Assembly: GCA_022984795.1 (NCBI GenBank)
Contig: JALIHJ010000060.1
Coordinates: forward strand, 93,914 to 157,913
Reading direction: 5' to 3'
DNA: 64,000 nt
DNA from: Fabrea salina
Taxonomy: Eukaryota; Ciliophora; Heterotrichea; Heterotrichida; Fabreidae
This document shows, piece after piece, positions 1 through 64,000 of the stretch. The stretch's first letter is position 1. Every line of letters starts with the position of its first letter. Made by a program: the position numbers and the translations under genes. The notes under the pieces are model-generated. The model was given only the letters and a program-made list of their open reading frames with translations, made no database searches and had not been told where the DNA came from.

Positions 1-3000
1 CTTCTTCAAAGTCATTCACACCTTCTTTCATGTGCTCGATTTCGTCTTCTTTGATGGTTTGTAGTGACTTAATCAACTCTTTGTTATCCGACAGTACTTT
101 CAGTCTTGAGTTAACTATTTCTTGGCTTTTTTCTTCTAGTAAGTTCGTGTGCTGGTTTAGAGTTCGCAGAGTCATTAAGAAGTCGGCAATGCTCATACTG
201 CGTACATTATTTGCGCACATTCTGAAGTTTTCGCAGATTCCAAGCACAGTGTGGTCTTGGAGTCCGAAGAGTTCCTGCATTGAAATGATAGCTACTGAGT
301 GGTCTTTCAAAGCCTTGAGTTCTTTTTTAGAGGAGTAAGTCAGGCACTCTCCTAAGTCAGCTAGAGCTTCCATGCTTGGGTTGAGCATCTTCTTAATGAC
401 CTCGAGTTCTTTTTCGATGCTGACTGCTCCATCGTATATGTCTAGCAGTTGGGAGAGCTGAGTGTTTTCGAGGTTGGTGATTATGCCAGTTAGTTCTTGT
501 TGCATGTTGTAATAGGCATTATTGCACAAGTTGATCACTTGTTGGCAGGTGTATTGAGCTGGTTTGAGGCGAGCTAAGTAATAGTTCTTGAAGGCATAGG
601 AGTGAGCGAACCTAGAATACTGGTTTGAAGGTTGAACGAAGCACTGCAGATTCTGGTTAAAAGTGTGCTGGGATACTTGGTTGTTGTGGTAGTTTCTGCT
701 GAACTGATTAAAAGCATCCATAGTAGCTTGGTAGTCTTGGGCTCCTTGGCACAGGAATTCCAAAAAGGTTCTTACCCTCTCTACTTGGTTTCTGATGTCT
801 TCTACTTGCTTGAAGGCTTGGTTTAGGGTGTTTCTGACTAAGTCTTCTTGGAACTGCCCTTGCACTATCAGAGCAAGTTCAAAGTAAGCAACTAGGTTTT
901 GTTTCTGGGCTTGACTTTGATTTTTGAAGTGCAGAACCTCATCTATAGCTAGTGCTCCAGTTTGGATGTAGTTGAACAGTTGGCAGATTCCGTGTACTAA
1001 GTCCCTGATGAAGGTATTTCCATGCAGTCGTTCGTGAAGTCTGAGGAGTGAAAACCAGTAGTGTCCCTTAGAAGGATTTGTTAGAAGCTCTTGTTTTATT
1101 TCTTCAAAAGCTACTTTTCCTCCGTTTTGCCTGGCTAAGTAGTAGCCAATAGCGTTACTGATCAAAGTGTTTCCTGGATGTTTTTCTTGAAGTTCTAAAA
1201 GATCCTCAAATTCTCTCTGAGTTAAAGTGGTTCTCATCAATTCTTGCAAGAAGAGGTCTTGGAATGCTTGGGGGGCATGGTTGCCTATGACTTCGCAGAG
1301 AGAACCCTTAGTGAAGTATCCCGTTATTGAGTAGTAGAGCAGTCTTTCAATTGCTTTGTTTAAGAAGCATCTTTTATAGTCATCGTCTCTAAGTAAGTTC
1401 ATCTCTTCGACCAGCAACTCTATGAGTCTTTGTTTGTCTCTGGAATCCCTCACCTTTCCAGAAATCCAGTCTTCTATGATCTTTTCGTATGAGCGAGGCT
1501 TTAGTTCCAGCACTCCTGAGAGTCTAGATCGGCCTTTACTTAAAAACTCACGAGAAATAGACTCCTTGTTGACACCTTCTAGAAGTTGTTGATCGTAGTA
1601 CTCGTTGAAGACTTTCTTGAGAAGTTCTAGGTTCTCTGGAGTGTATTCACCTGGTTTTATGCGAGAGTTCAAGTATCCCCTAAACTTAGTAGAGAGGCGG
1701 GCTCTAGCAAACACTCTGACTCCTTGGTTTTCATGCAGAACTCTGACCATGTTAGCTATCTCGGTGATTGAGAGACTCATACACTCGGCGTAGGTCTTGA
1801 AGGTCTCTTCCAGATCCTTGTCTTCGAGTCTGCTAGCTTCATCTTCATTTTGGTAGAATTCGTTAGCCAGCCCAACAATCATTTCAAAGTCCTTCAGTTT
1901 AGGAATGAGTCCTTTGATGAACTTTCTGGACTCTGATGTTAGCTTTAGTATGCTTATTAAAAGCATAGCTTCTTCTTTTTGGATCTGGTTTGCCAGTCTA
2001 GCCAACTTCTTAGCAATCTCAACTTTAGCTGCTTGGTTTTTTACTTGAACAAGGATATCTCTCCAGGAGTTACCCCTTTCTTTAAGTAGCAAGGAGGAAA
2101 TGCCTCTCATTAAGATTCTTGAGTAGATAGTTTCTTCTCCAAGTAATCTCAGTAAGCCTTTTGGATCCGGTCGCAGCTGAGCAGTCAGTGGTCTAGCTTC
2201 TATCAGGTGATGCTGCTTAATAGGAACTAGTCCTAATAATGCAATCACGCTGTCATAGACATTTGGTAAGCCTAGTTTATTTGAAGCTAATTCCAAGCAT
2301 CGAACGAATCTTTGTGGTATTGAATTTTGCAGCTGTTTTTGCTTGTCAAATGAGAGCCAGAACTGTTCTACCAACAAAGGAATAGCTTCAGTCATTCCAT
2401 TTTCCAGCAAAAATAACGAGTAGAAGCATAGTTGCTCATATGGTGTTAGCACGCATTCATAAACATTCTCCTTCAATCTGACATTGAACTCAAACTGAAA
2501 CTTCTGTCGCTGAATTGGTCTGAAAGTTCCGTATTCTTCGTAGCATTTTAAGTCCCAAATATATTTTCTATGCTTCTCCATATAGATCTGGAATTTATCA
2601 ACATCAAATCGAGTATGGTAACTCCAAACTCTTATATCCCTATCAATGGAATACCCACTAGAAGGCCTCCATTTATCGAGCTCAAAAGGTAAGTATTTAA
2701 CATTCGGATGATACTTCATTATTTCAACCTTTCTATCTTTAAGATCCCATTCCTTGACCTTGAACAGCACAAAGATAAATCCTTCTGAAACTTCACGTTT
2801 CACTTCTTCTCGCTTTTGATTTCCATCATCTCTTTCTTTTCCCAGAACTTCGTATTCTTCTTCCAGCTTTACTTCAGGTTGCTTTTGGTCTGCTTTAAGC
2901 TTCTTTTGAGGACTAGGCTCGTCTTGGGAGGGTTCCTGCTTTGCTTCAGAAGATGAGTACTTCGTGCTACGTTCGTCTTGGGAGGATCCCCATTTTGCTT

Positions 3001-3109
3001 CTTCTGGTTGGTTTTGATTCTTGGATGATTGATCCTTTGGACTAGGCTCTGGTTGAGAATATTTCTTCCCTTTGTTCTTTTTGCTTTTGTTTCCTTTATT
3101 TTGGCCCAT
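1..3109 (-). CDS. Large hypothetical protein, 3' end outside the window
   Basis: An uninterrupted frame of about 1036 codons runs from an ATG at 3109 off the left edge of the window. The ATG is preceded on its strand by a TATAATAAT stretch, as at other starts here. The first ~110 residues are a hydrophilic Lys/Gln/Ser/Pro-rich tail. A Trp/Tyr-rich segment follows (for example KYIWDLKCYEEYGTF), and the rest reads as long alpha-helical, Leu-rich sequence without signal peptide or membrane segment. I recognise no domain. The low-complexity head, a possible beta-rich module and then a helical stalk would fit the N-terminal half of an RNF213-like giant ligase, but this is a guess and the catalytic parts would lie outside the window. 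Confidence 0.75.
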   Translation of the reverse strand, partial: MGQNKGNKSKKNKGKKYSQPEPSPKDQSSKNQNQPEEAKWGSSQDERSTKYSSSEAKQEPSQDEPSPQKKLKADQKQPEVKLEEEYEVLGKERDDGNQKREEVKREVSEGFIFVLFKVKEWDLKDRKVEIMKYHPNVKYLPFELDKWRPSSGYSIDRDIRVWSYHTRFDVDKFQIYMEKHRKYIWDLKCYEEYGTFRPIQRQKFQFEFNVRLKENVYECVLTPYEQLCFYSLFLLENGMTEAIPLLVEQFWLSFDKQKQLQNSIPQRFVRCLELASNKLGLPNVYDSVIALLGLVPIKQHHLIEARPLTAQLRPDPKGLLRLLGEETIYSRILMRGISSLLLKERGNSWRDILVQVKNQAAKVEIAKKLARLANQIQKEEAMLLISILKLTSESRKFIKGLIPKLKDFEMIVGLANEFYQNEDEASRLEDKDLEETFKTYAECMSLSITEIANMVRVLHENQGVRVFARARLSTKFRGYLNSRIKPGEYTPENLELLKKVFNEYYDQQLLEGVNKESISREFLSKGRSRLSGVLELKPRSYEKIIEDWISGKVRDSRDKQRLIELLVEEMNLLRDDDYKRCFLNKAIERLLYYSITGYFTKGSLCEVIGNHAPQAFQDLFLQELMRTTLTQREFEDLLELQEKHPGNTLISNAIGYYLARQNGGKVAFEEIKQELLTNPSKGHYWFSLLRLHERLHGNTFIRDLVHGICQLFNYIQTGALAIDEVLHFKNQSQAQKQNLVAYFELALIVQGQFQEDLVRNTLNQAFKQVEDIRNQVERVRTFLEFLCQGAQDYQATMDAFNQFSRNYHNNQVSQHTFNQNLQCFVQPSNQYSRFAHSYAFKNYYLARLKPAQYTCQQVINLCNNAYYNMQQELTGIITNLENTQLSQLLDIYDGAVSIEKELEVIKKMLNPSMEALADLGECLTYSSKKELKALKDHSVAIISMQELFGLQDHTVLGICENFRMCANNVRSMSIADFLMTLRTLNQHTNLLEEKSQEIVNSRLKVLSDNKELIKSLQTIKEDEIEHMKEGVNDFEE

Positions 3110-3503
3110 ATTATTATAAGCTTTATAGATTAATCTAAAAATTAATTCGAAAATATGTCACAAGTTGAAATAAATCTATATACCTTCTCTCGTTTAATCT
3201 AAAATTCATGTTAATACTTCAATAGCTCTTGAGCCTTTACCCCATGATCCCTACTACTGGGAAAACGAATATAAGGATTCGGGGCTGATCTACTCTTGAC
3301 TTTAAGTAAAGTTATTCTCAGCATTCGTGTTGTCTCAAGAATCAGGACTTCTGGGCAGAAGTTAGCCAAGCCAAACCAAGCAACATAAACACCAAGTTAT
3401 TGAGAACACCTTCAAAGAAGTGGACTTTAACCCTGACCTAGTCTCGGAGCTTGGAAAAGAAAGTCAAAAGTTCTGAAGCTCTTGACATAGCATCCGCTTA
3501 AAT
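3110..3503. other. Intergenic region with a decayed coding-like stretch
   Basis: This 394-base gap separates the divergent large gene and KTI12 and is one of only two long gaps in the window. The part next to the minus-strand gene is AT-rich (several TTAATCTAAAA-like stretches). From about 3198 to 3299 the plus strand has an open stretch containing DPYYWENEYKDSGLIYS, ending at TGA. The same frame continues towards the KTI12 start with further in-frame stops (TAA, TAG, TGA) between coding-looking segments such as FKEVDFNPDLVSELGK. It looks like eroded coding sequence, or chance. No tRNA-like box was found. Confidence 0.3.
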
Positions 3504-4304
3504 ATGCCTTTAATCGTAATTTGTGGAATTCCTCAGTCAGGCAAAACAAGGTTTGCAACACAACTAAAAGAGTTCCTGGAGACTCTGCCTAACTACAGAA
3601 CCATCCTAGTAAACGAAGAAAGCTTAGGAGTTTCTAAGTCTGAAGCTTACGCATCCTCTTTCTCTGAAAAGAACCTCAGAGCACTACTCAAGTCCACAGT
3701 TGAAAGAGAGCTTTCACGAGACACAATAGTGATACTGGACTCCATGAACTACATAAAAGGCTACAGGTACGAACTTTTTTGTCTCGTAAGAACAGTCCAG
3801 ACTTCCCACTGCGTAGTTTACCTAGACACTCCTGTGCAAAAAGCTTCAGAACTCAACCAAGAGTACTCCCAAGAACTCTTCCAAGACCTGTGCAACAGAA
3901 TGGAAGTGCCTGAAGTCAAGCACAGGTGGGACAAACCCCTTGTCAAAGTAAGAGAAGATGAGGCTCCTTTTGAGGAAATCAAAGACAAACTCTTCGGAGG
4001 CAACAAACTCAGAGACCCCGTTTCAACTAAAGCTGCTCCTAAGCTGGAGTCAGACTACCTTTACCAAACTGACCAAGCTACACAACAAGCCATTGACTCA
4101 ATTCTAGAAGTCCAAAACAACTACCCTGAAGGAAGCCAAGTTCCTCTAGAAAGCTTAAAGGTGACTTACAACTACGTAAGGGAACTGTCTTCACTGGAGC
4201 TCAAAAAAGCAAGACAGCAATTCTTAAAGATGAACAAAATCAACCCTTGCCCCTCTGCTTCCGTTCCAGAAGCTTTTATTGAATATGTTCACTCGCTAGT
4301 GTAA
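3504..4304 (+). CDS. KTI12: KTI12-like P-loop protein (Elongator-associated)
   Basis: The 266-residue product begins MPLIVICGIPQSGKTRFA, whose GIPQSGKT is the P-loop, placed at the extreme N terminus as in KTI12/PSTK proteins. ILDSMNYIKGYRYEL matches the second conserved block (Walker B-like D followed by NYIKGYRYE), and HRWDKPL lies in mid-protein as in this family. KTI12 assists the Elongator complex in tRNA wobble-uridine modification; PSTK, the related kinase of selenocysteine synthesis, shares the P-loop, so a PSTK role cannot be fully excluded, but the C-terminal layout favours KTI12. Stop TAA is 6 bases from the next gene's ATG. No intron is needed. Confidence 0.88.
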   Translation: MPLIVICGIPQSGKTRFATQLKEFLETLPNYRTILVNEESLGVSKSEAYASSFSEKNLRALLKSTVERELSRDTIVILDSMNYIKGYRYELFCLVRTVQTSHCVVYLDTPVQKASELNQEYSQELFQDLCNRMEVPEVKHRWDKPLVKVREDEAPFEEIKDKLFGGNKLRDPVSTKAAPKLESDYLYQTDQATQQAIDSILEVQNNYPEGSQVPLESLKVTYNYVRELSSLELKKARQQFLKMNKINPCPSASVPEAFIEYVHSLV

Positions 4305-4310
4305 TAATTA

Positions 4311-7300
4311 ATGTCTGCTTTAGATAAAGCTAATTGGGTTTCGCAGTCACTCATGTGGTGGGCTTTTCCGTTCATAAAGCACAACTACTACAACAAACCT
4401 GACCAAAACACCCTCACTGACCTACCTCAAATAGTAGAAATCAACCCTGTTCTAGAAAGGTTACGAGAAACTTGGAAGCAAGAACTAAAAAAGTCCAAAC
4501 CAAGTTTCTTCAAAGCAATACTTAAAGCGAACTTAAGAGACATGGTTGTTATGGGACTTCCTATGTGTCTTTCGTTTTTGGGGTTCTTGTTGCAAGCAGT
4601 CTTGATAGGCTGGATTCTAGAATACTTGTCCTCAGATAACATTCCGCTTTGGGAAGGACTGGTGTATGCTTTGAGTTTTAGTTTACTGAGTTTTGTGATT
4701 TCGACTCAGTTTAGCAGGACTGGGTACATGTTTGGGCTTATAGCAGGAAGGGCACGTGCAGCAGGGCAGTTGCTTTTGTATGAGCATGGACTTAAGATTA
4801 CCCAAGCTGCAAAAGCAACTGGGAACTCAGCCAGTAGGTTAGTAAACAACGTTTCTTCAGACTTTGCCTTGTTTGAAGGAATTATAATCACGGTGATATT
4901 TCCTGCAGTTCCAGTGTTTGTGGCGGGTTCTATGATACTTATATACTTTTACTTAGGAGTTTCAGGAGTTATTGGGATTTTAGTGAGCATTCTTTACTTG
5001 CCACTCACCATTTTAATAGGGTCTTACTTGAAGAAGCAAAGACTATCCATTGGCAGGTGCACAGACTCCAGAATTAAGTTGATCACTAACTTGATAGAAG
5101 GCATGCGGATAGTTAAACTCTACGGCTGGGAAGAGCCTTTTTTTGAGCTAGCCAAAACCCACAGAGCCAACGAAATCAAAGAGTACAGAAAAAAAGTACT
5201 GCTTCAAGGAATATCTAAAAGTGCTTTTTTATGCGGACAAGGTTTAGTTTTGCTAGTGACGTTTGGAGTTTACGTTGCACTTGGAAATGAACTGGAACTT
5301 AACGGTGCTTTTGCAGCTACAGCTATTTTGTTATTGGCACACCAGTTCATAACTAAGAACTTTTCGCTAGCAATCTCCTTGATCTTTACACTTCAAGCAG
5401 CTTGTGCACGCATTGCCCAAACATTAACTCTGGATACTATTAAAGAAGATTCTTGGAAGCACTCTAAAAAGCACTCAGTGGTTCTGAAACAAGCTAACTT
5501 TTCTTGGACAGAAAACAAAACTCCTCAAGTCACTGAACAAACACTTACTAAAGAACTTCAAGAAACCAACCTAGTTCTGAGTGAAGTTAACCTTAAAGTT
5601 CCTAAACAAGAACTAGTAGTTGTAGTGGGTCCAGTGGGTTCAGGCAAAACTTCTTTACTCTTAGGAATTATGAGGGAACTTAACTTGGTTTCAGGCACAC
5701 TCAAACTAGGAGGAACTATTGCTTACTGCGAACAAGACCCGTGGATTAACTCTTTAAGCATCAAAGACAACATAATTATGGGCAAGCCTTTTGAACCTGA
5801 ACTCTTCCAAAGAGTCATTGAAGCCTGTGCCCTTGAAACAGACATTCAGAACTTAAAGTTCAAAGAAGAAACTATGGTTGGCGAAAGAGGAGTAACTCTA
5901 AGTGGAGGACAAAAAGCACGCATATCTTTGGCTCGGGCAGTTTACTCCCAAAGAGACATTTTCCTGCTTGACGATCCATTAAGTGCTGTTGACGCTGAAG
6001 TGTCTCAGGTGTTGTTTCAAAACTGCATCAGAACTTTTTTAAGCGAAAAAACTGTGATTTTAGTAACTCACCAAAGTTATGTGATGCCTTATGCTGACAG
6101 AGTTGTAGTAGTTGACTCGGGCAGAGTGCTTTTCAACGGAACTTACAGTGAACTAAGGGAACGGGAAGACATACACGAACTAATTGGCCAAGTAAAAGAC
6201 CAAGAAGAACCCCAAGAAAACCAAGTTAAAAACACTAACCCCAAAAACACGCCTAAAGACAACCTAACTATTAAAAACGAAGAAAAAGCTGAAGGCAGTG
6301 TACCTTGGAGCATTTACGGAAACTACTTTTTGTTAGGCTTCAAAAGCAAGTTAGTGTTTGTGCTGTTTATGTTGTTTTTCGGAGTGTCACAAGTAGTTTA
6401 CCTAGCAATTACTTATTGGCTGTCTTACTGGTCAGAACAAAGCCAAAGCGAACAAGAAAATTCCTACTACTTAGAAGTGCTAGTTTTACTAGTTGTTTCT
6501 TTTTACTTGTTTGGACTCAGTAGAATGCTTATACTCTACCAGTGTTTTATTACCTCTAACAAGCAACTCCACAACCTTTCTTTGAAAAGTGTAGTGAACA
6601 CCAGCATTAAGTTTTTTGACAAGAACCCTACAGGAAGGATCCTCAATAGGTTTTCAGGGGACGTCATTAAGATGGACGAACCCTTAATGTTTTTCCTTCC
6701 AGACGCTTTCCAGTTAACTTTTTTGTTGTTTGCAAACTTTGTGGTTATCTTTGTAGTGAACCCTGTTTGTATAGTGTTTGCTGTGCTGATGGCTTTGTTG
6801 ACTGTTTTTTTGGTCAAAAGAATAGTGCCTATGGCTAGGGAGTTCCGAAGAATTGAGTTAGTTTCAAGGAGTCCGATAGTGTCTTACTTCTCCAACTTAG
6901 TTTCCGGTCTTACAAGTATCAGGGCTTTTGGGCTTCAAAGCCACTTTGCCAAGCAAGTGTTTGAGTCTGTTGAAAAGAACTTAAAGGCTTTTTACTCTTT
7001 CCAAATCCAAGTTAGGTTCTTCCAACTCTACATGGAAATAATGACTGTGTGTCTTATTTCTGCGAATGCTGTTGTTTTGATATTTCTGAAAGACTGGATC
7101 AGCAGTGAAGCTGCAGCTGTTAGTTTAGTTCTAAACAACAACGCTTTTACACTGATTTCTTTTTACGCAAGAGTGGTTGTGGACATTGATACATTTATGA
7201 CAAGTGTGCAACGTATAGAGGAGTACAAAAACCTTAAACCTGAACCCCAACCTGAGACTAAGGAGTTCTCAGTTACCAAAGGCCGTGTTGAGTTCAGAGA

Positions 7301-8039
7301 AGTTTACATGAAGTACAGGAGTTTTTTGGAGCCTGCTCTTAAAGGCTTGAGCTTCACAATACAAGAGGGCTCCAAAGTAGGCATAGTTGGAAGAACTGGG
7401 GCTGGAAAAAGCTCAATCATGCAAGCTTTGTTCAGAATGACTAAACTACAGTCAGGCAGCATTCTTGTAGACAACCAAGATATTTGGACAGCCCCAGTTA
7501 ACAGCATCCGCCAACAAATGTCAGTTATACCGCAAACAGCCTTTTTGTTTGCAGCAACTTTAAGAGAGAACTTGGACCCTTTAAACGTTCACTCAGACCA
7601 AGAAATCCTGCAAGCAGTTGAAGAAGTCAACCTTAAACAAGTAGTTGACAAAATAGGACTTACTACCCAGATAAGGTCTGAAAGTTTAGGTTTGTCTGCA
7701 GGAGAAAAACAACTAGTGTGCTTGGCAAGGGCTATCCTTAGAAAAAACAAAGTTATTATGATGGATGAAGCCACTGCCAACGTTGACTCTAAAACTGACA
7801 AGTTCATTCAACAGAAAATCAAGGAAAAGTTTTCTGAGTGCACTGTAATAACTGTTGCTCACCGACTGAGAACTATTGTTAAGAGTGATTTAATCATTGT
7901 GATGGATGACGGAAAAGTTGCTGAAGCAGGAAGCCCCTCTGAGTTAGTTAAGTACAACTCAGCCTTTTATGAGTTAATAAAGTGCACAGGGCCTTCGGAA
8001 GCCAAGCACTTACTTGATAAGATTAATAAGAATTCTTAG
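4311..8039 (+). CDS. ABC transporter, ABCC/MRP family (full transporter)
   Basis: The 1242-residue protein has the full TMD1-NBD1-TMD2-NBD2 layout. NBD1 shows Walker A GPVGSGKTSLL (~440), signature LSGGQKARISLARA and Walker B IFLLDDPLSAVDAE. NBD2 shows Walker A GRTGAGKSSIMQ (~1030), a modified signature GLSAGEKQLVCLARA and Walker B VIMMDEATANVD. The N terminus (WWAFPFIKHNYYN) matches the cytosolic lead-in of short MRP-type ABCC proteins that lack the TMD0 bundle. It likely exports organic anions or conjugates across the plasma or an internal membrane; the substrate cannot be told. It starts 6 bases after KTI12 and its stop TAG overlaps the TAA of the convergent kinase gene (TTAG at 8036-8039). 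Confidence 0.95.
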   Translation: MSALDKANWVSQSLMWWAFPFIKHNYYNKPDQNTLTDLPQIVEINPVLERLRETWKQELKKSKPSFFKAILKANLRDMVVMGLPMCLSFLGFLLQAVLIGWILEYLSSDNIPLWEGLVYALSFSLLSFVISTQFSRTGYMFGLIAGRARAAGQLLLYEHGLKITQAAKATGNSASRLVNNVSSDFALFEGIIITVIFPAVPVFVAGSMILIYFYLGVSGVIGILVSILYLPLTILIGSYLKKQRLSIGRCTDSRIKLITNLIEGMRIVKLYGWEEPFFELAKTHRANEIKEYRKKVLLQGISKSAFLCGQGLVLLVTFGVYVALGNELELNGAFAATAILLLAHQFITKNFSLAISLIFTLQAACARIAQTLTLDTIKEDSWKHSKKHSVVLKQANFSWTENKTPQVTEQTLTKELQETNLVLSEVNLKVPKQELVVVVGPVGSGKTSLLLGIMRELNLVSGTLKLGGTIAYCEQDPWINSLSIKDNIIMGKPFEPELFQRVIEACALETDIQNLKFKEETMVGERGVTLSGGQKARISLARAVYSQRDIFLLDDPLSAVDAEVSQVLFQNCIRTFLSEKTVILVTHQSYVMPYADRVVVVDSGRVLFNGTYSELREREDIHELIGQVKDQEEPQENQVKNTNPKNTPKDNLTIKNEEKAEGSVPWSIYGNYFLLGFKSKLVFVLFMLFFGVSQVVYLAITYWLSYWSEQSQSEQENSYYLEVLVLLVVSFYLFGLSRMLILYQCFITSNKQLHNLSLKSVVNTSIKFFDKNPTGRILNRFSGDVIKMDEPLMFFLPDAFQLTFLLFANFVVIFVVNPVCIVFAVLMALLTVFLVKRIVPMAREFRRIELVSRSPIVSYFSNLVSGLTSIRAFGLQSHFAKQVFESVEKNLKAFYSFQIQVRFFQLYMEIMTVCLISANAVVLIFLKDWISSEAAAVSLVLNNNAFTLISFYARVVVDIDTFMTSVQRIEEYKNLKPEPQPETKEFSVTKGRVEFREVYMKYRSFLEPALKGLSFTIQEGSKVGIVGRTGAGKSSIMQALFRMTKLQSGSILVDNQDIWTAPVNSIRQQMSVIPQTAFLFAATLRENLDPLNVHSDQEILQAVEEVNLKQVVDKIGLTTQIRSESLGLSAGEKQLVCLARAILRKNKVIMMDEATANVDSKTDKFIQQKIKEKFSECTVITVAHRLRTIVKSDLIIVMDDGKVAEAGSPSELVKYNSAFYELIKCTGPSEAKHLLDKINKNS

Positions 8040-9742
8040 TAATTAGCATGAGTAACACCTGTAGTGTTTTTGAGGTTTAGGTATGTCATGAGTTCCTTCA
8101 TCTTGGGTCTATTTTTATATTCAAACTGAAGTGCTCTACTCAGGAATTGTTTTAGCCAAGGATAAGGGATAGAGTTGATTATTTGGGTAAGTTCACCTTG
8201 TCGGGATTCAGTGTTGTATCCCTTTACGTTTTCCAAAGTGTATGCTTGCAAAATAGTTAGTCCTAAAGAGTACACATCTGCTTTTAAAGGCTTGTACCTC
8301 ACACTAGTCTTTTCATTAGCTACTTTTTGACCGAGGTAAGCATCTTGGAGTTCAGGTGCCATGTATCCATCAGTTCCTTGGATTTTGTAAATTCCAGTTG
8401 CGTTTATTTGGGTAGTGGAAGCTCCATGCTCAGCTATATTGAAGTCAGCTATTTTGATGTAGCCTTCTTTGCTGATAAAAATGTTGTGGGGTTTGATGTC
8501 TTTGTGGGCTAGTTTCTGTTCATGCAGTAGAGAGAACCCTTCTGTGAGTTGTTGCGCTATAACGTAGATTTCTTGTTCAGTATAGTATCTCCCCTCTCGA
8601 CCTCTAGTGCTGATGTCGTCAATCAACTGGAAAGGACAGAACTCCATAACGATTCCTAGTACTTCTTTGTCTTCTTCTTGAGTTAAGTAGTCCCCGTAGT
8701 ACTTTAAAAAGCATTCCTTCATTCCTGAAAACTTCTTCATAATATCTATTTCTGTTTTGAACTTGTTGACGTACCCCTGAGTACTTGAAAGGTATTCTTT
8801 TACAGCAACTTGAAGTTCTCCGTCAGGTGTAGCAACTTTACCTCTGACAACGTTCACAGTGTGATTTGGGAAGTTTTGGGCATAAATAACATTTCTGGAG
8901 TAGATTTGGCTCCTTTCATTAACTATCACTGGCTGCACTGGTTGTTGGTGTTGTGCATTTTGGGAATGCATAGACTGAGCTGCTTCAGGTGCTTTGGGCT
9001 CAATAGGAGGGAAATCAGTAATGATTTGTTCTAGTCTTGTTTTTTGGAGGTCACTCAGTTCGTCTCTCATAGCATTTAGGTAGCCCACAAAGGTTCTAAC
9101 CTGGTTGTAGTCTTTATCTTGAGCGTCTCTGATCCAGTCCATACAGAAGTCGGCTACAAACTGCTTGATCAACCCAATGTCAACGTCGTTAGTGAAGCAC
9201 TCCCAGGCTTTTTGAACAGTGTCTTGGAAGTCTTTATTTTCTATTGAGTTCTTTAAAAGAGTCATCATTCTAGCCTTAGAAACTATCCCAATGTACTTCT
9301 TAGTAGCTTCGTAGTTGGTTCCTTCGTACTCGTTGAGTTTCTGAGCTAAAACTGAGTACTTTATTAAGGTTTCTACGTCTTCTACCTTCGACAAGTACTT
9401 TATCATGCTGGACAGAAGTTCTTTGGAAGCATCTTTGAGGATGTTTTGCAGGTTGTAGTGATTTAGTACTTGGAAGCAAAATTCGGCCCAAGCAATGAAA
9501 TCTTTAGGTTCGTTGTCTTTTTTTTCTAGGGTTACTAGCAGGTGAATCAGCACAAACTTGTAAAGGTCCTCGTCAAATTGAAATTCATTGCCTATTTTGC
9601 TTACAAGAGCTCCGAGGTCTTCCAGATTGTACGGCTCGGTTGCTTGGTACAGGCTTTGGAACTCCTGTGGGAAGCCTGTAACCTTGTTTTGGATGCTGTT
9701 TTTGAACTCGTTCAAGTGAGTGTTATAGTTCCAACTTAACAT
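8036..9742 (-). CDS. Protein kinase with long helical N-terminal region
   Basis: The 568-residue product has a ~290-residue Leu/Lys/Glu-rich helical N-terminal half and a C-terminal protein kinase domain. The ATP-binding lysine appears in LQVAVKEY, the catalytic loop reads AHKDIKPHNIF (HKD instead of HRD, aspartate and asparagine kept), and the metal-binding motif is ADFNIAEHG, i.e. DFN in place of DFG. MAPELQDAY is the APE motif and DVYSLGLTI the following helix. The catalytic residues needed for phosphotransfer are present, so activity is plausible; DFN occurs in some active kinases. The partner of the helical half is unknown. Upstream the start reads TATATAATG. Confidence 0.85.
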   Translation of the reverse strand: MLSWNYNTHLNEFKNSIQNKVTGFPQEFQSLYQATEPYNLEDLGALVSKIGNEFQFDEDLYKFVLIHLLVTLEKKDNEPKDFIAWAEFCFQVLNHYNLQNILKDASKELLSSMIKYLSKVEDVETLIKYSVLAQKLNEYEGTNYEATKKYIGIVSKARMMTLLKNSIENKDFQDTVQKAWECFTNDVDIGLIKQFVADFCMDWIRDAQDKDYNQVRTFVGYLNAMRDELSDLQKTRLEQIITDFPPIEPKAPEAAQSMHSQNAQHQQPVQPVIVNERSQIYSRNVIYAQNFPNHTVNVVRGKVATPDGELQVAVKEYLSSTQGYVNKFKTEIDIMKKFSGMKECFLKYYGDYLTQEEDKEVLGIVMEFCPFQLIDDISTRGREGRYYTEQEIYVIAQQLTEGFSLLHEQKLAHKDIKPHNIFISKEGYIKIADFNIAEHGASTTQINATGIYKIQGTDGYMAPELQDAYLGQKVANEKTSVRYKPLKADVYSLGLTILQAYTLENVKGYNTESRQGELTQIINSIPYPWLKQFLSRALQFEYKNRPKMKELMTYLNLKNTTGVTHANY

Positions 9743-9789
9743 TATATATGGCTGAAGTTTGCCAAAGAAATTTTAATCTATATAAGCAG

Positions 9790-10917
9790 TTAATATTTAT
9801 TGAATAGCTGGCTTCTGGACTTGTTTGCAGCTTTGCTTAGGTTTAAGGCCAGCAAAGAGCTTTTGGTGTCTGACGACTGCTGAAGAAGGTTGGAAGAATA
9901 AGCTCTGACTCGCACTGAGTAGCGGTTCAAAGCCGAATTGATTTGGACTCTTTCGGCAATAGCCATGAGTGCACTTTTAGAACAACTAGAACAAGGCAGT
10001 TTAGGTCGGCACATCGGACACTGGGGATTTTTAGTGTGCTCTAAAGGAGAATTCCTCAGAAACTTTTCAACCACAGGACTGTATCTGTGGGACTTAGGAG
10101 GTGTTTTATAGGGGTCGTTCTGTATAAGGACTGCAGGCTTTATGCTTTGGTAGGCATAGTTACCCCTTGTGACCTCCGGTACCACTACTATACATTTATG
10201 GCCTTTTTTGGGGAACCCGTCAATACAGTAAAAGTCTTCAGGGCTGTTGAGCACCCTACGTTCAATGCTTTCTTTGAAGTTCACAACGAGTTTGGGTTCG
10301 TTTAAGTTAATATGCAATGAAAGCTTGTGCATAAGTTCAGTGAAGTTCTGGAACTCCTTAGACTTGGTTAGTGACTCAAACTGGCGACTGGAAACTAAGT
10401 CACAAACTCTGTTCCAGTACTTAGCTCTTACCTTTTCTATCTTAGGACTTTCAAAGGCACTTGAGCAATGCTCCTGGAAGAAGTACTGCATGTACTTTTT
10501 AAGACTAGACTCTTCGCAGCCGCCCAAAATTCCTGAAATCACTGAAACCTTTTTGTTTATTTGTTGTTCTGCGTACTCAATGATTAGTTTCATCAAACTT
10601 TGCGCCAATTTGGCAAAGGTTTCTTGGGACTCTAAAAACTCTGAAAACAGGTCCATTAAGTAGTCGTGAGTAAGTGCTTCCCACTGCTTTTTGAATTCAC
10701 TTGGAAGCATGAATTCGGAAGTAGTGTTGTTCTGGGCCTTGGGGTAGTTTTGCAGTTTTTTGATGAGTTGATCTTTGGCTATGTTGTCGGTTCTGAGTTT
10801 TTGAACTTCTTTTTCAAGCGACTGGATAACTTCTTTTGCATGCAAAAGCTTATCACTGGAGTTACTTCCTAGTAACCTTTGTGAGTCTTACAGTTCTTCA
10901 ATGTTTAGTTCCTCCAT
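9790..10917 (-). CDS. Hypothetical protein with a Cys-cluster, one intron
   Basis: Exons 10917-10892 and 10876-9790 join across a 15-base intron to give about 370 residues starting MEELNIEELLLGSNSSDK. The first ATG downstream (10845) would give a shorter protein, but the splice restores an open frame to an ATG close to the next gene, in keeping with the compact layout. A coiled coil (EKEVQKLRTDNIAKDQLIK) follows the N terminus, then helical sequence. Near residue 305 the motif CPMCRPKLPCSSC looks like a metal-binding cysteine cluster, followed by a basic Ser-rich tail. I recognise no family. Confidence 0.7.
10877..10891 (-). other. 15-base intron
   Basis: Reads gtaagactcacaaag on the minus strand, with A at intron position 10. 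Removing it fuses a 26-base first exon to the long downstream frame. Confidence 0.8.
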
Positions 10918-10961
10918 AGATTACGGTTATTATCTAAGACTTAAGTTTACTAAGTCTAATG

Positions 10962-11177
10962 TTAGATTACTAGATCTGGGCTACTTGAACTTTCTAGGTC
11001 TGAACTTGAGCATGAAAGTATACTGGATTCATCATCCGAGGAGTCAGCAGTTGAACTGCCTCTACCAAATTCTTCTTCGCTTGAATCCGAAGAATCGCCT
11101 CCAACCACGTTTAATGAACTCTGGCGATTTCCTTGGAACATACCGGGTCTATACTTTACTCTGACAAAGCCGTCCAT
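10962..11177 (-). CDS. Small acidic Ser-rich protein
   Basis: A 71-residue product: an N-terminal MDGFVRVKYRPGMFQGN segment, then a strongly acidic serine-rich tail (GGDSSDSSEEEFGRG, SSDDESS) typical of casein kinase 2 targets. It fills the space between two minus-strand neighbours, which supports it being a gene. A GT...AG 15-mer at 10956-10970 overlaps the stop, but it lacks A at position 10; if spliced, the end would change only from LVI to LT. Function unknown. Confidence 0.55.
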   Translation of the reverse strand: MDGFVRVKYRPGMFQGNRQSSLNVVGGDSSDSSEEEFGRGSSTADSSDDESSILSCSSSDLESSSSPDLVI

Positions 11178-11242
11178 CTTAATGTGTTTACTGTATTATG
11201 GCTATTAAGAAACGAAAAGAAATTTGGAATTCATAATGTTTA

Positions 11243-12478
11243 TTAAAAAATCTGGAACTCGTCTTGGTCTGTTTTAGGAGTAAGCACGTCGTCAGGCGTA
11301 AGGTAGCTTTCGTTCTGGCAGTACCTGAGTTCGCCTTTGCTTAAGTTAAACAAGTTCTCTTCTCTCTGGTGAGGAGTGTGGTTCCTAGTGGTAAAGTTAG
11401 AACAATCATAGTAAGACTTCTCGCGTATCTCCAAAGCCTTTTCATACTTTTCCAAAACTCTAGTTTTTTCAGCAAAAGACTTTTCTTTGCACTGGAGTTT
11501 GTACTGTTTCATGTGAACTTTTTCAGCAGCTTGTTGTACTTTTTTTTCTCTGTAACTGAGAGCTTTGCTTTGTTTGTTGATTTCTTTCCACTCATGTTCT
11601 ATTTTCTTTTTTTCTTCTTCGATTAAAAGGCTTTTCTGGTGTAACTCAGAGTTAACTTTTTCAAACATGCTTGAAGTTTTGGCTATGTCTTCTTCTCGGT
11701 ATTTTAACTCAGACTCTTTCTTAAAGAGTTCTTTTTCTTTGAGGTAAATAGAAGCTTCACGTAGTGTAAGTTTTTTTTCTAAGCCTAGCAAGTCTTCACT
11801 TTTCATGTTAAGGTTTTCTTGGAAGCTTTTAAGGTTTTTTTCTTGCTGGGAAGCTTTTTTAAGTAGTTGTTTTTCCTTGATGTTGAGGTTATTTCTTTTT
11901 TGGTGGAAAGTTTCTTCTTTGCTTTTGAGTTGGTTTTCTCTGATCTTTAACTTAGAAGACTTTTCAATTAAGTTGTTTTCAATCTTGGTTTTGTATTCTT
12001 CGAAGTTGTCAATTTTCTGCTTTAACAGTTTTTCGGTAGAAACTAAGTTGTACTTCTGAACAGTTAAGTCTTCAGTTCTTTTTTGGTGCATTTGGTCGAG
12101 TTTTTCTTTTAAGTTGTGAGTTTCGGTTAATTTTCTTTCTACTACTTCAAGTTGTTTTTTTAGTGCTTCTTCGTCTTGGGGTTTCTTTTCTGTTTTGAAT
12201 TTATTCAAAAGTTTTTTGGGGTCTAGTTTGGAGTGCTGGATGCTAGCATAGCTTTGAATGTCTCCACAACTTGAAGTCCTTTCTTTCTTGAAGTTTTTCA
12301 TCATGCTCAAATTGCTTACAACTAGCTTTGAGTTGGCTTCGTCTCCAATTAAAACAGAGTTGTTTCCTCTGGTTTTTCTTTCAGTTAAAAAACTACTCAT
12401 CTTCCTTAAACTGCTGTTTCTAGTCAGTCTTTGCTCTGTAAGGTTGATTTCGAACTTTTTGGAGCGGGATTTTTGCAT
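11243..12478 (-). CDS. Long coiled-coil protein
   Basis: The 411-residue product is almost wholly heptad-like Lys/Glu/Leu-rich sequence from residue ~95 to ~350, with recurring units such as LKIRENQLKSKEETFHQK, LNIKEKQLLKK and YREKKVQQAAEK. The repeated (L/I)xxxExxLxxKE pattern suggests a long rod. The N-terminal ~90 residues are basic and Ser-rich (NSSLRKMSSFLTERKTRGN); the C terminus is short and polar. A cytoskeletal or basal-body scaffold is likely but not shown. Its ATG lies 6 bases after the stop of the AHSA1-domain gene. Confidence 0.75.
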   Translation of the reverse strand: MQKSRSKKFEINLTEQRLTRNSSLRKMSSFLTERKTRGNNSVLIGDEANSKLVVSNLSMMKNFKKERTSSCGDIQSYASIQHSKLDPKKLLNKFKTEKKPQDEEALKKQLEVVERKLTETHNLKEKLDQMHQKRTEDLTVQKYNLVSTEKLLKQKIDNFEEYKTKIENNLIEKSSKLKIRENQLKSKEETFHQKRNNLNIKEKQLLKKASQQEKNLKSFQENLNMKSEDLLGLEKKLTLREASIYLKEKELFKKESELKYREEDIAKTSSMFEKVNSELHQKSLLIEEEKKKIEHEWKEINKQSKALSYREKKVQQAAEKVHMKQYKLQCKEKSFAEKTRVLEKYEKALEIREKSYYDCSNFTTRNHTPHQREENLFNLSKGELRYCQNESYLTPDDVLTPKTDQDEFQIF

Positions 12479-12484
12479 TAGTTA

Positions 12485-12886
12485 TTACCTAACTATGGCA
12501 TAGCCAAGTATGTTGTTGATGTTTTCAAAAATCAAGTTGTGCCAGCCGCTTTGGACTTCTTCAGGGTCAATAGTTCTTCCTGCAGCATCTCTTTCTGGAA
12601 AGTTCGACTGTTCCACAGTAACTTCGCTTTCGTCGTCGCCTAAGTCTTTGATGCTGATGGATACGTCGGAGTAACTAGGCCAGTCACTCATCTTCCACTT
12701 CATTCTGATCAGAGAAGGTTCTTTGAGTTCCAGTACTTCTCCTTGGATTCTTCCTTCGAATAGCAGTAATTCTCCGGACTCTTGGAACTTCGCAGGAGTC
12801 CTTGTAAACATCGTTAGTTCTCTTTCGTCTGTAAGCGCTTTGTAAATCACCTGGGCAGGCACGCGGAAGCTCACAGTGAACTTCAT
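12485..12886 (-). CDS. Stand-alone AHSA1 (Hsp90 ATPase activator C-terminal) domain
   Basis: The 133-residue protein is a single AHSA1/START-like fold: the opening FRVPAQVIYKALTDERELTMFTR, the strand MKWKMSDWPSYSDVSISI, and the C-terminal block DPEEVQSGWHNLIFENI (human AHA1 has a similar GW-x-x-I/L ending). Full-length AHA1 has an additional N-terminal Hsp90-binding domain of about 160 residues; it is missing here, and the start is fixed because the divergent neighbour's ATG lies only 6 bases away. It may act as a short co-chaperone that binds the Hsp90 N-terminal dimer. Confidence 0.85.
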   Translation of the reverse strand: MKFTVSFRVPAQVIYKALTDERELTMFTRTPAKFQESGELLLFEGRIQGEVLELKEPSLIRMKWKMSDWPSYSDVSISIKDLGDDESEVTVEQSNFPERDAAGRTIDPEEVQSGWHNLIFENINNILGYAIVR

Positions 12887-12892
12887 TTATAA
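12887..12892. promoter_or_regulatory. Divergent start-codon spacer TTATAA
   Basis: The six bases TTATAA are all that separate the ATG of the minus-strand AHSA1 gene (12886) from that of the plus-strand phosphatase gene (12893). The palindromic TATA-like core could serve both directions, but any other promoter element must lie inside coding sequence. Confidence 0.5.
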
Positions 12893-13594
12893 ATGGGGAG
12901 AATTTGGCTAGTCCGTCACGCTCAAACTCATTACAACAAAGCTCAGTACGAGTGGGAAAAAACCGGAATGTCTATGCACAACGCTCCTTTTAGGTGGGAT
13001 GAGTCACTTTGTGACTCCCCACTAACAGAAGAAGGCATCCAGCAATGTACAGAAGCTTCCCAAGTAGCTCATACTTTAGATGTGCAGAAAGTGTTTGTTT
13101 CGCCTTTGAGAAGGGCTTTGCAGACCTGCGACACCCTTTTTAAGAACCACCCTAATTCGCCCGAAATAATAGTTCACCCAGTTTTATCAGAATGCCTCCA
13201 TAATGGCCACGACGTCTCAGTGTACGAAGGAGAACCCTTTCCTGAGTACTCCCACTTTAACTGGTCACTTGTGCCCAATACTCACCACGTAGCTTTGGAA
13301 GTTTGCAAGAACCAGCACACACTTCCTTTGCAGAGCTGCAGTTTTGCAGAGGCCAGACAAAATATTTTGCAAACTATGAAAGAACTCAACCCTGAATACA
13401 TTGAAAGCATTCACGAACTCTACGAAAGGGCCCAACACAGCAAACTTACATGGAAAAAAGAACTAGAACACTGTAGTATCGCCCTTGTAACTCACTCAAG
13501 TTTCATAAAGTACTTTACAGCTAAGCACCAAGCTCACGGTTACTCAGACTACTGGTGGCTCGAAAACTGCGAAATAAGGGAATACCACTTTTAA
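12893..13594 (+). CDS. Histidine phosphatase (phosphoglycerate mutase-like)
   Basis: The 233-residue product carries the histidine phosphatase signature at its N terminus, WLVRHAQTHYNKAQYEW (phosphohistidine in RHAQ), then SPLTEEGIQQ, VSPLRRALQTCD, and the second catalytic histidine in LVTHSSFIKYF. These belong to the broad acid-phosphatase/phosphoglycerate-mutase superfamily acting on small phosphoesters or proteins; the substrate cannot be assigned. Start and stop are shared with neighbours: only 6 bases from the divergent AHSA1 gene, and its TAA overlaps that of the convergent TAF8 gene in the sequence TTAA. Confidence 0.9.
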   Translation: MGRIWLVRHAQTHYNKAQYEWEKTGMSMHNAPFRWDESLCDSPLTEEGIQQCTEASQVAHTLDVQKVFVSPLRRALQTCDTLFKNHPNSPEIIVHPVLSECLHNGHDVSVYEGEPFPEYSHFNWSLVPNTHHVALEVCKNQHTLPLQSCSFAEARQNILQTMKELNPEYIESIHELYERAQHSKLTWKKELEHCSIALVTHSSFIKYFTAKHQAHGYSDYWWLENCEIREYHF

Positions 13595-14193
13595 TCTACA
13601 TCTTCAATTAAATGGTTGATTGCGTCGCTGGTCTTCAAGAAAGGACTTGGTTCTTTAGTTTCTTCTTGGGAGGTTTCTTCCCTGCTGAGGAGCTGAGCTA
13701 GTCTTTGTTCAATAAGTTTTTTCTCCTTAGCTCTGACAGCCCTTACAGTAGAAGGGTCAGTGTCCCGAGTAACTGGGACTTTTGTAAACAAGTAAGTGTG
13801 CTCAGGTGGAAATTCAGGCAGAAAAGCAGGTACGTTGTCTGCAGTGTAAGTGAGCTCCTTAGGTTCTTGGGGAACTAAGTGAGGTGTGTAGGGGAACTGT
13901 ATGTTTTCTCTGCAGAAAGGCAAGTCTGTCGAAGGGGACTGCATGTACTGTTTTATGGACTCTGGAGTCAACTGCAGCAGAGAAAGTGCTTGGAGGGTGT
14001 CTACTATGTTGCACTCTGTGCGTCCACTGTGCTCAGCTATCAGCTTAGCGCGGTAAGCAAGTTTCTTAGTAAGCAGAACTGAGACTTCTTGGAGGGTGTC
14101 TAGTGCCTGAGAAGTTATTGAGGAGAACCCTAGTTCTTGGGCTAGCTGGGCAATTGCTATGGCGTTTAGCTTCTTTCCATATTCTTCGCACAT
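13591..14193 (-). CDS. TAF8: TAF8-like TFIID subunit
   Basis: The 200-residue protein starts with a histone-fold (bromodomain-associated type) of about 80 residues, including IAQLAQELGFSSITSQALD and IAEHSGRTECNIVDT. After a linker comes VPAFLPEFPPEHTYLFT (about residues 118-135), the conserved TAF8 C-terminal motif that contacts TAF10/TAF2 in other eukaryotes. TAF8 pairs with TAF10 within TFIID, the general factor that recognises core promoters. That is of interest in a genome where core promoters must fit into a few bases. The rest of the C-terminal tail is charged and short. Confidence 0.82.
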   Translation of the reverse strand: MCEEYGKKLNAIAIAQLAQELGFSSITSQALDTLQEVSVLLTKKLAYRAKLIAEHSGRTECNIVDTLQALSLLQLTPESIKQYMQSPSTDLPFCRENIQFPYTPHLVPQEPKELTYTADNVPAFLPEFPPEHTYLFTKVPVTRDTDPSTVRAVRAKEKKLIEQRLAQLLSREETSQEETKEPSPFLKTSDAINHLIEDVD

Positions 14194-14274
14194 TCTTTAT
14201 TAATGCTTAGTAAACACGAGCACTAAGACTAGGCAAATCAATTTAATGGCAGTAAATTCGTTCCTTAACAAAAA

Positions 14275-16350
14275 ATGCACCAGAGTCGCTTAAACACTAT
14301 TAAAACTCACCTTTCAGCGATGCCTAAAGCCCAAAAAGAAAACTCACTCGAAGAGTACAGAAACAGAGGCTCCAAAATCGACAAAGAGCTTTTAAGGTCC
14401 AAGTACTACGCTTTGGGCTTTGAGTACTACCAGCATTTCTTCGAAAAGTTTGCGAATGCTCCCAGTTTCGAGCACTTTTCAACTGTAGACGCAACAACTG
14501 ACCAAAAGCGCGAACACTACGTGAAGAACCTTACTCATTTACTGGACTTTTTTGACTTTGACAGGCATTCTCACGAAACAAATCCTCTTCAAGGGTTTGT
14601 GTTTGGAAGGGTTTACATGAACTACGACTTAGGAAGCTGTGTGAAACTAGGAGTGAACGGAAGTCTTTACCTGGACTCTTTGCTAGCTTTAGGCACAGAA
14701 AAACACAAAGAACTAGTTGAAAAGGCCTACAACTTAGTGGACATTGGGTGCTTTGCTTTGACAGAACTAGGCCACGGCTCAAATGCCGCCAAGATTGAAA
14801 CCAGAGCAGACTACGACAAAGAAACACAAGAGTTCGTCATAAACACCCCAAACGACTTAGCTACTAAGTGGTGGATAGGAGGTGCAGCCAAAACTTCAAA
14901 CAAGTGCGTTGTTTTGGCTCAACTTTACATTGACAACGAAAGCAAAGGGGTGCATGTGTTTGTAGTTGACTTAAGAGACTTTGAAACTCATAAAGTTAAA
15001 GAAGGAGTGGTTATTGGGGACTGCGGGCCCAAAGCAGAACTTGACGGAGTAGACAACGGGTTTATCATTTTTAGGAACTACAGAGTTCCATACGATGCTT
15101 TGCTGGACAGATATGCACAGATCACCTCTGAAGGCTACCAGTCCATCATTGAGAAGAAAGAAAAAAGGTTCGGAGCTATGCTTGCTGGACTCATAAGGGG
15201 CAGAACAGGAGTCCTAAGCAGTTCCGAAGGCAACCTTAAAAACGGACTTACTATTGCTATAAGGTTCGCAGCTGCACGCAGACAGTTTGGAAACCCCAAC
15301 TCTCCTGAAAAGCCTATACTAGACTACTCCTTAACAAGGGTGAGACTGATGCCTTGGCTTGCAAACGTGATAGCAACAGGGCTTTGCTGCGACACTATAT
15401 TTAGTTTGTACCCCCAAGTGAAGGACAAGATAAGGGCTAACCCTGAGTGCCATGAAGCCTTAGAGCTGCATGCAATACTTTCAGTACTCAAGTGCTTAGC
15501 TACAGACTGGGCAAGGGACGGACTGACAGAGTGCAGACAAGTTTGTGGAGGCCTGGGGTACTCAGGGTACTCTAGACTAGGCCAACTTCTAATGGGGCAT
15601 CACGTTAACTTGACTTGGGAAGGAGACAACCACGTACTTGTACAGCAAACTGCTGCTTTTATCATGAAGAACATGCGCAGTTTAATTGAAGGCAAGTCTA
15701 TACAAGCAGAGAGTTTAAAGTTCATAGACGCAAACTCCGACAACCTGAACTACAAGTCCAAACTAAACCAAGAACTGGAACCCGAAGACCTACTTGAAGC
15801 CCTTAAGTTCAGAACAAACTACTTGATGCACAAATCTTTTCTGAGACTGCAAGAAAACGCTGGGAATTCCGAAAGTATGTTTGAAGCCTGGAACAAGTCC
15901 CAGCCTTTATTTTTGCAAGAACTAGCCAAGTCTTTTGGAGTGTACTTACTCGCCCAAAAGTACCTAGAGTGGGTAGGATCTTTCAAAGAACACATTGAAA
16001 CAACAAACATTGCAATGGCTCTTTTCAAACTGTTTGTTTTGGACAAGGTTAACTCTGACTCAGGTATTTTCCTTGAAAGTGGGTTTTTGTCTGTTGACCA
16101 AGTGCAGCTAGTCAGAAACAAGTTTTTAGAACACTGCGAAGTAATAGGCGAAAACAGCTTGAATATCATTGACTCTATTGCAAACCCAGACAACTTTTTA
16201 GGGTCAGTTTTAGGTCACTCTGACGGAAACATTTATGGAAGAATGATAGACGCTGTGGAAAGCAACCCTAATTGTTACGGACCGCCGCCTTTTATTAAGT
16301 CTTTGAGGGAGTTAAGACGGAAAGCTGAGTCTCGGCTAAACTTTAAGTAA
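14275..16350 (+). CDS. Acyl-CoA oxidase, peroxisomal
   Basis: The 691-residue protein matches acyl-CoA oxidase in length and layout. FALTELGHGSNAAKIETRAD is the FAD/substrate-contact block; FGAMLAGLIRGRTGV and AARRQFGNP mark the second dehydrogenase domain; GLTECRQVCGGLGYSGYSRL and NLTWEGDNHVLVQQTA complete the signature, the Glu of WEGDN being the usual catalytic base. It would carry out the first, H2O2-producing step of peroxisomal beta-oxidation. The C terminus (RLNFK) is not a PTS1, but residues 5-13, RLNTIKTHL, fit the PTS2 consensus exactly. Stop TAA directly abuts the stop of the next, convergent gene. Confidence 0.93.
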   Translation: MHQSRLNTIKTHLSAMPKAQKENSLEEYRNRGSKIDKELLRSKYYALGFEYYQHFFEKFANAPSFEHFSTVDATTDQKREHYVKNLTHLLDFFDFDRHSHETNPLQGFVFGRVYMNYDLGSCVKLGVNGSLYLDSLLALGTEKHKELVEKAYNLVDIGCFALTELGHGSNAAKIETRADYDKETQEFVINTPNDLATKWWIGGAAKTSNKCVVLAQLYIDNESKGVHVFVVDLRDFETHKVKEGVVIGDCGPKAELDGVDNGFIIFRNYRVPYDALLDRYAQITSEGYQSIIEKKEKRFGAMLAGLIRGRTGVLSSSEGNLKNGLTIAIRFAAARRQFGNPNSPEKPILDYSLTRVRLMPWLANVIATGLCCDTIFSLYPQVKDKIRANPECHEALELHAILSVLKCLATDWARDGLTECRQVCGGLGYSGYSRLGQLLMGHHVNLTWEGDNHVLVQQTAAFIMKNMRSLIEGKSIQAESLKFIDANSDNLNYKSKLNQELEPEDLLEALKFRTNYLMHKSFLRLQENAGNSESMFEAWNKSQPLFLQELAKSFGVYLLAQKYLEWVGSFKEHIETTNIAMALFKLFVLDKVNSDSGIFLESGFLSVDQVQLVRNKFLEHCEVIGENSLNIIDSIANPDNFLGSVLGHSDGNIYGRMIDAVESNPNCYGPPPFIKSLRELRRKAESRLNFK

Positions 16351-16971
16351 TTAAACTGGCTGACCCACAGGAGCGTTGTAAATAGGCTGGCCTGGCATTG
16401 CAATTATTCCTGAGCGGGGAGCTAAGGTGTTGGCTTGTTGGTTCATGAGCTTGACTACTTCTTCTCCATGGAGGACTAAAATAGTTTCATTGTATTTGAG
16501 TCTTATGTCGGCACTCCAAACGATCTTGGCAAGATAAAAGTTGATCAGAAACAAAATAAATAAGACAATGAAAAGTCCGATCACTCCATCAGTTCCCTCT
16601 AAAAACACCTCGAAAATGAAGTTCCAAGCAACATTAAACACTAACTCGAACTTTTTGATTTTGGCGTAAATTGAAAGTGGTAGGTAGGAGTTTTTAAGGA
16701 TTCCGTTAACAGCAGGAATAGCCATTACTGCTACTGTTATTGAAACAATGTCTAGTAGCAATGCAAGAGCTGCCCAGGCGTCGAATTCTGCATGAAAGAT
16801 TTCACTCAGAATGATGAAGAACTCAAAGAACCTAAGAACTCCTACTATAATGTCCAAAACACCTACTACAATCACCCCGTTCTTAAGAGTCATGCACCTT
16901 AAAAAGGACTTGTAAGGCCCCCCTAAGTACTTCATAAAACTTTCTTCTTCAGCTGGGCTCTGGACTTCCAT
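16351..16971 (-). CDS. Hypothetical 4-TM membrane protein
   Basis: A 206-residue protein with four hydrophobic segments: GVIVVGVLDIIVGVLRFFEF, AALALLLDIVSITVAVMAI, a segment around ELVFNVAWNFIFEVF, and GLFIVLFILFLINFYLAKIV. The C terminus is cytosol-like and Pro-rich with NAPVGQP. The tetraspanning layout with a short N-terminal tail resembles LAPTM/MARVEL-type proteins, but I cannot name the family. The start codon is only 5 bases from the divergent pseudokinase gene. Confidence 0.7.
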   Translation of the reverse strand: MEVQSPAEEESFMKYLGGPYKSFLRCMTLKNGVIVVGVLDIIVGVLRFFEFFIILSEIFHAEFDAWAALALLLDIVSITVAVMAIPAVNGILKNSYLPLSIYAKIKKFELVFNVAWNFIFEVFLEGTDGVIGLFIVLFILFLINFYLAKIVWSADIRLKYNETILVLHGEEVVKLMNQQANTLAPRSGIIAMPGQPIYNAPVGQPV

Positions 16972-16976
16972 TTATA
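16972..16976. promoter_or_regulatory. Divergent start-codon spacer TTATA
   Basis: Only TTATA lies between the ATG of the minus-strand 4-TM gene (16971) and the plus-strand ATG at 16977. Both transcripts would need to start in these 5 bases or inside the opposing gene. Confidence 0.5.
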
Positions 16977-19697
16977 ATGGGACAGAACTTGAAAAGCATG
17001 CACTCTTCTCACCTCAGCATTGAAAAGGTAACTTCTACTTAGCAACTCAACTCAATAACCCTGAACCAAGCTAAGAAGCTCTGTGGACGGTGGAAAAGTT
17101 TAGGGATTCCTTTTTTCATGGGAGTTACTGAGTTCCACAAAAACGTAGTGCAAGAAGAACTTAACATGAACTACGATAAGTACTTGTCAAACGGAATAGA
17201 AATAGAAGTAATAGAGTTCTTAACTGGGCTAATTCTGATGAGTGTAGGGCCTTTAGAAAGCAAAATAGAAGGTAAGGTTTACTTAGCTCTTTTTGAGTTT
17301 TATAAGTTCGAAGAAGAAGAAGTCATGACTCCTGACGAGTTTTACATATGCATTGACAAGTCACTCAGAGCAATCTGCCACGAAGGCCAAATCCAAATAC
17401 CTTACGTTGAAAAAGAGTCACTAGAAGACTTCCGCGATGAAGTTACTCAGGACGAATGCATAACTTATGAAACTTTCAGAAGCATAATCATGCAGGAATG
17501 CGAGAAGTTCGCTAACGTTTTCCAGGAGTCCTACAACTTTCTGCGGATGTTCAGCACTCACGTAGTAGAAAACCCTTTTCCAGTAATCAGCTTTTTGCAG
17601 CCAGGAAACTTGTTTTTAGGCAAGTACGAAATAACAAACCCCCCCAAACTGATAGAAGAGATTTCCTCTAACTACAAAAGGAAGTACAAGCACTCGTTGC
17701 TCCAAGTTAAGCCTATGTTGGGCGAAGAAGGCAAACTTACGTTTGAACTTATTTACCTTTCAGGAATCAACGGAGACAAAAGCTTCAGACAAAACTACTT
17801 CAGAGAAATCGTTCTTAAAAACAAACTGACTAAAGAAGAAATGAACGAGTTCGGCGAGTTGCCTGGAGGCATTCTTTATAAAAGCATATCAGAACTTGAA
17901 GCCACCCAAATGACTCTTGGCGAGTACTTTGAAGAGAAGTCTCAAGAAATGGAAACTAAAAACTCAGACGAACCCAGAAGGAAAATAGTTTGCATGAACG
18001 AAATAGAAACTATATCGCTTGGACTCAAACTTTTAGACGAACTAGAAGTTCTGCACTCTATAAACGTTTTGCACTCCAACATCAACCCTAGTTCAGTGTA
18101 CCTCATTGAACAAGACATCAACCGTCTGAGGTTTTTAGACCTAGAACTTGCCATTTGGGACCCTATAGAGATACTGGGTTCTGAAAGTGCTTACTTCCAG
18201 CAACTAGTAGGAGACAAGTACGACACCACCTTCAGAGACATTAACTACTTGTCCCCAGAACACGAAGAACTTGCCAAGAAGTACCAAAAAGCAAAAAAGG
18301 TGCCACAAGAAGGAGTGGGCAAGCAATGCGACATATACAGCATAGGAGCCATTCTGTTTAGGGCCCTTACAGGAAAAGCTCCTGTGAGTTTTAGCGAAGA
18401 CACCAAAGACCACCCTTCTTTACATGAAGAAGAAAGAGACTGGCTTGAAGAATTCAAGTGTCCTGAAGAACTAGACCCAATAGTGATGTCTAACGGAATG
18501 ACCCAGTTTCTACTGAAAATATTGGCTAAGGACACCCAAGTTAGACACAAAGACATCATGGAAGCAAAAAGAGAACTGAGTCAACTTGTAGGACTGATTG
18601 AAAGGATTCCAAAATTACTTATGAAAGGACTAGAGCACATTCCTCACAACAACCACGAGATGTTTGAAGACGACTACGTTTTGGACTTGCACGAAGAAGG
18701 AATAGACGACTTTTGTCTAGAGTACCTGTACAAGTTTATTACGGAAAGCAGAATTCCTAATATTCGGATGTTTGGAAACATAGGTTTACCCATTCGGGCT
18801 CTTGCTTCCAACAGCATTGACAAACTTGAACTTTCAAGCCAAAACATATACGCTGAAGAACTAAAATTGCTTTCGTTTTTCATCAAAATAAACACTAGTT
18901 TACTAGAAGTAGACCTTTCAAAGAATCCTTTGTTACAAAGACACTCTTTTGACAAGCAAGAAAACGAAGAAGACGCTAGTTCAGAGAGCAAAACTACTAT
19001 GGGGTTCAGTTGGCTCTTGGAAGCTCTGGAGTCGCATAGTGAACTTAAAAGACTAGAACTAGCACAAGTAGAACTCGGTGAAGAACTTGCAAACCAACTC
19101 TGCGTCCCCATTGCTAAAAACTTGAACTTAGAAAAGATTAACTTGGCTAACTGCGAACTAGGTGTAGAAGGCACTATGTATATCTGCAACACTGTCCAAA
19201 GCATGAAGAACCTCAGGTACATAAACCTTAGCAGCAACGACATTGGGGATCAAGGCGCTAAGCACGTAGCTAAGTTGCTAGAAACAAACCACCACATACT
19301 TGAAATAGACTTGTTCAGAAACAACATTGCAAAAGAAGGAGGAGAGGCCATTGGAGCAGCACTTACGAACAACTTCATTATTCAGAAACTAAGCATTGGA
19401 GACAACGAAATTGAACAGGACGAAAAAGACTTAATTCTGCAAAGTGTTATGTTTAACACTCAGTACAAAAAACTCAAAGCTACTAACGAAAGGTTTGGGG
19501 AGTTCGGGTACAACCTGATGGCTGAAAGCATTAAACGCTGGACTGAAAAGTCCAAGTTTGTTTTGGAAAAACTCAGAGCAAGGCTTCACCAGTGCGAGGA
19601 CGAAATCGACCAAAAACTAGCAGAACTCCTACTGGACTCAGAAGGCAACTTAGAAATGCCTGAGTTTTCTAGTCAGTTAAGCCAAGAGTATAGTTAA
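16977..19697 (+). CDS. Pseudokinase-LRR protein, copy 1 of a tandem pair
   Basis: Exons 16977-17027 and 17043-19697 join across a 15-base intron into ~901 residues, the same length as the neighbour (904). The N-terminal ~170 residues look like a degenerate EF-hand pair (FEFYKFEEEEVMTPDEFYIC). A kinase fold follows: EIVLKNKL (candidate Lys), a catalytic loop reading VLHSNINPSSVYL, so HRD has become HSN, a DLELAIWDP block at the DFG position, and YLSPEHEEL for the APE motif. Both catalytic aspartates look lost or displaced, implying a pseudokinase. The last ~330 residues are RNI-type leucine-rich repeats (NLRYINLSSNDIGDQGAKHV). Without the intron the product would lack the first 46 residues, which align with copy 2. 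Confidence 0.85.
17028..17042 (+). other. 15-base intron
   Basis: gtaacttctacttag, A at position 10, phase 0. The spliced first exon (17 codons) restores alignment with the N terminus of the downstream paralogue, which has no intron there. Confidence 0.85.
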
Positions 19698-19700
19698 TAA

Positions 19701-22415
19701 ATGGGAAACTCTTTGAGTCTTTTATACGAAACTCACAAAGAAGACAAACTCAAAAAGCACGTTATTCCAGTTGAGGAAGTAAGTACTCTCTGCATGCGCT
19801 GGAGGAAACTCAGGTCCCCCGAAACGATGACTCCAAATGAGTTCCAAAAAGCAATTGTGCAGAACAAAAAAGTAAAACTTAACTACAAGAAGTTTTACGA
19901 CAGTGGCTCAGAAATACAAGTAATAGAGTTTTTGACAGGTTTGATTATACTGAGTTCAGGAAGTTTAGAAGATAGGCTTAAGTGCCTTTTCAAACTGTAC
20001 TGTGTAGAAGACCAGTCTTGCATGATGTTTGAAGAACTCATTGAGTGCTTGGAAAATTCACTTATGGCTCTGTGCAACCTTGGGGAAGTCCAAACCTATG
20101 AAATAGACCAACCTGCGCTTGACGAGTTTTGTATGGAAATTTCTGGAGGCGAAGCTATAGACTTTACCACCTTTAAAGACTCCATTCGGGCAGAATGTTA
20201 CAAGTTTGCAGAGATTCTTCAGCAGTCTTACACCTACATTCGGAGCGTTTCAACTATTTTGATAGAAAATCCTTTCCAGGTGATTCCTTACCTTCAAAAG
20301 GGGTCTTTGTTTTTAGGCAAGTACGAAATAATAGAAACTCCCCAAATGAAGAAGTACGTTTCTTCAACTTACAAGCAAAAGTACAAGCACGCTAACCTGA
20401 ACGTAAAGCCTATGCTGGGCAACGAAGGCAGTTTGAGCTTTGAGTTGATCTACTTAGTAGGAGTTCAAGCTGATAAAAACTTCCGACAAAACTACTTCAG
20501 AGAAATAGTTCTGAAAAACAAACTCAGTGACAATCGAATCAATGAGTTCGGGGAACTCCCTGGAGGCCTTCTTTATAAAAGAGTGTTTCAGTTTGAAACT
20601 TCCCAAATGACTCTTGAAGACTACTTCCGAAACAAAGCTCCTAACACAAAAGCTAGGTTTGAAAACTCCAGCAAAAAGTTCAAACTTAAGTGTTTAACTG
20701 AAGAAGAAGCCATTGAAATATGCCTGCAGCTTTTAGAACAACTAGAAACTCTGCACAACATCCAAGTAATACACTCAAACGTGGAACCCGACTCAGTTTA
20801 TCTTTTGGGAGACGACATTAACAAGTTGGCTTTTCTAGACCTAGAACTCGCTATCTGGGACCCTTTAGAAATACTAGGAATTGAAAGCAGGTACTTCAAA
20901 CAACTTCCTGAAGACAAATACGACACTTCTTTTAGAGACAGGAATTACTTGGCCCCTGAGCACAAAGAACTAGCTGAGGAGTATAGACGCACTTCTAGAA
21001 TTCCTAAGCAAAACATCACCTACCAGTGCGACTTGTACGGAATAGGAGCCATCATCTACAGAGGACTTACTGGAACAACTGTAGGAAGGTTCAGCGAAAA
21101 CACCTCTGAGCACAGTGACTTGGGCTCTAAACGAGAGTACTTAACTGACTGGGAGTGTCCTCATCAGCTGAAAGAACTAAGAGTTTCTAACAGCCTCTGC
21201 AGCTTTTTGATAAAAATCCTGGCTAAGGACCCAAATTTTAGGTACAAAAACATACAAGAAGTGAGAAGTGACATTCTGAAACTCCAAGACGAACTGAAAT
21301 CCATTCCCGAAGAGCTGCTTGAAGGACTTGAGCACAAAACTCCTAAAGACGAGTTAATGTTTAGTGACGACTGCGTGGTTGACTTGAGAAAACATAACAT
21401 CAACGACTTTACTTTAGAGTACCTGTTGAAGTTCATAATGGATTCTAGAATCACCAACATCAGGGTCTTTGGAGGAATACTGCCTCTGTACGCCCTTAGA
21501 GAAAACAAAACTAGCATTTTGGACTTGTCAGGGCAAAAGTTGCACTGCGAAGAACTAAGGTTGCTTTCCCAGTTTATTGCAATCAATCAGTCCTTAAGAA
21601 TACTGAACCTGTCCAACAATCCTTTGATGGAAAGGCATGAGTCCCAACACACTCCACAAAACACCAAAGTTACTATTGCTGAAATGTCGTTTAGGGAGTT
21701 TGTAAACTCGCTCAAAAACCATACTAACTTAGTGGAGTTTCGGTTATCTAACGTTTGCATGGGGAACTACTTATTGAGTGAGCTAGTTGAGCCTTTGAAG
21801 CAAAACCATTTGACAATCCTAGACTTAAGTTACTGCAACTTAGGGCCTACAGGAATTGAAGAGGTTTCTCAACTCTGTGCTAACTGCTCACATCTTAATT
21901 ACTTGAACTTAAGCGGAAACTCAATAAGTGACGAGGGGTCAAAGCATTTAGCCAGCATAATACAGAAAAACCACAATATAGCAGAACTAGAAATAGCCAA
22001 CAACCAAATAGGCAACCAAGGAGCAAAAACTATAGCAAGAGCCATTACAGACAACTTCGCTATAGAAAACATCAACATCAAGGACAACACCATGGACACC
22101 AACGAGTCAGAGTTAATATCCCAAAGCGTTGCTTTCAACACTCAGTACGCTAAGTTCAAAAGTACCAATAAAAAGTACGGCGAGTATGCTTACAACTTAA
22201 TTGCTGAAAGCATTAAAAAGTGGGTGGAGTCCCACAAGTTTGTAGTGGACAAGCTGAATGCCCGACTAAACAACTGCGAAGACGAAATAGACAGAAAACT
22301 CAGAGAAATCCTTTTAGACTCGAAAGGGAACTTGAACCTGAAGCCTGTTCCTCTGAAGTACTCTTACAACCCAGGAGAGGGAACAGTGCACTTCGAATAC
22401 AATAAAAAAAAGTAA
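19701..22415 (+). CDS. Pseudokinase-LRR protein, copy 2 of a tandem pair
   Basis: The 904-residue paralogue of the preceding gene starts 3 bases after its stop. Layout is the same: EF-hand-like region (FKLYCVEDQSCMMFEELIEC), a kinase fold with VIHSNVEPDSVYL (HSN for HRD) and DLELAIWDP in the DFG position, YLAPEHKEL, and C-terminal RNI-type LRRs (HLNYLNLSGNSISDEGSKHL). The N terminus MGNSLSLL could be N-myristoylated (Gly2, Ser5-like context), suggesting membrane association; copy 1 starts MGQNLKSMHSS with the same possibility. Both share identical substitutions in the catalytic motifs, so the loss predates the duplication. Role unknown. Confidence 0.87.
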   Translation: MGNSLSLLYETHKEDKLKKHVIPVEEVSTLCMRWRKLRSPETMTPNEFQKAIVQNKKVKLNYKKFYDSGSEIQVIEFLTGLIILSSGSLEDRLKCLFKLYCVEDQSCMMFEELIECLENSLMALCNLGEVQTYEIDQPALDEFCMEISGGEAIDFTTFKDSIRAECYKFAEILQQSYTYIRSVSTILIENPFQVIPYLQKGSLFLGKYEIIETPQMKKYVSSTYKQKYKHANLNVKPMLGNEGSLSFELIYLVGVQADKNFRQNYFREIVLKNKLSDNRINEFGELPGGLLYKRVFQFETSQMTLEDYFRNKAPNTKARFENSSKKFKLKCLTEEEAIEICLQLLEQLETLHNIQVIHSNVEPDSVYLLGDDINKLAFLDLELAIWDPLEILGIESRYFKQLPEDKYDTSFRDRNYLAPEHKELAEEYRRTSRIPKQNITYQCDLYGIGAIIYRGLTGTTVGRFSENTSEHSDLGSKREYLTDWECPHQLKELRVSNSLCSFLIKILAKDPNFRYKNIQEVRSDILKLQDELKSIPEELLEGLEHKTPKDELMFSDDCVVDLRKHNINDFTLEYLLKFIMDSRITNIRVFGGILPLYALRENKTSILDLSGQKLHCEELRLLSQFIAINQSLRILNLSNNPLMERHESQHTPQNTKVTIAEMSFREFVNSLKNHTNLVEFRLSNVCMGNYLLSELVEPLKQNHLTILDLSYCNLGPTGIEEVSQLCANCSHLNYLNLSGNSISDEGSKHLASIIQKNHNIAELEIANNQIGNQGAKTIARAITDNFAIENINIKDNTMDTNESELISQSVAFNTQYAKFKSTNKKYGEYAYNLIAESIKKWVESHKFVVDKLNARLNNCEDEIDRKLREILLDSKGNLNLKPVPLKYSYNPGEGTVHFEYNKKK

Positions 22416-22420
22416 TAACT

Positions 22421-23884
22421 ATGGAGATATGTAGTATAGTTTTTTCTGAGCGTGAAAAGCAAAGCTACTCGGCGGAGTTCAGTAAACTCACTTCTGACCA
22501 GCAGAAACCTCTTTCTGAAAGAGAACTTATAGGACAAGTGGCTTTGTGCTTCTTCAAAAGCCTTAAGTTAACCGATGAGGACTTCAGCAATGTTTGGAAT
22601 CTAGTTTCTGAAAGAAGGAGCTACTTAAAGCTTCAAAACTTTATGTGTGCCATGCGACTTTGCAGTGCAAAGCGCCAAGGTAAAGAAATCTCGCTTGAAA
22701 GCCTTAAAACAGAACAAAAAGTAATTGCTAAAAGGAAGAAAACAACTAGTGCAGAACCTAGTTTTCCTAAGAACTCAGTTACCTTAGTGTCTAAACAAAC
22801 ACTTAAAAGGATAACAGAAGAAGTTATTCAAGAAGAACCCTTAGTGTGTGTGCTAGAACCTACTTATGTAAGCTCAATGTGGAAAGGGTACTACTTGTAT
22901 AGAATCCAAACAAAAGTTAACAGGAAAATATTTGCAGTGCAGAGAAGGTTCAGTGACCTAGACTGGTTCCACTCCCAACTTTCAAGAATATTTAAAGGCC
23001 GCCCAATACCTCCACTTCCGCCTAAGAAAGTAACTGGTACAAGCAATTACGAGTTTTTAGAAAAAAGAAGACTTGAGATCGAGAACTACTTGAACTTCCT
23101 TACCAAAGATACCGAAGTTCTAAACTCCACTGCTTTTAAAGTGTTTACTGAAACTCCTTTAGAAAAATTCAGTTCTGAAAAAAAGAAGGTTGAGCAAATC
23201 AACTACCAAGAAGAGCACAAAACTCTAAGGGACTCCTGCGAAGAACTACTTGCCACTGCCAAAAACAAAGCTGACTTGTTTCTATACAAAAAGATTTACC
23301 CTTTTAGCAGTGAAATTAAGAACATAGAAACTTTTCTTAGCTACATTAAACAACCAACACTTAGCCTAACTAACTCACTTTATGAACAAATTAGATGCGA
23401 GTTCGAAACTAACTCAGTGTTTTTGAACCTTAAAACGGAGTATGAAAGTTACTTCATCAACTACAGAGAAGCAATTGAAAACGCACACTTAGAACAAACT
23501 AAAGCTATGCAAGAACTTAAACAGTACTACCTGAGAATAGCTAGCATTTGTAAGACCATAGCAACTTACAAAGCCTGTATGAGTGAAAGTTCCCGTCTAG
23601 AGTACCTTTTGTTCCTCAAAAACCAAAGAAAAAGCACCTTTGAAGACCAAGAGTCACTTGCTCAGTTAGACTTGCAAGTAAATGACTGCATCTCTAAAAT
23701 TGACAAACTAAAAACGGACACTAAAGCCGCACAAAGCACCATACAAAAAGAACACACTGAACTAGAAGCTTACAGAAAAAGCAACTTGGTTCTAAACTTA
23801 AACTCAATAGTTCAAAGTCGTTTAAAGTCAAATGAAGCAGAGTGTCTTTATTGGAAAGAAGCTTTGCGGAATCTTAAGTTTTAA
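22421..23884 (+). CDS. Sorting nexin, SNX8/Mvp1-like (EH-like + PX + BAR-like)
   Basis: The 487-residue protein begins with an EH-like helical module (VWNLVSERRSYLKLQNFMCA, residues ~45-85). A PX domain follows at ~145-245, with the phosphoinositide-binding block RRFSDLDWFHSQL, the proline turn IPPLPPKK and the arginine helix FLEKRRLEIENYLNFL. The remaining ~240 residues are helical and BAR-like. This order is that of Mvp1/SNX8, which acts in endosome-to-Golgi sorting. The gene starts 5 bases after the previous stop and ends 1 base from the convergent LRR gene's stop. Confidence 0.82.
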   Translation: MEICSIVFSEREKQSYSAEFSKLTSDQQKPLSERELIGQVALCFFKSLKLTDEDFSNVWNLVSERRSYLKLQNFMCAMRLCSAKRQGKEISLESLKTEQKVIAKRKKTTSAEPSFPKNSVTLVSKQTLKRITEEVIQEEPLVCVLEPTYVSSMWKGYYLYRIQTKVNRKIFAVQRRFSDLDWFHSQLSRIFKGRPIPPLPPKKVTGTSNYEFLEKRRLEIENYLNFLTKDTEVLNSTAFKVFTETPLEKFSSEKKKVEQINYQEEHKTLRDSCEELLATAKNKADLFLYKKIYPFSSEIKNIETFLSYIKQPTLSLTNSLYEQIRCEFETNSVFLNLKTEYESYFINYREAIENAHLEQTKAMQELKQYYLRIASICKTIATYKACMSESSRLEYLLFLKNQRKSTFEDQESLAQLDLQVNDCISKIDKLKTDTKAAQSTIQKEHTELEAYRKSNLVLNLNSIVQSRLKSNEAECLYWKEALRNLKF

Positions 23885-23885
23885 G

Positions 23886-25466
23886 TTAAACAGTTTGGAT
23901 GCGGTTAAAGGGTTCCTCAAGAGACTCAGAGGCTCTTTGAAGTTCTTGTTTGAGTTTTTGGACTGGAAGTTTTTCCTTAGAAGCTTTGGAGTAGTACTTA
24001 GGGTTGACTTGGGAGCTGTACTTAGAACGCGAGGCAGTGAACTTAGTGTACCTGGGTCCTTCTTTTTTTTCTTGGAAAACCATTGGGTACTGGATGGCAT
24101 GCTTGAGTTGTCTGTAGGCTTGCTGCAGCTCCAAAGCCGAGTCGTAGTCTTTGTTGTTTCCCAAAAACTGTCTGCAGAGTTCTCTGAACTTATCCAGTTT
24201 AGAAGAAAACTGCTTGTTAGGGTTCTTTTTGCTTTCAGCTTCTGTAATGAAGAAGAGTTGGTTTTGTCCACTGCCTCTGGTTTGGATGGCACTTTCCCTG
24301 TCGTTGCTAGGAGTGTAGATGTCTTTGTAGTCTCTGTTTTCTATTGCAGGAGGAAAGACTTCTTCGTCCATTTCAGAGTTAGAGTTCATTTCGGATATAG
24401 GAATTGTTCCCATGTTCTTAGACAACTCCACTCCAAAGAGTTGGTTCTTAAGAGCAGCGTTGTAGTCTTGGGTCACGTAGGCAATAGGTCTTGCGTAAGG
24501 AGGTCTTTTGGCTTTGCGCATAGGGAACTCGTTGATAACTGTAGCTGATAAGTTAGTTAACAGTAGGTTTTCAAGTTCTTCGGTTTCTTGCTTTTTAGCA
24601 AAGGGGTTCCCAGTGATTGTTAGAACTTGCAGAGTTTGGAAGTCAGCAGCTGGGTAAAGGTTTTCTTCTGAATCAACCCAGTTGTACGAGAAGTCAAGTT
24701 CTTTCAAGTGAATAAAAGAGTCGGCATTCAGTGCTTCTGAGTGAATTCCTCTGAGTTTGTTGCGAGCCAAGTCGAGTTTTTGCAAACTAGGAATACTTGC
24801 TAGGGCTCTGAACAACAATGAAGCTGAAAACAAAACACTGTCACTGGAGAACCCGTTTGACCCCAGCTTAAGTTCTTGCAAAGCTTTGAAGTAACTTAGG
24901 TCTTCAGGAAGAGTGCAAAGGTCGTTGTTGGAAAGATCTAAAATACTGAGTCTAGGCAAAGAACCTAAGTTAAGGATAGTTTGTGCTGAGACGCAGTTAA
25001 AACTAAGGTTAAGGGTTTCGAGGCACCTGAAGCTAGGAAAAGACAGTTCAGGGATTTGGGTTATTTTATTGCACATAAGCGTTAGGTCAGTTAAGCTTTC
25101 TAAGTTTCTAATAAGTCCTAAGTCAATACAGTTATCTGACAAGTCGAGTTTGGAAAGTGAAGTGAAGTACTTAAGATCTTCTTCAACTACATCAGAAATC
25201 CCTGCTCCACGCAGTTGAACTGTCACTACTTCGTTAGGCATCTCAAGTTTACTTGCTTCTAAAAGTAGAAAGCCGTCAAGTATTTTGTTGTAGATAGTGG
25301 GCTTGAAAGACTTAGGAGTTTCTTTGTAAAAAGCGTTGAAGGGGTCTTTCCTTAAGTGGCGGGGTTTTTTAGGTTTTCTTTGCTTGATTTCAGTGTCGAT
25401 GTTTTGGACTTTGATAGGAAAGGCTTGTCTTTCTTGGTTTTTGCGGAAACTGGCTCTAAAGGACAT
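23886..25466 (-). CDS. Leucine-rich repeat protein, XRRA1-like
   Basis: A 526-residue protein. After a basic N terminus (QRKPKKPRHLRKD) come about eight LRRs between residues ~75 and 290, among them LSKLDLSDNCIDLGLIRNLE, LETLNLSFNCVSAQTILNLG and LSILDLSNNDLCTLPEDLS. The repeat wording, especially LDLSFN...I.LG.LP.L..L.L..N.L..LP, resembles XRRA1, a LRR protein found in ciliated organisms. The C-terminal third is charged, with FRELCRQFLGNNKDYDSA. A role in cilia or basal bodies is an inference. Its start is 12 bases from the divergent lipin gene. Confidence 0.65.
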   Translation of the reverse strand: MSFRASFRKNQERQAFPIKVQNIDTEIKQRKPKKPRHLRKDPFNAFYKETPKSFKPTIYNKILDGFLLLEASKLEMPNEVVTVQLRGAGISDVVEEDLKYFTSLSKLDLSDNCIDLGLIRNLESLTDLTLMCNKITQIPELSFPSFRCLETLNLSFNCVSAQTILNLGSLPRLSILDLSNNDLCTLPEDLSYFKALQELKLGSNGFSSDSVLFSASLLFRALASIPSLQKLDLARNKLRGIHSEALNADSFIHLKELDFSYNWVDSEENLYPAADFQTLQVLTITGNPFAKKQETEELENLLLTNLSATVINEFPMRKAKRPPYARPIAYVTQDYNAALKNQLFGVELSKNMGTIPISEMNSNSEMDEEVFPPAIENRDYKDIYTPSNDRESAIQTRGSGQNQLFFITEAESKKNPNKQFSSKLDKFRELCRQFLGNNKDYDSALELQQAYRQLKHAIQYPMVFQEKKEGPRYTKFTASRSKYSSQVNPKYYSKASKEKLPVQKLKQELQRASESLEEPFNRIQTV

Positions 25467-25478
25467 TGTTATTTAAAG

Positions 25479-27188
25479 ATGAATACATTAGGAAGACTAG
25501 TATCAGGAATTACAAATGCTTTTGACTTTAACTCAGCTACTCTTTCAGGGGCTTTGGACGTGATAGTAATCAAGCACCCTGACGGTTCTTTGCACTGTAC
25601 TCCTTTTCACGTGAGGTTTGGGAAGCTTAAGCTTTTGCGCAGTCGCGAAAAAACAATCCGTCTCTTAGTTAACGGAGAGTCCACAGAAATCAGAATGAAA
25701 CTTGGAAACGCAGGGGAAGCCTTTTTTGTAGAGGAAACTGAACAGAAAGTAGAGACTGAACTAAGCACTTCCCCAATTCTTTCTCCTGACAGCAGTTCTC
25801 CCCCAATAGCTCCTATTAGCATAGGAGAAGAAGAAGAGAAACAAGTAGAAATGCTGCTTCCTCAGAGTCCTAACTCTGTTATGAAGGAACTCGACTTGCC
25901 TAAGCAAAGTGCTTGGCAGTGGCTTTGGGGCAAACCTCCTCAAAAGAAGGAAACCACTAAACCTCCTGAAAAACCTAAGTCCTTGTTTGGGTCTATCTTT
26001 GGAATGTTTGGCTCCAAACAAGAAGACAGTGAACTCGAAATGAGTTTGTGTGGAGGCCTTATTGCAGGCTGTGAAGACTTAGAAACTTTGTTTGCTGAAA
26101 ACAAAGTGAGCTTTGAAGTCTTTTCTGAAGACCCTTGGAAAATCATAGGCAATCCTAACTTGATGTTTAAAATTGAAGGGAAGTTGTACAACGTTGAGTC
26201 AGGAATTCCGCTTATTTTGTCAATTTTAGCTTTCAACCAAGAAGTAGGCACTGAAAACAAAGAACCTAAGGAAGAAGATAAGATGGAGCAACTAGAGTTG
26301 CCTCCTCTAGAACAAAGCTCTGAAACCATAGTTACTGAAGAAAGTGTAGACGAGTTCCCTGAAGTGCATCCTTCTGAGGACACTAAGTCTTCTGACTCAG
26401 AAAAAAGAACTAAATACTTCAAAAAAACACTTAGACTTAACTCAGAGGAACTAGTTAAACTCAAATTAAAACCAGGAGTGAACAGTGTAGTTTACACAGT
26501 AAACAGCAGTTTCCAAGGACAACAGTCCATTGAAGGCAAGATTTATCTGTGGGATTCAGACAGCAAAATAGTGATTTCTGACATAGACGGAACCATTACT
26601 AAGTCAGACATTTTAGGACACATCCTACCAATGGTAGGCAAGGACTGGAGTCACCCTGGAGTAGTTAACCTCTACAACAGCATTATACGCAACGGGTACA
26701 AAATCATATACCTGTCCTCACGAGCTATAGGACAAGTCCGCACCACAAAAGAGTACTTAGGTTCTGTGTCCCAAAACAACAAAGGACTACCTGACGGCCC
26801 TGTTTTAATGTCTCCAGACAGGCTCATTGAGTCCTTCGTGAGAGAAGTAATTAAAAGGGTCCCCCAAAAGTTCAAAGCCGGGGTTTTGAGAGACGTTGCA
26901 GGACTCTTTCCCAACGAACGAAACCCTTTTTACGCAGGCTTTGGCAACAGAGACAGTGACGCCATTGCTTATCGGGCTGCTGGTGTGCCTCTGCACAAAA
27001 TCTTTATTATTAACCCTAGTGGTGCAGTTTTTGTGTTTAACAATACTTTTTGCAAAACATACACTGAGATCAACACTCTTGTTTCGGAGATCTTTCCAAA
27101 CATAATTGGTTTAATTTCAGACGAGGAATACAGCAACATAAACTTCTGGAGAGTGCCTTTTCCACAGATACTAGAAGAACTTGACTAA
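25479..27188 (+). CDS. Lipin / phosphatidate phosphatase
   Basis: The 569-residue product starts MNTLGRLVSGITNAFDFNSA and continues ATLSGALDVIVIKHPDGSLH, the lipin N-terminal domain, followed by CTPFHVRFGKLKLLRSREK. An acidic, low-complexity middle leads to the C-terminal HAD-type catalytic domain with the DxDxT motif KIVISDIDGTITKSD, then GYKIIYLSSRAIGQ and FGNRDSDAIAYRAAG. It converts phosphatidate to diacylglycerol in triglyceride and phospholipid synthesis. I chose the ATG at 25479 because the lipin domain begins exactly there; an upstream ATG in the same frame lies inside the divergent LRR gene. The stop lies one base from the eIF4E gene's stop. Confidence 0.94.
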   Translation: MNTLGRLVSGITNAFDFNSATLSGALDVIVIKHPDGSLHCTPFHVRFGKLKLLRSREKTIRLLVNGESTEIRMKLGNAGEAFFVEETEQKVETELSTSPILSPDSSSPPIAPISIGEEEEKQVEMLLPQSPNSVMKELDLPKQSAWQWLWGKPPQKKETTKPPEKPKSLFGSIFGMFGSKQEDSELEMSLCGGLIAGCEDLETLFAENKVSFEVFSEDPWKIIGNPNLMFKIEGKLYNVESGIPLILSILAFNQEVGTENKEPKEEDKMEQLELPPLEQSSETIVTEESVDEFPEVHPSEDTKSSDSEKRTKYFKKTLRLNSEELVKLKLKPGVNSVVYTVNSSFQGQQSIEGKIYLWDSDSKIVISDIDGTITKSDILGHILPMVGKDWSHPGVVNLYNSIIRNGYKIIYLSSRAIGQVRTTKEYLGSVSQNNKGLPDGPVLMSPDRLIESFVREVIKRVPQKFKAGVLRDVAGLFPNERNPFYAGFGNRDSDAIAYRAAGVPLHKIFIINPSGAVFVFNNTFCKTYTEINTLVSEIFPNIIGLISDEEYSNINFWRVPFPQILEELD

Positions 27189-27189
27189 G

Positions 27190-27720
27190 TTAAGAATTAA
27201 CAGGCCTTGCATTTTTAGTAGTGCTCATATCTCTCATGCTTTCTGAGTGGTATTTGAACATCCAGTTTCCTTCAGTTCCTAGTGCTTTTTCGATTTGTTT
27301 GAATATTGCAAAGTTGTGCTGTGACACCCACACTTGCAAAAGGACTTCTTTGGACTTGGCAGACACCATTACTCCTTGCACGTCTTCTCCCAGACCCCCC
27401 CTTGCACACTCAACTAACAAGTCTTCCCAAACTTGGTTGGTTTCAGAGCAGCGTTTGAGTCTTTGCAAAAAGCAACCCCCATCTGGAAAATACTCCCACA
27501 TAGGTTTGATTTGGTCCTTGAAAAAGGCAAGGTTCCAGTTAGGCTTCATTTCAGTAGGCTTCCTCAGATAAGAGTAAGCGCTTGCGAATTCTTGAATTGT
27601 AGTTACAGTAGCTAGGGGAACTAGTTCTAGTTGGTACTTTCGAGTGACTTCTTGTTTAGAGGTGTTTTTGGGAAGACAAGAGTACCAAAACACCCAAGGA
27701 AAAAATAGCTCGTTCTCCAT
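27190..27720 (-). CDS. eIF4E-family cap-binding protein (4EHP-like)
   Basis: The 176-residue protein fits eIF4E: FFPWVFWYS at the N terminus, the central IKPMWEYFPDGG (human IEPMWED, Trp102/Glu103) and a C-terminal block EDVQGVMVSAKSKEVLLQVWV. Two key tryptophans differ. The position of human Trp56 (KTWQANL) reads RKYQLEL, and the Trp73 site (EDFWALY) reads QEFASAY. Tyr for Trp56 is the class II/4EHP trait, and loss of Trp73 should weaken eIF4G binding, so a translational repressor or specialised factor is likely. The ATG at 27720 is preferred to one at 27738, which would overlap the citrate synthase stop. Confidence 0.85.
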   Translation of the reverse strand: MENELFFPWVFWYSCLPKNTSKQEVTRKYQLELVPLATVTTIQEFASAYSYLRKPTEMKPNWNLAFFKDQIKPMWEYFPDGGCFLQRLKRCSETNQVWEDLLVECARGGLGEDVQGVMVSAKSKEVLLQVWVSQHNFAIFKQIEKALGTEGNWMFKYHSESMRDMSTTKNARPVNS

Positions 27721-27727
27721 TTTGAAT

Positions 27728-29047
27728 TTAATTAGCAATATGTTCTAGTTCTGTTAAACTCAAACTTAAAGGCCTTTCAATAGGCATCATCAGCCCCCTA
27801 GCCCAGACTGAACTTGCCGATACGCCAATTGCTCTTGACACTCCAAATAACACTGTAAAGAACTCGTGCTCTTTGAGTCCGTAATGGTAAAGCAAAGCTC
27901 CACTGTGCGCGTCTACGTTTGGATAGGGGCTTTTGGCTTTTCCTTGTTCTTGCAGCACCTTTGGAATGACTTCGTAGCACTGAGCAACAATATTGCAAAG
28001 GGGGTCGTCTTTAATCATATCTTGGGCAAACTCCATCTGTATGAGAAACCGGGGGTCAGTTACACGCAGTACTGCGTGTCCGTATCCGGGAACCAGTTTC
28101 CCACTAGCTAAGGTTTTCTTAACGTAAGACTCAATTTCTGAGTTAGAAGGCGAACTTCCTACTGAGTCCCAGAGTTCAAGCAGCCATACCAGTACTTCTT
28201 GGTTGGCTAGTCCGTGCAGTGGGCCTGCAAGTCCGTTGAGTCCTGAAGCATAAGCTTGGAAGATGTCTGTTAGTGCTGAGTTAATCATTGAAGTAGTGTG
28301 TGTACTTACGTTGCCTCCTTCATGGTCGCAGTGAATAGTTAAGTAAAGCCTCAGCATCTCAAAAAAGTTACCTTCGCTCCAACCAAGCATCCTTCCAAAG
28401 TTCTCAGACAAGTCACAGTCCAAAGTAGGAGGTATAGTTCGCATGTCTTTGTAGCAGTTCCTGTAAATAATTGCTGCAATTCTGGGTATTTTAGCAACTA
28501 GGTTGAGTCCGTCTTCTAAAGTAGGTTTCCAGTAGTCTTGTTTTTTAAGGCCTTTCAAGTAGCTTTTGTGGAAGTGATTTTCCACAGACAAAGAAGCTAC
28601 TCCCATTGAAAGCTGAGTCATAGGGTGCAGGTCCCTAGGCAAACTATTGAGCATACTAAGAGTGTAACTAGGAATATGCGCACGAGCAGCAAGTTCTCCA
28701 GAAAGCTCTTCAAGCTGGAGGAAAGTAGGAATTTCCCCTGTAAGGAGGAGCCAAAAGATTGCTTCTGGAGGGGGTTCTTTGTGCTTTTTAGGAAGGCTTT
28801 CTTTGACTTCAGGGATAGATAACCCCCTGAACTTAACCCCAGCGTAGGGATCTAACTTAGAAGTTTGGTAAAAGAGTCCTTTCATGCCTCGCATTCCCTT
28901 TACAAGCTGGTCACTGTATATTTGGTCTACTTCTTTATTGGTGTCTGAAGCTTTGACCCTACTTAGTGTTTCCCTGCCTAGTTCTATTTTTTCCTCTAAA
29001 GTTCTTTTGAGTGAAGAAACCCTTCGGGCGAGTGTTTTGCCAAGCAT
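27728..29047 (-). CDS. Citrate synthase, mitochondrial
   Basis: The 439-residue protein has the typical eukaryotic citrate synthase length. MLGKTLARRVSSLKRTL is a plausible amphipathic mitochondrial presequence. Conserved blocks include the active-site regions LYLTIHCDHEGGNVSTHT (catalytic histidine region), GLAGPLHGLANQEVL, PGYGHAVLRVTDPR and YPNVDAHSGALLYHYGL (catalytic aspartate), followed by TVLFGVSRAIG. It condenses oxaloacetate with acetyl-CoA in the TCA cycle. Its stop is 7 bases from the eIF4E start. Confidence 0.96.
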   Translation of the reverse strand: MLGKTLARRVSSLKRTLEEKIELGRETLSRVKASDTNKEVDQIYSDQLVKGMRGMKGLFYQTSKLDPYAGVKFRGLSIPEVKESLPKKHKEPPPEAIFWLLLTGEIPTFLQLEELSGELAARAHIPSYTLSMLNSLPRDLHPMTQLSMGVASLSVENHFHKSYLKGLKKQDYWKPTLEDGLNLVAKIPRIAAIIYRNCYKDMRTIPPTLDCDLSENFGRMLGWSEGNFFEMLRLYLTIHCDHEGGNVSTHTTSMINSALTDIFQAYASGLNGLAGPLHGLANQEVLVWLLELWDSVGSSPSNSEIESYVKKTLASGKLVPGYGHAVLRVTDPRFLIQMEFAQDMIKDDPLCNIVAQCYEVIPKVLQEQGKAKSPYPNVDAHSGALLYHYGLKEHEFFTVLFGVSRAIGVSASSVWARGLMMPIERPLSLSLTELEHIAN

Positions 29048-29067
29048 ATTTAATAATTCCTATAGAT

Positions 29068-29895
29068 ATGGAAACAGCTAACAGAAATATGGAGCTTAAT
29101 GAACATGGCAGTGAAGAGGCGGCTTTGTTAGGAAATGACTCTTCTAGAAGAGTCAGGGGCAGTGTGGAGGAAGCTATGCTTAGAAGTATGGAATCTTCAA
29201 ACTATTTAGTAATTCTTTTTGGCTTAGTTTCAGTCGCAAAAGTAAGCTCTAGGTAGATCACTACAAGTATTGTGATTCTAAGCACAGCTGAGACAGACAC
29301 TTCTGAGCCTATCGACTTGTTTGTGTGGGGTTGTGTAATCATAGATTTTGCGTTTATGGTGCTCCTCATAGCGAAGTTTTTTGCGTCTATTTACGAAGTT
29401 AGCTACACAGTCAAGCAATCCATAAGGTTAGCAGAGGGTTCAGTCTCCTTGGTATACATAGGCTGGCAAGTAACAGGGAATGTATGGTTCTACTCCTGCG
29501 GAGACTGCTTTTCAGAAGCCCCTGAGCTTTCAGGACTTGCACTAGGACTTATAATTTTGGGCTACATATACTTGTGCACGCCTTTGTTTTTTTTCTGTTG
29601 TTTGTGCACTTGTTTGCCTGTGCTGCTTGTAGTGCTTTTTTTCTTAAACAGAGGCACGAGGAACCCAGCTTCAGAAACTCTGTTGAGGTCGCTTAAAACT
29701 GAGAACTTCGACTCTTCAGTGCACACTAGAGAAAGAAGCTGCCCTATTTGTTCAGAAGACTTCTCGAACGGAGACTCCATAGTTGTTTTGCCCTGCCAAG
29801 CAGGACATTATTTCCACGAGACTTGCGGTAAAAGGTGGCTGCAAGTAAACGCTACCTGTCCACTTTGCAGAGAAGACCTTATGTCGGAAAACTAA
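29068..29895 (+). CDS. Membrane RING-H2 protein, copy 1 of a tandem pair
   Basis: Exons 29068-29241 and 29257-29895 join across a 15-base intron to give 270 residues. An acidic N-terminal tail precedes four hydrophobic segments, around YLVILFGLVSVAK, FVWGCVIIDFAFMVLLIAKF, the YIGWQVTGNVWFY region and ALGLIILGYIYL with a Cys/Leu-rich run after it. The C-terminal RING-H2 is CPICSEDF...LPCQAGHYFHETC...CPLC, complete in the C3H2C3 pattern. It is likely a membrane-bound ubiquitin ligase. Intron 1 sits between Lys and Ile (phase 0) at the same place as in the next gene. Confidence 0.85.
29242..29256 (+). other. 15-base intron
   Basis: gtaagctctaggtag, A at position 10, phase 0, after AAK codons. 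Unspliced, it brings an in-frame TAG. Confidence 0.93.
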
Positions 29896-29928
29896 GTTTA
29901 AATCTTATATTACCGTTTTTCCTCGTAA

Positions 29929-30792
29929 ATGTCTGAAGCACAAAGCGGAGAACTAATGGGGGAACCCTATTCTATGCTAGAAGAAGAAGAGTTCAAAGAA
30001 ACTGAAGCCTTGCTTCCTAGGATAGCCCAAAACATGGAAGGTTCAGAGGTGATGTCCAACATCACTAGTTTGTATGCCAACTCTATTTACATTTTGGTTC
30101 CAGCAGTAATCTTGAGCTCTGCTAAGGTAAACACCAAGTAGATCATTGCTTCCTCTATTGTACTTGGAATTTCTTCAGGGGACACTGAAGAACCCATTGA
30201 AACCTTTGTAATTGGAATGCTGGTGATAGACAGTGTATTTCTATTCATCTGCATTTTTAGGTGTGTAGGAAGATCTTACCAGAGTTCAAAAATGTTTTCA
30301 GTTGCCAATTACTTAGACTCTGTTTTGATACTGTAAGTGCTAAGCAGGGCTTACATTACCTTCCAAGTTTTAGGCAATGTATGGTACTACAAATGCGATA
30401 ACTGTTTAGACAACGCTCCTGAACTCAGCATCTTAACCTTGATTTACATAATACTGGGGTACTTGTTTTTGAGTTTGCCGTGTTGCTTGTTTACCATGAT
30501 ATGCTTGTGCCTTCCGTTCTTGATCACTGTGTTTTTGTGGATAGTAAGAGGAGCTAACAAAGAAGGCCAAATAAGAACACTGCCTCCTGAAGTCTACAGT
30601 TCTGCACAACATACACAGTCCAGAAACTGCACTATTTGCCACGTGCCTTTTGTAGACGGAGTAAGGATAATACCTTTCCCTTGCAACTCAAGACACGTTT
30701 TCCACGAAGAGTGTGCTAAAAGCTGGATTAACTGCGGGTACGAGTTCTGTCCTACTTGCAAGCAAAACTTAACTCAAAGTGATACAGAATAA
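29929..30792 (+). CDS. Membrane RING-H2 protein, copy 2 of a tandem pair
   Basis: Three exons (29929-30126, 30142-30332, 30348-30792) give 277 residues closely matching the preceding gene: acidic head, hydrophobic segments (SIYILVPAVILSSAK, MLVIDSVFLFICIF, NVWYYKCDNC, IYIILGYLFLSLPCC) and the RING-H2 CTICHVPF...FPCNSRHVFHEEC...CPTC. Intron 1 is shared in position with copy 1; intron 2, in the LILAYITFQVLG region, has no counterpart in copy 1. That identifies an intron gained or lost after duplication. Likely a membrane-bound ubiquitin ligase; target unknown. Confidence 0.83.
30127..30141 (+). other. 15-base intron (shared by both RING genes)
   Basis: gtaaacaccaagtag, A at position 10, phase 0. 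Confidence 0.9.
30333..30347 (+). other. 15-base intron (only in RING copy 2)
   Basis: gtaagtgctaagcag, A at position 10, phase 2, ending CAG. Unspliced, it gives an in-frame TAA. Confidence 0.9.
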
Positions 30793-30796
30793 TGGA

Positions 30797-31369
30797 TTAA
30801 TTACGCTTAACTTTTTTAGTAGCAGTTTGGGGCTCAGAAGCTTTTCTTTTGATAGCTTTGCTTCTAGTTACTACTCCTTCAGACTTATTTTCAAGTTCTT
30901 TCCTCATCCTAGTGTACCACTCAGGCACAGGACGTTTTTTCCAAGTAGCAAACCTGTGCTTGGCCCCCACGTAGTAATTCCTGTAACTCAACACAGGGTC
31001 TTCGCACTTGTACTCTTCAGGCATGGCTAAGGCAAACTTGGTTAAGCCTAGGTCAGGAATGTTGGGTTCTTGCAAACTTGCAACAACGTCCCAGCTTTTG
31101 TGGTTTTCATCTCTGTTGTACCTGTACTTGAACTCTTCGTTAAGTGCTTCTGTAAGGTCCCGCAGCCACCTCCAGTTAGAAAGTGACTCTTTGGCCCACA
31201 GTGTACAGGGGTGTTTTTTGTGCGCAGGTTTGTAAGGTGCTTCAACTCCTGTAAGCCATAGCACAGTGCAGAGCATCTGAGCTGACTCCAGAATCATTTT
31301 GACTATATGCTTGTCGCAGTGGTAAAGTGCACACTTTTTAACCTTTAAACTTAAAGCGAAAATGTTCAT
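30797..31369 (-). CDS. Virus/phage-like small protein with nuclear-type basic tail
   Basis: The 190-residue product contains YHCDKHIVKMILESAQML, then KPAHKKHPCTLWAKESLSNW and FALAMPEEYKCEDPVLSYRN with a Tyr and PEWYTRM close by. This set of blocks (HxxKHxVKM, HPxxxWAxxS, PxxYxxxDPVxxYRxYY) is one I associate with small proteins of tailed phages and large DNA viruses, where the biochemical role is not known to me. Residues ~160-190 form a basic tail (RSKAIKRKASEP...ATKKVKRN) of bipartite nuclear-localisation type, an eukaryotic addition. No intron. Function unknown; the family call needs a search. Confidence 0.6.
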   Translation of the reverse strand: MNIFALSLKVKKCALYHCDKHIVKMILESAQMLCTVLWLTGVEAPYKPAHKKHPCTLWAKESLSNWRWLRDLTEALNEEFKYRYNRDENHKSWDVVASLQEPNIPDLGLTKFALAMPEEYKCEDPVLSYRNYYVGAKHRFATWKKRPVPEWYTRMRKELENKSEGVVTRSKAIKRKASEPQTATKKVKRN

Positions 31370-31385
31370 TACTGAAACTGCTGAG

Positions 31386-32168
31386 TTAAAATGGAATTTT
31401 AATATTCTTTAACGAGTGCCTTTTTTTAATCTGTTTTCTGGTTTTTAACTGTGGAAGCGAAGCAGACAGTTCGTCGAAGAAAAGTATCACTTGTTGTTCT
31501 TTAAACTGAAGTGAGTTTTGTAACACATTGACTTCATGCTGGAGTTGTTTGACTTCGTAATTCTCGGGATACTTTCTTTCAGAAGTAACAGTTTGAAGTT
31601 GGGACTTGTACTGGTTCTTTTTTATTCTGAGGTTGGAAGCTTGGGTTTGCACTTGTTCCTGTTTCTTAGAAAGCAGTTTTATTTCCTTTGAAGTTTGAGT
31701 CAGTTCTGACTTGTAGTGCTTTTCAAGGATTTTAGCCCTGTTTTGCATGTAGTCTAATATTTTAGCTTTCAAAGTGTTTTGGCTCCAAAGAACTAAGAAC
31801 TTAGTTTTCTGTTTGTTTTGGAATCTTTTAACTAAACTAACCAAGCTAAGCAGGGTTCTTTTGATGTAGTATAAAGTTTGAATATTGGATTGAGTAACTG
31901 TGCGCCACTTTAAGAAGTAATTGAGCTGGTGGACTTTGAATTTCCGACGTGCAAGGGAGCAAAGAGTCTCAAGTATAGTTTGCATAAGCACAATAGAAAA
32001 GTTGTTTTTTTCTTGATCGTAGTCAACCTCAGAGTTGCTTCCGGACTCATCTGGCGTAGAGGGTTCAGAGGGCTGAGTTTAGATTACTGGTAAATAAAGC
32101 TTCACTGAAAAAGACTCAGATGCCTCTGAGTGCTCTACCATAGTTAAGTCAGAAAGTGAATCTTCCAT
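31386..32168 (-). CDS. Sfi1-like coiled-coil protein, one intron
   Basis: Exons 32168-32088 and 32072-31386 join across a 15-base intron into 255 residues. The N terminus is acidic and Ser-rich. The middle has two Sfi1-type centrin-binding-like segments, QLNYFLKWRTVTQS and KFLVLWSQNTLKAKI (L-x3-F/L-x-x-W), about 40 residues apart, then a coiled coil (ILEKHYKSELTQTSKEIKLL and beyond) and a basic tail. A centrosome/basal-body fibre role is a reasonable inference. The start is 9 bases (including TATAA) from the divergent gene's ATG. Confidence 0.65.
32073..32087 (-). other. 15-base intron
   Basis: gtaatctaaactcag on the minus strand, A at position 10, phase 0. Unspliced it brings a TAA in frame. 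Confidence 0.85.
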
Positions 32169-32177
32169 AGACTATAA
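32169..32177. promoter_or_regulatory. Divergent start-codon spacer with TATAA
   Basis: agactataa separates the minus-strand ATG at 32168 from the plus-strand ATG at 32178; TATAA touches the plus-strand start. Confidence 0.45.
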
Positions 32178-32465
32178 ATGAACAAGCCTTACGACAAATA
32201 CACTTTTGAGGAAGCCCAGAAGTTCCATGAACAGAACTTAACTCAAAAACCAGACGAAGACATGTTGAAGTGCGCTAAAAGACTTTTAGGCCAGTTTCAG
32301 GACCCCCAGCCTTCACTTTACTTGTTTTTTGAGTACTTGTTGATTGACAAACAGCCCCAAGAAGTGATTCAGCACCTTTTAAAGTTCTACTGTGATTCTG
32401 TTTGTAGACTTAAGCGCAAAAACACCTCTACTCGCTCCAAGCGTAAGAAATCAAAACAAAATTAA
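32178..32465 (+). CDS. Small hypothetical protein with basic tail
   Basis: A 95-residue product, MNKPYDKYTFEEAQKFHEQN at the start, a helical, Leu/Phe-rich middle (SLYLFFEYLLIDKQPQEVIQ) and a strongly basic C terminus (RKNTSTRSKRKKSKQN), which could be a nuclear or nucleolar signal or an RNA-binding tail. No family recognised. Its stop TAA overlaps that of the convergent TOG gene within the sequence TTAA. Confidence 0.65.
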   Translation: MNKPYDKYTFEEAQKFHEQNLTQKPDEDMLKCAKRLLGQFQDPQPSLYLFFEYLLIDKQPQEVIQHLLKFYCDSVCRLKRKNTSTRSKRKKSKQN

Positions 32466-35400
32466 TTTAAAGATAAGTGCTTCATAAAAGCAGGCCAAGA
32501 CTCCCCTAGGTAACTACTCAAGTCAGTTCCCACTGAAATATAAAGTTTCTCCAAAAACTTTTTGTTAAGTCCTGAAACTTCTTCGCTTTGCAGCACAGAG
32601 TTTGCAAAGGGCACTAGTGACTTCTGTACCAACTCAGGCTTTTTAGCAACCACAAGTGGCAAAGAGTCCATAACTAAGCTGTGCCAAAACATCCAAGATT
32701 TGTCTTTTCCTCTGTGAAGTTGGGAAATAATTGCAGGTAGTACCTGCCCAATATTTCCTTCGTACATTAGGGTTCTACCTACGTCTTTTGCACTGTTGCG
32801 GAGAAGTGTGTTTGAAGAGTTAAGCAAGCTGCTCAAACTAGGAATCAAACTTGAAAGGTCCGGCTTTTGTGGAACTGAAGGCAGCAGCTTAGACAGCACT
32901 GTAAGAGTATGCATAGTTACTCGTGTGTCTGAGTCGTTAAGTGCAGTTAAGATGCAGCTAAGTCCTTTTGAAGAAAGGCCTTTTTCTTTAGTGGAAATTT
33001 GTTTGAGTTTAGAAACAGCTTCTATTCTTTTAACCCACTCTTCACTAGTAAGGGCCCTTTTTATGGAGTCAAAGGAGTCTTGGCTTTGGGACTTTTTTCG
33101 GAATATTAGTTCGTTGGTGCTGTACTTTTTAAGAGGACTTTCGGCTTCGGGTCTTTTAAGGGCTTCTTTAACTTGTTGGAAACTAGTTGTGTCCATGGAC
33201 CTTTTAAGGTACTTGTCGAAGTCAGCGCCTAAGAGTTTAGCCAATTGGTTTAAGGCAGCTTTGGCGTTAGTTCTAACATCAGCTGAAGCTTCTCTGGCAA
33301 GGGCTCCTAACAAGTGCATCATTCTTTCTAGTTCTTTGCAGCGCCTTATTTCGTGTCCTTTTTTTTCAATGATTTTATTGTAGCACATGGCAACTTTGGC
33401 CTTTATTTGGGATGATCGAGTTGAGTTAACGCACTGGAAGAGTATCATAATTAGCCGTGAGTCATTTGAGTTGTCGCACAGTGTCATTAAGGACTTTTCA
33501 GCTTCTTGCGAAATAAAAACGTTAGTGTCTGTGCTTTTTTTAAGTAAGCAGTTCATGATGGGTTCGAGTTCGGAATCCAAAAGTCTTTTGAGGGAACTGC
33601 ACATTTCTCCAAGTGCTATTAAAGAGTTTTTGGCAAGTCCTGACCGTAGTGAGTCAGCGTACTTCAGTAACTTAATTACTAAAGAGTGAATTGGAATCAT
33701 TGCAAAGAGTTCTGAGTTGTGCTTAAGCAACCTTCTGATTCCATTTAGCATTTCAAACTGCTCTTTCCAGTCCTCAGGCTCAAAACTAAGGTACTTGTGA
33801 AGTTGCTCTTCTGGGTTTTCAAGGGGCTCCAGGTCTTCTCTAGTTAAGTACTGGAGTTCCACAGCTTTAACTGGGGCTTGTTTTGGAGGAGAAAACTGCA
33901 TATTGCGAGAGTCAAGTTTCTTTTCAAGAGAAGGCAAAGCGTTAGACTTAGCAGGCACTGAAGGAGTTCTGTTTGGCTTTTCAATTTCAAACTGAGAAGG
34001 AGACCGCATACTTAGTCTGCTAGGTCTCCGTATACTCATTGAAGACAAACGAGTTGCAAGGTTCTTTCTGAAGTTTTCGGGGGAGTCTACTTTAGGCAGA
34101 GTAGAGGGGGAGTAAACTACACTGTAGGAAGGAGCACTGTCTGGAGCTACTTTAGGTAAGTCAACCCAGTCTTCTTTGAGTACAGCTATGGCTTTTTTGC
34201 GGAGTCTAGACTTGAGTCTTTGGATAGTTAAGTAGTCAGCCTGGACCTGTTCAAGTACCTTTTCAGAGCCTTCTCTGTAAGCAATGACTACTAAAGTTTC
34301 AGTAGCTACAAGTCTAACTTTAGCTTTAGTGTCCTGGACCATCTGGAACACTGGAACAACTAAAGAAGAGTAGTCGTACTGGTAAACAGGGTCTTTTTCA
34401 AGCATAGCAGCCATAATCAGAACTAAAGAACCTTCTCTGACGTGCCAGTTAAGTGAAGAGAGTCCTTCAATGTAAAAAGGAAACATTGTTTCTGGAAGCA
34501 GTTCTCTAAGCATAATACGCATTACCCGAAAAGTATTGTACCTGTTAGAAATTTTATCGTCCCCTAACTTCTGAATGCAAGCTGGAATAATTGAGCGGAA
34601 GTTAGCTTTTGAGGTTATTCCTTTAATCTGTAAGATTTGCAAAAGCAACAAAAGAGACCCGTTGACTATTCTGAAGTTCTTTTCTAAAAGTAAAGAATTC
34701 AAAAACTCAAGGATGGAATTAAGGTGATTAGCAATGTCTTCTCCTATATCTGGGATTTTATCCTTGAGTTCTTCCATAGCTAAGAGCTTTTCTTTCCAGT
34801 TCTGTGAAAAAGCAATTTGCTGGGCCACTCCGGGGTCAAGAATTCTAGGCACCTCTAGTTTAGTGGGTGGGTGCTTAGGTGCATGGGTTTCGCCTTTTTC
34901 GATGACTTCTAGTAAGTCTCCGCTGCATTCTTCTTTAAGTCTAGGGTTGTTGGCAACTAACCTCCTTGCAGTTTGCAGGGCTGTGTTACTGATGTAGGGG
35001 TCTTGAAACAGTTTGACTATTTCTTGCAAAATAGTAACGTTGACTTTGTCAGCAAGGATTCCTACAACTCGCAGACTTTGTGTCTTCACCCGGGCGTCTG
35101 AGTTGGATATTCCTCCTTTTAAAGCTTCTAACAAAGCTTGAGGCTGGACTTTAGCTATCAGAGCTAAACAATTAAATGCAGTTCTAGAGAGAATAGCGTG
35201 TGGAGATCCCAGACGCATAATTATCGAGGGCAGCAAATGAAGTATCCTGTCTGCGCATTCCTAGATAAAGCTTACTGGAAGGAGTTGCTGCACTAGTTGC
35301 AAAGATCTACCGGCGATCTCTAAGTCTGGGTTGTCTATTGACACAGCTTCAATTGCTTTGTAGAGCTCTTCAGAGCCTTTGTGGACAATTGCTAACCAAG

Positions 35401-35470
35401 TCATAGCCTTTAGGACTTCTCTTAGTTTTTCAGGATCTTCAGAACTGAGTTCTTTTAGTAGTTCTTCCAT
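32462..35470 (-). CDS. TOG-array protein (CLASP/TOGARAM-like), one intron
   Basis: Exons 35470-35276 and 35260-32462 give about 997 residues. Sequence is alpha-solenoid throughout: HEAT-type pairs in the N-terminal ~130 residues (residues 30-130), a second array at ~160-380 with SLNWHVREGSLVLIMAAMLE, the intra-HEAT wording typical of TOG domains, a Ser-rich basic linker (RLSSMSIRRPSRLSMRSPSQ) and two further HEAT arrays to the C terminus. CLASP and crescerin/TOGARAM proteins bind tubulin through such TOG arrays; TOGARAM is ciliary. A microtubule-plus-end or ciliary role is likely. Without the intron, the first 65 residues would be lost. Confidence 0.72.
35261..35275 (-). other. 15-base intron
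   Basis: gtaagctttatctag on the minus strand, A at position 10, phase 0. It separates two frames that align as one HEAT array when joined. Confidence 0.9.
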
Positions 35471-35505
35471 TAGGTTATAATAATATTACCTAAACAGAAA
35501 AGTAT

Positions 35506-36540
35506 TTAAATTACTGAGAAGCTGAAAACAGTTGTAGAGGAGTACACACTGTCTGGGTCCAGAAAGCAAGAAGGAAACTCAGGACGGTTAGGTGAGTCTG
35601 GGAACTTCTGAGTTTCCAAACAAAATCCGTAGTGCTTTTTGTACACCTGGTTGTCGTGACCTCTAAGGTTGTTTAGGTAGTTTCCAGTGTAAAGGTGAAT
35701 CCCTGGCTCAGTAGTGTGCACCTCAAGTTGTCTTCCTGATGCATTGTCAATAACTTTTGCTCCTAGCTTAATACCTGGGTTGTTAGGGTCTTTTCTGAGT
35801 ACATAGGTGTGGTCGTAGCCACTAGTTATGCTTTCGCGAATAGAGTGACTGTAAGAAAAGTCCATGCAGCTGGACTGAACACTTACTAAGTTTCCAGTTG
35901 GAATTAAGTCTGAGTTAACTTCTAGGTAGAAGTCTGAAGGTATATAGAGTTCGTGGTCTAAGCAGTCTTGTGAAATGCCGTGAGCTAAGTTAAAATAAGT
36001 GTGGTTGACTAAGTTCACTACAGTTGGTTTGTCAGTTGTGGCTTGGATCCACTGGAAAAGCTGGTTGTCTTCTGTTAAAGAGTAGCAAACTTCGCAGTGC
36101 AAGTTGCCAGGGTATCCCTCTTCTCCGTCTAAACTTAAGTACTGTAACTTGAGTTTAGTGTCTTCAACCCAGGCATTCCAAACAACTCTGTCAAATCCCC
36201 TTTCGCCTCCGTGCAAGTGGTTAGGGCCGTTGTTGACAGGCAGTGAGTACTGCACACCCTCTATAAAAAACTTCCCTTGGCTGATGCGGTTGGCATACCT
36301 GCCTACTAAGCCTCCTATGTGAGGAAAGTCTTGGTTGTACTCTTCTGAAAGGTAACTACTAAAGTCATCAAATCCCAGCACGCACTCTCTAAGGCAGTTA
36401 CTTTTGTCTGGAAACTTTATGCTGACAATAGTGCACCCGTAGTTAGTGATCTGGACTTGCATTCCGTTTGAATTGCTAAGTGTAAACAAACTTACTTCTT
36501 GGCCGTTTACTTGGGCTATTAAGTTTTTAGTTATTTGCAT
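35506..36540 (-). CDS. GALM: Aldose 1-epimerase (galactose mutarotase)
   Basis: The 344-residue protein has the typical galactose mutarotase motifs: GGLVGRYANRISQGKF, NHLHGGERGFDRVVWNA, VNHTYFNLAHG with the catalytic His, GYDHTYVL and VHTTEPGIHLYTGNYLNN with the catalytic Glu in TEPG. It interconverts alpha and beta anomers of sugars such as galactose or glucose in the cytosol. Its ATG lies one base after the TAA of the upstream minus-strand gene. Confidence 0.95.
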   Translation of the reverse strand: MQITKNLIAQVNGQEVSLFTLSNSNGMQVQITNYGCTIVSIKFPDKSNCLRECVLGFDDFSSYLSEEYNQDFPHIGGLVGRYANRISQGKFFIEGVQYSLPVNNGPNHLHGGERGFDRVVWNAWVEDTKLKLQYLSLDGEEGYPGNLHCEVCYSLTEDNQLFQWIQATTDKPTVVNLVNHTYFNLAHGISQDCLDHELYIPSDFYLEVNSDLIPTGNLVSVQSSCMDFSYSHSIRESITSGYDHTYVLRKDPNNPGIKLGAKVIDNASGRQLEVHTTEPGIHLYTGNYLNNLRGHDNQVYKKHYGFCLETQKFPDSPNRPEFPSCFLDPDSVYSSTTVFSFSVI

Positions 36541-36541
36541 A

Positions 36542-36997
36542 TTAAAGTGTATTTCTCATAATTTTGGACTCTTTGTATATGCGGTGGTTGGGGTCGTCTA
36601 TCAAAAAGGCCAGTGTAGCTAAGTAACTTGCAAAGTACATACTTCTTAGTCCTCCCCAAGCTTGAATAACTAAGTACATTCCAAGGACTCCTCCCGGAAT
36701 AGCTATTGAGTACATTCCTAAAAGTGCAGGAATGACTACTAGTCTTTTGTTGCTTCTAGTAAGCTGAACAGCCTTTTTGGTCATGAAGTTCTTAAAAAAC
36801 AAAGGCGAAAACCCTCCTAAGTACAGTAAACTTGCTTTTAGTTTTTTATACTCGTGGGAAGAGCCCCCAATTACTTGGTTTGTGCCTTTCAAAACAGAAG
36901 CATAAGCGTAAAAAGCCCTGCCTAACTTACTTTGCAGTCTTTGGAATGAAGAAGGCTTTTCAGAGGTGTACTTCTTGTACAAGCTTTCTAGATCCAT
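36542..36997 (-). CDS. Hypothetical membrane protein
   Basis: A 151-residue protein (ATG at 36997; an upstream ATG in the same frame overlaps the divergent gene and is rejected). N-terminal residues are basic and helical. Hydrophobic segments include SLLYLGGFSPLFFK, VVIPALLGMYSIAIPGGVLGM and YFASYLATLAFLIDD. Pro/Gly kinks suggest a small integral membrane protein, perhaps mitochondrial given its neighbour, but no family is recognised. Start spacing of 8 bases (tttataat) to the divergent COA1-like gene. Confidence 0.65.
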   Translation of the reverse strand: MDLESLYKKYTSEKPSSFQRLQSKLGRAFYAYASVLKGTNQVIGGSSHEYKKLKASLLYLGGFSPLFFKNFMTKKAVQLTRSNKRLVVIPALLGMYSIAIPGGVLGMYLVIQAWGGLRSMYFASYLATLAFLIDDPNHRIYKESKIMRNTL

Positions 36998-37005
36998 TTT
37001 ATAAT
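36998..37005. promoter_or_regulatory. Divergent start-codon spacer with TATAA
   Basis: tttataat lies between the ATG at 36997 (minus) and the ATG at 37006 (plus). Confidence 0.45.
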
Positions 37006-37974
37006 ATGCTTTTTTTAAAGGTAGTTGGAGGTGGTACAGCTGGACTAGGCGCAATCTTAGCAGGGAACCACTACTTCGTAAAAGAAAGCTGGAAAAAAAA
37101 CCACCCTTTGGTACAAGAATGCTTAAAGTTACTGCCTAAAGACGAACAGGTGCGCAAACACATAGGAGGGTACTTAACCAAGTCCAAAAGCATCACAGGG
37201 GTGTTGGAACCCTACAAAAACTGGGCCAACATATCTTTTGACTTAGAAGGACCTGAAGGCAGCGCTAAAGTCAGTATACTTGCTGACGCACAACCAGCTT
37301 CAGAGGAGTCTGACTACTTAGTTGAGGCGCCAGAGGACGAACTCTCTACGATACAAAGAACGTTAGCCATGATATCAGGGGACTCAAGGACTCCACAAAA
37401 CTTAAAGTGGAAAATCCTGTCCATGCACGTAAAGTTCGACGACATCACTTCCCACCCTATAATAGCAGAAGGTGTTAGAACCCACTCAGAACTGAGAGAA
37501 CTAGAAAACATAGAAGCTTCCTCAGAAGAAGATACGAACTTAGTTCCTGACTCGCAAGAAAAACTCAGCACTAAAAGAAGAAGGGAAAAAGTATTCAAGC
37601 GAGCCCAGAAAAGGTGGATGGGTATGGCTGGAGTCTGTGCTTCTGGCTTGCTGATTTGGGTGCTAGCAAAAAGGTTCCTGAAAACTAGACCAGTTGGTAA
37701 CAGTTTGTTTTTCTTCAAAGCTTTAGACATCCTAAAAACAGACCCTTTCGTCAGAAACGAAATAGGAGTTCCTCTGAACTTTTTACAGAACGTCAAAGGT
37801 CAACTCAACTACAACATGACCAAAGGAAACGCTGAAACCATTGTTTATGGCCCTAAAGGCTTTGGGAAGATGTACGCTTCAGGACAGTACTCAAGAACCG
37901 AGAAACTCTGGAACTTCCAAGAAATTCAAGTTGAAAAAGACGGCAAGCTGTATTCTGTTCTGAGTAATAAGTAA
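37006..37974 (+). CDS. COA1/TIM21-like protein, internally duplicated
   Basis: A 322-residue product (ATG 37006, selected because upstream sequence lies in the divergent gene). The N-terminal half has a glycine-rich hydrophobic segment (LKVVGGGTAGLGAILAGNHY), a helix with DEQVRKHIGGYL and strands ANISFDLEGPEGSAKVSILA. The C-terminal half repeats the order: membrane helix GMAGVCASGLLIWVLAKRFL, helix FFKALDILKTDPFVRNEIGV, strands ETIVYGPKGFGKMYASGQYS. This helix plus two-strand GxxG pattern is that of COA1/TIM21 proteins of the mitochondrial inner membrane, involved in cytochrome oxidase assembly or protein import. Two copies in one chain are unusual. Confidence 0.55.
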   Translation: MLFLKVVGGGTAGLGAILAGNHYFVKESWKKNHPLVQECLKLLPKDEQVRKHIGGYLTKSKSITGVLEPYKNWANISFDLEGPEGSAKVSILADAQPASEESDYLVEAPEDELSTIQRTLAMISGDSRTPQNLKWKILSMHVKFDDITSHPIIAEGVRTHSELRELENIEASSEEDTNLVPDSQEKLSTKRRREKVFKRAQKRWMGMAGVCASGLLIWVLAKRFLKTRPVGNSLFFFKALDILKTDPFVRNEIGVPLNFLQNVKGQLNYNMTKGNAETIVYGPKGFGKMYASGQYSRTEKLWNFQEIQVEKDGKLYSVLSNK

Positions 37975-37989
37975 TTTTTGTTGATAAAA

Positions 37990-38604
37990 ATGAGAAGACT
38001 GTTCGGTAGCAAAAAGAAAAACCAAGCTCCTCCTCCTCCTGGTTTAGACGAAACTTCTGAGTCCATGGAAAAGCGAGTTAAGTTTTTAAGGGAAAAAATA
38101 TCAGAGTGCGACAAAGACTTAGCTGAACTCAGACAGTCTATCAAAGGCTCCAGAGGAAGCTCTTCAGTTATGAACAAACAAAGAGCTGTGCAGGTGCTTA
38201 AAAGACGCAAGATGTACGCTTCCCAACTAGACAGCTTGCAAGGACAGCAGTTCAACGTGGAACAACTGAACTTTAACCAGCAAAGTATACAAGACACCAT
38301 TAACGCAGTAGGAGCTATGAAAGCTGCCCACCAGGTCCAAAAACAACAACTGAAAGAAATCAACCCAGACCAAATCGAAGACATGATGGAGGACATAGCA
38401 GACCTAGCCATGGACACTGAAGAAGTCAACGAAATTATGAGCCGCAATTACTCAGTTGACGTAGACGAAGCTGAGTTAGAAGCTGAACTAGACGAACTAG
38501 ACGAAGAACTTCTAGCTGAAGACCTTAACTCAGGGAACCTTTCAGTGCCTTCCTACTTGCCAAGTAAAACTGAACAAGAAGAGGAGAAAACCATGACTTC
38601 GTAA
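37990..38604 (+). CDS. CHMP5/Vps60 ESCRT-III subunit
   Basis: The 204-residue protein begins MRRLFGSKKKNQAPPPPGL, like CHMP5 (short basic start, FG, then proline run). It continues with the ESCRT-III helical core (NKQRAVQVLKRRKMYASQLD, QQFNVEQLNFNQQSIQDTIN) and the acidic C-terminal arm ending LDEDL-type sequence, with MEDIADLAMDTEEVNEIMSR matching the CHMP5 region preceding the MIT-interacting motif. It acts late in ESCRT-driven membrane scission and multivesicular body formation via LIP5/Vta1. The ATG at 37990 gives the family's usual start; sequence before it is an untranslated 15-base gap. Confidence 0.9.
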   Translation: MRRLFGSKKKNQAPPPPGLDETSESMEKRVKFLREKISECDKDLAELRQSIKGSRGSSSVMNKQRAVQVLKRRKMYASQLDSLQGQQFNVEQLNFNQQSIQDTINAVGAMKAAHQVQKQQLKEINPDQIEDMMEDIADLAMDTEEVNEIMSRNYSVDVDEAELEAELDELDEELLAEDLNSGNLSVPSYLPSKTEQEEEKTMTS

Positions 38605-38615
38605 TGTATCTATAA

Positions 38616-39077
38616 ATGGCTTTTAGCAACCTAGACGAAGTAGTTCCAGGACTCTTCTTAGGCTCAGCAAAAGCAGCTGGCGACTACAGACTCCTAAAAA
38701 CCAAAGAAGTCACCCACATACTTAACTGTGCTGTTGAAGTTCCCTGTTACTTTTCACTAGTGATTCGAATTTAGGAGTTCAAGTACCTCAAGTTAAACCT
38801 TCAAGACACTCCTCTGCAAAACATCCAAAAGTACTTTTTAGAAGCAACTGCCTTTATAAAAGAGTGTTTGCTCTCAGGAGGAGCTGTGCTTGTGCACTGT
38901 GCTGAAGGAGTTTCTAGGTCTGCTGCAATAGCCATAGCTTTTTTAATGCTTCACCAAAAACTCAACTTAAAGAACTCATTAGTCAGAGTGAAAGCAGCAA
39001 GGCCAGTTATCAACCCCAACAGGTCTTTTATAAGTCAACTATCTCAGTACCAAAGAAGAATTCATAAGTTAAACTAG
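38616..39077 (+). CDS. Dual-specificity phosphatase, one intron
   Basis: Exons 38616-38759 and 38775-39077 join into 148 residues. EVVPGLFLGSAKAAGD at the N terminus is the typical DUSP opening, THILNCAVEVP follows, LKLNLQDTPLQNI carries the general-acid aspartate, and VHCAEGVSRSAAIAIAFLM contains the CxxxxxR active site. The small single-domain size fits atypical DUSPs. ATG sits in TATAAATG. Its stop TAG overlaps the convergent TPR gene by 9 bases. Confidence 0.88.
38760..38774 (+). other. 15-base intron with GTG start
   Basis: gtgattcgaatttag, A at position 10, phase 0. It departs from the GTA... start of the other introns and carries an in-frame TAG if kept. Confidence 0.85.
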
Positions 39078-39884
39078 TAAAGAGCTAAGTTCTTGAGTTG
39101 CTTCTCTTATTTCAGGGTTTAAGTTTCTTTGCAAAAGAACTTCAACTACTTCTTTAGCTTCTTCTGTTCTTTCTAGCTTGCAAAGACCAAATCCCTGCAT
39201 GTACAGTAACTCGTCGTTCGACTCGTCTACAGACAAACCTAGTTTGCAAACCTTAACCACTCCTTCGAAGTTCTGGACTTCTATTAAGTTCCTTGCAACT
39301 TCTCCTAAAAACTGCAATGAAGGCAGGTTCTCTGTTGACTTAAGTAAAGATAACAAAGTCTGACAAGCGGACTGGGCTTCTTCTACTCTGTTTCTGACAA
39401 GTCTGAGGTTGGCAAGGGCTTGGTAGGCGTCAATGCAGTTAGAGTCCGCAGCTAAGGCATCTTGCACACACTGCTCACAGGTTTCTTCAGCTTCTGGTTC
39501 GTCGCACAAGTCAGTCATGTAAAGTTCAGCCACTGCTGAGTAAGCAGTGGCCAAACTGGACTTGTGTTCTTGAGAGTCACGCATAGCCTCAATGGCAGCC
39601 TGGTAAAGTTGCAAAGCTTCTCGGCCGCTGTGCATCTGGGCGAGCCACAAGTACTTAGATATGTTTTCTGTAGGGTACAGTTTAACGCTTTCTGTGTATA
39701 ATTCCTTAGCAGCCTCTGTGTCACCTGAAGCTACGCACAATTCAGCGTACCCGTCAAGTAGTTCTGAAGGGATAGACTCGTTTTCTACAAGGGAAAAAGC
39801 TTGTTTGTAGAGTTGCTGCGCTTCTTCGAGTTGGAAAGAGTCGTAGAGCGCTTTCGCGTTGGCGACAAGCGTTTGAATGTCCAT
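39069..39884 (-). CDS. TPR protein, ACL4-like ribosome-assembly chaperone
   Basis: A 271-residue all-helical protein made of TPRs: ANAKALYDSFQLEEAQQLYK, YAELCVASGDTEAAKELYTE, KYLWLAQMHSGREALQLYQA and CIDAYQALANLRLVRNRVEE. The sequence AELYMTDLCDEPEAEETCEQ closely follows the wording of ACL4, the dedicated chaperone of ribosomal protein uL4/Rpl4. Start 5 bases from the stop of the carboxypeptidase gene. If ACL4, it protects newly made Rpl4 until it is delivered to the nucleus. Confidence 0.72.
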   Translation of the reverse strand: MDIQTLVANAKALYDSFQLEEAQQLYKQAFSLVENESIPSELLDGYAELCVASGDTEAAKELYTESVKLYPTENISKYLWLAQMHSGREALQLYQAAIEAMRDSQEHKSSLATAYSAVAELYMTDLCDEPEAEETCEQCVQDALAADSNCIDAYQALANLRLVRNRVEEAQSACQTLLSLLKSTENLPSLQFLGEVARNLIEVQNFEGVVKVCKLGLSVDESNDELLYMQGFGLCKLERTEEAKEVVEVLLQRNLNPEIREATQELSSLLV

Positions 39885-39889
39885 GGCTA

Positions 39890-42391
39890 TTATTTAGATA
39901 CATTAGGGGAAAGCGAAATAGAGTTTTTAGACTTTGAGTAAACTCCTAGAGTCGTTGAAGAAAGTCCTTCTTGAGGGGACATAAGTGAGTGGTTAGCACT
40001 TCTTCTTAAAGAAGAAGCTGAGGACCTGTTTGATTCTAAGTCTTTTTTAGGGACTTCAGAAAAGAAACTCCTCCTAATGGTGCTAGATATAGACTTTCTT
40101 CCGTTGTTTGTTTCTAGCTTAGAAGCTTGGTCTGGCTTTGTTTCTAGTGAACTCGGAGTTTTGGAGTCTTCTTTTAAAGAACCTCTAAAGTCACCTTGGG
40201 TTTCTGCTCTGATTTTTGCCATTTTGGGGTAAAACGACAAAGGAGTTTGAGTGGCTTGGTCGTGGACACGCTTTCCAGCAATGTTGTAATAAGTTCTGAT
40301 TCCAACGGGTTTTCTTTTGGGCGGAGGGGGTGCTTCTGGGCAAGTGTGTCCTGGAAGTTCATCTTGTCCGCACTTGTTGCACTTTTTGCGAGTGGGCTGT
40401 CTCATGACTCTAGGTTGTGGGGCAGGCTTAGGCTTAGATTTGGGTTTGGGTTTTTTCTTCAAACTGAGTGAAGGAATGTAGTCTTTCAGCTCCTCTACTT
40501 CTAAGTTGTCTTCTGAGGGTTCTGAGTCCGACCCTGAGCTGGAGTCTTCTGCTTCTCCGTTGTGTAGAAGTTCTTCGTTATGCATCATTTCATCCAGAAG
40601 CACTTCTGGGTCCAGTTCTTTCAGCCCGCTTTCGTTTGGAATCTCCATTTGAGAAGCAGAAGCCCCAGTTGCACCCTTAATTTTCTTAACAGTTCTTTTA
40701 GGAGCTAAAGGGGCAGGCATTTTAGAGGACCTAGCTATGACTAGAAGAGACCTTGCAATGTCTCTTCCCATTCGTTTTAAAGCCTCAGTAGTGTAGTGCA
40801 GTCCTTTGAAAGAGCCCATGTCGCCTCCACAAAAAGAAGCTTCCAAAGTGTAAATAGTGGGAATTTTTAGTTCTTTGAACAAAGCCACTCTCATAGTGGA
40901 CTCTTTCGACTTCTGAACTCCAAATCTTGAGTACTGGAAAGAAAACACGGGAGATACTTTTGACACTATGTAAGGGAAAATTTTACAGGTTTGGGGCGAT
41001 TTGGAAATGTTGCAGCCGTAAATAAAGATGTTTTTCTTGCGTGAGTGTCCGTGCATGTCGCATATCAAGTCTATGTCGTAGTTGGAAGCTGTTGACTTAA
41101 TAAGTCGTTTGAAGTTGTAAACCACAGGGTGCAAAACTTGAACAGGTGACTTCCAGCGCCTGTTGAGGTCAGCTCCTACTAAGGAGCACCTGTAGTTGCC
41201 GTTGATGACACCGTCAGGGTTAAGCATGGGCAGAACCTTTATAACGTAGTTCTGGCGGAGAGCGTTAGCTTCTGGGTGGGAACTTAACAGAAACTCAAGG
41301 AGACCGTGCATCATCCAAGACCCAACGGTTTCGCCAGGGTGCACTCGGCCTGAAAAGACTACGCTTCTTCTAGACTTAACTTCTTCTATAGTTCCTTTGT
41401 TGGTAATGGTTAAGTAGTCACAGGGGTTGCCTCCAAGCGTGCGGCACAGAGTTTTGCGGTTGAAGTACTGAGAAGCTTCTGGGTCCTTTTCAAAATTATC
41501 TAAGCTTTGTTGGAGCTGCGTATAAGTGTAAGGTATAGAGTAAGCCAAGTACACAATATCAAAAGAATAGCTAAAGGTAAAGGTAAAAGTAAGCGTGTAG
41601 TAACTCTTAGCCCCTCTACGGATGCCGTTGGGGTAGTACATAATGTCTGAACCCCCTCTGCTCCAGCCTACTCCTTCTCGGTCAGCAGACTTCATAGAGT
41701 ACACTGCAACTTTCATGCCGTGGTTAAACAAAGAGTCAGCCTTAGCGAAATTCAAAATATTGAATTTTACTGACTGCTTAGCTCTGGTATTTGAAACTCT
41801 GAAAAAGAACCACTGAGTGTGGCCTTTGGAGTTAATGTCGTTTTGCAGTAAAAGGTTATACTCGCTTTCAGAAAGCTTAGAAGCCATCGAAAGGTTCCCA
41901 CTTTCAAAACGCGACTCGAAAATAAGGGTTTGGTCTGTTGGTCTGTGGTAAGGATCGATACTGTCGAAAAGCATGGGATTTTGGCTGCCGTGGGAACTAG
42001 TTAAGAGAGTTTTTAAGTTGCAGGTGTTAGAATTGAAACCTTCCCGTGAGGAGTTTCTCTCATATACGAGTTTGCTAGACTCAAATAGAGATCGAAACGT
42101 GGTGTCGGGCGGAAACCTAGCAGGGAACTGGGATTTGTCTACTGGAAGTGCTTGTGGCTCTGCTTCTTCAGTTCCTAGGAATTCGCCTAGCCTTACGAAA
42201 GGGATGTTTTGTGCCTGGAAGGCTGGTTCGGATGGCATTAAGGCTTTGGGCAATAGTGGTTTCGGAGGTGGGAGGAGTTTCTTGATATCGTATTTACCGC
42301 TTTCTAAGTATGACTTTAGAGTTGCTTCAGTTTCTTGGAGTTCTTCTTCGTCTGAGTAATGTGCTGAGCTTTTGATCTCTTCGCCTTCCAT
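39890..42391 (-). CDS. Cytosolic carboxypeptidase (tubulin deglutamylase type)
   Basis: An 833-residue M14-type carboxypeptidase. The N-terminal domain of the CCP family is present (FFRVSNTRAKQSVKFNILNF, GWSRGGSDIMYYPNGIR). Catalytic motifs: RVHPGETVGSW (zinc HxxE), LPMLNPDGVINGNYRCS, GADLNRRWKSP, DMHGHSRKKNIFIYG (third zinc ligand His) and YTLEASFCGGDMG with the catalytic Glu. CCPs remove glutamates from tubulin tails, a modification abundant in cilia. The C terminus adds an unusual tail: acidic linker, basic linker and RKKCNKCGQDELPGHTCPEA, a possible zinc-knuckle, absent in metazoan CCPs as I recall them. Confidence 0.92.
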   Translation of the reverse strand: MEGEEIKSSAHYSDEEELQETEATLKSYLESGKYDIKKLLPPPKPLLPKALMPSEPAFQAQNIPFVRLGEFLGTEEAEPQALPVDKSQFPARFPPDTTFRSLFESSKLVYERNSSREGFNSNTCNLKTLLTSSHGSQNPMLFDSIDPYHRPTDQTLIFESRFESGNLSMASKLSESEYNLLLQNDINSKGHTQWFFFRVSNTRAKQSVKFNILNFAKADSLFNHGMKVAVYSMKSADREGVGWSRGGSDIMYYPNGIRRGAKSYYTLTFTFTFSYSFDIVYLAYSIPYTYTQLQQSLDNFEKDPEASQYFNRKTLCRTLGGNPCDYLTITNKGTIEEVKSRRSVVFSGRVHPGETVGSWMMHGLLEFLLSSHPEANALRQNYVIKVLPMLNPDGVINGNYRCSLVGADLNRRWKSPVQVLHPVVYNFKRLIKSTASNYDIDLICDMHGHSRKKNIFIYGCNISKSPQTCKIFPYIVSKVSPVFSFQYSRFGVQKSKESTMRVALFKELKIPTIYTLEASFCGGDMGSFKGLHYTTEALKRMGRDIARSLLVIARSSKMPAPLAPKRTVKKIKGATGASASQMEIPNESGLKELDPEVLLDEMMHNEELLHNGEAEDSSSGSDSEPSEDNLEVEELKDYIPSLSLKKKPKPKSKPKPAPQPRVMRQPTRKKCNKCGQDELPGHTCPEAPPPPKRKPVGIRTYYNIAGKRVHDQATQTPLSFYPKMAKIRAETQGDFRGSLKEDSKTPSSLETKPDQASKLETNNGRKSISSTIRRSFFSEVPKKDLESNRSSASSLRRSANHSLMSPQEGLSSTTLGVYSKSKNSISLSPNVSK

Positions 42392-42479
42392 GTATTTAAA
42401 TATGAAATATGTTACTTTATTCTAGTAACTACCCTAATGTTAAACTTAACTCAAAGTGCACTAAGCGCTTGCAATAAAT
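42392..42479. other. Divergent intergenic spacer
   Basis: An 88-base AT-rich gap between the carboxypeptidase gene and a coiled-coil gene, with no coding stretch seen. It contains tattctagtaactaccctaa and similar AT-rich runs; no motif stands out. Confidence 0.5.
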
Positions 42480-43862
42480 ATGAAGATAGGTTTGCAGAAG
42501 CTTTTTAAGAAAAAAGAAGAAGCCATCGACATCTCTTCACTAACTAACTGCTCTCACAGTGAGCTTTCCCAACTCCTAGCTAAATACGACTTGGAATTAA
42601 AAAACGCCCACAAAGAAATCGAAGCTTTAAGTGAATACAAACAAAACTCTAAGCAAGCCCAAGCCAAACTTGAAGAAGAACTCCAACTCTACAAAACCCA
42701 CTGTGAAGCTTTGCAGACTCACGCACAAACTGTTTCTGTGGAAAACGAGGACCTTAAACAAGTCCTTGAAAGCAAAAACCAAGAAGTAAAGCACTTTAGA
42801 ACCCTTGCTGGACGGGACAGCTCTGACCAAAGCAACTTGCTAGTCCAAGTAGAAGAGCTTTCTAAGCAGTGCAGTGAACTCAGTTCCCAACTTAACTTAA
42901 GCAAGCAAACTCAAGAAAGATCAGAACTTAAGCTTTCAGAATGCCACCAGCAAATCCAGCTATTACAGAACAACTTAGAGTCAACCAAAAAGGAAAGAAA
43001 CAACTTAGACAAAGTTAAGTTCCAACTCGAGTATAAAGTAGAAGACTTAGAAGCTGTAGTAAGAGGCAAAAACCACAGAGTACAAGAACTCCAAAACCTC
43101 AACCAAAAACTAACCTCTGAAAAGTTCCATCTTCAAGAAGAAACCCAAACACTTACTAAAAACATTGAGTCTTTAAACGAAGCTTTAACTGAAAAAACCC
43201 AAGAAATCCAACAGTTTAAATCCCAGTTTGAAGAATCCAACTTGTCTGCGAAAGAAGAACTACAAAGACATTACGACTTCAAAATTAAAAAAAAAGACCA
43301 AAAAATTCAAGAACTCGAACTCCAACTAGAGTCAAACTACTCTTGCACAGAAGAATTAAAGCAAAAAGTCCAGAAGCTCCAAAACACTAATGAACAACTT
43401 AACAGTCAACTCAAAGAAGCAAACCAAAAAAGAAAAACCGCCAAACAAGAAGTGATTAAACTCAATCAAAGAATAGAGTCACTTTCTAAACTCGAAGAAA
43501 CCAAAAAACTTAACTACAACATTAAAGAGGTTCTCCAGTCCAGTCAAGAAAACAAAGCTATAAAAGTCCTCAAACTTCAGGTAGAGACTCTTTACAAAGG
43601 CTTGATGTCAATCATGATGAACTCCAAAACCACTAGGGACCAAACCCGAGTCTTCTACCAAATCCCTGCAGAAAGGTTCAGTGTCTTCGAAAAAGAACTT
43701 AACTACCTCATGATGAACGCACACGAAGCTTCCGAAAGTCCTAGTTTCATAAGTGAACAAGAAGGTTGGTTTAACAAGTTCTCCACTGCTGTAAGTTGGG
43801 CTCAGCCAGGTAAACTGTTTTCTTGTATGTCAGAACAACAAAGAACTAACAGAACTCGCTAA
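42480..43862 (+). CDS. Long coiled-coil protein
   Basis: A 460-residue protein. After a short basic start (MKIGLQKLFKKKEEA) come residues ~30-330 of continuous heptad-like coiled coil (ELKNAHKEIEALSEYK, KVEDLEAVVRGKNHRVQELQ, LQEETQTLTKNIESLNEALT). The last ~100 residues are less regular (YKGLMSIMMNSKTTRDQTRV, EQEGWFNKFSTAVSWAQPGK), possibly a globular C-terminal domain. Golgin-like, centrosomal or ciliary scaffolds would all fit; I cannot choose. Confidence 0.72.
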   Translation: MKIGLQKLFKKKEEAIDISSLTNCSHSELSQLLAKYDLELKNAHKEIEALSEYKQNSKQAQAKLEEELQLYKTHCEALQTHAQTVSVENEDLKQVLESKNQEVKHFRTLAGRDSSDQSNLLVQVEELSKQCSELSSQLNLSKQTQERSELKLSECHQQIQLLQNNLESTKKERNNLDKVKFQLEYKVEDLEAVVRGKNHRVQELQNLNQKLTSEKFHLQEETQTLTKNIESLNEALTEKTQEIQQFKSQFEESNLSAKEELQRHYDFKIKKKDQKIQELELQLESNYSCTEELKQKVQKLQNTNEQLNSQLKEANQKRKTAKQEVIKLNQRIESLSKLEETKKLNYNIKEVLQSSQENKAIKVLKLQVETLYKGLMSIMMNSKTTRDQTRVFYQIPAERFSVFEKELNYLMMNAHEASESPSFISEQEGWFNKFSTAVSWAQPGKLFSCMSEQQRTNRTR

Positions 43863-43869
43863 TAACACC

Positions 43870-44154
43870 TTAAGCTATATTATATTTAACTTTTTTGGAA
43901 CAGAACTTAGGAGAAGTAGCTTTTCTCTTTAAAGTCTTAGGAACGATGAAAGGCATTGAGTAGCTTTGCTCTACCTTTTTGGTTTGCTTGCACTTAGTGG
44001 ACACAGTAGGTTTCAAATAAGAAGGAGGAGCTTTCGAGCGGGAAGCTTTGGCCTTTTCAGAAAACCAGTTTTGGATTTCTTTAGTTGTGTACTCAAACTC
44101 TTCTTGGCTCAGAAAGTCCACAAAAGTAGGAGCGTCGAAATAAACATTCTGCAT
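43870..44154 (-). CDS. Small protein with basic NLS-like tail
   Basis: A 94-residue product: acidic/aromatic N-terminal half (MQNVYFDAPTFVDFLSQEEF, WFSEKAK) and a basic C-terminal half ending TLKRKATSPKFCSKKVKYN. The tail closely resembles the KRKA(S/T)xP...KKVK tail of the 30797-31369 protein. No domain recognised. Its ATG lies one base from the ATG of the divergent LRR gene, which makes the initiation context of both genes unusual. Confidence 0.6.
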   Translation of the reverse strand: MQNVYFDAPTFVDFLSQEEFEYTTKEIQNWFSEKAKASRSKAPPSYLKPTVSTKCKQTKKVEQSYSMPFIVPKTLKRKATSPKFCSKKVKYNIA

Positions 44155-44155
44155 A

Positions 44156-45529
44156 ATGATTTTGTATTTATTATTAGTAGGAGTGTTGCAGGCTGAGGTT
44201 ACTGTCCAAGTTAAGCCTTCAGGTGTAAAAGAAACCCAAAGCTTGGTTCTTTCAGGTCCTGAGGAACTTTTGCACTCTGCTATTAACCAACTGAGTAAGA
44301 ACCCTAGTTACTCTTTTATACTCAACAACAAAAGAGGCCTTGTAGTGAGGTCTAGGGACTCACCTGGACTTAGACTTAACTACATCCCCAGAAACTACAT
44401 GGAACTAGTAGGACTTGTTTCTAGTCTCCTAGAACTCCCTCCTTCGCAGTTTAAAATTGTTTACTTTGCTGAAGAGGAGTTTGCAATAGTTTCCCAGGAA
44501 ACTTATGACACTGCAGTAGAACTAAGTGGACTGGAGTTACTTGAAGTAGAAGCTAAAACTAAGTTCGAAACTAAAACAGAAAACCTAGACTTCATAAGCT
44601 ACTACGAAAAATACAAAGACTCCATGCACACAGAAATCCAGCAAGTGTACCAAGTAGTCATTGAAGAGGGAGAATTCACCTTCAAAGAACTCTACTTGTT
44701 ATTGCTTTACTTAGATGAAACTCAGATGTTGCACTTATGCAAAGTGCTTCCTCAACTAACTGAACTTGAAGTTATGGTTTTAACCGGAAACTTAGTTACT
44801 GAAAAAGTTGCAGCTTGCTTAGGTCAGAGTTTTGAACGTTTGCCCAAACTGCAGAACTTAGTGCTTAGTTTTACTGCAGTAGACTGGAGAGGTTTAAAAG
44901 CCCTGGAAAAAGAAATAAAGAACCCTTTGGAACTAAGTTTTTTAAGCTTAGACCTGAACGGGTTTGAGGCAATAGAAGCTAAGTACTTAAACTTGCTTTT
45001 GAAAAAGCTGCAATACCTGAGCTACTTAGACTTGTCTGACAACAACTTAGCAGAGTCAGGAGTGCTTGAACTTACAAACTTGCCGATCACTCTGACTACG
45101 CTTAAACTCAACAACAACTTACTAGGCATATGGGGAACCAAAGCACTTTCAAAGTTACTGGTTAAACTACCTAAGTTAAAAACTCTGAGTATTAAAGACA
45201 ACTCACTAGGACTTGAAGGAGTTAAAAGACTAGTAACTACTTTTGAGCATTTTGAAAGTTTAGAAGTACTAGAACTCAGAGGCAACAAACTAGGAGACGA
45301 AGGAGTAAAAGCACTTGCTGAGCACTTTCGAGAACTAAAAGCACTTAGAAGGTTAGACTTGTCTTTAAACGACTTGAGCCAAGTTTCAGTAAGCATTCTT
45401 TCGGAACACTTAAAGGAACTGACTAGCTTAGAAGAACTTGTAATGACTGAAAACTTTTTGTCTCCTAAAGATGAGCACATTCTGCATACTACCTTTAAAG
45501 GCTTGTTCAGCTTAACTATTAAATTATAA
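44156..45529 (+). CDS. Secreted/membrane-associated LRR protein
   Basis: A 457-residue protein starting MILYLLLVGVLQAEVTVQVK, which fits a signal peptide or N-terminal anchor with cleavage after QA. The first ~200 residues are globular and acidic. RNI-type leucine-rich repeats follow, for example YLSYLDLSDNNLAESGVLEL, TLKLNNNLLGIWGTKALSKL, LEVLELRGNKLGDEGVKALA and LRRLDLSLNDLSQVSVSILS. Extracellular or endomembrane-lumen location is likely. The start codon lies 1 base from the divergent gene's ATG; no later Met would keep the signal peptide. Confidence 0.75.
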   Translation: MILYLLLVGVLQAEVTVQVKPSGVKETQSLVLSGPEELLHSAINQLSKNPSYSFILNNKRGLVVRSRDSPGLRLNYIPRNYMELVGLVSSLLELPPSQFKIVYFAEEEFAIVSQETYDTAVELSGLELLEVEAKTKFETKTENLDFISYYEKYKDSMHTEIQQVYQVVIEEGEFTFKELYLLLLYLDETQMLHLCKVLPQLTELEVMVLTGNLVTEKVAACLGQSFERLPKLQNLVLSFTAVDWRGLKALEKEIKNPLELSFLSLDLNGFEAIEAKYLNLLLKKLQYLSYLDLSDNNLAESGVLELTNLPITLTTLKLNNNLLGIWGTKALSKLLVKLPKLKTLSIKDNSLGLEGVKRLVTTFEHFESLEVLELRGNKLGDEGVKALAEHFRELKALRRLDLSLNDLSQVSVSILSEHLKELTSLEELVMTENFLSPKDEHILHTTFKGLFSLTIKL

Positions 45530-45534
45530 TCAGA

Positions 45535-45756
45535 ATGGCAACAAATGGTTCAGAGCCCATGATTCCTAAAGAAGACGACGAAGTTGCTTGGTTTGACGTG
45601 ACTAAGCGCAGCAGTGTTGACGCTTCAAAGTCAGTTTTGAACGGAAGAACTGAAGTTGCCAAAAAACTAAATATCGTTCACTACTTCGGAATTCTCTTTT
45701 GCATAGGCATTGCTGGGTGTTTGGTAGCTGCCAACATATACGCTATTTTGGACTAG
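45535..45756 (+). CDS. Small single-pass membrane protein
   Basis: A 73-residue protein: polar N-terminal half (MATNGSEPMIPKEDDEVAWF) and a single hydrophobic segment at its end, YFGILFCIGIAGCLVAANIY, with AILD after it. A tail-anchored or small type-II protein. Stop TAG. 5 bases after the preceding LRR stop, 23 before the sirtuin start. No family recognised. Confidence 0.6.
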   Translation: MATNGSEPMIPKEDDEVAWFDVTKRSSVDASKSVLNGRTEVAKKLNIVHYFGILFCIGIAGCLVAANIYAILD

Positions 45757-45779
45757 CTTAATCCTTAAATAAACTTATA

Positions 45780-47093
45780 ATGGAATGCAAATCATGCTCG
45801 ACTGAAGTATGCTGTCCTGAGCACTGCTGTGACTGGGACAACTGCACTTGTAAGGACTGCGAAATGTGCGGAGGAGAATCCACTCAAAAGCAGCAAACTC
45901 CTCAAAGCTCCACACCAAGTACTACTGAAACTGAAGAACCCCCCTCTAAACCTGAATCCATAGTTGATGAAATCAACCGAAAGGTTGCAGAAAGAATTAA
46001 GTTGCGCAAACTTGAAGAAGAAAAACTAAACCAAGAAAGGGAAGAAAAACGTAAAGCTGAAAAAGAAAAACATGAGCTTATTCTCAAAGGCTGCAGAGAA
46101 ACTGTTTCAAGGAACAAAAAAGTACTTGAAAGCACCCAGTCCACCATAGATAAACTTAACCAGACAATTTCAGGACTCAAAGACACCGAAAAAAAATTCC
46201 AGGACTTCCAAGATGCCTTTCAAAGAGTGCTGACAGCAGGACTGAACAAGTACTTTGGCGAACAAGAAGACATTGAAGAAATGAAAGCCAAGCATGGAGT
46301 ACCCAGAATTGTAAGTGTGGAAGAAGCTGCCATGAACATACTAGAGAAAGAAAACTTTGTGTTCTTGCTTGGAGCTGGAGTCTCTGCTGAAAGTGGAGTC
46401 TTTACTTACAAAGACAACGACGAAACTTGGGAGATTGACGGACAAAGTTACAAGCAACAAGAAGTTCACACAGTTGACGTCATGCAGAGTTACCCTCTTG
46501 AGTTCTGGCAAAACATGCACTTTAACAGAATGAGGATTTCAAGCACAAGTCCTAACCAAAGCCACCTTAGCATTGCTGAGTTTTACCACTTTTTAAACAG
46601 CAAAGGAAGACAAGTAAGTGTAATTACTCAAAACATTGATGGGTTCGACAGAGAAGTCTTAGGACCTGACGCAAGGTTGTATGAGTTGCACGGGAATCTC
46701 CACCTGCAGAGGTGTATGTTTGAGTGTTCGCCAGAAGTGATTCCGGGTCCTCCAATAACTGAGTTCTTAGAAATTATTCCTTGTTGTCCTAACTGCGGAG
46801 GACTTATGAGGCCAAACGTGTTGTTGTTTGGAGAAAGTTACTCAGAAGAACTCTACAGTTCAGGCAGTGCTGCAGAGGCAGTTAAGAGTGCAGACTGCAT
46901 TATTGTGATTGGAACACAGCTTAAGTGCACTCTTCCAAATAACTGGGTCAAAGAGTCAGCAAAGCTTGGAAAACTCATAGTAGAAATCAACGTTGAACCT
47001 GTAGTGAACTATGGAAACGTGCTAGCTGTTCCTGAAAGAGTTGGGTCGAGTTTCCCAACGATACTTGAAATAGTTAAAGAAGGCCTTAGTTAA
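45780..47093 (+). CDS. Sirtuin with Cys-rich head and coiled coil
   Basis: A 437-residue protein with a sirtuin domain at ~190-437: FVFLLGAGVSAESGVFTYKD (NAD-binding GAGxSxxSG), SVITQNIDGFDREVLG, ELHGNLHLQRCMFEC (catalytic His, first zinc Cys pair), PCCPNCGGLMRPNVLLFGES (second Cys pair, xPxVxxFGE) and CIIVIGTQLKCT. It is preceded by a segment with 12 cysteines in about 30 residues, MECKSCSTEVCCPEHCCDWD and further, and an acidic, Lys/Glu-rich coiled coil (~residues 55-150). The Cys-rich head is a likely metal-binding module not usual in sirtuins. Probable NAD-dependent deacylase; class unclear. Confidence 0.9.
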   Translation: MECKSCSTEVCCPEHCCDWDNCTCKDCEMCGGESTQKQQTPQSSTPSTTETEEPPSKPESIVDEINRKVAERIKLRKLEEEKLNQEREEKRKAEKEKHELILKGCRETVSRNKKVLESTQSTIDKLNQTISGLKDTEKKFQDFQDAFQRVLTAGLNKYFGEQEDIEEMKAKHGVPRIVSVEEAAMNILEKENFVFLLGAGVSAESGVFTYKDNDETWEIDGQSYKQQEVHTVDVMQSYPLEFWQNMHFNRMRISSTSPNQSHLSIAEFYHFLNSKGRQVSVITQNIDGFDREVLGPDARLYELHGNLHLQRCMFECSPEVIPGPPITEFLEIIPCCPNCGGLMRPNVLLFGESYSEELYSSGSAAEAVKSADCIIVIGTQLKCTLPNNWVKESAKLGKLIVEINVEPVVNYGNVLAVPERVGSSFPTILEIVKEGLS

Positions 47094-47103
47094 TTGCATT
47101 AAG

Positions 47104-49779
47104 TTACTTAGTAAAAGGTTTCAGGTTCATGAGTGACTGGAGTTCCTGGTACTTTTCACTAAAAAGAGTACCAATGAAAGAAAAATAGTCGTAAAGGTCA
47201 GTAAGGGATTCTTTAGTTTCGCAACCGTAACCCCAAAACATAGCTTTAGTGTGTTCTTTGGTTTTAGAAAACTCTAAGTCTCCACTCGGAATGAAAAACT
47301 CACACTTTTTAGAACTCTGGTCGTTTATAGCAAGGTTGATTCCGCCAATTTCAAGGCAGGTGCTTAGTGTCACAGGTTTAATCTTAAAGTCGAGTTTCTT
47401 AAGTTTGTTTCTGAGTCCTTCTTGGAACTCTAAAAGTTTTTCAAGTATTTTTTCAGTCAGCACATGCCTTTTGAGAACAGCTATGTTGTGGACTTTGGAT
47501 TTCTTAGCTTGGAGTTTTTTGATGTGCTGAATGTTTAAGTGCTCTTTGTGGGCTTTATCTAGTTGGAAAGACTGGAACAAAGCCAGCAAGTGCAAAGCTG
47601 AAGCGTTTACATAAGACAAGTTCAACTTTGCCAAAGAACCTGAAAACTCATAAGCGTGCAGGTCTCCTAGTTGCTGGGTGGGTCTGTAAGTGAACTGTGT
47701 AGTAAAAGCTTTTTCTGCTTTTTCAAGCACCACTTGTTTCTGGACCCTTCTGAAGATGTGTTCAGTTACGCATTCAGTTTTAGTAACTGCTTTTTTGCCC
47801 AGTTCAAACAAGCTGTAAAAAGAGTTTTCATCTTTGATGCTACTTTTCACAACTCCTAAGCTGGAGGTTCCCCACATCTCGTTAAGCAAATACTTAAGGT
47901 ACAAAAAGGCTTCTTGGGTCTGTGAAAACCACTCAATCCCTGACTCGTCGTCTGTAAGAGTTAAGTTGAACGAATCAGCTTTGAAAGTGATTTGGGAGTT
48001 GCGCAGGATCTTAGGAAAGTACTCTATGGGTTCTTTAGGCGGAGGTGGAGGAGGAATGTCTGAAGCTTGCGAAGTGTTAAGCAGAAGGGCTTCGTTATAC
48101 TCTTTGACAGCTTGACTAAGGTCCTTTTTAGCAAACCCGGGCTTGGCTCTTTTCCTTCCCATATTAAGGAAAGAAAACTCTTTTTTGGGTTCTGGAGACT
48201 TTCGAGGTTCTGGGGGTCTCTTGGGTTCTGGGGACTTTTGGGGAGGTTTGTTTTCTTGGTGGACTTTTTTAAAGGCGTTATGAGCAAGGTGGTGTCTTTT
48301 TTCCTCTTCTTCAAGTTTTTTGAGTTCTTCTCTTCTTTGCTTGATGAACTCTATAAGCTTCCTTTTGGCCCTTATGAACCTAAAAGCGTACTGGAACCAA
48401 GAACGCACTACTCTAGATCTTTTTTTGGCAACTTTGGAAGACTCTTTGTGTTTTCTTGGAAAAGTAGGAATTCTTTCTGAAGGCCGGTACCTCCTCATAG
48501 TCCACCACAACTGGCAGTTAGAAAAGTACTCAAAAAAGTTACGCATACACTCAGCCATCGCACTGCTGTAACTAATAGAAACTTCTTTGCAGAAGCCACT
48601 TAGTTTGATGCTTGAGTCTTCTCTAAGCACTAAGCAGGCTTGGGCGTTCAGAGGAGACACTAAAGTAGCTGACTTGTCTTTAAATATGAACTCAGGTTCT
48701 TCCAAAAGCAAGTTCCTTACTTCTGAAGCTGGAAAGGCTTCAAAGATCCCTATGGGCGACTTGCGAGTTTCTTCCCATAAAGAAGTGGGAACTAGCATGC
48801 CTGCCATAGAGTTAATGTAGACTCCTAAGTTGTCAACTCTGCAGTCCTTGACTGTTTCTCCTCTTTTAGCAGAGTGAGTGTTGACTTCTTGTGTGTGGGA
48901 GTACTCCCATTCTTGGTTAGAAGTTTGGACAAACAAGTTGTCAATGTTCACTCCGAAAGCAAAGGGGTGCTGGTAAGGGTAGGTTTCGTCTTCATACCTT
49001 ATGTGGATTTTGTGGACTATAAGCGTAAGGTTCTTGAGAACTTTAGAAATATACTTTTCAAAAAAGGTTTCTTTGGGGGGTTCTTTGTGTTGAGTTTTGT
49101 TTCCGTTGTCTGTGTGGTTTAGTGTGTTGGGTTTGCTTTGAGGTAAGTTTTGTCTGGGGTTCCGAGGGACTCGTTTAGGGTTATTTCTAGGTAGATCTGC
49201 AGGCAACTGGACTTTTTTAGCTTTATTTTCAAAAGCAAACTTGTTTTGTGGTTTCTTTGGTGTGTTTTCGAACTTGCGTTGAAGTTTTGTGGGTTGTTTG
49301 GTATCAAAAGCATTTTTGTTTGGTTTCATGACGTTGACAGGTTTTTCCTTTGAGAGCGAAATAGGTTCTTCGTCAGAAGGAATGCAGTCTTTCAAAGGAA
49401 CTTTGTCAAAGGGTTCGTCTTCAGAGAGTTCTTCGTCTGACACAAAAGTTTCAAGCCGATCTTGTGCAGGTTCGACTGATTGGGTGATTATTGGTCCAAA
49501 CACTAGAAGGAGCTCATCTATTTCGAGTTGAAGGGGGTTGCTTAGCCAAGAGGTGTAGTGGTACTTGAACCTGAGTTTGCCTATAAGTCCTGCTTTTAGG
49601 TGTAGAGGAAGGCCTAAAGACAGCAAGAGTTCGTTCACTTTGGGTGGTTTGAAATTCACATTAACCAGGTCTATATGACCTGATAGAAGTGCTACTTCTA
49701 GTTGGTCTTTTTCAAAACCGTAGAGGTACTCTCCTAGGTACTGCTTCAGTAGCTCGTATATTCTTGACTTTATCACCAT
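47104..49779 (-). CDS. Short chorein/VPS13-like lipid-transfer protein
   Basis: An 891-residue protein beginning SRIYELLKQYLGEYLYGFEK, then QLEVALLSGHIDLVNVNFK and LPLHLKAGLIGKLRFKYHYT, the chorein N-terminal region of VPS13/ATG2-type bridge-like lipid transfer proteins. A disordered, basic, Pro/Lys-rich linker follows (~110-240), then further beta-rich chorein-type segments (FGVNIDNLFVQTSNQEWEYS, NYKDSATLVSPLNAQACLVL-like) and a Pro-rich insertion (KKSPEPKRPPEPRKSPEPKK). VPS13 itself is over 3000 residues, so this lacks the VAB, adaptor-binding and C-terminal ATG2_C regions; it may be a short family member or one piece of a split set. Confidence 0.8.
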   Translation of the reverse strand: MVIKSRIYELLKQYLGEYLYGFEKDQLEVALLSGHIDLVNVNFKPPKVNELLLSLGLPLHLKAGLIGKLRFKYHYTSWLSNPLQLEIDELLLVFGPIITQSVEPAQDRLETFVSDEELSEDEPFDKVPLKDCIPSDEEPISLSKEKPVNVMKPNKNAFDTKQPTKLQRKFENTPKKPQNKFAFENKAKKVQLPADLPRNNPKRVPRNPRQNLPQSKPNTLNHTDNGNKTQHKEPPKETFFEKYISKVLKNLTLIVHKIHIRYEDETYPYQHPFAFGVNIDNLFVQTSNQEWEYSHTQEVNTHSAKRGETVKDCRVDNLGVYINSMAGMLVPTSLWEETRKSPIGIFEAFPASEVRNLLLEEPEFIFKDKSATLVSPLNAQACLVLREDSSIKLSGFCKEVSISYSSAMAECMRNFFEYFSNCQLWWTMRRYRPSERIPTFPRKHKESSKVAKKRSRVVRSWFQYAFRFIRAKRKLIEFIKQRREELKKLEEEEKRHHLAHNAFKKVHQENKPPQKSPEPKRPPEPRKSPEPKKEFSFLNMGRKRAKPGFAKKDLSQAVKEYNEALLLNTSQASDIPPPPPPKEPIEYFPKILRNSQITFKADSFNLTLTDDESGIEWFSQTQEAFLYLKYLLNEMWGTSSLGVVKSSIKDENSFYSLFELGKKAVTKTECVTEHIFRRVQKQVVLEKAEKAFTTQFTYRPTQQLGDLHAYEFSGSLAKLNLSYVNASALHLLALFQSFQLDKAHKEHLNIQHIKKLQAKKSKVHNIAVLKRHVLTEKILEKLLEFQEGLRNKLKKLDFKIKPVTLSTCLEIGGINLAINDQSSKKCEFFIPSGDLEFSKTKEHTKAMFWGYGCETKESLTDLYDYFSFIGTLFSEKYQELQSLMNLKPFTK

Positions 49780-50172
49780 TTCAAATCTTTTTAAGTTAGT
49801 TAATAACCAAATGATAATTTAAGTTAGTTTATAGTTAAAAAAGTCTGCGTTATTCTTCAGCCACTCTGTTCAATAACTGAAAGGTTGGTAGATTAGGAGT
49901 TGATGTCAGTGCTTCTTAGTTGCTGAAGTTGGTTGAGTTGTTGAGAGTCACAGCTACTTGTAAATAGCTTCACAACCTAAAGAACAATTAGTTTGCATAT
50001 AAATATTCGACAAAAACATATTTCTGAGTAGAATTGTTTATAAGCAATATAATGCTTACTAAGAATTAGCAACTTAGCCACTAACTACAAGGATTAATAA
50101 TTAAGGCATTCAAACACTGCACACTTTAAGATAATTTGTTCATTATTTTGAGTCTAAATAACTGGAGAGTAA
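49780..50172. other. Long AT-rich intergenic region
   Basis: This 393-base gap between the divergent VPS13-like and TMEM165-like genes is one of only two long gaps in the window. It is AT-rich (many TTAAG/TTAGTTAA runs), with no ATG-initiated coding frame or tRNA. On the minus strand a ~25-codon open stretch with coding-like wording (SQQLNQLQQLRSTDIN) is seen near 49,930, but it ends at a stop and has no clear start. Nothing else recognisable. Confidence 0.5.
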
Positions 50173-50865
50173 ATGGCTGAAGAGGAAATTGCTGAAGTGG
50201 GCCAATCTGCCTTTCAAGTAATTGGCAGTTCTTTCGTAACTATTTTGGTGTCTGAGCTAGGCGACAAAACCTTTTTCCTATGCGCAATGCTAGCAATGAA
50301 GTACTCAAGAGCAGCAGTTTTCACTGGGAACTTAATAGGCATGTCTTTTATGCTAGTTTTGGCAGCGTCAATAGGCCACGCAGCTATGGTGTTTATAAAC
50401 CCTTTATACGTGAAGCTAGCTTCTATCCTGGTATTTTCTTTGTTTGCAGCAACTTCATTCATAGAAGGCCTCAAAAAAGAAGAAGAAGAAAAAGAACTAG
50501 AAAACAAAGAAGACGCTGAAGCTGAAGACGCTGAAGAAGAAAAGGAAACCGACTCAGACGAACTTTTAGAACCTCTGTCCACCTACAGAGTCATTTGGAA
50601 GACCATTGCACTAATTTCCCTTGCTGAGTGGGGCGACAAGTCCCAGATCAGTATAGTTACTTTAGCAGCTATTTCAAATGCTTTCTACGTGGCAATCGGT
50701 GCAGTACTGGGCATTGCACTGTGCTCGTTTCTAGCTGTTATGATGGGGTCGATCCTTTCGAAGTACATCTCAGAGAAGAAGATGAGTGTTATAGCAGGAG
50801 TAGTGTTTGCTATTTTTGCTATACTTACAAGCGTAGTCGTGATATTCGAATATATTGAAGGTTAA
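50173..50865 (+). CDS. TMEM165/GDT1-like cation transporter (UPF0016)
   Basis: A 230-residue protein with two copies of the family signature, SELGDKTFFLCAMLA and AEWGDKSQISIVTLAA (E-x-G-D-K/R-T/S), in two three-helix halves related by internal duplication. Hydrophobic segments at FMLVLAASIGHAAMVF, LASILVFSLFAATSFI, AIGAVLGIALCSFLAV and VIAGVVFAIFAILTSVV. Between the halves is a very acidic loop (~residues 103-140). Family members move Ca2+/Mn2+ and protons in Golgi or related membranes. The plus stop TAA overlaps the convergent gene's stop in TTAA. Confidence 0.92.
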   Translation: MAEEEIAEVGQSAFQVIGSSFVTILVSELGDKTFFLCAMLAMKYSRAAVFTGNLIGMSFMLVLAASIGHAAMVFINPLYVKLASILVFSLFAATSFIEGLKKEEEEKELENKEDAEAEDAEEEKETDSDELLEPLSTYRVIWKTIALISLAEWGDKSQISIVTLAAISNAFYVAIGAVLGIALCSFLAVMMGSILSKYISEKKMSVIAGVVFAIFAILTSVVVIFEYIEG

Positions 50866-51641
50866 TCTTTAATAGGTGAAAAGTATTGCTTAGCTAAAAG
50901 ACCTTCGAAGCTCTTCCGGTAAATCTTAGTAGAGTTCTGGCGCCTGAAAGGGTCAGGAACAACCTTAGAAAGTAGTTCTTTGTTAATCTGGTCGTAGTTA
51001 GACTTGGGCTCTGGAACCACGCTGAACCACAAGTCACGTTTAGGAGAAAGCTTGAACTCCCGAAAGAGTTCTTTGGACTTGTTTCTTTTTCTTTCAAAAG
51101 AAAACCTTTCAGCGTAGGGTTCGGACTTACTAGGTTTAACTGTTTTCCAAGCTGCAGAGTCTTTGGGGAAGAGTTTTGAGTAAGGCTTGAAGGCAGGCTT
51201 CGAGAGAGAAGAACAATTCACAGACTTCCTTACTGAAGTTCCAGGACTCCTAAGTAAGTTTTACGGAGACTTGTAGTAAAAAGGCCTTAGCTCTGAGGAC
51301 AAGCTAACTAAGTTCCGAGAACTCAACTGAGTTGGCTTGGTTCCTTTTAAGTACTCAGAAGCAATAACTTTAGGGTTCAGGGAAGGCTCTGGCCGGTACT
51401 TAAGGTTGTGAGGGTTGACTTCTTCAATCACTCCGTTGTGAAAAGCTTACTAAAGCTTACCCTTGGTGAGTTCAGAGTTAAGGTTTTGCTTGGCCCAAGC
51501 AGCCATGCGCATGTCTGCTTTTTTGCTGAGTGAGTTATTTTTTTTCTGTTTTCTTTCTAAGTGCTTCTTCGACTGTTCTTTTGCAAGTTTCTCAAGTTCT
51601 TTTTTCCTTTGGAGTTGGTCATACTGGAACCCATTGAACAT
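50862..51641 (-). CDS. Hypothetical basic protein, two introns
   Basis: Exons 51641-51461, 51445-51265 and 51249-50862 join across two 15-base introns into 249 residues. The N terminus has a basic helical part (QRKKELEKLAKEQSKKHLER), the middle reads IEEVNPHNLKYRPEPSLNPK, and the C terminus is Lys/Ser/Pro-rich with RKSFEGLLAKQYFSPIKD. Both introns remove in-frame stops, and the three exons continue in one frame, which supports the model. No family recognised; the motif wording recalls ciliate cytoskeletal proteins. Confidence 0.75.
51250..51264 (-). other. 15-base intron
   Basis: gtaaaacttacttag on the minus strand, A at position 10, phase 2. Kept, it gives an in-frame TAA. Confidence 0.85.
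51446..51460 (-). other. 15-base intron
   Basis: gtaagctttagtaag on the minus strand, A at position 10, phase 1, ending AAG. Confidence 0.82.
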
Positions 51642-51665
51642 TATGTATACTAGAAATCGTTAGAA

Positions 51666-52472
51666 ATGTCCAATGAAGCCAAACGTTTAAGTGCAAAAAG
51701 CACTTCGCCATTAACCACTCGCAAACAACCTCAGCAACTCGAAAAAAGCTCACAAAAGATAATTTCTATCTTAAAAGAGTTCAAAGCAGTCTACCCACTC
51801 TCTAATGACTTTCCAGACCAAGAAGAATTTTCGCCTGTAAAAGCAAACAAAACCCAAAGCAAGTCCCCTCTGAGAGACACTTTGAAGCCACAGGTTCCCT
51901 TAGGAATGTCACTGAAACTTTCTGAACCTAAAGAAAGACCCAAAACACCCAACGAGTTCTTAGCAACCACCCCTAAAGTCAACAAGAACTCCCAAAAACT
52001 AGACACAATGCTCAACACTTCCAAAAAGAAAAGGTGGGAACACCTTTACCAACTCAAAGACCTCAAACTAGAAAAGTTCAAAGAAAGACAACTCCAAAAA
52101 GAACTCAACGAAGAACAAGAACTCAAAGAATGCACTTTTTGTCCCAAAACTTACAGCAAAAAACCCCGCAAACCCCAACAAGCCCACGAAAGACTCCTTA
52201 ACTGGGGCAAAATCAAAGAAATCAAAAACAACGCCAAAAAGAATCAACAGTCCCAACTAGAACTGGAGTCCTGCACCTTTTCCCCAGTCATAAACAGGTA
52301 CCCTGATGACTACGAAACCTTTGAGGAAAGACAGTTAAGAGCTTTAGAAAGGAAAAAGGCTTTTGAGTCGCCTCTGCGGAACAAACTAAACACCACGCAC
52401 GACATTTCTAAACAAGACTTTTCCAAAGCTTTAGAAAGACTCCACAAAGAACTCCACTCCTTTAAAATATAA
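51666..52472 (+). CDS. Hypothetical basic protein with CTF-P repeats
   Basis: A 268-residue Lys/Ser/Pro-rich protein. After a disordered N-terminal half it shows a repeated wording: KECTFCPKTYSKKPRKPQQA and SCTFSPVINRYPDDYETFEE, i.e. ECTFxPxI with a following FxxR-rich helix (HERLLNWGKIKEIKN, FEERQLRALERKKAFES). I have seen this E-C-T-F-x-P type repeat in ciliate and kinetoplastid proteins of unknown role; placing it in the cytoskeleton is inference. The start is 24 bases from the divergent gene. Confidence 0.7.
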   Translation: MSNEAKRLSAKSTSPLTTRKQPQQLEKSSQKIISILKEFKAVYPLSNDFPDQEEFSPVKANKTQSKSPLRDTLKPQVPLGMSLKLSEPKERPKTPNEFLATTPKVNKNSQKLDTMLNTSKKKRWEHLYQLKDLKLEKFKERQLQKELNEEQELKECTFCPKTYSKKPRKPQQAHERLLNWGKIKEIKNNAKKNQQSQLELESCTFSPVINRYPDDYETFEERQLRALERKKAFESPLRNKLNTTHDISKQDFSKALERLHKELHSFKI

Positions 52473-52526
52473 TATGCGTTATTAAATGGTAAGGAGCCTT
52501 AAGACATAGGAATTCCAGCACTCGAT

Positions 52527-52728
52527 ATGAGTTACTTTTATGGGTTTGCTTGTAATACTTCAACTGACTATGGGTAGAAACAAGCTGAGTACATATACAC
52601 TATTAAAGAACTGTTTAAGCAGAAGCCCAGACAGAAACTATTATTCTGTAGGGGTCTTTCCAGCCATGACTTCATCTGAGTCCAGAGTGTCCTCTGTGTC
52701 CCCTATAAGTTCTTTTTACTTCCATTAA
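52527..52728 (+). CDS. Small hypothetical protein, possible 16-base intron
   Basis: If a 16-base intron (52574-52589) is removed, ATG at 52527 opens a 61-residue product starting MSYFYGFACNTSTDYGTYTL and ending SVSPISSFYFH. Unspliced, an ATG at 52540 gives 62 residues sharing the same C-terminal part. The shared portion is Ser/Tyr-rich (SRSPDRNYYSVGVFPAM, SSESRVSSVSP). It fills a 275-base gap between larger genes, which favours a real gene, but which start is used is undecided. No family. Confidence 0.45.
52574..52589 (+). other. Possible 16-base intron
   Basis: gtagaaacaagctgag; A at position 10, one base longer than the others and starting GTAG. Its removal is optional since both spliced and unspliced forms stay open. 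Confidence 0.4.
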
Positions 52729-52747
52729 ATTAAGTCAATCGAGTTAG

Positions 52748-55700
52748 TTAAAAGAAGATAAGCAGTAGTAGTGAAGAAATCACCAAGAAAGCAAAAGAGC
52801 TCTCTCCTTCTTCTACCAAGAAGTAAAACTCCTTGTTGTAGATCTTTTTAACGCACTCACTGTTGTCTTTGTACCGGGGATACTCTGTGAAGTTAAGAGC
52901 TTGCAAAGCGTAAACGTACTTGTCTTCTCCAGTTTCGTCTGCCATCATCATGATGCACTCCTTAGTAAACCTTCTGTAGGTCTGGCACACATTTTTCTTC
53001 TCTTTAAGTACTTTTTTTGCTGTTTCGATAAACTTCTGCCCGGGCTCGTCACCAGGCATTGCGTTACAGTAGGCCTTGCCCTCCTTGTTGTACCCACACA
53101 CACACTCTGTTCGGAAATCCTCATTGTTGATCGCAACACAGTCATTTGAACTTGTGCAACTCTGAGATAAATCTTTTAGCTTGGGAGCTTCAATGCATTC
53201 GTCTGTTGCGTTACAGGCCCCTGAACTACAAAGCATCGAGAACCCTGGCACAGGACAAGGAACTGGGCTTCCATTTTCAACCGAGAAGTACTCTCTGCAA
53301 ACTTTGTTTGTCTTGTTTATGTTTTCGAATGTGCATCCTAAGTAAGTTTTGCATTCGTAGTCCGAATTGCATGGATCCCCTTCACCTTTCAGTTCAGAAC
53401 ACCTATAGTTATTGCAGTATAGCCCTGGCTCGCACTGAGCTGTCTGGCAAGTTTCGTTTACCTTTGAACCTACACACTTGTTGTCAGAGCACTCATAGAA
53501 ATAGCAATCAGAGTTTTCTTTGCAAGACTCGCCTGGGTAGGCTTTTCTCGAAGGAGCAGCTTCTTGGCAGTAAACATCGTAGTACTCATTCTTAACAGCT
53601 TTAGCAGGGTCGCAGTACTTACCTTCGCCACAAACTTGCAGGTCGAATCTGTTGTTGTCGTTTTGGTAGTGAATGCAGATGCTCTCTTCTGAGATGTTGG
53701 AGCAAGTATATGCAGGGCAGGAGAGGTTTACTGGGTAAAAGTAATCAGAGTTGAATGTTTCTTTTACGTAGTCTGTGTTGTTTTGGTACCTAGGGTAGTT
53801 TTTAATTAGCAGCTGCTTTTGGTTTAATTCCGTAGTTCCCGTAGCATTGATAGTTTGTGTGTAACACCAATCACTGTCCCTAAGTTCTGTGTGGCATTTA
53901 AAGATACCCGGGTTATTGAAGTGCTGTTTGATCAAGTTGTTTAGATTGATGTAAGGACTGTCTCCTGACCAAGGGTGGCAGTAAGAAGTTCCTTCAGAGT
54001 TCATACCACAACTGCATGTTCCTTGCATCAAGTTCTGGTTGTCTCCTCCGATGCATTTTGAGTCTTCTCCACAAACTTCTGTACTGTTTAAGCTGATAAA
54101 AGCTTCTTGGCATCTTCCATAAGTGTTTTTTCCGGGTGCTTTGTAACAACTTCCACTTTCACAAATCTTAGAAATCCCTTCTGGGTTTTCAGAAGTCTCG
54201 CAATCAGATACAATCTCTCCAACTGGTGTATTGAATAACTTAACACAAGTTTTTTTATGGAGATTGCATTTGAGATTATTTGAACACATTTTGTCATCAG
54301 TGCAACTTTCTCCTTCTTTTTTCTGAAGAGAGCACTGACTGTTACTACTGCAGAAAAGTCCCACGTCACAATTAGAGTTTGCTCGGCATTCAGATCCAAT
54401 TTTTCTTCCCAAACACTTTCCTAATGAACATGTTTTTGAAGCACACTGTGAATCTAAAAGACAAGGTTCTCCTGGATATTTTTCTTTGTTTGAAGGCTCT
54501 GGCTCAGTTGTACAATTGGCTGTTTCATTCTCTTTATAGTCATAGTCGCAGTAGGGCTTTATAGAACTCTCGCACGGCCTAACTAAAGTTGCGTTTTCTG
54601 TCTCGTTCAAGCACATTTCTTCAGGTAAGTTATCATCATAAGTGTAGGGCAGACACTGAGGTTCAGGTGTGGGGTTGGGCAAGTTGTCCCAGTACTCTGA
54701 AGTGAAGGTAGTCTTCACACAGTCGTCGTTGTCGATGATTAGAGGGTGCATGAAGAACTTCAGGTAAGAGTGGTAGTAGTAGTTGGGGTCTTTGTCTAAA
54801 CGTTCAGCTACCATCTGCATGCAGTTTTTAGAGTACCTTCTAGTAGTTTGGCACTTTTCAATGAACTGACTCTCATAAAGCTGAGTGGCATTTTGTAACC
54901 ACTCTTGTCCGGAAGAGTCTCCTACAAAGGCACTGCAGTAAGATTTGCCGTCAGAGTTGTAACCACAAGTACACTCTCCCACAAACTCTTGGTTGTTGTT
55001 AGTCACAATGCAGTCATTGGAAGTAAGACACTCTTTCTGTTCACTGGAAGACTGAGGAGCATCAGTGCAGACACCCACAGTTCCTTGACTGTAACAGGCA
55101 CCTGACTTACACATGGTGTTGTAACCAGAGACTGGACAGACTACTTGTTGTCCGTTGTTGACTGAAAAGTATTCCACACAAGTTCCTTCAGAAGAAGAAG
55201 TAGCATTGCAGGTGGCTTTTGTAACACACTCAAACTCACTTGTGCAGGATTCGCCTATTTGTTTGAGAGGTTGGCATGTTTGAGACGAATCGCAGTAAAG
55301 TCCAGGATTGCACTCTCCCATTTCTGAACAAGATTGTCCTTGAGTCTTGCCTTGGCAGATACCCGACTCGCAGTTTCCATACTTACAGTCAGAGCTACTA
55401 TCGCACATTTCACCAGGGTAAGCTAAGTTAAGAGGAGGTGCTCCTCCACAAGACTCTTGAATGTACTCGTTTGCTACTGCCTTAGTCCAGTCACAGTATT
55501 CTCCACCTGAGCACTGTGAGATGTTGAACAGGTTCTGGGCAGAGTTGAAGGAGATGCAGGTAGAGCTGGACTCCACTCCTGAACAGGTGTAAGCTTTGCA
55601 CTCATAAAGGGAAGGTTTTTGTTCGAAATAGTTGCTGTTAAGGATCTCTTGGGTGCAGATAGCATTGTTTTGGTAACGAGCTGAGTGCTGAGACTCAATG

Positions 55701-58700
55701 CTGGATTGCACGTAATTCGCAACTTGGTTAGGAGTCAAGTTCTGTTCGAGGCAGAAGCTTGAGAACCTTCTGTGGGTGTGACAAAGTTTGACAGAGTAAG
55801 TTGATAAGTGTATTTGAATAATAGCTCTGGCTTTAAGAGAAGGAGGATCGCCTGAGAAAGCATCACAGTATTTGAAGCCGTCAGTTCCTAGTGAACACTC
55901 GCAAGAACCTTGCACAGTGTTCAAGCTGTTGGTTCCTAAGCAGTAAGAGTCGTCATTACACACCTTGGGGTAAGTGCTTAACTTCAAGTTTTCTTGGCAC
56001 ATTCCAGTGCTGGGGTTGCAGCTTCCTGAAGTGCACAGGTCTGAGTGTCCTTCGTGGTTGAAGTTTGTTTGGCATACTCCTACTGGTTGACCATCGGAGA
56101 TGGTGTAGTAACGAATGCAAGTACCAGGTTCAGTGGATGTCTTGTTGCAACCCAAGTAGTTTTCACAGTCGTACTCAGAAGTACACATTTCTCCTTCTTG
56201 TTTCTGAGCTGCACAAACAATTCCGTCACAGTAAAGTCCTACGTCGCAGTCTGAGTCGTGGTCACAAGAACTTGCAATGGGCTGGCCTTGGCATTTCTGA
56301 AGCACACAGACTCCAGACAAGCAATCTAGGTCAGATAAACAAGGCTCTCCAGGGTAGTTTTGGGGAGAAGCAGGGTGGGGTTCAGGTGCGCAAGTAGAGT
56401 TGGTAGAAGCAGGAGGACAGTAAGGAGCAGAGGAGTCAGTGCAGGGGTCTAGGATGTAATTGTTGGCACTGGTTTTTTCGATGCACTGATCTCCTAAGGA
56501 GTCTGAGCAAGTGTAGGTTGGGCACTGAGGCTCAGGTGTGGGGTTGGGCAAGTTGTCCCAGTACTCTGAAGTGAAGGTAGTCTTCACACAGTCGTCGTTG
56601 TCGATGATTAGAGGGTGCATGAAGAACTTCAGGTAAGAGTGGTAGTAGTAGTTGGGGTCTTGATTTAAGAGTATAGATACCAGTTCCATGCAGTTTTTAG
56701 AGTACCTTCTAGTAGTTTGGCACTTTTCAATGAACTGACTCTCATAAAGCTGAGTGGCATTTTGCAACCACTCTTGTCCGGAAGAGTCTCCTACAAAGGC
56801 ACTGCAGTAAGATTTGCCCTCAGGGTTGTAACCACAAGTACACTCTCCTACAAACTCTTGGTTGTTGTTAGTCACAATGCAGTCATTGGAAGTAAGACAC
56901 TCTTTCTGTTCACTGGAAGACTGAGGAGCATCAGTGCAGACACCCACAGTTCCTTGACTGTAACAGGCACCTGACTTACACATGGTGTTGTAACCAGAGA
57001 CTGGACAGACTACTTGTTGTCCGTTGTTGACTGAAAAGTATTCCACACAAGTTCCTTCAGAAGAAGAAGTAGCATTGCAGGTGGCTTTTGTAACACACTC
57101 AAACTCACTTGTGCAGGATTCGCCTATTTGTTTGAGAGGTTGGCATGTTTGAGACGAATCGCAGTAAAGTCCAGGATTGCACTCTCCCATTTCTGAACAA
57201 GATTGTCCTTGAGTCTTGCCTTGGCAGATACCCGACTCGCAGTTTCCATACTTACAGTCAGAGCTACTATCGCACATTTCACCAGGGTAAGCTAAGTTAA
57301 GAGGAGGTGCTCCTCCACAAGACTCTTGAATGTACTCGTTTGCTACTGCCTTAGTCCAGTCACAGTATTCTCCACCTGAGCACTGTGAGATGTTGAACAG
57401 GTTCTGGGCAGAGTTGAAGGAGATGCAGGTAGAGCTGGACTCCACTCCTGAACAGGTGTAAGCTTTGCACTCATAAAGGGAAGGTTTTTGTTCGAAGTAG
57501 TGCGAATTGAAGATCTCTTGGGTGCAGATAGCATTGTTTTGGTAACGAGCTGAGTGCTGAGACTCAATGCTGGATTGCACGTAATTCGCAACTTGGTTAG
57601 GAGTCAAGTTCTGTTCGAGGCAGAAGCTTGAGAACCTTCTGTGGGTGTGACAAAGTTTGACAGAGTAAGTTGATAAGTGTATTTGAATAATAGCTCTGGC
57701 TTTAAGAGAAGGAGGATCGCCTGAGAAAGCATCACAGTATTTGAAGCCGTCAGTTCCTAGTGAACACTCGCAAGAACCTTGCACAGTGTTCAAGCTGTTG
57801 GTTCCTAAGCAGTAAGAGTCGTCATTACACACCTTGGGGTAAGTGCTTAACTTCAAGTTTTCTTGGCACATTCCAGTTTTAGGGTTGCAGCTTCCTGAAG
57901 CGCACAGGTCTGAGTGTCCTTCATTGTTGAAATTAACCACACAGATTCCCACTGGTTGACCATCGGAGATGGTGTAGTAACGAATGCAAGTACCAGGTTC
58001 AGTGGATGTCTTGTTGCAACCCAAGTAGTTTTCACAGTCGTACTCAGAAGTACACATTTCTCCTTCTTGTTTCTGGGCTGCACACACTGTGTTATCACAG
58101 TAAAGTCCTACGTCACAGTCTGAGTCGTGGTCACAAGAACTTGCAATGGGTTGGCCTTGGCATTTCTGAAGCACACAGACTCCGGACAAGCAATCTAGGT
58201 CAGATAAACAAGGCTCTCCAGGGTAGTTTTGGGGAGAAGCAGGGTGGGGTTCAGGTGCGCAAGTAGAGTTGGTAGAAGCAGGAGGACAGTAAGGAGCAGA
58301 GGAGTCAGTGCAGGGGTCTAGGATGTAATTGTTGGCACTGGTTTTTTCGATGCACTGATCTCCTAAGGAGTCTGAGCAAGTGTAGGTTGGGCACTGAGCA
58401 ATAGGCTCAGGCTCTACGAAGTTGTCCCAATACTCTGAGGTGAAAGTCTGTTTCACGCAGTCGTCGTTGTCGATTATTAGAGGGTGCATGAAGAATTTCA
58501 AATAAGAACTGTAATAGTACTTAGGGTCTTTGCCTGAGAAAGTTGATACAATTTCCATGCAGTTTTTAGAGTATCTTCTAGTAGTCTGACACCTAGCTAT
58601 CAGGTCGCTCTCATAAAGCTGAGTGGCATTTTGCAACCACTCTTGTCCGGAAGAGTCTCCTACAAAGGCACTGCAGTAAGATTTGCCCTCAGGGTTGTAA

Positions 58701-61696
58701 CCACAAGTACACTCTCCTACAAACTCTTGGTTGTTGTTAGTCACAATGCAGTCATTGGAAGTAAGACACTCTTTCTGTTCACTGGAAGACTGAGGAGCAT
58801 CAGTGCAGACACCCACAGTTCCTTGACTGTAACAGGCACCTGACTTACACATGGTGTTGTAACCAGAGACTGGACAGACTACTTGTTGTCCGTTGTTGAC
58901 TGAAAAGTATTCCACACAAGTTCCTTCAGAAGAAGAAGTAGCATTGCAGGTGGCTTTTGTAACACACTCAAACTCACTTGTGCAGGATTCGCCTATTTGT
59001 TTGAGAGGTTGGCATGTTTGAGACGAATCGCAGTAAAGTCCAGGATTGCACTCTCCCATTTCTGAACAAGATTGTCCTTGAGTCTTGCCTTGGCAGATAC
59101 CCGACTCGCAGTTTCCATACTTACAGTCAGAGCTACTATCGCACATTTCACCAGGGTAAGCTAAGTTAAGAGGAGGTGCTCCTCCACAAGACTCTTGAAT
59201 GTACTCGTTTGCTACTGCCTTAGTCCAGTCACAGTATTCTCCACCTGAGCACTGTGAGATGTTGAACAGGTTCTGGGCAGAGTTGAAGGAGATGCAGGTA
59301 GAGCTGGACTCCACTCCTGAACAGGTGTAAGCTTTGCACTCATAAAGGGAAGGTTTTTGTTCGAAGTAGTGCGAATTGAAGATCTCTTGGGTGCAGATAG
59401 CATTGTTTTGGTAACGAGCTGAGTGCTGAGACTCAATGCTGGATTGCACGTAATTCGCAACTTGGTTAGGAGTCAAGTTCTGTTCGAGGCAGAAGCTTGA
59501 GAACCTTCTGTGGGTGTGACAAAGTTTGACAGAGTAAGTTGATAAGTGTATTTGAATAATAGCTCTGGCTTTAAGAGAAGGAGGATCGCCTGAGAAAGCA
59601 TCACAGTATTTGAAGCCGTCAGTTCCTAGTGAACACTCGCAAGAACCTTGCACAGTGTTCAAGCTGTTGGTTCCTAAGCAGTAAGAGTCGTCATTACACA
59701 CCTTGGGGTAAGTGCTTAACTTCAAGTTTTCTTGGCACATTCCAGTTTTAGGGTTGCAGCTTCCTGAAGCGCACAGGTCTGAGTGTCCTTCATTGTTGAA
59801 ATTAACCACACAGATTCCCACTGGTTGACCATCGGAGATGGTGTAGTAACGAATGCAAGTACCAGGTTCAGTGGATGTCTTGTTGCAACCCAAGTAGTTT
59901 TCACAGTCGTACTCAGAAGTACACATTTCTCCTTCTTGTTTCTGGGCTGCACACACTGTGTTATCACAGTAAAGTCCTACGTCACAGTCTGAGTCGTGGT
60001 CACAAGAACTTGCAATGGGTTGGCCTTGGCATTTCTGAAGCACACAGACTCCGGACAAGCAATCTAGGTCAGATAAACAAGGCTCTCCAGGGTAGTTTTG
60101 GGGAGAAGCAGGGTGGGGTTCAGGTGCGCAAGTAGAGTTGGTAGAAGCAGGAGGACAGTAAGGAGCAGAGGAGTCAGTGCAGGGGTCTAGGATGTAATTG
60201 TTGGCACTGGTTTTTTCGATGCACTGATCTCCTAAGGAGTCTGAGCAAGTGTAGGTTGGGCACTGAGGCTCAGGTGTGGGGTTGGGCAAGTTGTCCCAGT
60301 ACTCTGAAGTGAAGGTAGTCTTCACACAGTCGTCGTTGTCGATGATTAGAGGGTGCATGAAGAACTTCAGGTAAGAGTGGTAGTAGTAGTTGGGGTCTTT
60401 GTCTAAACGTTCAGCTACCATCTGCATGCAGTTTTTAGAGTACCTTCTAGTAGTTTGGCACTTTTCAATGAACTGACTCTCATAAAGCTGAGTGGCATTT
60501 TGCAACCACTCTTGTCCGGAAGAGTCTCCTACAAAGGCACTGCAGTAAGATTTGCCCTCAGGGTTGTAACCACAAGTACACTCTCCTACAAACTCTTGGT
60601 TGTTGTTAGTCACAATGCAGTCATTGGAAGTAAGACACTCTTTCTGTTCACTGGAAGACTGAGGAGCATCAGTGCAGACACCCACAGTTCCTTGACTGTA
60701 ACAGGCACCTGACTTACACATGGTGTTGTAACCAGAGACTGGACAGACTACTTGTTGTCCGTTGTTGACTGAAAAGTATTCCACACAGGTTCCTTGGTAA
60801 GGGTCAGTTGTAGCGTTGCAGGTGGCATAGGTAGAGCATTCAAACTCACTTAGACAGAAGTCTCCAGGTTGTTTGAGAGGCACGCACTCTTTGACTCCGT
60901 CAGCACAGTAAAGTCCAGGATTACACTCTCCCATTTCTGAACAAGATTGTCCTTGAGTCTTGCCTTGGCAGATACCCGACTCGCAGTTTCCATACTTACA
61001 GTCAGAGCTACTATCGCACATTTCACCAGGGTAAGCTAAGTTAAGAGGAGGTGCTCCTCCACAAGACTCTTGAATGTACTCGTTTGCTACTGCCTTAGTC
61101 CAGTCACAGTATTCTCCACCTGAGCACTGTGAGATGTTGAACAGGTTCTGGGCAGAGTTGAAGGAGATGCAGGTAGAGCTGGACTCCACTCCTGAACAGG
61201 TGTAAGCTTTGCACTCATAAAGGGAAGGTTTTTGTTCGAAGTAGTGCGAATTGAAGATCTCTTGGGTGCAGATAGCATTGTTTTGGTAACGAGCTGAGTG
61301 CTGAGACTCAATGCTGGATTGCACGTAATTCGCAACTTGGTTAGGAGTCAAGTTCTGTTCGAGGCAGAAGCTTGAGAACCTTCTGTGGGTGTGACAAAGT
61401 TTGACAGAGTAAGTTGATAAGTGTATTTGAATAATAGCTCTGGCTTTAAGAGAAGGAGGATCGCCTGAGAAAGCATCACAGTATTTGAAGCCGTCAGTTC
61501 CTAGTGAACACTCGCAAGAACCTTGCACAGTGTTCAAGCTGTTGGTTCCTAAGCAGTAAGAGTCGTCATTACACACCTTGGGGTAAGTGCTTAACTTCAA
61601 GTTTTCTTGGCACATTCCAGTGCTGGGGTTGCAGCTTCCTGAAGTGCACAGGTCTGAGTGTCCTTCATTGTTGAAATTAACCACACAGATTCCCAC
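52748..61696 (-). CDS. Giant Cys-rich surface protein with tandem super-repeats, 5' end lost at the telomere
   Basis: A 2982-codon open frame. The C terminus, GESSFAFLVISSLLLLIFF, is a hydrophobic tail suited to GPI anchoring or a membrane anchor. The C-terminal ~635 residues are a divergent repeat; the rest consists of super-repeats of about 623 residues (1869 bases), nearly identical in DNA. Each has two homologous halves with YPGEMCDSSSDCKYGNCESG or YPGEPCLSDLDCLSGVCVLQ followed by GLYC, TSEYDC and CxxYF-type blocks; the cysteine spacing recalls Dickkopf-type or EGF-like Cys-rich modules. Many N-x-S/T sites are present. It is probably a secreted or surface protein, analogous in position and style to ciliate immobilisation antigens. 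The frame's first ATG (61696) is internal to a repeat, so it is not the true start. Confidence 0.82.
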   Translation of the reverse strand: MGICVVNFNNEGHSDLCTSGSCNPSTGMCQENLKLSTYPKVCNDDSYCLGTNSLNTVQGSCECSLGTDGFKYCDAFSGDPPSLKARAIIQIHLSTYSVKLCHTHRRFSSFCLEQNLTPNQVANYVQSSIESQHSARYQNNAICTQEIFNSHYFEQKPSLYECKAYTCSGVESSSTCISFNSAQNLFNISQCSGGEYCDWTKAVANEYIQESCGGAPPLNLAYPGEMCDSSSDCKYGNCESGICQGKTQGQSCSEMGECNPGLYCADGVKECVPLKQPGDFCLSEFECSTYATCNATTDPYQGTCVEYFSVNNGQQVVCPVSGYNTMCKSGACYSQGTVGVCTDAPQSSSEQKECLTSNDCIVTNNNQEFVGECTCGYNPEGKSYCSAFVGDSSGQEWLQNATQLYESQFIEKCQTTRRYSKNCMQMVAERLDKDPNYYYHSYLKFFMHPLIIDNDDCVKTTFTSEYWDNLPNPTPEPQCPTYTCSDSLGDQCIEKTSANNYILDPCTDSSAPYCPPASTNSTCAPEPHPASPQNYPGEPCLSDLDCLSGVCVLQKCQGQPIASSCDHDSDCDVGLYCDNTVCAAQKQEGEMCTSEYDCENYLGCNKTSTEPGTCIRYYTISDGQPVGICVVNFNNEGHSDLCASGSCNPKTGMCQENLKLSTYPKVCNDDSYCLGTNSLNTVQGSCECSLGTDGFKYCDAFSGDPPSLKARAIIQIHLSTYSVKLCHTHRRFSSFCLEQNLTPNQVANYVQSSIESQHSARYQNNAICTQEIFNSHYFEQKPSLYECKAYTCSGVESSSTCISFNSAQNLFNISQCSGGEYCDWTKAVANEYIQESCGGAPPLNLAYPGEMCDSSSDCKYGNCESGICQGKTQGQSCSEMGECNPGLYCDSSQTCQPLKQIGESCTSEFECVTKATCNATSSSEGTCVEYFSVNNGQQVVCPVSGYNTMCKSGACYSQGTVGVCTDAPQSSSEQKECLTSNDCIVTNNNQEFVGECTCGYNPEGKSYCSAFVGDSSGQEWLQNATQLYESDLIARCQTTRRYSKNCMEIVSTFSGKDPKYYYSSYLKFFMHPLIIDNDDCVKQTFTSEYWDNFVEPEPIAQCPTYTCSDSLGDQCIEKTSANNYILDPCTDSSAPYCPPASTNSTCAPEPHPASPQNYPGEPCLSDLDCLSGVCVLQKCQGQPIASSCDHDSDCDVGLYCDNTVCAAQKQEGEMCTSEYDCENYLGCNKTSTEPGTCIRYYTISDGQPVGICVVNFNNEGHSDLCASGSCNPKTGMCQENLKLSTYPKVCNDDSYCLGTNSLNTVQGSCECSLGTDGFKYCDAFSGDPPSLKARAIIQIHLSTYSVKLCHTHRRFSSFCLEQNLTPNQVANYVQSSIESQHSARYQNNAICTQEIFNSHYFEQKPSLYECKAYTCSGVESSSTCISFNSAQNLFNISQCSGGEYCDWTKAVANEYIQESCGGAPPLNLAYPGEMCDSSSDCKYGNCESGICQGKTQGQSCSEMGECNPGLYCDSSQTCQPLKQIGESCTSEFECVTKATCNATSSSEGTCVEYFSVNNGQQVVCPVSGYNTMCKSGACYSQGTVGVCTDAPQSSSEQKECLTSNDCIVTNNNQEFVGECTCGYNPEGKSYCSAFVGDSSGQEWLQNATQLYESQFIEKCQTTRRYSKNCMELVSILLNQDPNYYYHSYLKFFMHPLIIDNDDCVKTTFTSEYWDNLPNPTPEPQCPTYTCSDSLGDQCIEKTSANNYILDPCTDSSAPYCPPASTNSTCAPEPHPASPQNYPGEPCLSDLDCLSGVCVLQKCQGQPIASSCDHDSDCDVGLYCDGIVCAAQKQEGEMCTSEYDCENYLGCNKTSTEPGTCIRYYTISDGQPVGVCQTNFNHEGHSDLCTSGSCNPSTGMCQENLKLSTYPKVCNDDSYCLGTNSLNTVQGSCECSLGTDGFKYCDAFSGDPPSLKARAIIQIHLSTYSVKLCHTHRRFSSFCLEQNLTPNQVANYVQSSIESQHSARYQNNAICTQEILNSNYFEQKPSLYECKAYTCSGVESSSTCISFNSAQNLFNISQCSGGEYCDWTKAVANEYIQESCGGAPPLNLAYPGEMCDSSSDCKYGNCESGICQGKTQGQSCSEMGECNPGLYCDSSQTCQPLKQIGESCTSEFECVTKATCNATSSSEGTCVEYFSVNNGQQVVCPVSGYNTMCKSGACYSQGTVGVCTDAPQSSSEQKECLTSNDCIVTNNNQEFVGECTCGYNSDGKSYCSAFVGDSSGQEWLQNATQLYESQFIEKCQTTRRYSKNCMQMVAERLDKDPNYYYHSYLKFFMHPLIIDNDDCVKTTFTSEYWDNLPNPTPEPQCLPYTYDDNLPEEMCLNETENATLVRPCESSIKPYCDYDYKENETANCTTEPEPSNKEKYPGEPCLLDSQCASKTCSLGKCLGRKIGSECRANSNCDVGLFCSSNSQCSLQKKEGESCTDDKMCSNNLKCNLHKKTCVKLFNTPVGEIVSDCETSENPEGISKICESGSCYKAPGKNTYGRCQEAFISLNSTEVCGEDSKCIGGDNQNLMQGTCSCGMNSEGTSYCHPWSGDSPYINLNNLIKQHFNNPGIFKCHTELRDSDWCYTQTINATGTTELNQKQLLIKNYPRYQNNTDYVKETFNSDYFYPVNLSCPAYTCSNISEESICIHYQNDNNRFDLQVCGEGKYCDPAKAVKNEYYDVYCQEAAPSRKAYPGESCKENSDCYFYECSDNKCVGSKVNETCQTAQCEPGLYCNNYRCSELKGEGDPCNSDYECKTYLGCTFENINKTNKVCREYFSVENGSPVPCPVPGFSMLCSSGACNATDECIEAPKLKDLSQSCTSSNDCVAINNEDFRTECVCGYNKEGKAYCNAMPGDEPGQKFIETAKKVLKEKKNVCQTYRRFTKECIMMMADETGEDKYVYALQALNFTEYPRYKDNSECVKKIYNKEFYFLVEEGESSFAFLVISSLLLLIFF

Positions 61697-63303
61697 TGCT
61701 GACTATCGGAGATGGTAGTAACGAATGCAAGTACCAGGTTCAGGATGTCTTGTTGGGTAAACCCAAGTAGTTTTCACAGTCGTACTCAGAAGTACACATT
61801 TCTCCTTCTTGTTTCTGGCTGCACACACTGTGTTATCACAGTAAAGTCCTACGTCACAGTCTGAGTCGTGGTCACAAGAACTTGCAATGGGTTGGCCTTG
61901 GCATTTCTGAAGCACACAGACTCCGGACAAGCAATCAGGTCAGATAAACAAGGCTCTCCAGGGTAGTTTTGGGGAGAGCAGGTGGGGTTCAGGTGCGCAA
62001 GTAGAGTTGGTAGAAGCAGGAGGACAGGCGGAGCAGAGGAGTCAGTGCAGGTCTAGGATGTAATTGTTGGCACTGGTTTTTTCGATGCACTGATCTCCTA
62101 AGGAGTCTGAGCAAGTGTAGGTTGGGCACTGAGGCTCAGGTGTGGGGTTGGGCAAAGTTGTCCCAGTACTCTGAAGTGAAGGTAGTCTTCACACAGTCGT
62201 CGTTGTCGATGATTAGAGGGTGCATGAAGAACTTCAGGTAAGAGTAGTAGTAGTTGGGGTCTTGATTTAAGAGTATAGATACCAGTTCCATGCAGTTTTT
62301 AGAGTACCTTCTAGTAGTTTGGCACTTTCTCAATGAACTGACTTCATGTTGAGTGGCATTTTGCAACCACTCTTGTCCGGAAGAGTCTCCTACAAAGGCA
62401 CTGCAGTAAGATTTGCCCTCAGGGTTGTAACCACAAGTACACTCTCCTACAAACTCTTGGTTGTTGTTAGTCACAATGCAGTCATTGGAAGTAAGACACT
62501 CTTTCTGTTCACTGGAAGACTGAGGAGCATCAGTGCAGACAATCTACAGTTCCTTGACTGTAACAGGCACCTGACTTACACATGGTGTTGTAACCAGAGA
62601 CTGGACAGACTACTTGTTGTCCGTTGTTGACTGAAAAGTATTCCACACAAGTTCCTTCAGAAGAAGAAGTAGCATTGCAGGTGGCTTTTTGTAACACACT
62701 CAAACTCACTTGTGCAGGATCTGCCCATTTGTTTGAGAGGTTGGCATGTTTGAGACGAATCGCAGTAAAGTCCAGGATTGCACTCTCCCATTTCTGAACA
62801 AGATTGTCCTTGAGTCTTGCCTTGGCAGATACCCGACTCGCAGTTTTCCATACTTACAGTCAGAGCTACTATCGCACATTTCACCAGGGTAAGTTGCTAA
62901 GAGGAGGTGCTCCTCCACAAGACTCTTTGAATGTACTCGTTTGCTACTGCCTTAGTCCAGTCACAGTATTCTCCACCTGAGCACTGTGAGATGTTGAACA
63001 GGTTCTGGGCAGAGTTGAAGGAGATGCAGGTAGAGCTGGACTCCACTCCTGAACAGGTGTAAGCTTTGCACTCATAAAGGGAAGGTTTTTGTTCGAAGTA
63101 GTGCGAATTGAAGATCTCTTTGGGTGCAGATAGCATTGTTTTGGTAACGAGCTGAGTGCTGAGACTCAATGCTGGATTGCACGTAATTCGCAACTTGGTT
63201 AGGAGTCAAGTTCTGTTCGAGGCAGAAGCTTGAGAACCTTCTGTGGGTGTGACAAAGTTTGACAGAGTAAGTTGATAAGTGTATTTGAATAATAGCTCTG
63301 GCT
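54650..63303. repeat. Tandem array of ~1869-base near-identical units
   Basis: The same DNA recurs at about 55.5, 57.3, 59.2, 61.1 and (incomplete, error-rich) 62.9-63.2 kb, with spacings of 1869, 1869, 1875 and ~1810 bases. The +6 comes from a 2-residue longer variant. Between copies differences are few and concentrated in short segments. Together about 4.6 units, read on the minus strand as protein repeats. A diverged copy lies at 52.75-54.65 kb. Confidence 0.9.
61697..63303 (-). pseudogene. Frameshifted continuation of the giant gene
   Basis: The sequence is the next upstream repeat unit(s) of the giant gene, but it carries many 1-5-base insertions or deletions relative to the intact copies: losses near 61,698-61,715, 61,742-61,760 and 61,819, and homopolymer changes such as ttttgtaac (62,688) and cagttttccat (62,846). 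The intact copies to the left contain none. Either this end of the assembly rests on few noisy reads, or the outermost repeat has decayed. I cannot separate these from sequence alone. The upstream, true 5' end is absent. Confidence 0.7.
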
Positions 63304-64000
63304 AGGTGTTAGGTGTTAGGGTGTTAGGTGTTAGGTGTTAGGGTGTTAGGGTGTTAGGGTGTTAGGGTGTTAGGGTGTTAGGGTGTTAGTGTTAGGTGTT
63401 AGGGTGTTAGGGTGTTAGGTGTTAGGGTGTTAGGGGGTGTTAGGGTGTTAGGGTGTTAGGGTGTTAGGGTGTTAGGGTGTTAGGGTGTTAGGGTGTTAGG
63501 GTGTTAGGGTGTTAGGTGTTAGTGTTAGGGTGTTAGGGTGTTAGGTGTTAGGGTGTTAGGGGTGTTAGGGTGTTAGGGTGTTAGGGTGTTAGGGTGTTAG
63601 GGTGTTAGGGGTGTTAGGTGTTAGGGTGTTAGGGTGTTAGGGTGTTAGGGTGTTAGGGGTGTTAGGTGTTAGTGTTAGGGGTGTTAGGTGTTAGGGGTGT
63701 TAGTGTTAGGGTGTCTAGTGTTAGGGTGTTAGGGTGTTAGGGTGTTAGGTGTTAGGGGTGTTAGGTGTTAGGGTGTTAGGGGTGTTAGGGTGTTAGGGTG
63801 TTAGGGTGTGTTAGGGTGTTAGGGTGTTAGGGGTGTTAGGGTGTTAGGGTGTTAGGGTGTTAGGGTGTTAGGTTAGGTGTTAGGGGTGTTAGGGGTGTTA
63901 GGGGTGTTAGGGGTGTTAGGGTGTTAGGTGTTAGGGTGTTAGGGTGTTAGGGTGTTAGGTGTTAGGGTGTTAGGGTGTTAGGGTGTTGTAAGTGTTAGGT
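63304..64000 (+). repeat. Telomere, (GGGTGTTA)n, right chromosome end
   Basis: About 697 bases of an 8-base G-strand repeat read 5' to 3' towards the end of the window (equivalently CCCTAACA on the other strand), as expected for a right telomere. The unit varies: many 7-base GGTGTTA and 9-base GGGGTGTTA units, single TAGTGTTA and a GTCTAG. The heterogeneity is in G-run length, which could be sequencing noise or telomerase slippage. The tract starts directly after coding sequence of the Cys-rich gene (junction at 63303/63304). Confidence 0.95.

Follow-up and report, generated by a model that had tools for sequence, protein, structure and literature searches.

Divergent start codons 1-24 bp apart and a start-proximal TATAA element at a very probable heterotrich macronuclear chromosome end

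Gene models fill 96.9% of positions 1-61615 of the window, the whole 64-kb stretch of DNA analysed here, which has a GC content of 42%. Our own gene finder, followed by curation, produced 41 models with 40 usable starts. Curation added the gene 1-3109 and replaced the starts 4353 and 45559 by in-frame ATGs at 4311 and 45535, respectively. Before counting, five short models with low scores (25940-, 47837+, 48608+, 62136- and 62897-) were dropped, and the start of 52748-61615, with its frame open upstream, was left out. Within the window, ARAGORN (bacterial code) detected no tRNA, and Rfam gave zero matches at gathering score. The gene finder called ten 15-bp introns, with A required at position 10, and the window ends in a telomeric array:

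63305-64000, plus strand: telomeric array of TTAGGGTG repeats, 52 exact copies, extending to the window end
29242-29256, plus strand: predicted 15-bp intron, one of the ten, from the gene finder and a fixed-length scan

The repeat TTAGGGTG is a permutation (rotation) of the complement of CCCTAACA, as expected for the telomere of a heterotrich macronuclear chromosome, and the introns fall in the 15-16 bp spliceosomal class expected of such chromosomes. The source is the end of a ciliate macronuclear chromosome, very probably that of a heterotrich, to judge by the 15-bp introns and the CCCTAACA-type telomere unit, both as reported for Blepharisma. A scan of fixed intron lengths from 9 to 40 over positions 3111-61000 gave by far the best gain at 15 (38.3), with the second best at 36 (17.7) and 0 at 16. 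All eight 15-bp introns of the scan carry A at position 10, although the scan did not demand it. If retained, each of the ten introns would introduce an in-frame stop, which in five of them includes TAA. Two introns were judged by eye to occupy the same place in paralogues. An interpretation of the introns as reassigned stops was set aside given the specificity for length 15, the in-frame TAA in 5/10 and the positions shared by paralogues.

The stop codons of the 40 genes are 37 TAA, 3 TAG and 0 TGA. Allowing TAG as sense raises the gene-finder score slightly (2563.9 vs 2560.6, 8 TAG used), which may reflect read-through of introns that end in TAG. With TGA as sense the score falls (2554.8 vs 2560.6, 1 TGA used), giving no sign of a Blepharisma-type code with UGA as Trp.

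Eight pairs of opposite-strand ATGs separated by 1-24 bp had been listed in the preliminary description, and our gene finder reproduced all of them. Seven fall inside the interval 12884-44158 that had been assigned to them, and 51641/51666 lies outside it. The gaps, which belong to neither strand, and their flanking genes are:

12887-12892: 6-bp gap, palindromic TTATAA; AHSA1-like gene 12485-12886 (minus) and histidine-phosphatase gene 12893-13594 (plus)
16972-16976: 5-bp gap, TTATA (TTATAA including the A of the plus-strand ATG); gene 16351-16971 (minus) and kinase-LRR gene 16977-19697 (plus)
25467-25478: 12-bp gap; LRR gene 23886-25466 (minus) and lipin gene 25479-27188 (plus)
29048-29067: 20-bp gap; citrate synthase gene 27728-29047 (minus) and gene 29068-29895 (plus)
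32169-32177: 9-bp gap, AGACTATAA; gene 31386-32168 (minus) and gene 32178-32465 (plus)
36998-37005: 8-bp gap, TTTATAAT; gene 36542-36997 (minus) and Coa1-like gene 37006-37974 (plus)
44155: 1-bp gap; weakly TPX2-like gene 43870-44154 (minus) and LRR gene 44156-45529 (plus)
51642-51665: 24-bp gap; gene 50862-51641 (minus, two predicted 15-bp introns) and gene 51666-52472 (plus)

N-terminal homology backs the starts 12886, 12893, 25479 and 16977. Pfam aligns AHSA1 from residue 9 and His_Phos_1 from residue 4 of the first pair, and neither gene has another Met before residue 26. Position 1 of the Lipin_N profile aligns to residue 1 of the lipin gene. The kinase-LRR gene, with a predicted 15-bp intron at 17028-17042, aligns from residue 1 to its paralogue 19701-22415 (46% over 891 columns) and has another Met as early as residue 8. 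Citrate synthase aligns with solved structures from residue 16 in the best match and from residues 11-12 in others, with the next Met at residue 52. Searches with the citrate synthase and lipin genes found no relatives in the viral_contigs or genome_contigs collections, and viral_contigs lacks a 31-base sequence taken from the window. The Aurora-A_bind match of 43870-44154 covers residues 6-36 at E 6e-4, just under the cut-off, and TPX2 structures match at E 0.15. By eye alone, 29068-29895 appears RING-like and the LRR gene 44156-45529 has a hydrophobic N-terminus.

The tiny gaps might arise artificially, from picking the first ATG or from gene models that are false, but we regard this as very unlikely. 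Such doubts concern the starts 16971, 16977, 29068 and 32168, where the next Met lies within 15 residues, and the start 37006, which has an alternative in-frame ATG upstream at 36946 within the neighbouring gene, so that the 36997/37006 pair could overlap. Predicted introns also underlie several models, and the 24-bp pair is without homology support at either start. Against an artefact, the next Met lies at residue 26 or beyond for the remaining 12 of 16 close-pair starts, and the N-terminal alignments back several of them.

Small gaps are general to gene packing here and not peculiar to divergent pairs. Median gaps are 16 bp for divergent (HH), 9 bp for co-directional (HT) and 0.5 bp for convergent (TT) neighbors, and gaps of at most 24 bp separate 8/12, 12/16 and 11/12 of these pairs, respectively. 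The four remaining divergent gaps measure 81, 88, 393 and 394 bp. Some convergent genes overlap in their stop codons:

13591-13594, neither strand: TTAA common to both stop codons of convergent gene models
8036-8039, 32462-32465 and 50862-50865, neither strand: further 4-bp stop overlaps of convergent gene models

The architecture agrees with known compact ciliate genomes, and the step beyond what is known is quantitative. Stentor and Fabrea are further heterotrichs with the same type of genome as Blepharisma, and the genome of Fabrea salina is streamlined. Among co-directional pairs, 9/16 have gaps of 1-11 bp, which would fit tandem genes being parts of polycistronic messages, with many genes needing no promoter. 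Exact TATAA or TTATA is also scarcer at close tandem starts (2/11) than at close divergent starts (8/16). Yet polycistronic transcription is silent on the divergent pairs, and the 6 nt preceding the ATG are nearly as AT-rich at tandem starts (0.80-0.83 vs 0.88-0.89). We consider it improbable.

Most genes of this window are AT-rich directly before the ATG, whichever way they and their neighbours point. The last 6 nt have an AT content of 0.86, compared with 0.56 before 271 internal Mets. TATAA occurs at 6.25 per kb-strand in gaps vs 0.48 in coding sequence. The proposal that TTATAA or TATAA often fills the divergent gaps holds in part. TATAA or TTATA fills or touches 4/8 of the small gaps, namely each of those measuring 5-9 bp and none of the other four, but shuffling the bases of these gaps, which are 85% AT, yields 1.99 (P=0.10), so the count does not exceed gap composition. 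Across all 40 starts, TATAA lies at most 12 nt away in 13, beyond the expectation from composition (4.1 by shuffling; 4.3% per start, or 1.7, by an intergenic dinucleotide model); the other 27 starts have none within that distance. The 13 sites represent 10 loci, and the one at 45535 includes the stop codon of the neighbouring gene. Ten of them begin 4-6 nt before the ATG (7 loci, three gaps being counted for both genes), and in a quarter of starts TATAA touches the ATG or is 1 nt from it. This position is occupied at 7/16 close divergent starts vs 3/24 others. No internal Met (0/271, intron-less genes only) carries TATAA or TTATA, a weak control because coding DNA is GC-richer and in-frame TAA is barred. 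TATAA was not adopted as an in-frame upstream stop: stop triplets in -15..-1 number 26 in frame (one present at 20/40 starts) and 22 and 13 in the other frames, so frame 0 is clearly above only one of them.

Farther upstream, TATAA is absent from 21-50 nt before the ATG at all 40 starts, and the remaining sites in -100..+60 are at -54, -18 and +15 only. In windows centred on TATAA, with other TATA variants searched non-exhaustively, it occurs at 0/40 starts in each of four windows across -48..-20 and at 1/40 in -24..-13. Throughout -48..-13, TATAA, TATA, TAAA and TTTA show no enrichment, with a borderline signal for TTAA (P about 0.05 at -41..-25). The element is identical to the TATA core, and in Halteria a TATA-like motif precedes the transcription start by about 17 bp (PMC7858049). 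As a conventional TATA box, however, it would direct transcription from 15-30 bp downstream, inside the ORFs. At 12886/12893, TTATAA abuts both ATGs ahead of the N-terminal Met spacing and Pfam domains described above; the paralogue alignment of 16977 gives weaker support. A conventional TATA box is excluded for the best-supported starts because transcription would begin inside the ORF, and overall we give it hardly any credence.

Free motif discovery over -40..+3, a span that takes in the ATG and from which mostly the ATG was recovered, yields only TAAAAATG, an A-rich start context. A dominates from -4 to -1 (23, 21, 23 and 26 of 40 starts), and G is found at +4 in 19/40 starts vs 78/342 internal Mets. 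These features would suit a context for translation initiation together with residual AT-rich spacer, with promoters elsewhere, diffuse or in the neighbour's coding sequence, 5' UTRs of about 20 nt entering the neighbour and divergent transcripts overlapping. The 5' UTR median of 19 nt in Paramecium (PMC5485702) and the AT-rich element between transcription start and ATG in Pseudokeronopsis (PMC8899921) lend this possibility some weight. The excess of ordered TATAA over composition shuffles, its being commonest where two genes could share one, and the flat motif profile at -48..-13 speak against it, and we hold it to be a tentative, less likely alternative.

We suggest that TATAA is, somewhat probably, an AT-rich initiator close to the start codon; 5' UTRs would then measure about 20 nt at most, and palindromic copies would be shared. 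From the pattern we infer that TATAA acts as a promoter, where exactly transcription begins, and that the element works in both directions. Extreme packing, with genes abutting in every orientation, leaves scant room for ordinary promoters. RNA polymerase II initiation is probably set at or just upstream of the AT-rich TATAA element, so that 5' UTRs would span about 0-20 nt. In three gaps (5, 6 and 8 bp), TTATAA, completed in one by the A of an ATG, supplies TATAA to both genes; the palindrome stands in the same position for each and could serve both directions. If 12886/12893 have separate transcripts per gene, both must start within the 6-bp gap or the neighbour's coding sequence. Where the gap is 1 bp, each gene's start-site DNA would have to be in the other's first codons or its own. 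The AT content of codons 2-10 is not raised in close divergent pairs (0.583, equal to codons 21-80), so the first codons give no sign of AT-rich promoter DNA; at tandem starts it is 0.627 vs 0.580. The restriction of TATAA among the small gaps to those of 5-9 bp fits a shared initiator.

A stronger version, in which one palindromic TTATAA that touches or overlaps both ATGs makes up an entire bidirectional Pol II core promoter, with truly leaderless mRNAs and genes competing for one initiator, appears unlikely to us. The distribution of TATAA among the small gaps also suits this version. The macronucleus carries many copies of each chromosome, and competition for a shared initiator might be tolerable for that reason. 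In the last 20 nt or so before the start, upstream ATGs number 3 in 720 positions (7.4 expected, P=0.064), and at -21 to -60 they match the window's rate (16 in 1600 positions, 16.4 expected). Against shuffles the dip reaches P=0.010, but the same shuffles yield too few ATGs at -45..-21 (P=0.031). The pattern argues against long leaders and hints at roughly 20 nt or less; the dip is weak and compatible with leaders of 0 or 20 nt alike. From the original idea of leaderless or near-leaderless mRNAs with a bidirectional core promoter inside codons, we retain two parts: 5' UTRs that are short, and regulatory DNA that overlaps codons, as at the 12886/12893 starts.

Other ciliates, and Giardia too, are already known to have short leaders and AT-rich elements at their starts. 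Blepharisma stoltei shares 15-bp introns, short intergenic regions and UTRs, and a telomere unit permuting CCCTAACA (PMC9942806), but differs in reading UGA as Trp and in a GC content of 34% vs 42% here. Reported heterotrich 3' UTR medians are 21-23 nt (PMC4967479). The spirotrichs Halteria and Pseudokeronopsis resemble the window in a compact 5' region and an AT-rich motif near the ATG (PMC7858049, PMC8899921), and the 5' UTR of Halteria is about 18 nt (PMC7858049). Their motifs were described on single-gene nanochromosomes, whereas genes here are packed head-to-head on at least 64 kb, and the Halteria motif precedes the transcription start, farther from the ATG than TATAA. Giardia has short 5' UTRs and an AT-rich consensus, symmetrical to some degree, within which the transcription start falls; a few divergent starts there coincide at one nucleotide (PMC3792122). 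The TSS-seq authors there doubted a single promoter, as apparent bidirectional starts may be unidirectional ones (PMC3792122). In contrast to that unrelated lineage, the motif here is TATAA at -4..-6 of the ATG.

With divergent starts 1-24 letters apart, the on-switches of these genes must be tiny or overlap protein-coding sequence. Promoters fitting into 1-10 bp around the ATG would, if true, be among the smallest eukaryotic Pol II promoters. This would raise the questions of how a pair of polymerases can initiate back-to-back when hardly any DNA separates the genes, and how ribosomes start translation on nearly leader-free mRNAs. The close divergent pairs are natural constructs for testing minimal promoters.

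All eight divergent pairs named in the preliminary description were recovered as pairs of gene models, with gaps between the start codons exactly as it gave them: 1 bp (44154/44156), 5 bp (16971/16977), 6 bp (12886/12893), 8 bp (36997/37006), 9 bp (32168/32178), 12 bp (25466/25479), 20 bp (29047/29068) and 24 bp (51641/51666). For lipin (25479), residue 1 falls on position 1 of the Lipin_N profile. The His_Phos_1 alignment at 12893 begins at residue 4 and the AHSA1 alignment at 12886 at residue 9, and the next Met is residue 26 in both proteins. The kinase at 16977 and its tandem paralogue at 19701 align from residue 1 in both, with 46% identity over 891 columns. In its best match to a solved structure, citrate synthase (29047; next Met at residue 52) aligns from residue 16, and in others from 11-12. 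Residues 6-36 of the 44154 protein weakly match the TPX2 Aurora-A-binding motif (E 6e-4, just under the Pfam cut-off; E 0.15 against solved TPX2 peptides). At four of the 16 starts (16971, 16977, 29068 and 32168) a second Met lies within 15 residues; at the remaining 12 the next one is at residue 26 or later. An in-frame ATG at 36946 makes 36997/37006 the least certain pair.

Small gaps are no peculiarity of divergent pairs. Median gaps are 16 bp for divergent (n=12), 9 bp for co-directional (n=16) and 0.5 bp for convergent neighbors (n=12), with 8, 12 and 11 gaps, respectively, of 24 bp or less. One convergent pair overlaps by 9 bp and four overlap by 4 bp containing both stop codons:

8036-8039, both strands, stop overlap TTAG
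13591-13594, both strands, stop overlap TTAA
32462-32465, both strands, stop overlap TTAA
50862-50865, both strands, stop overlap TTAA

Any 3' UTRs at these four sites must enter the coding sequence of the neighbor; medians of 21-23 nt are given for heterotrich 3' UTRs (PMC4967479). Gene models including introns cover 96.9% of positions 1-61615. The Fabrea salina genome is reportedly streamlined. Long stretches without genes are few and measure 275-394 bp (3110-3503, 10918-11242, 49780-50172 and 52473-52747); they could contain genes or RNAs missed by annotation, or larger control regions, and Rfam and tRNA searches of the window returned no match. Two tandem paralogue pairs are present, kinase-LRR genes (16977-22415, 46% identity) and putative membrane genes (29068-30792, 38%), the latter RING-like and sharing an intron position by eye.

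The window encodes eukaryotic genes, including an ABC transporter, protein kinases, acyl-CoA oxidase, lipin, citrate synthase, VPS13, eIF4E, TAF8, Snf7, Sir2 and a cytosolic carboxypeptidase. A gene finder built for this window, which required A at intron position 10, called ten 15-bp introns, each bringing an in-frame stop if retained. Scanning any GT...AG intron at one fixed length at a time, from 9 to 40, gave the best gain at length 15 (38.3, 8 introns; runner-up 17.7 at length 36), and all 8 had A at position 10, though not required there. A telomeric array of TTAGGGTG repeats with 52 exact copies fills the right end (63305-64000). TTAGGGTG is a rotation of the complement of CCCTAACA, the telomere repeat of Blepharisma, whose macronuclear genome has introns mostly of 15 and 16 bp and short intergenic regions (PMC9942806). 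Intron length, telomere array and the Blepharisma match mark the window as the terminal part of a macronuclear chromosome from a ciliate, very probably a heterotrich. Blepharisma uses UGA as sense, whereas the window shows no sign of this, and TGA was not needed as sense in gene-finder scoring. Stops in 40 models are 37 TAA, 3 TAG and no TGA. The score was slightly higher with TAG allowed as sense, 8 TAG being used. A giant Cys-rich gene with internal repeats (52748-63304) has 2984 codons open. Past 61702, toward the telomere, its frame is broken several times, possibly because of sequencing errors this close to the end of the contig, or because this is a degraded subtelomeric copy.

The claim that TATAA often fills the gaps is not convincing for the eight gaps as sole sample (TATAA/TTATA in 4/8; 1.99 expected with the same bases shuffled, P=0.10) and holds over the 40 usable starts of the curated models. 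TATAA occurs in the last 12 nt before 13/40 starts; shuffling predicts 4.1, and an intergenic dinucleotide model predicts 4.3% per start. The 13 matches represent 10 loci, since three gaps supply both genes, and one match (45535) takes in the stop codon of the neighbor. Their first bases lie at -10, -9 (twice), -6 (twice), -5 (five times) and -4 (three times); elsewhere in -100..+60, TATAA appears only at -54, -18 and +15. The ten matches at -4 to -6 (7 loci) comprise seven in divergent gaps of 5-9 bp and three at tandem starts, or 7/16 close divergent starts (gap of 24 bp or less) versus 3/24 others. TATAA is present in each of the four 5-9 bp divergent gaps and absent from those of 1, 12, 20 and 24 bp. 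TATAA/TTATA lies within 12 nt of 8/16 close and 1/8 wide divergent starts, and of 2/11 close and 3/5 wide tandem starts. It precedes 0/271 internal Mets in genes lacking introns; as a control this is weak, since coding DNA has a higher GC content and cannot carry TAA in frame. TATAA density per kb-strand is 6.25 in gaps versus 0.48 in coding sequence.

An A-rich start context is superimposed on the place of TATAA. T occupies -6 and -5 at 24/40 and 22/40 starts, A occupies -4 to -1 at 23, 21, 23 and 26, and G follows at +4 in 19/40 versus 78/342 internal Mets; free motif discovery yielded TAAAAATG. The main rival explanation, that TATAA is a context for starting translation and that short leaders overlap, draws on this overlay; we consider it less likely than the initiator reading proposed below. 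Upstream ATGs occupy 0/320 positions at -3..-10, 3/400 at -11..-20, 7/400 at -21..-30 and 9/1200 at -31..-60. Against the window rate (10.25 per kb), ATGs are low at -3..-20 (3 vs 7.4 expected, P=0.064) and at background at -21..-60 (16 vs 16.4). Relative to composition shuffles, observed counts are low both at -20..-3 (3 vs 9.7 expected, P=0.010) and at -45..-21 (9 vs 16.2, P=0.031); given the lower window rate, we think the shuffled expectation is too high here. In the 30 nt upstream, 9/40 starts have an ATG, the nearest being out of frame in eight. The proposal of leaderless or near-leaderless mRNAs survives as short leaders: these counts favor about 20 nt or less and cannot separate 0 from 20. 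Leaders have a median of 19 nt in Paramecium Cap-Seq data (PMC5485702) and about 18 nt in Halteria (PMC7858049).

A classical TATA box at -4 to -6 would start transcription inside open reading frames with homology-supported N-termini (12886, 12893); the same objection applies at 16977, with weaker N-terminal support. With this candidate rejected, TATAA would be either an initiator or leader element, located at the transcription start or downstream of it, or translational context. In Pseudokeronopsis, an AT-rich element is described between transcription start and ATG (PMC8899921). The literature matches listed contain no report of TATAA at -4..-6 or 1-bp divergent gaps in heterotrichs; priority cannot be claimed, because the Stentor and Fabrea genome papers fall outside that search. 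We suggest that a start-proximal AT-rich initiator probably sets transcription of these genes and would work in both directions where palindromic, as TTATAA is between the minus-strand AHSA1-like and plus-strand histidine-phosphatase genes (12887-12892). The strict form, leaderless mRNAs from a shared promoter, appears improbable. For pairs 1-12 bp apart with supported N-termini, and provided that each gene is transcribed separately, geometry leaves three places for the core promoter of a gene: the gap, the first codons of that gene or the coding sequence of its neighbor.
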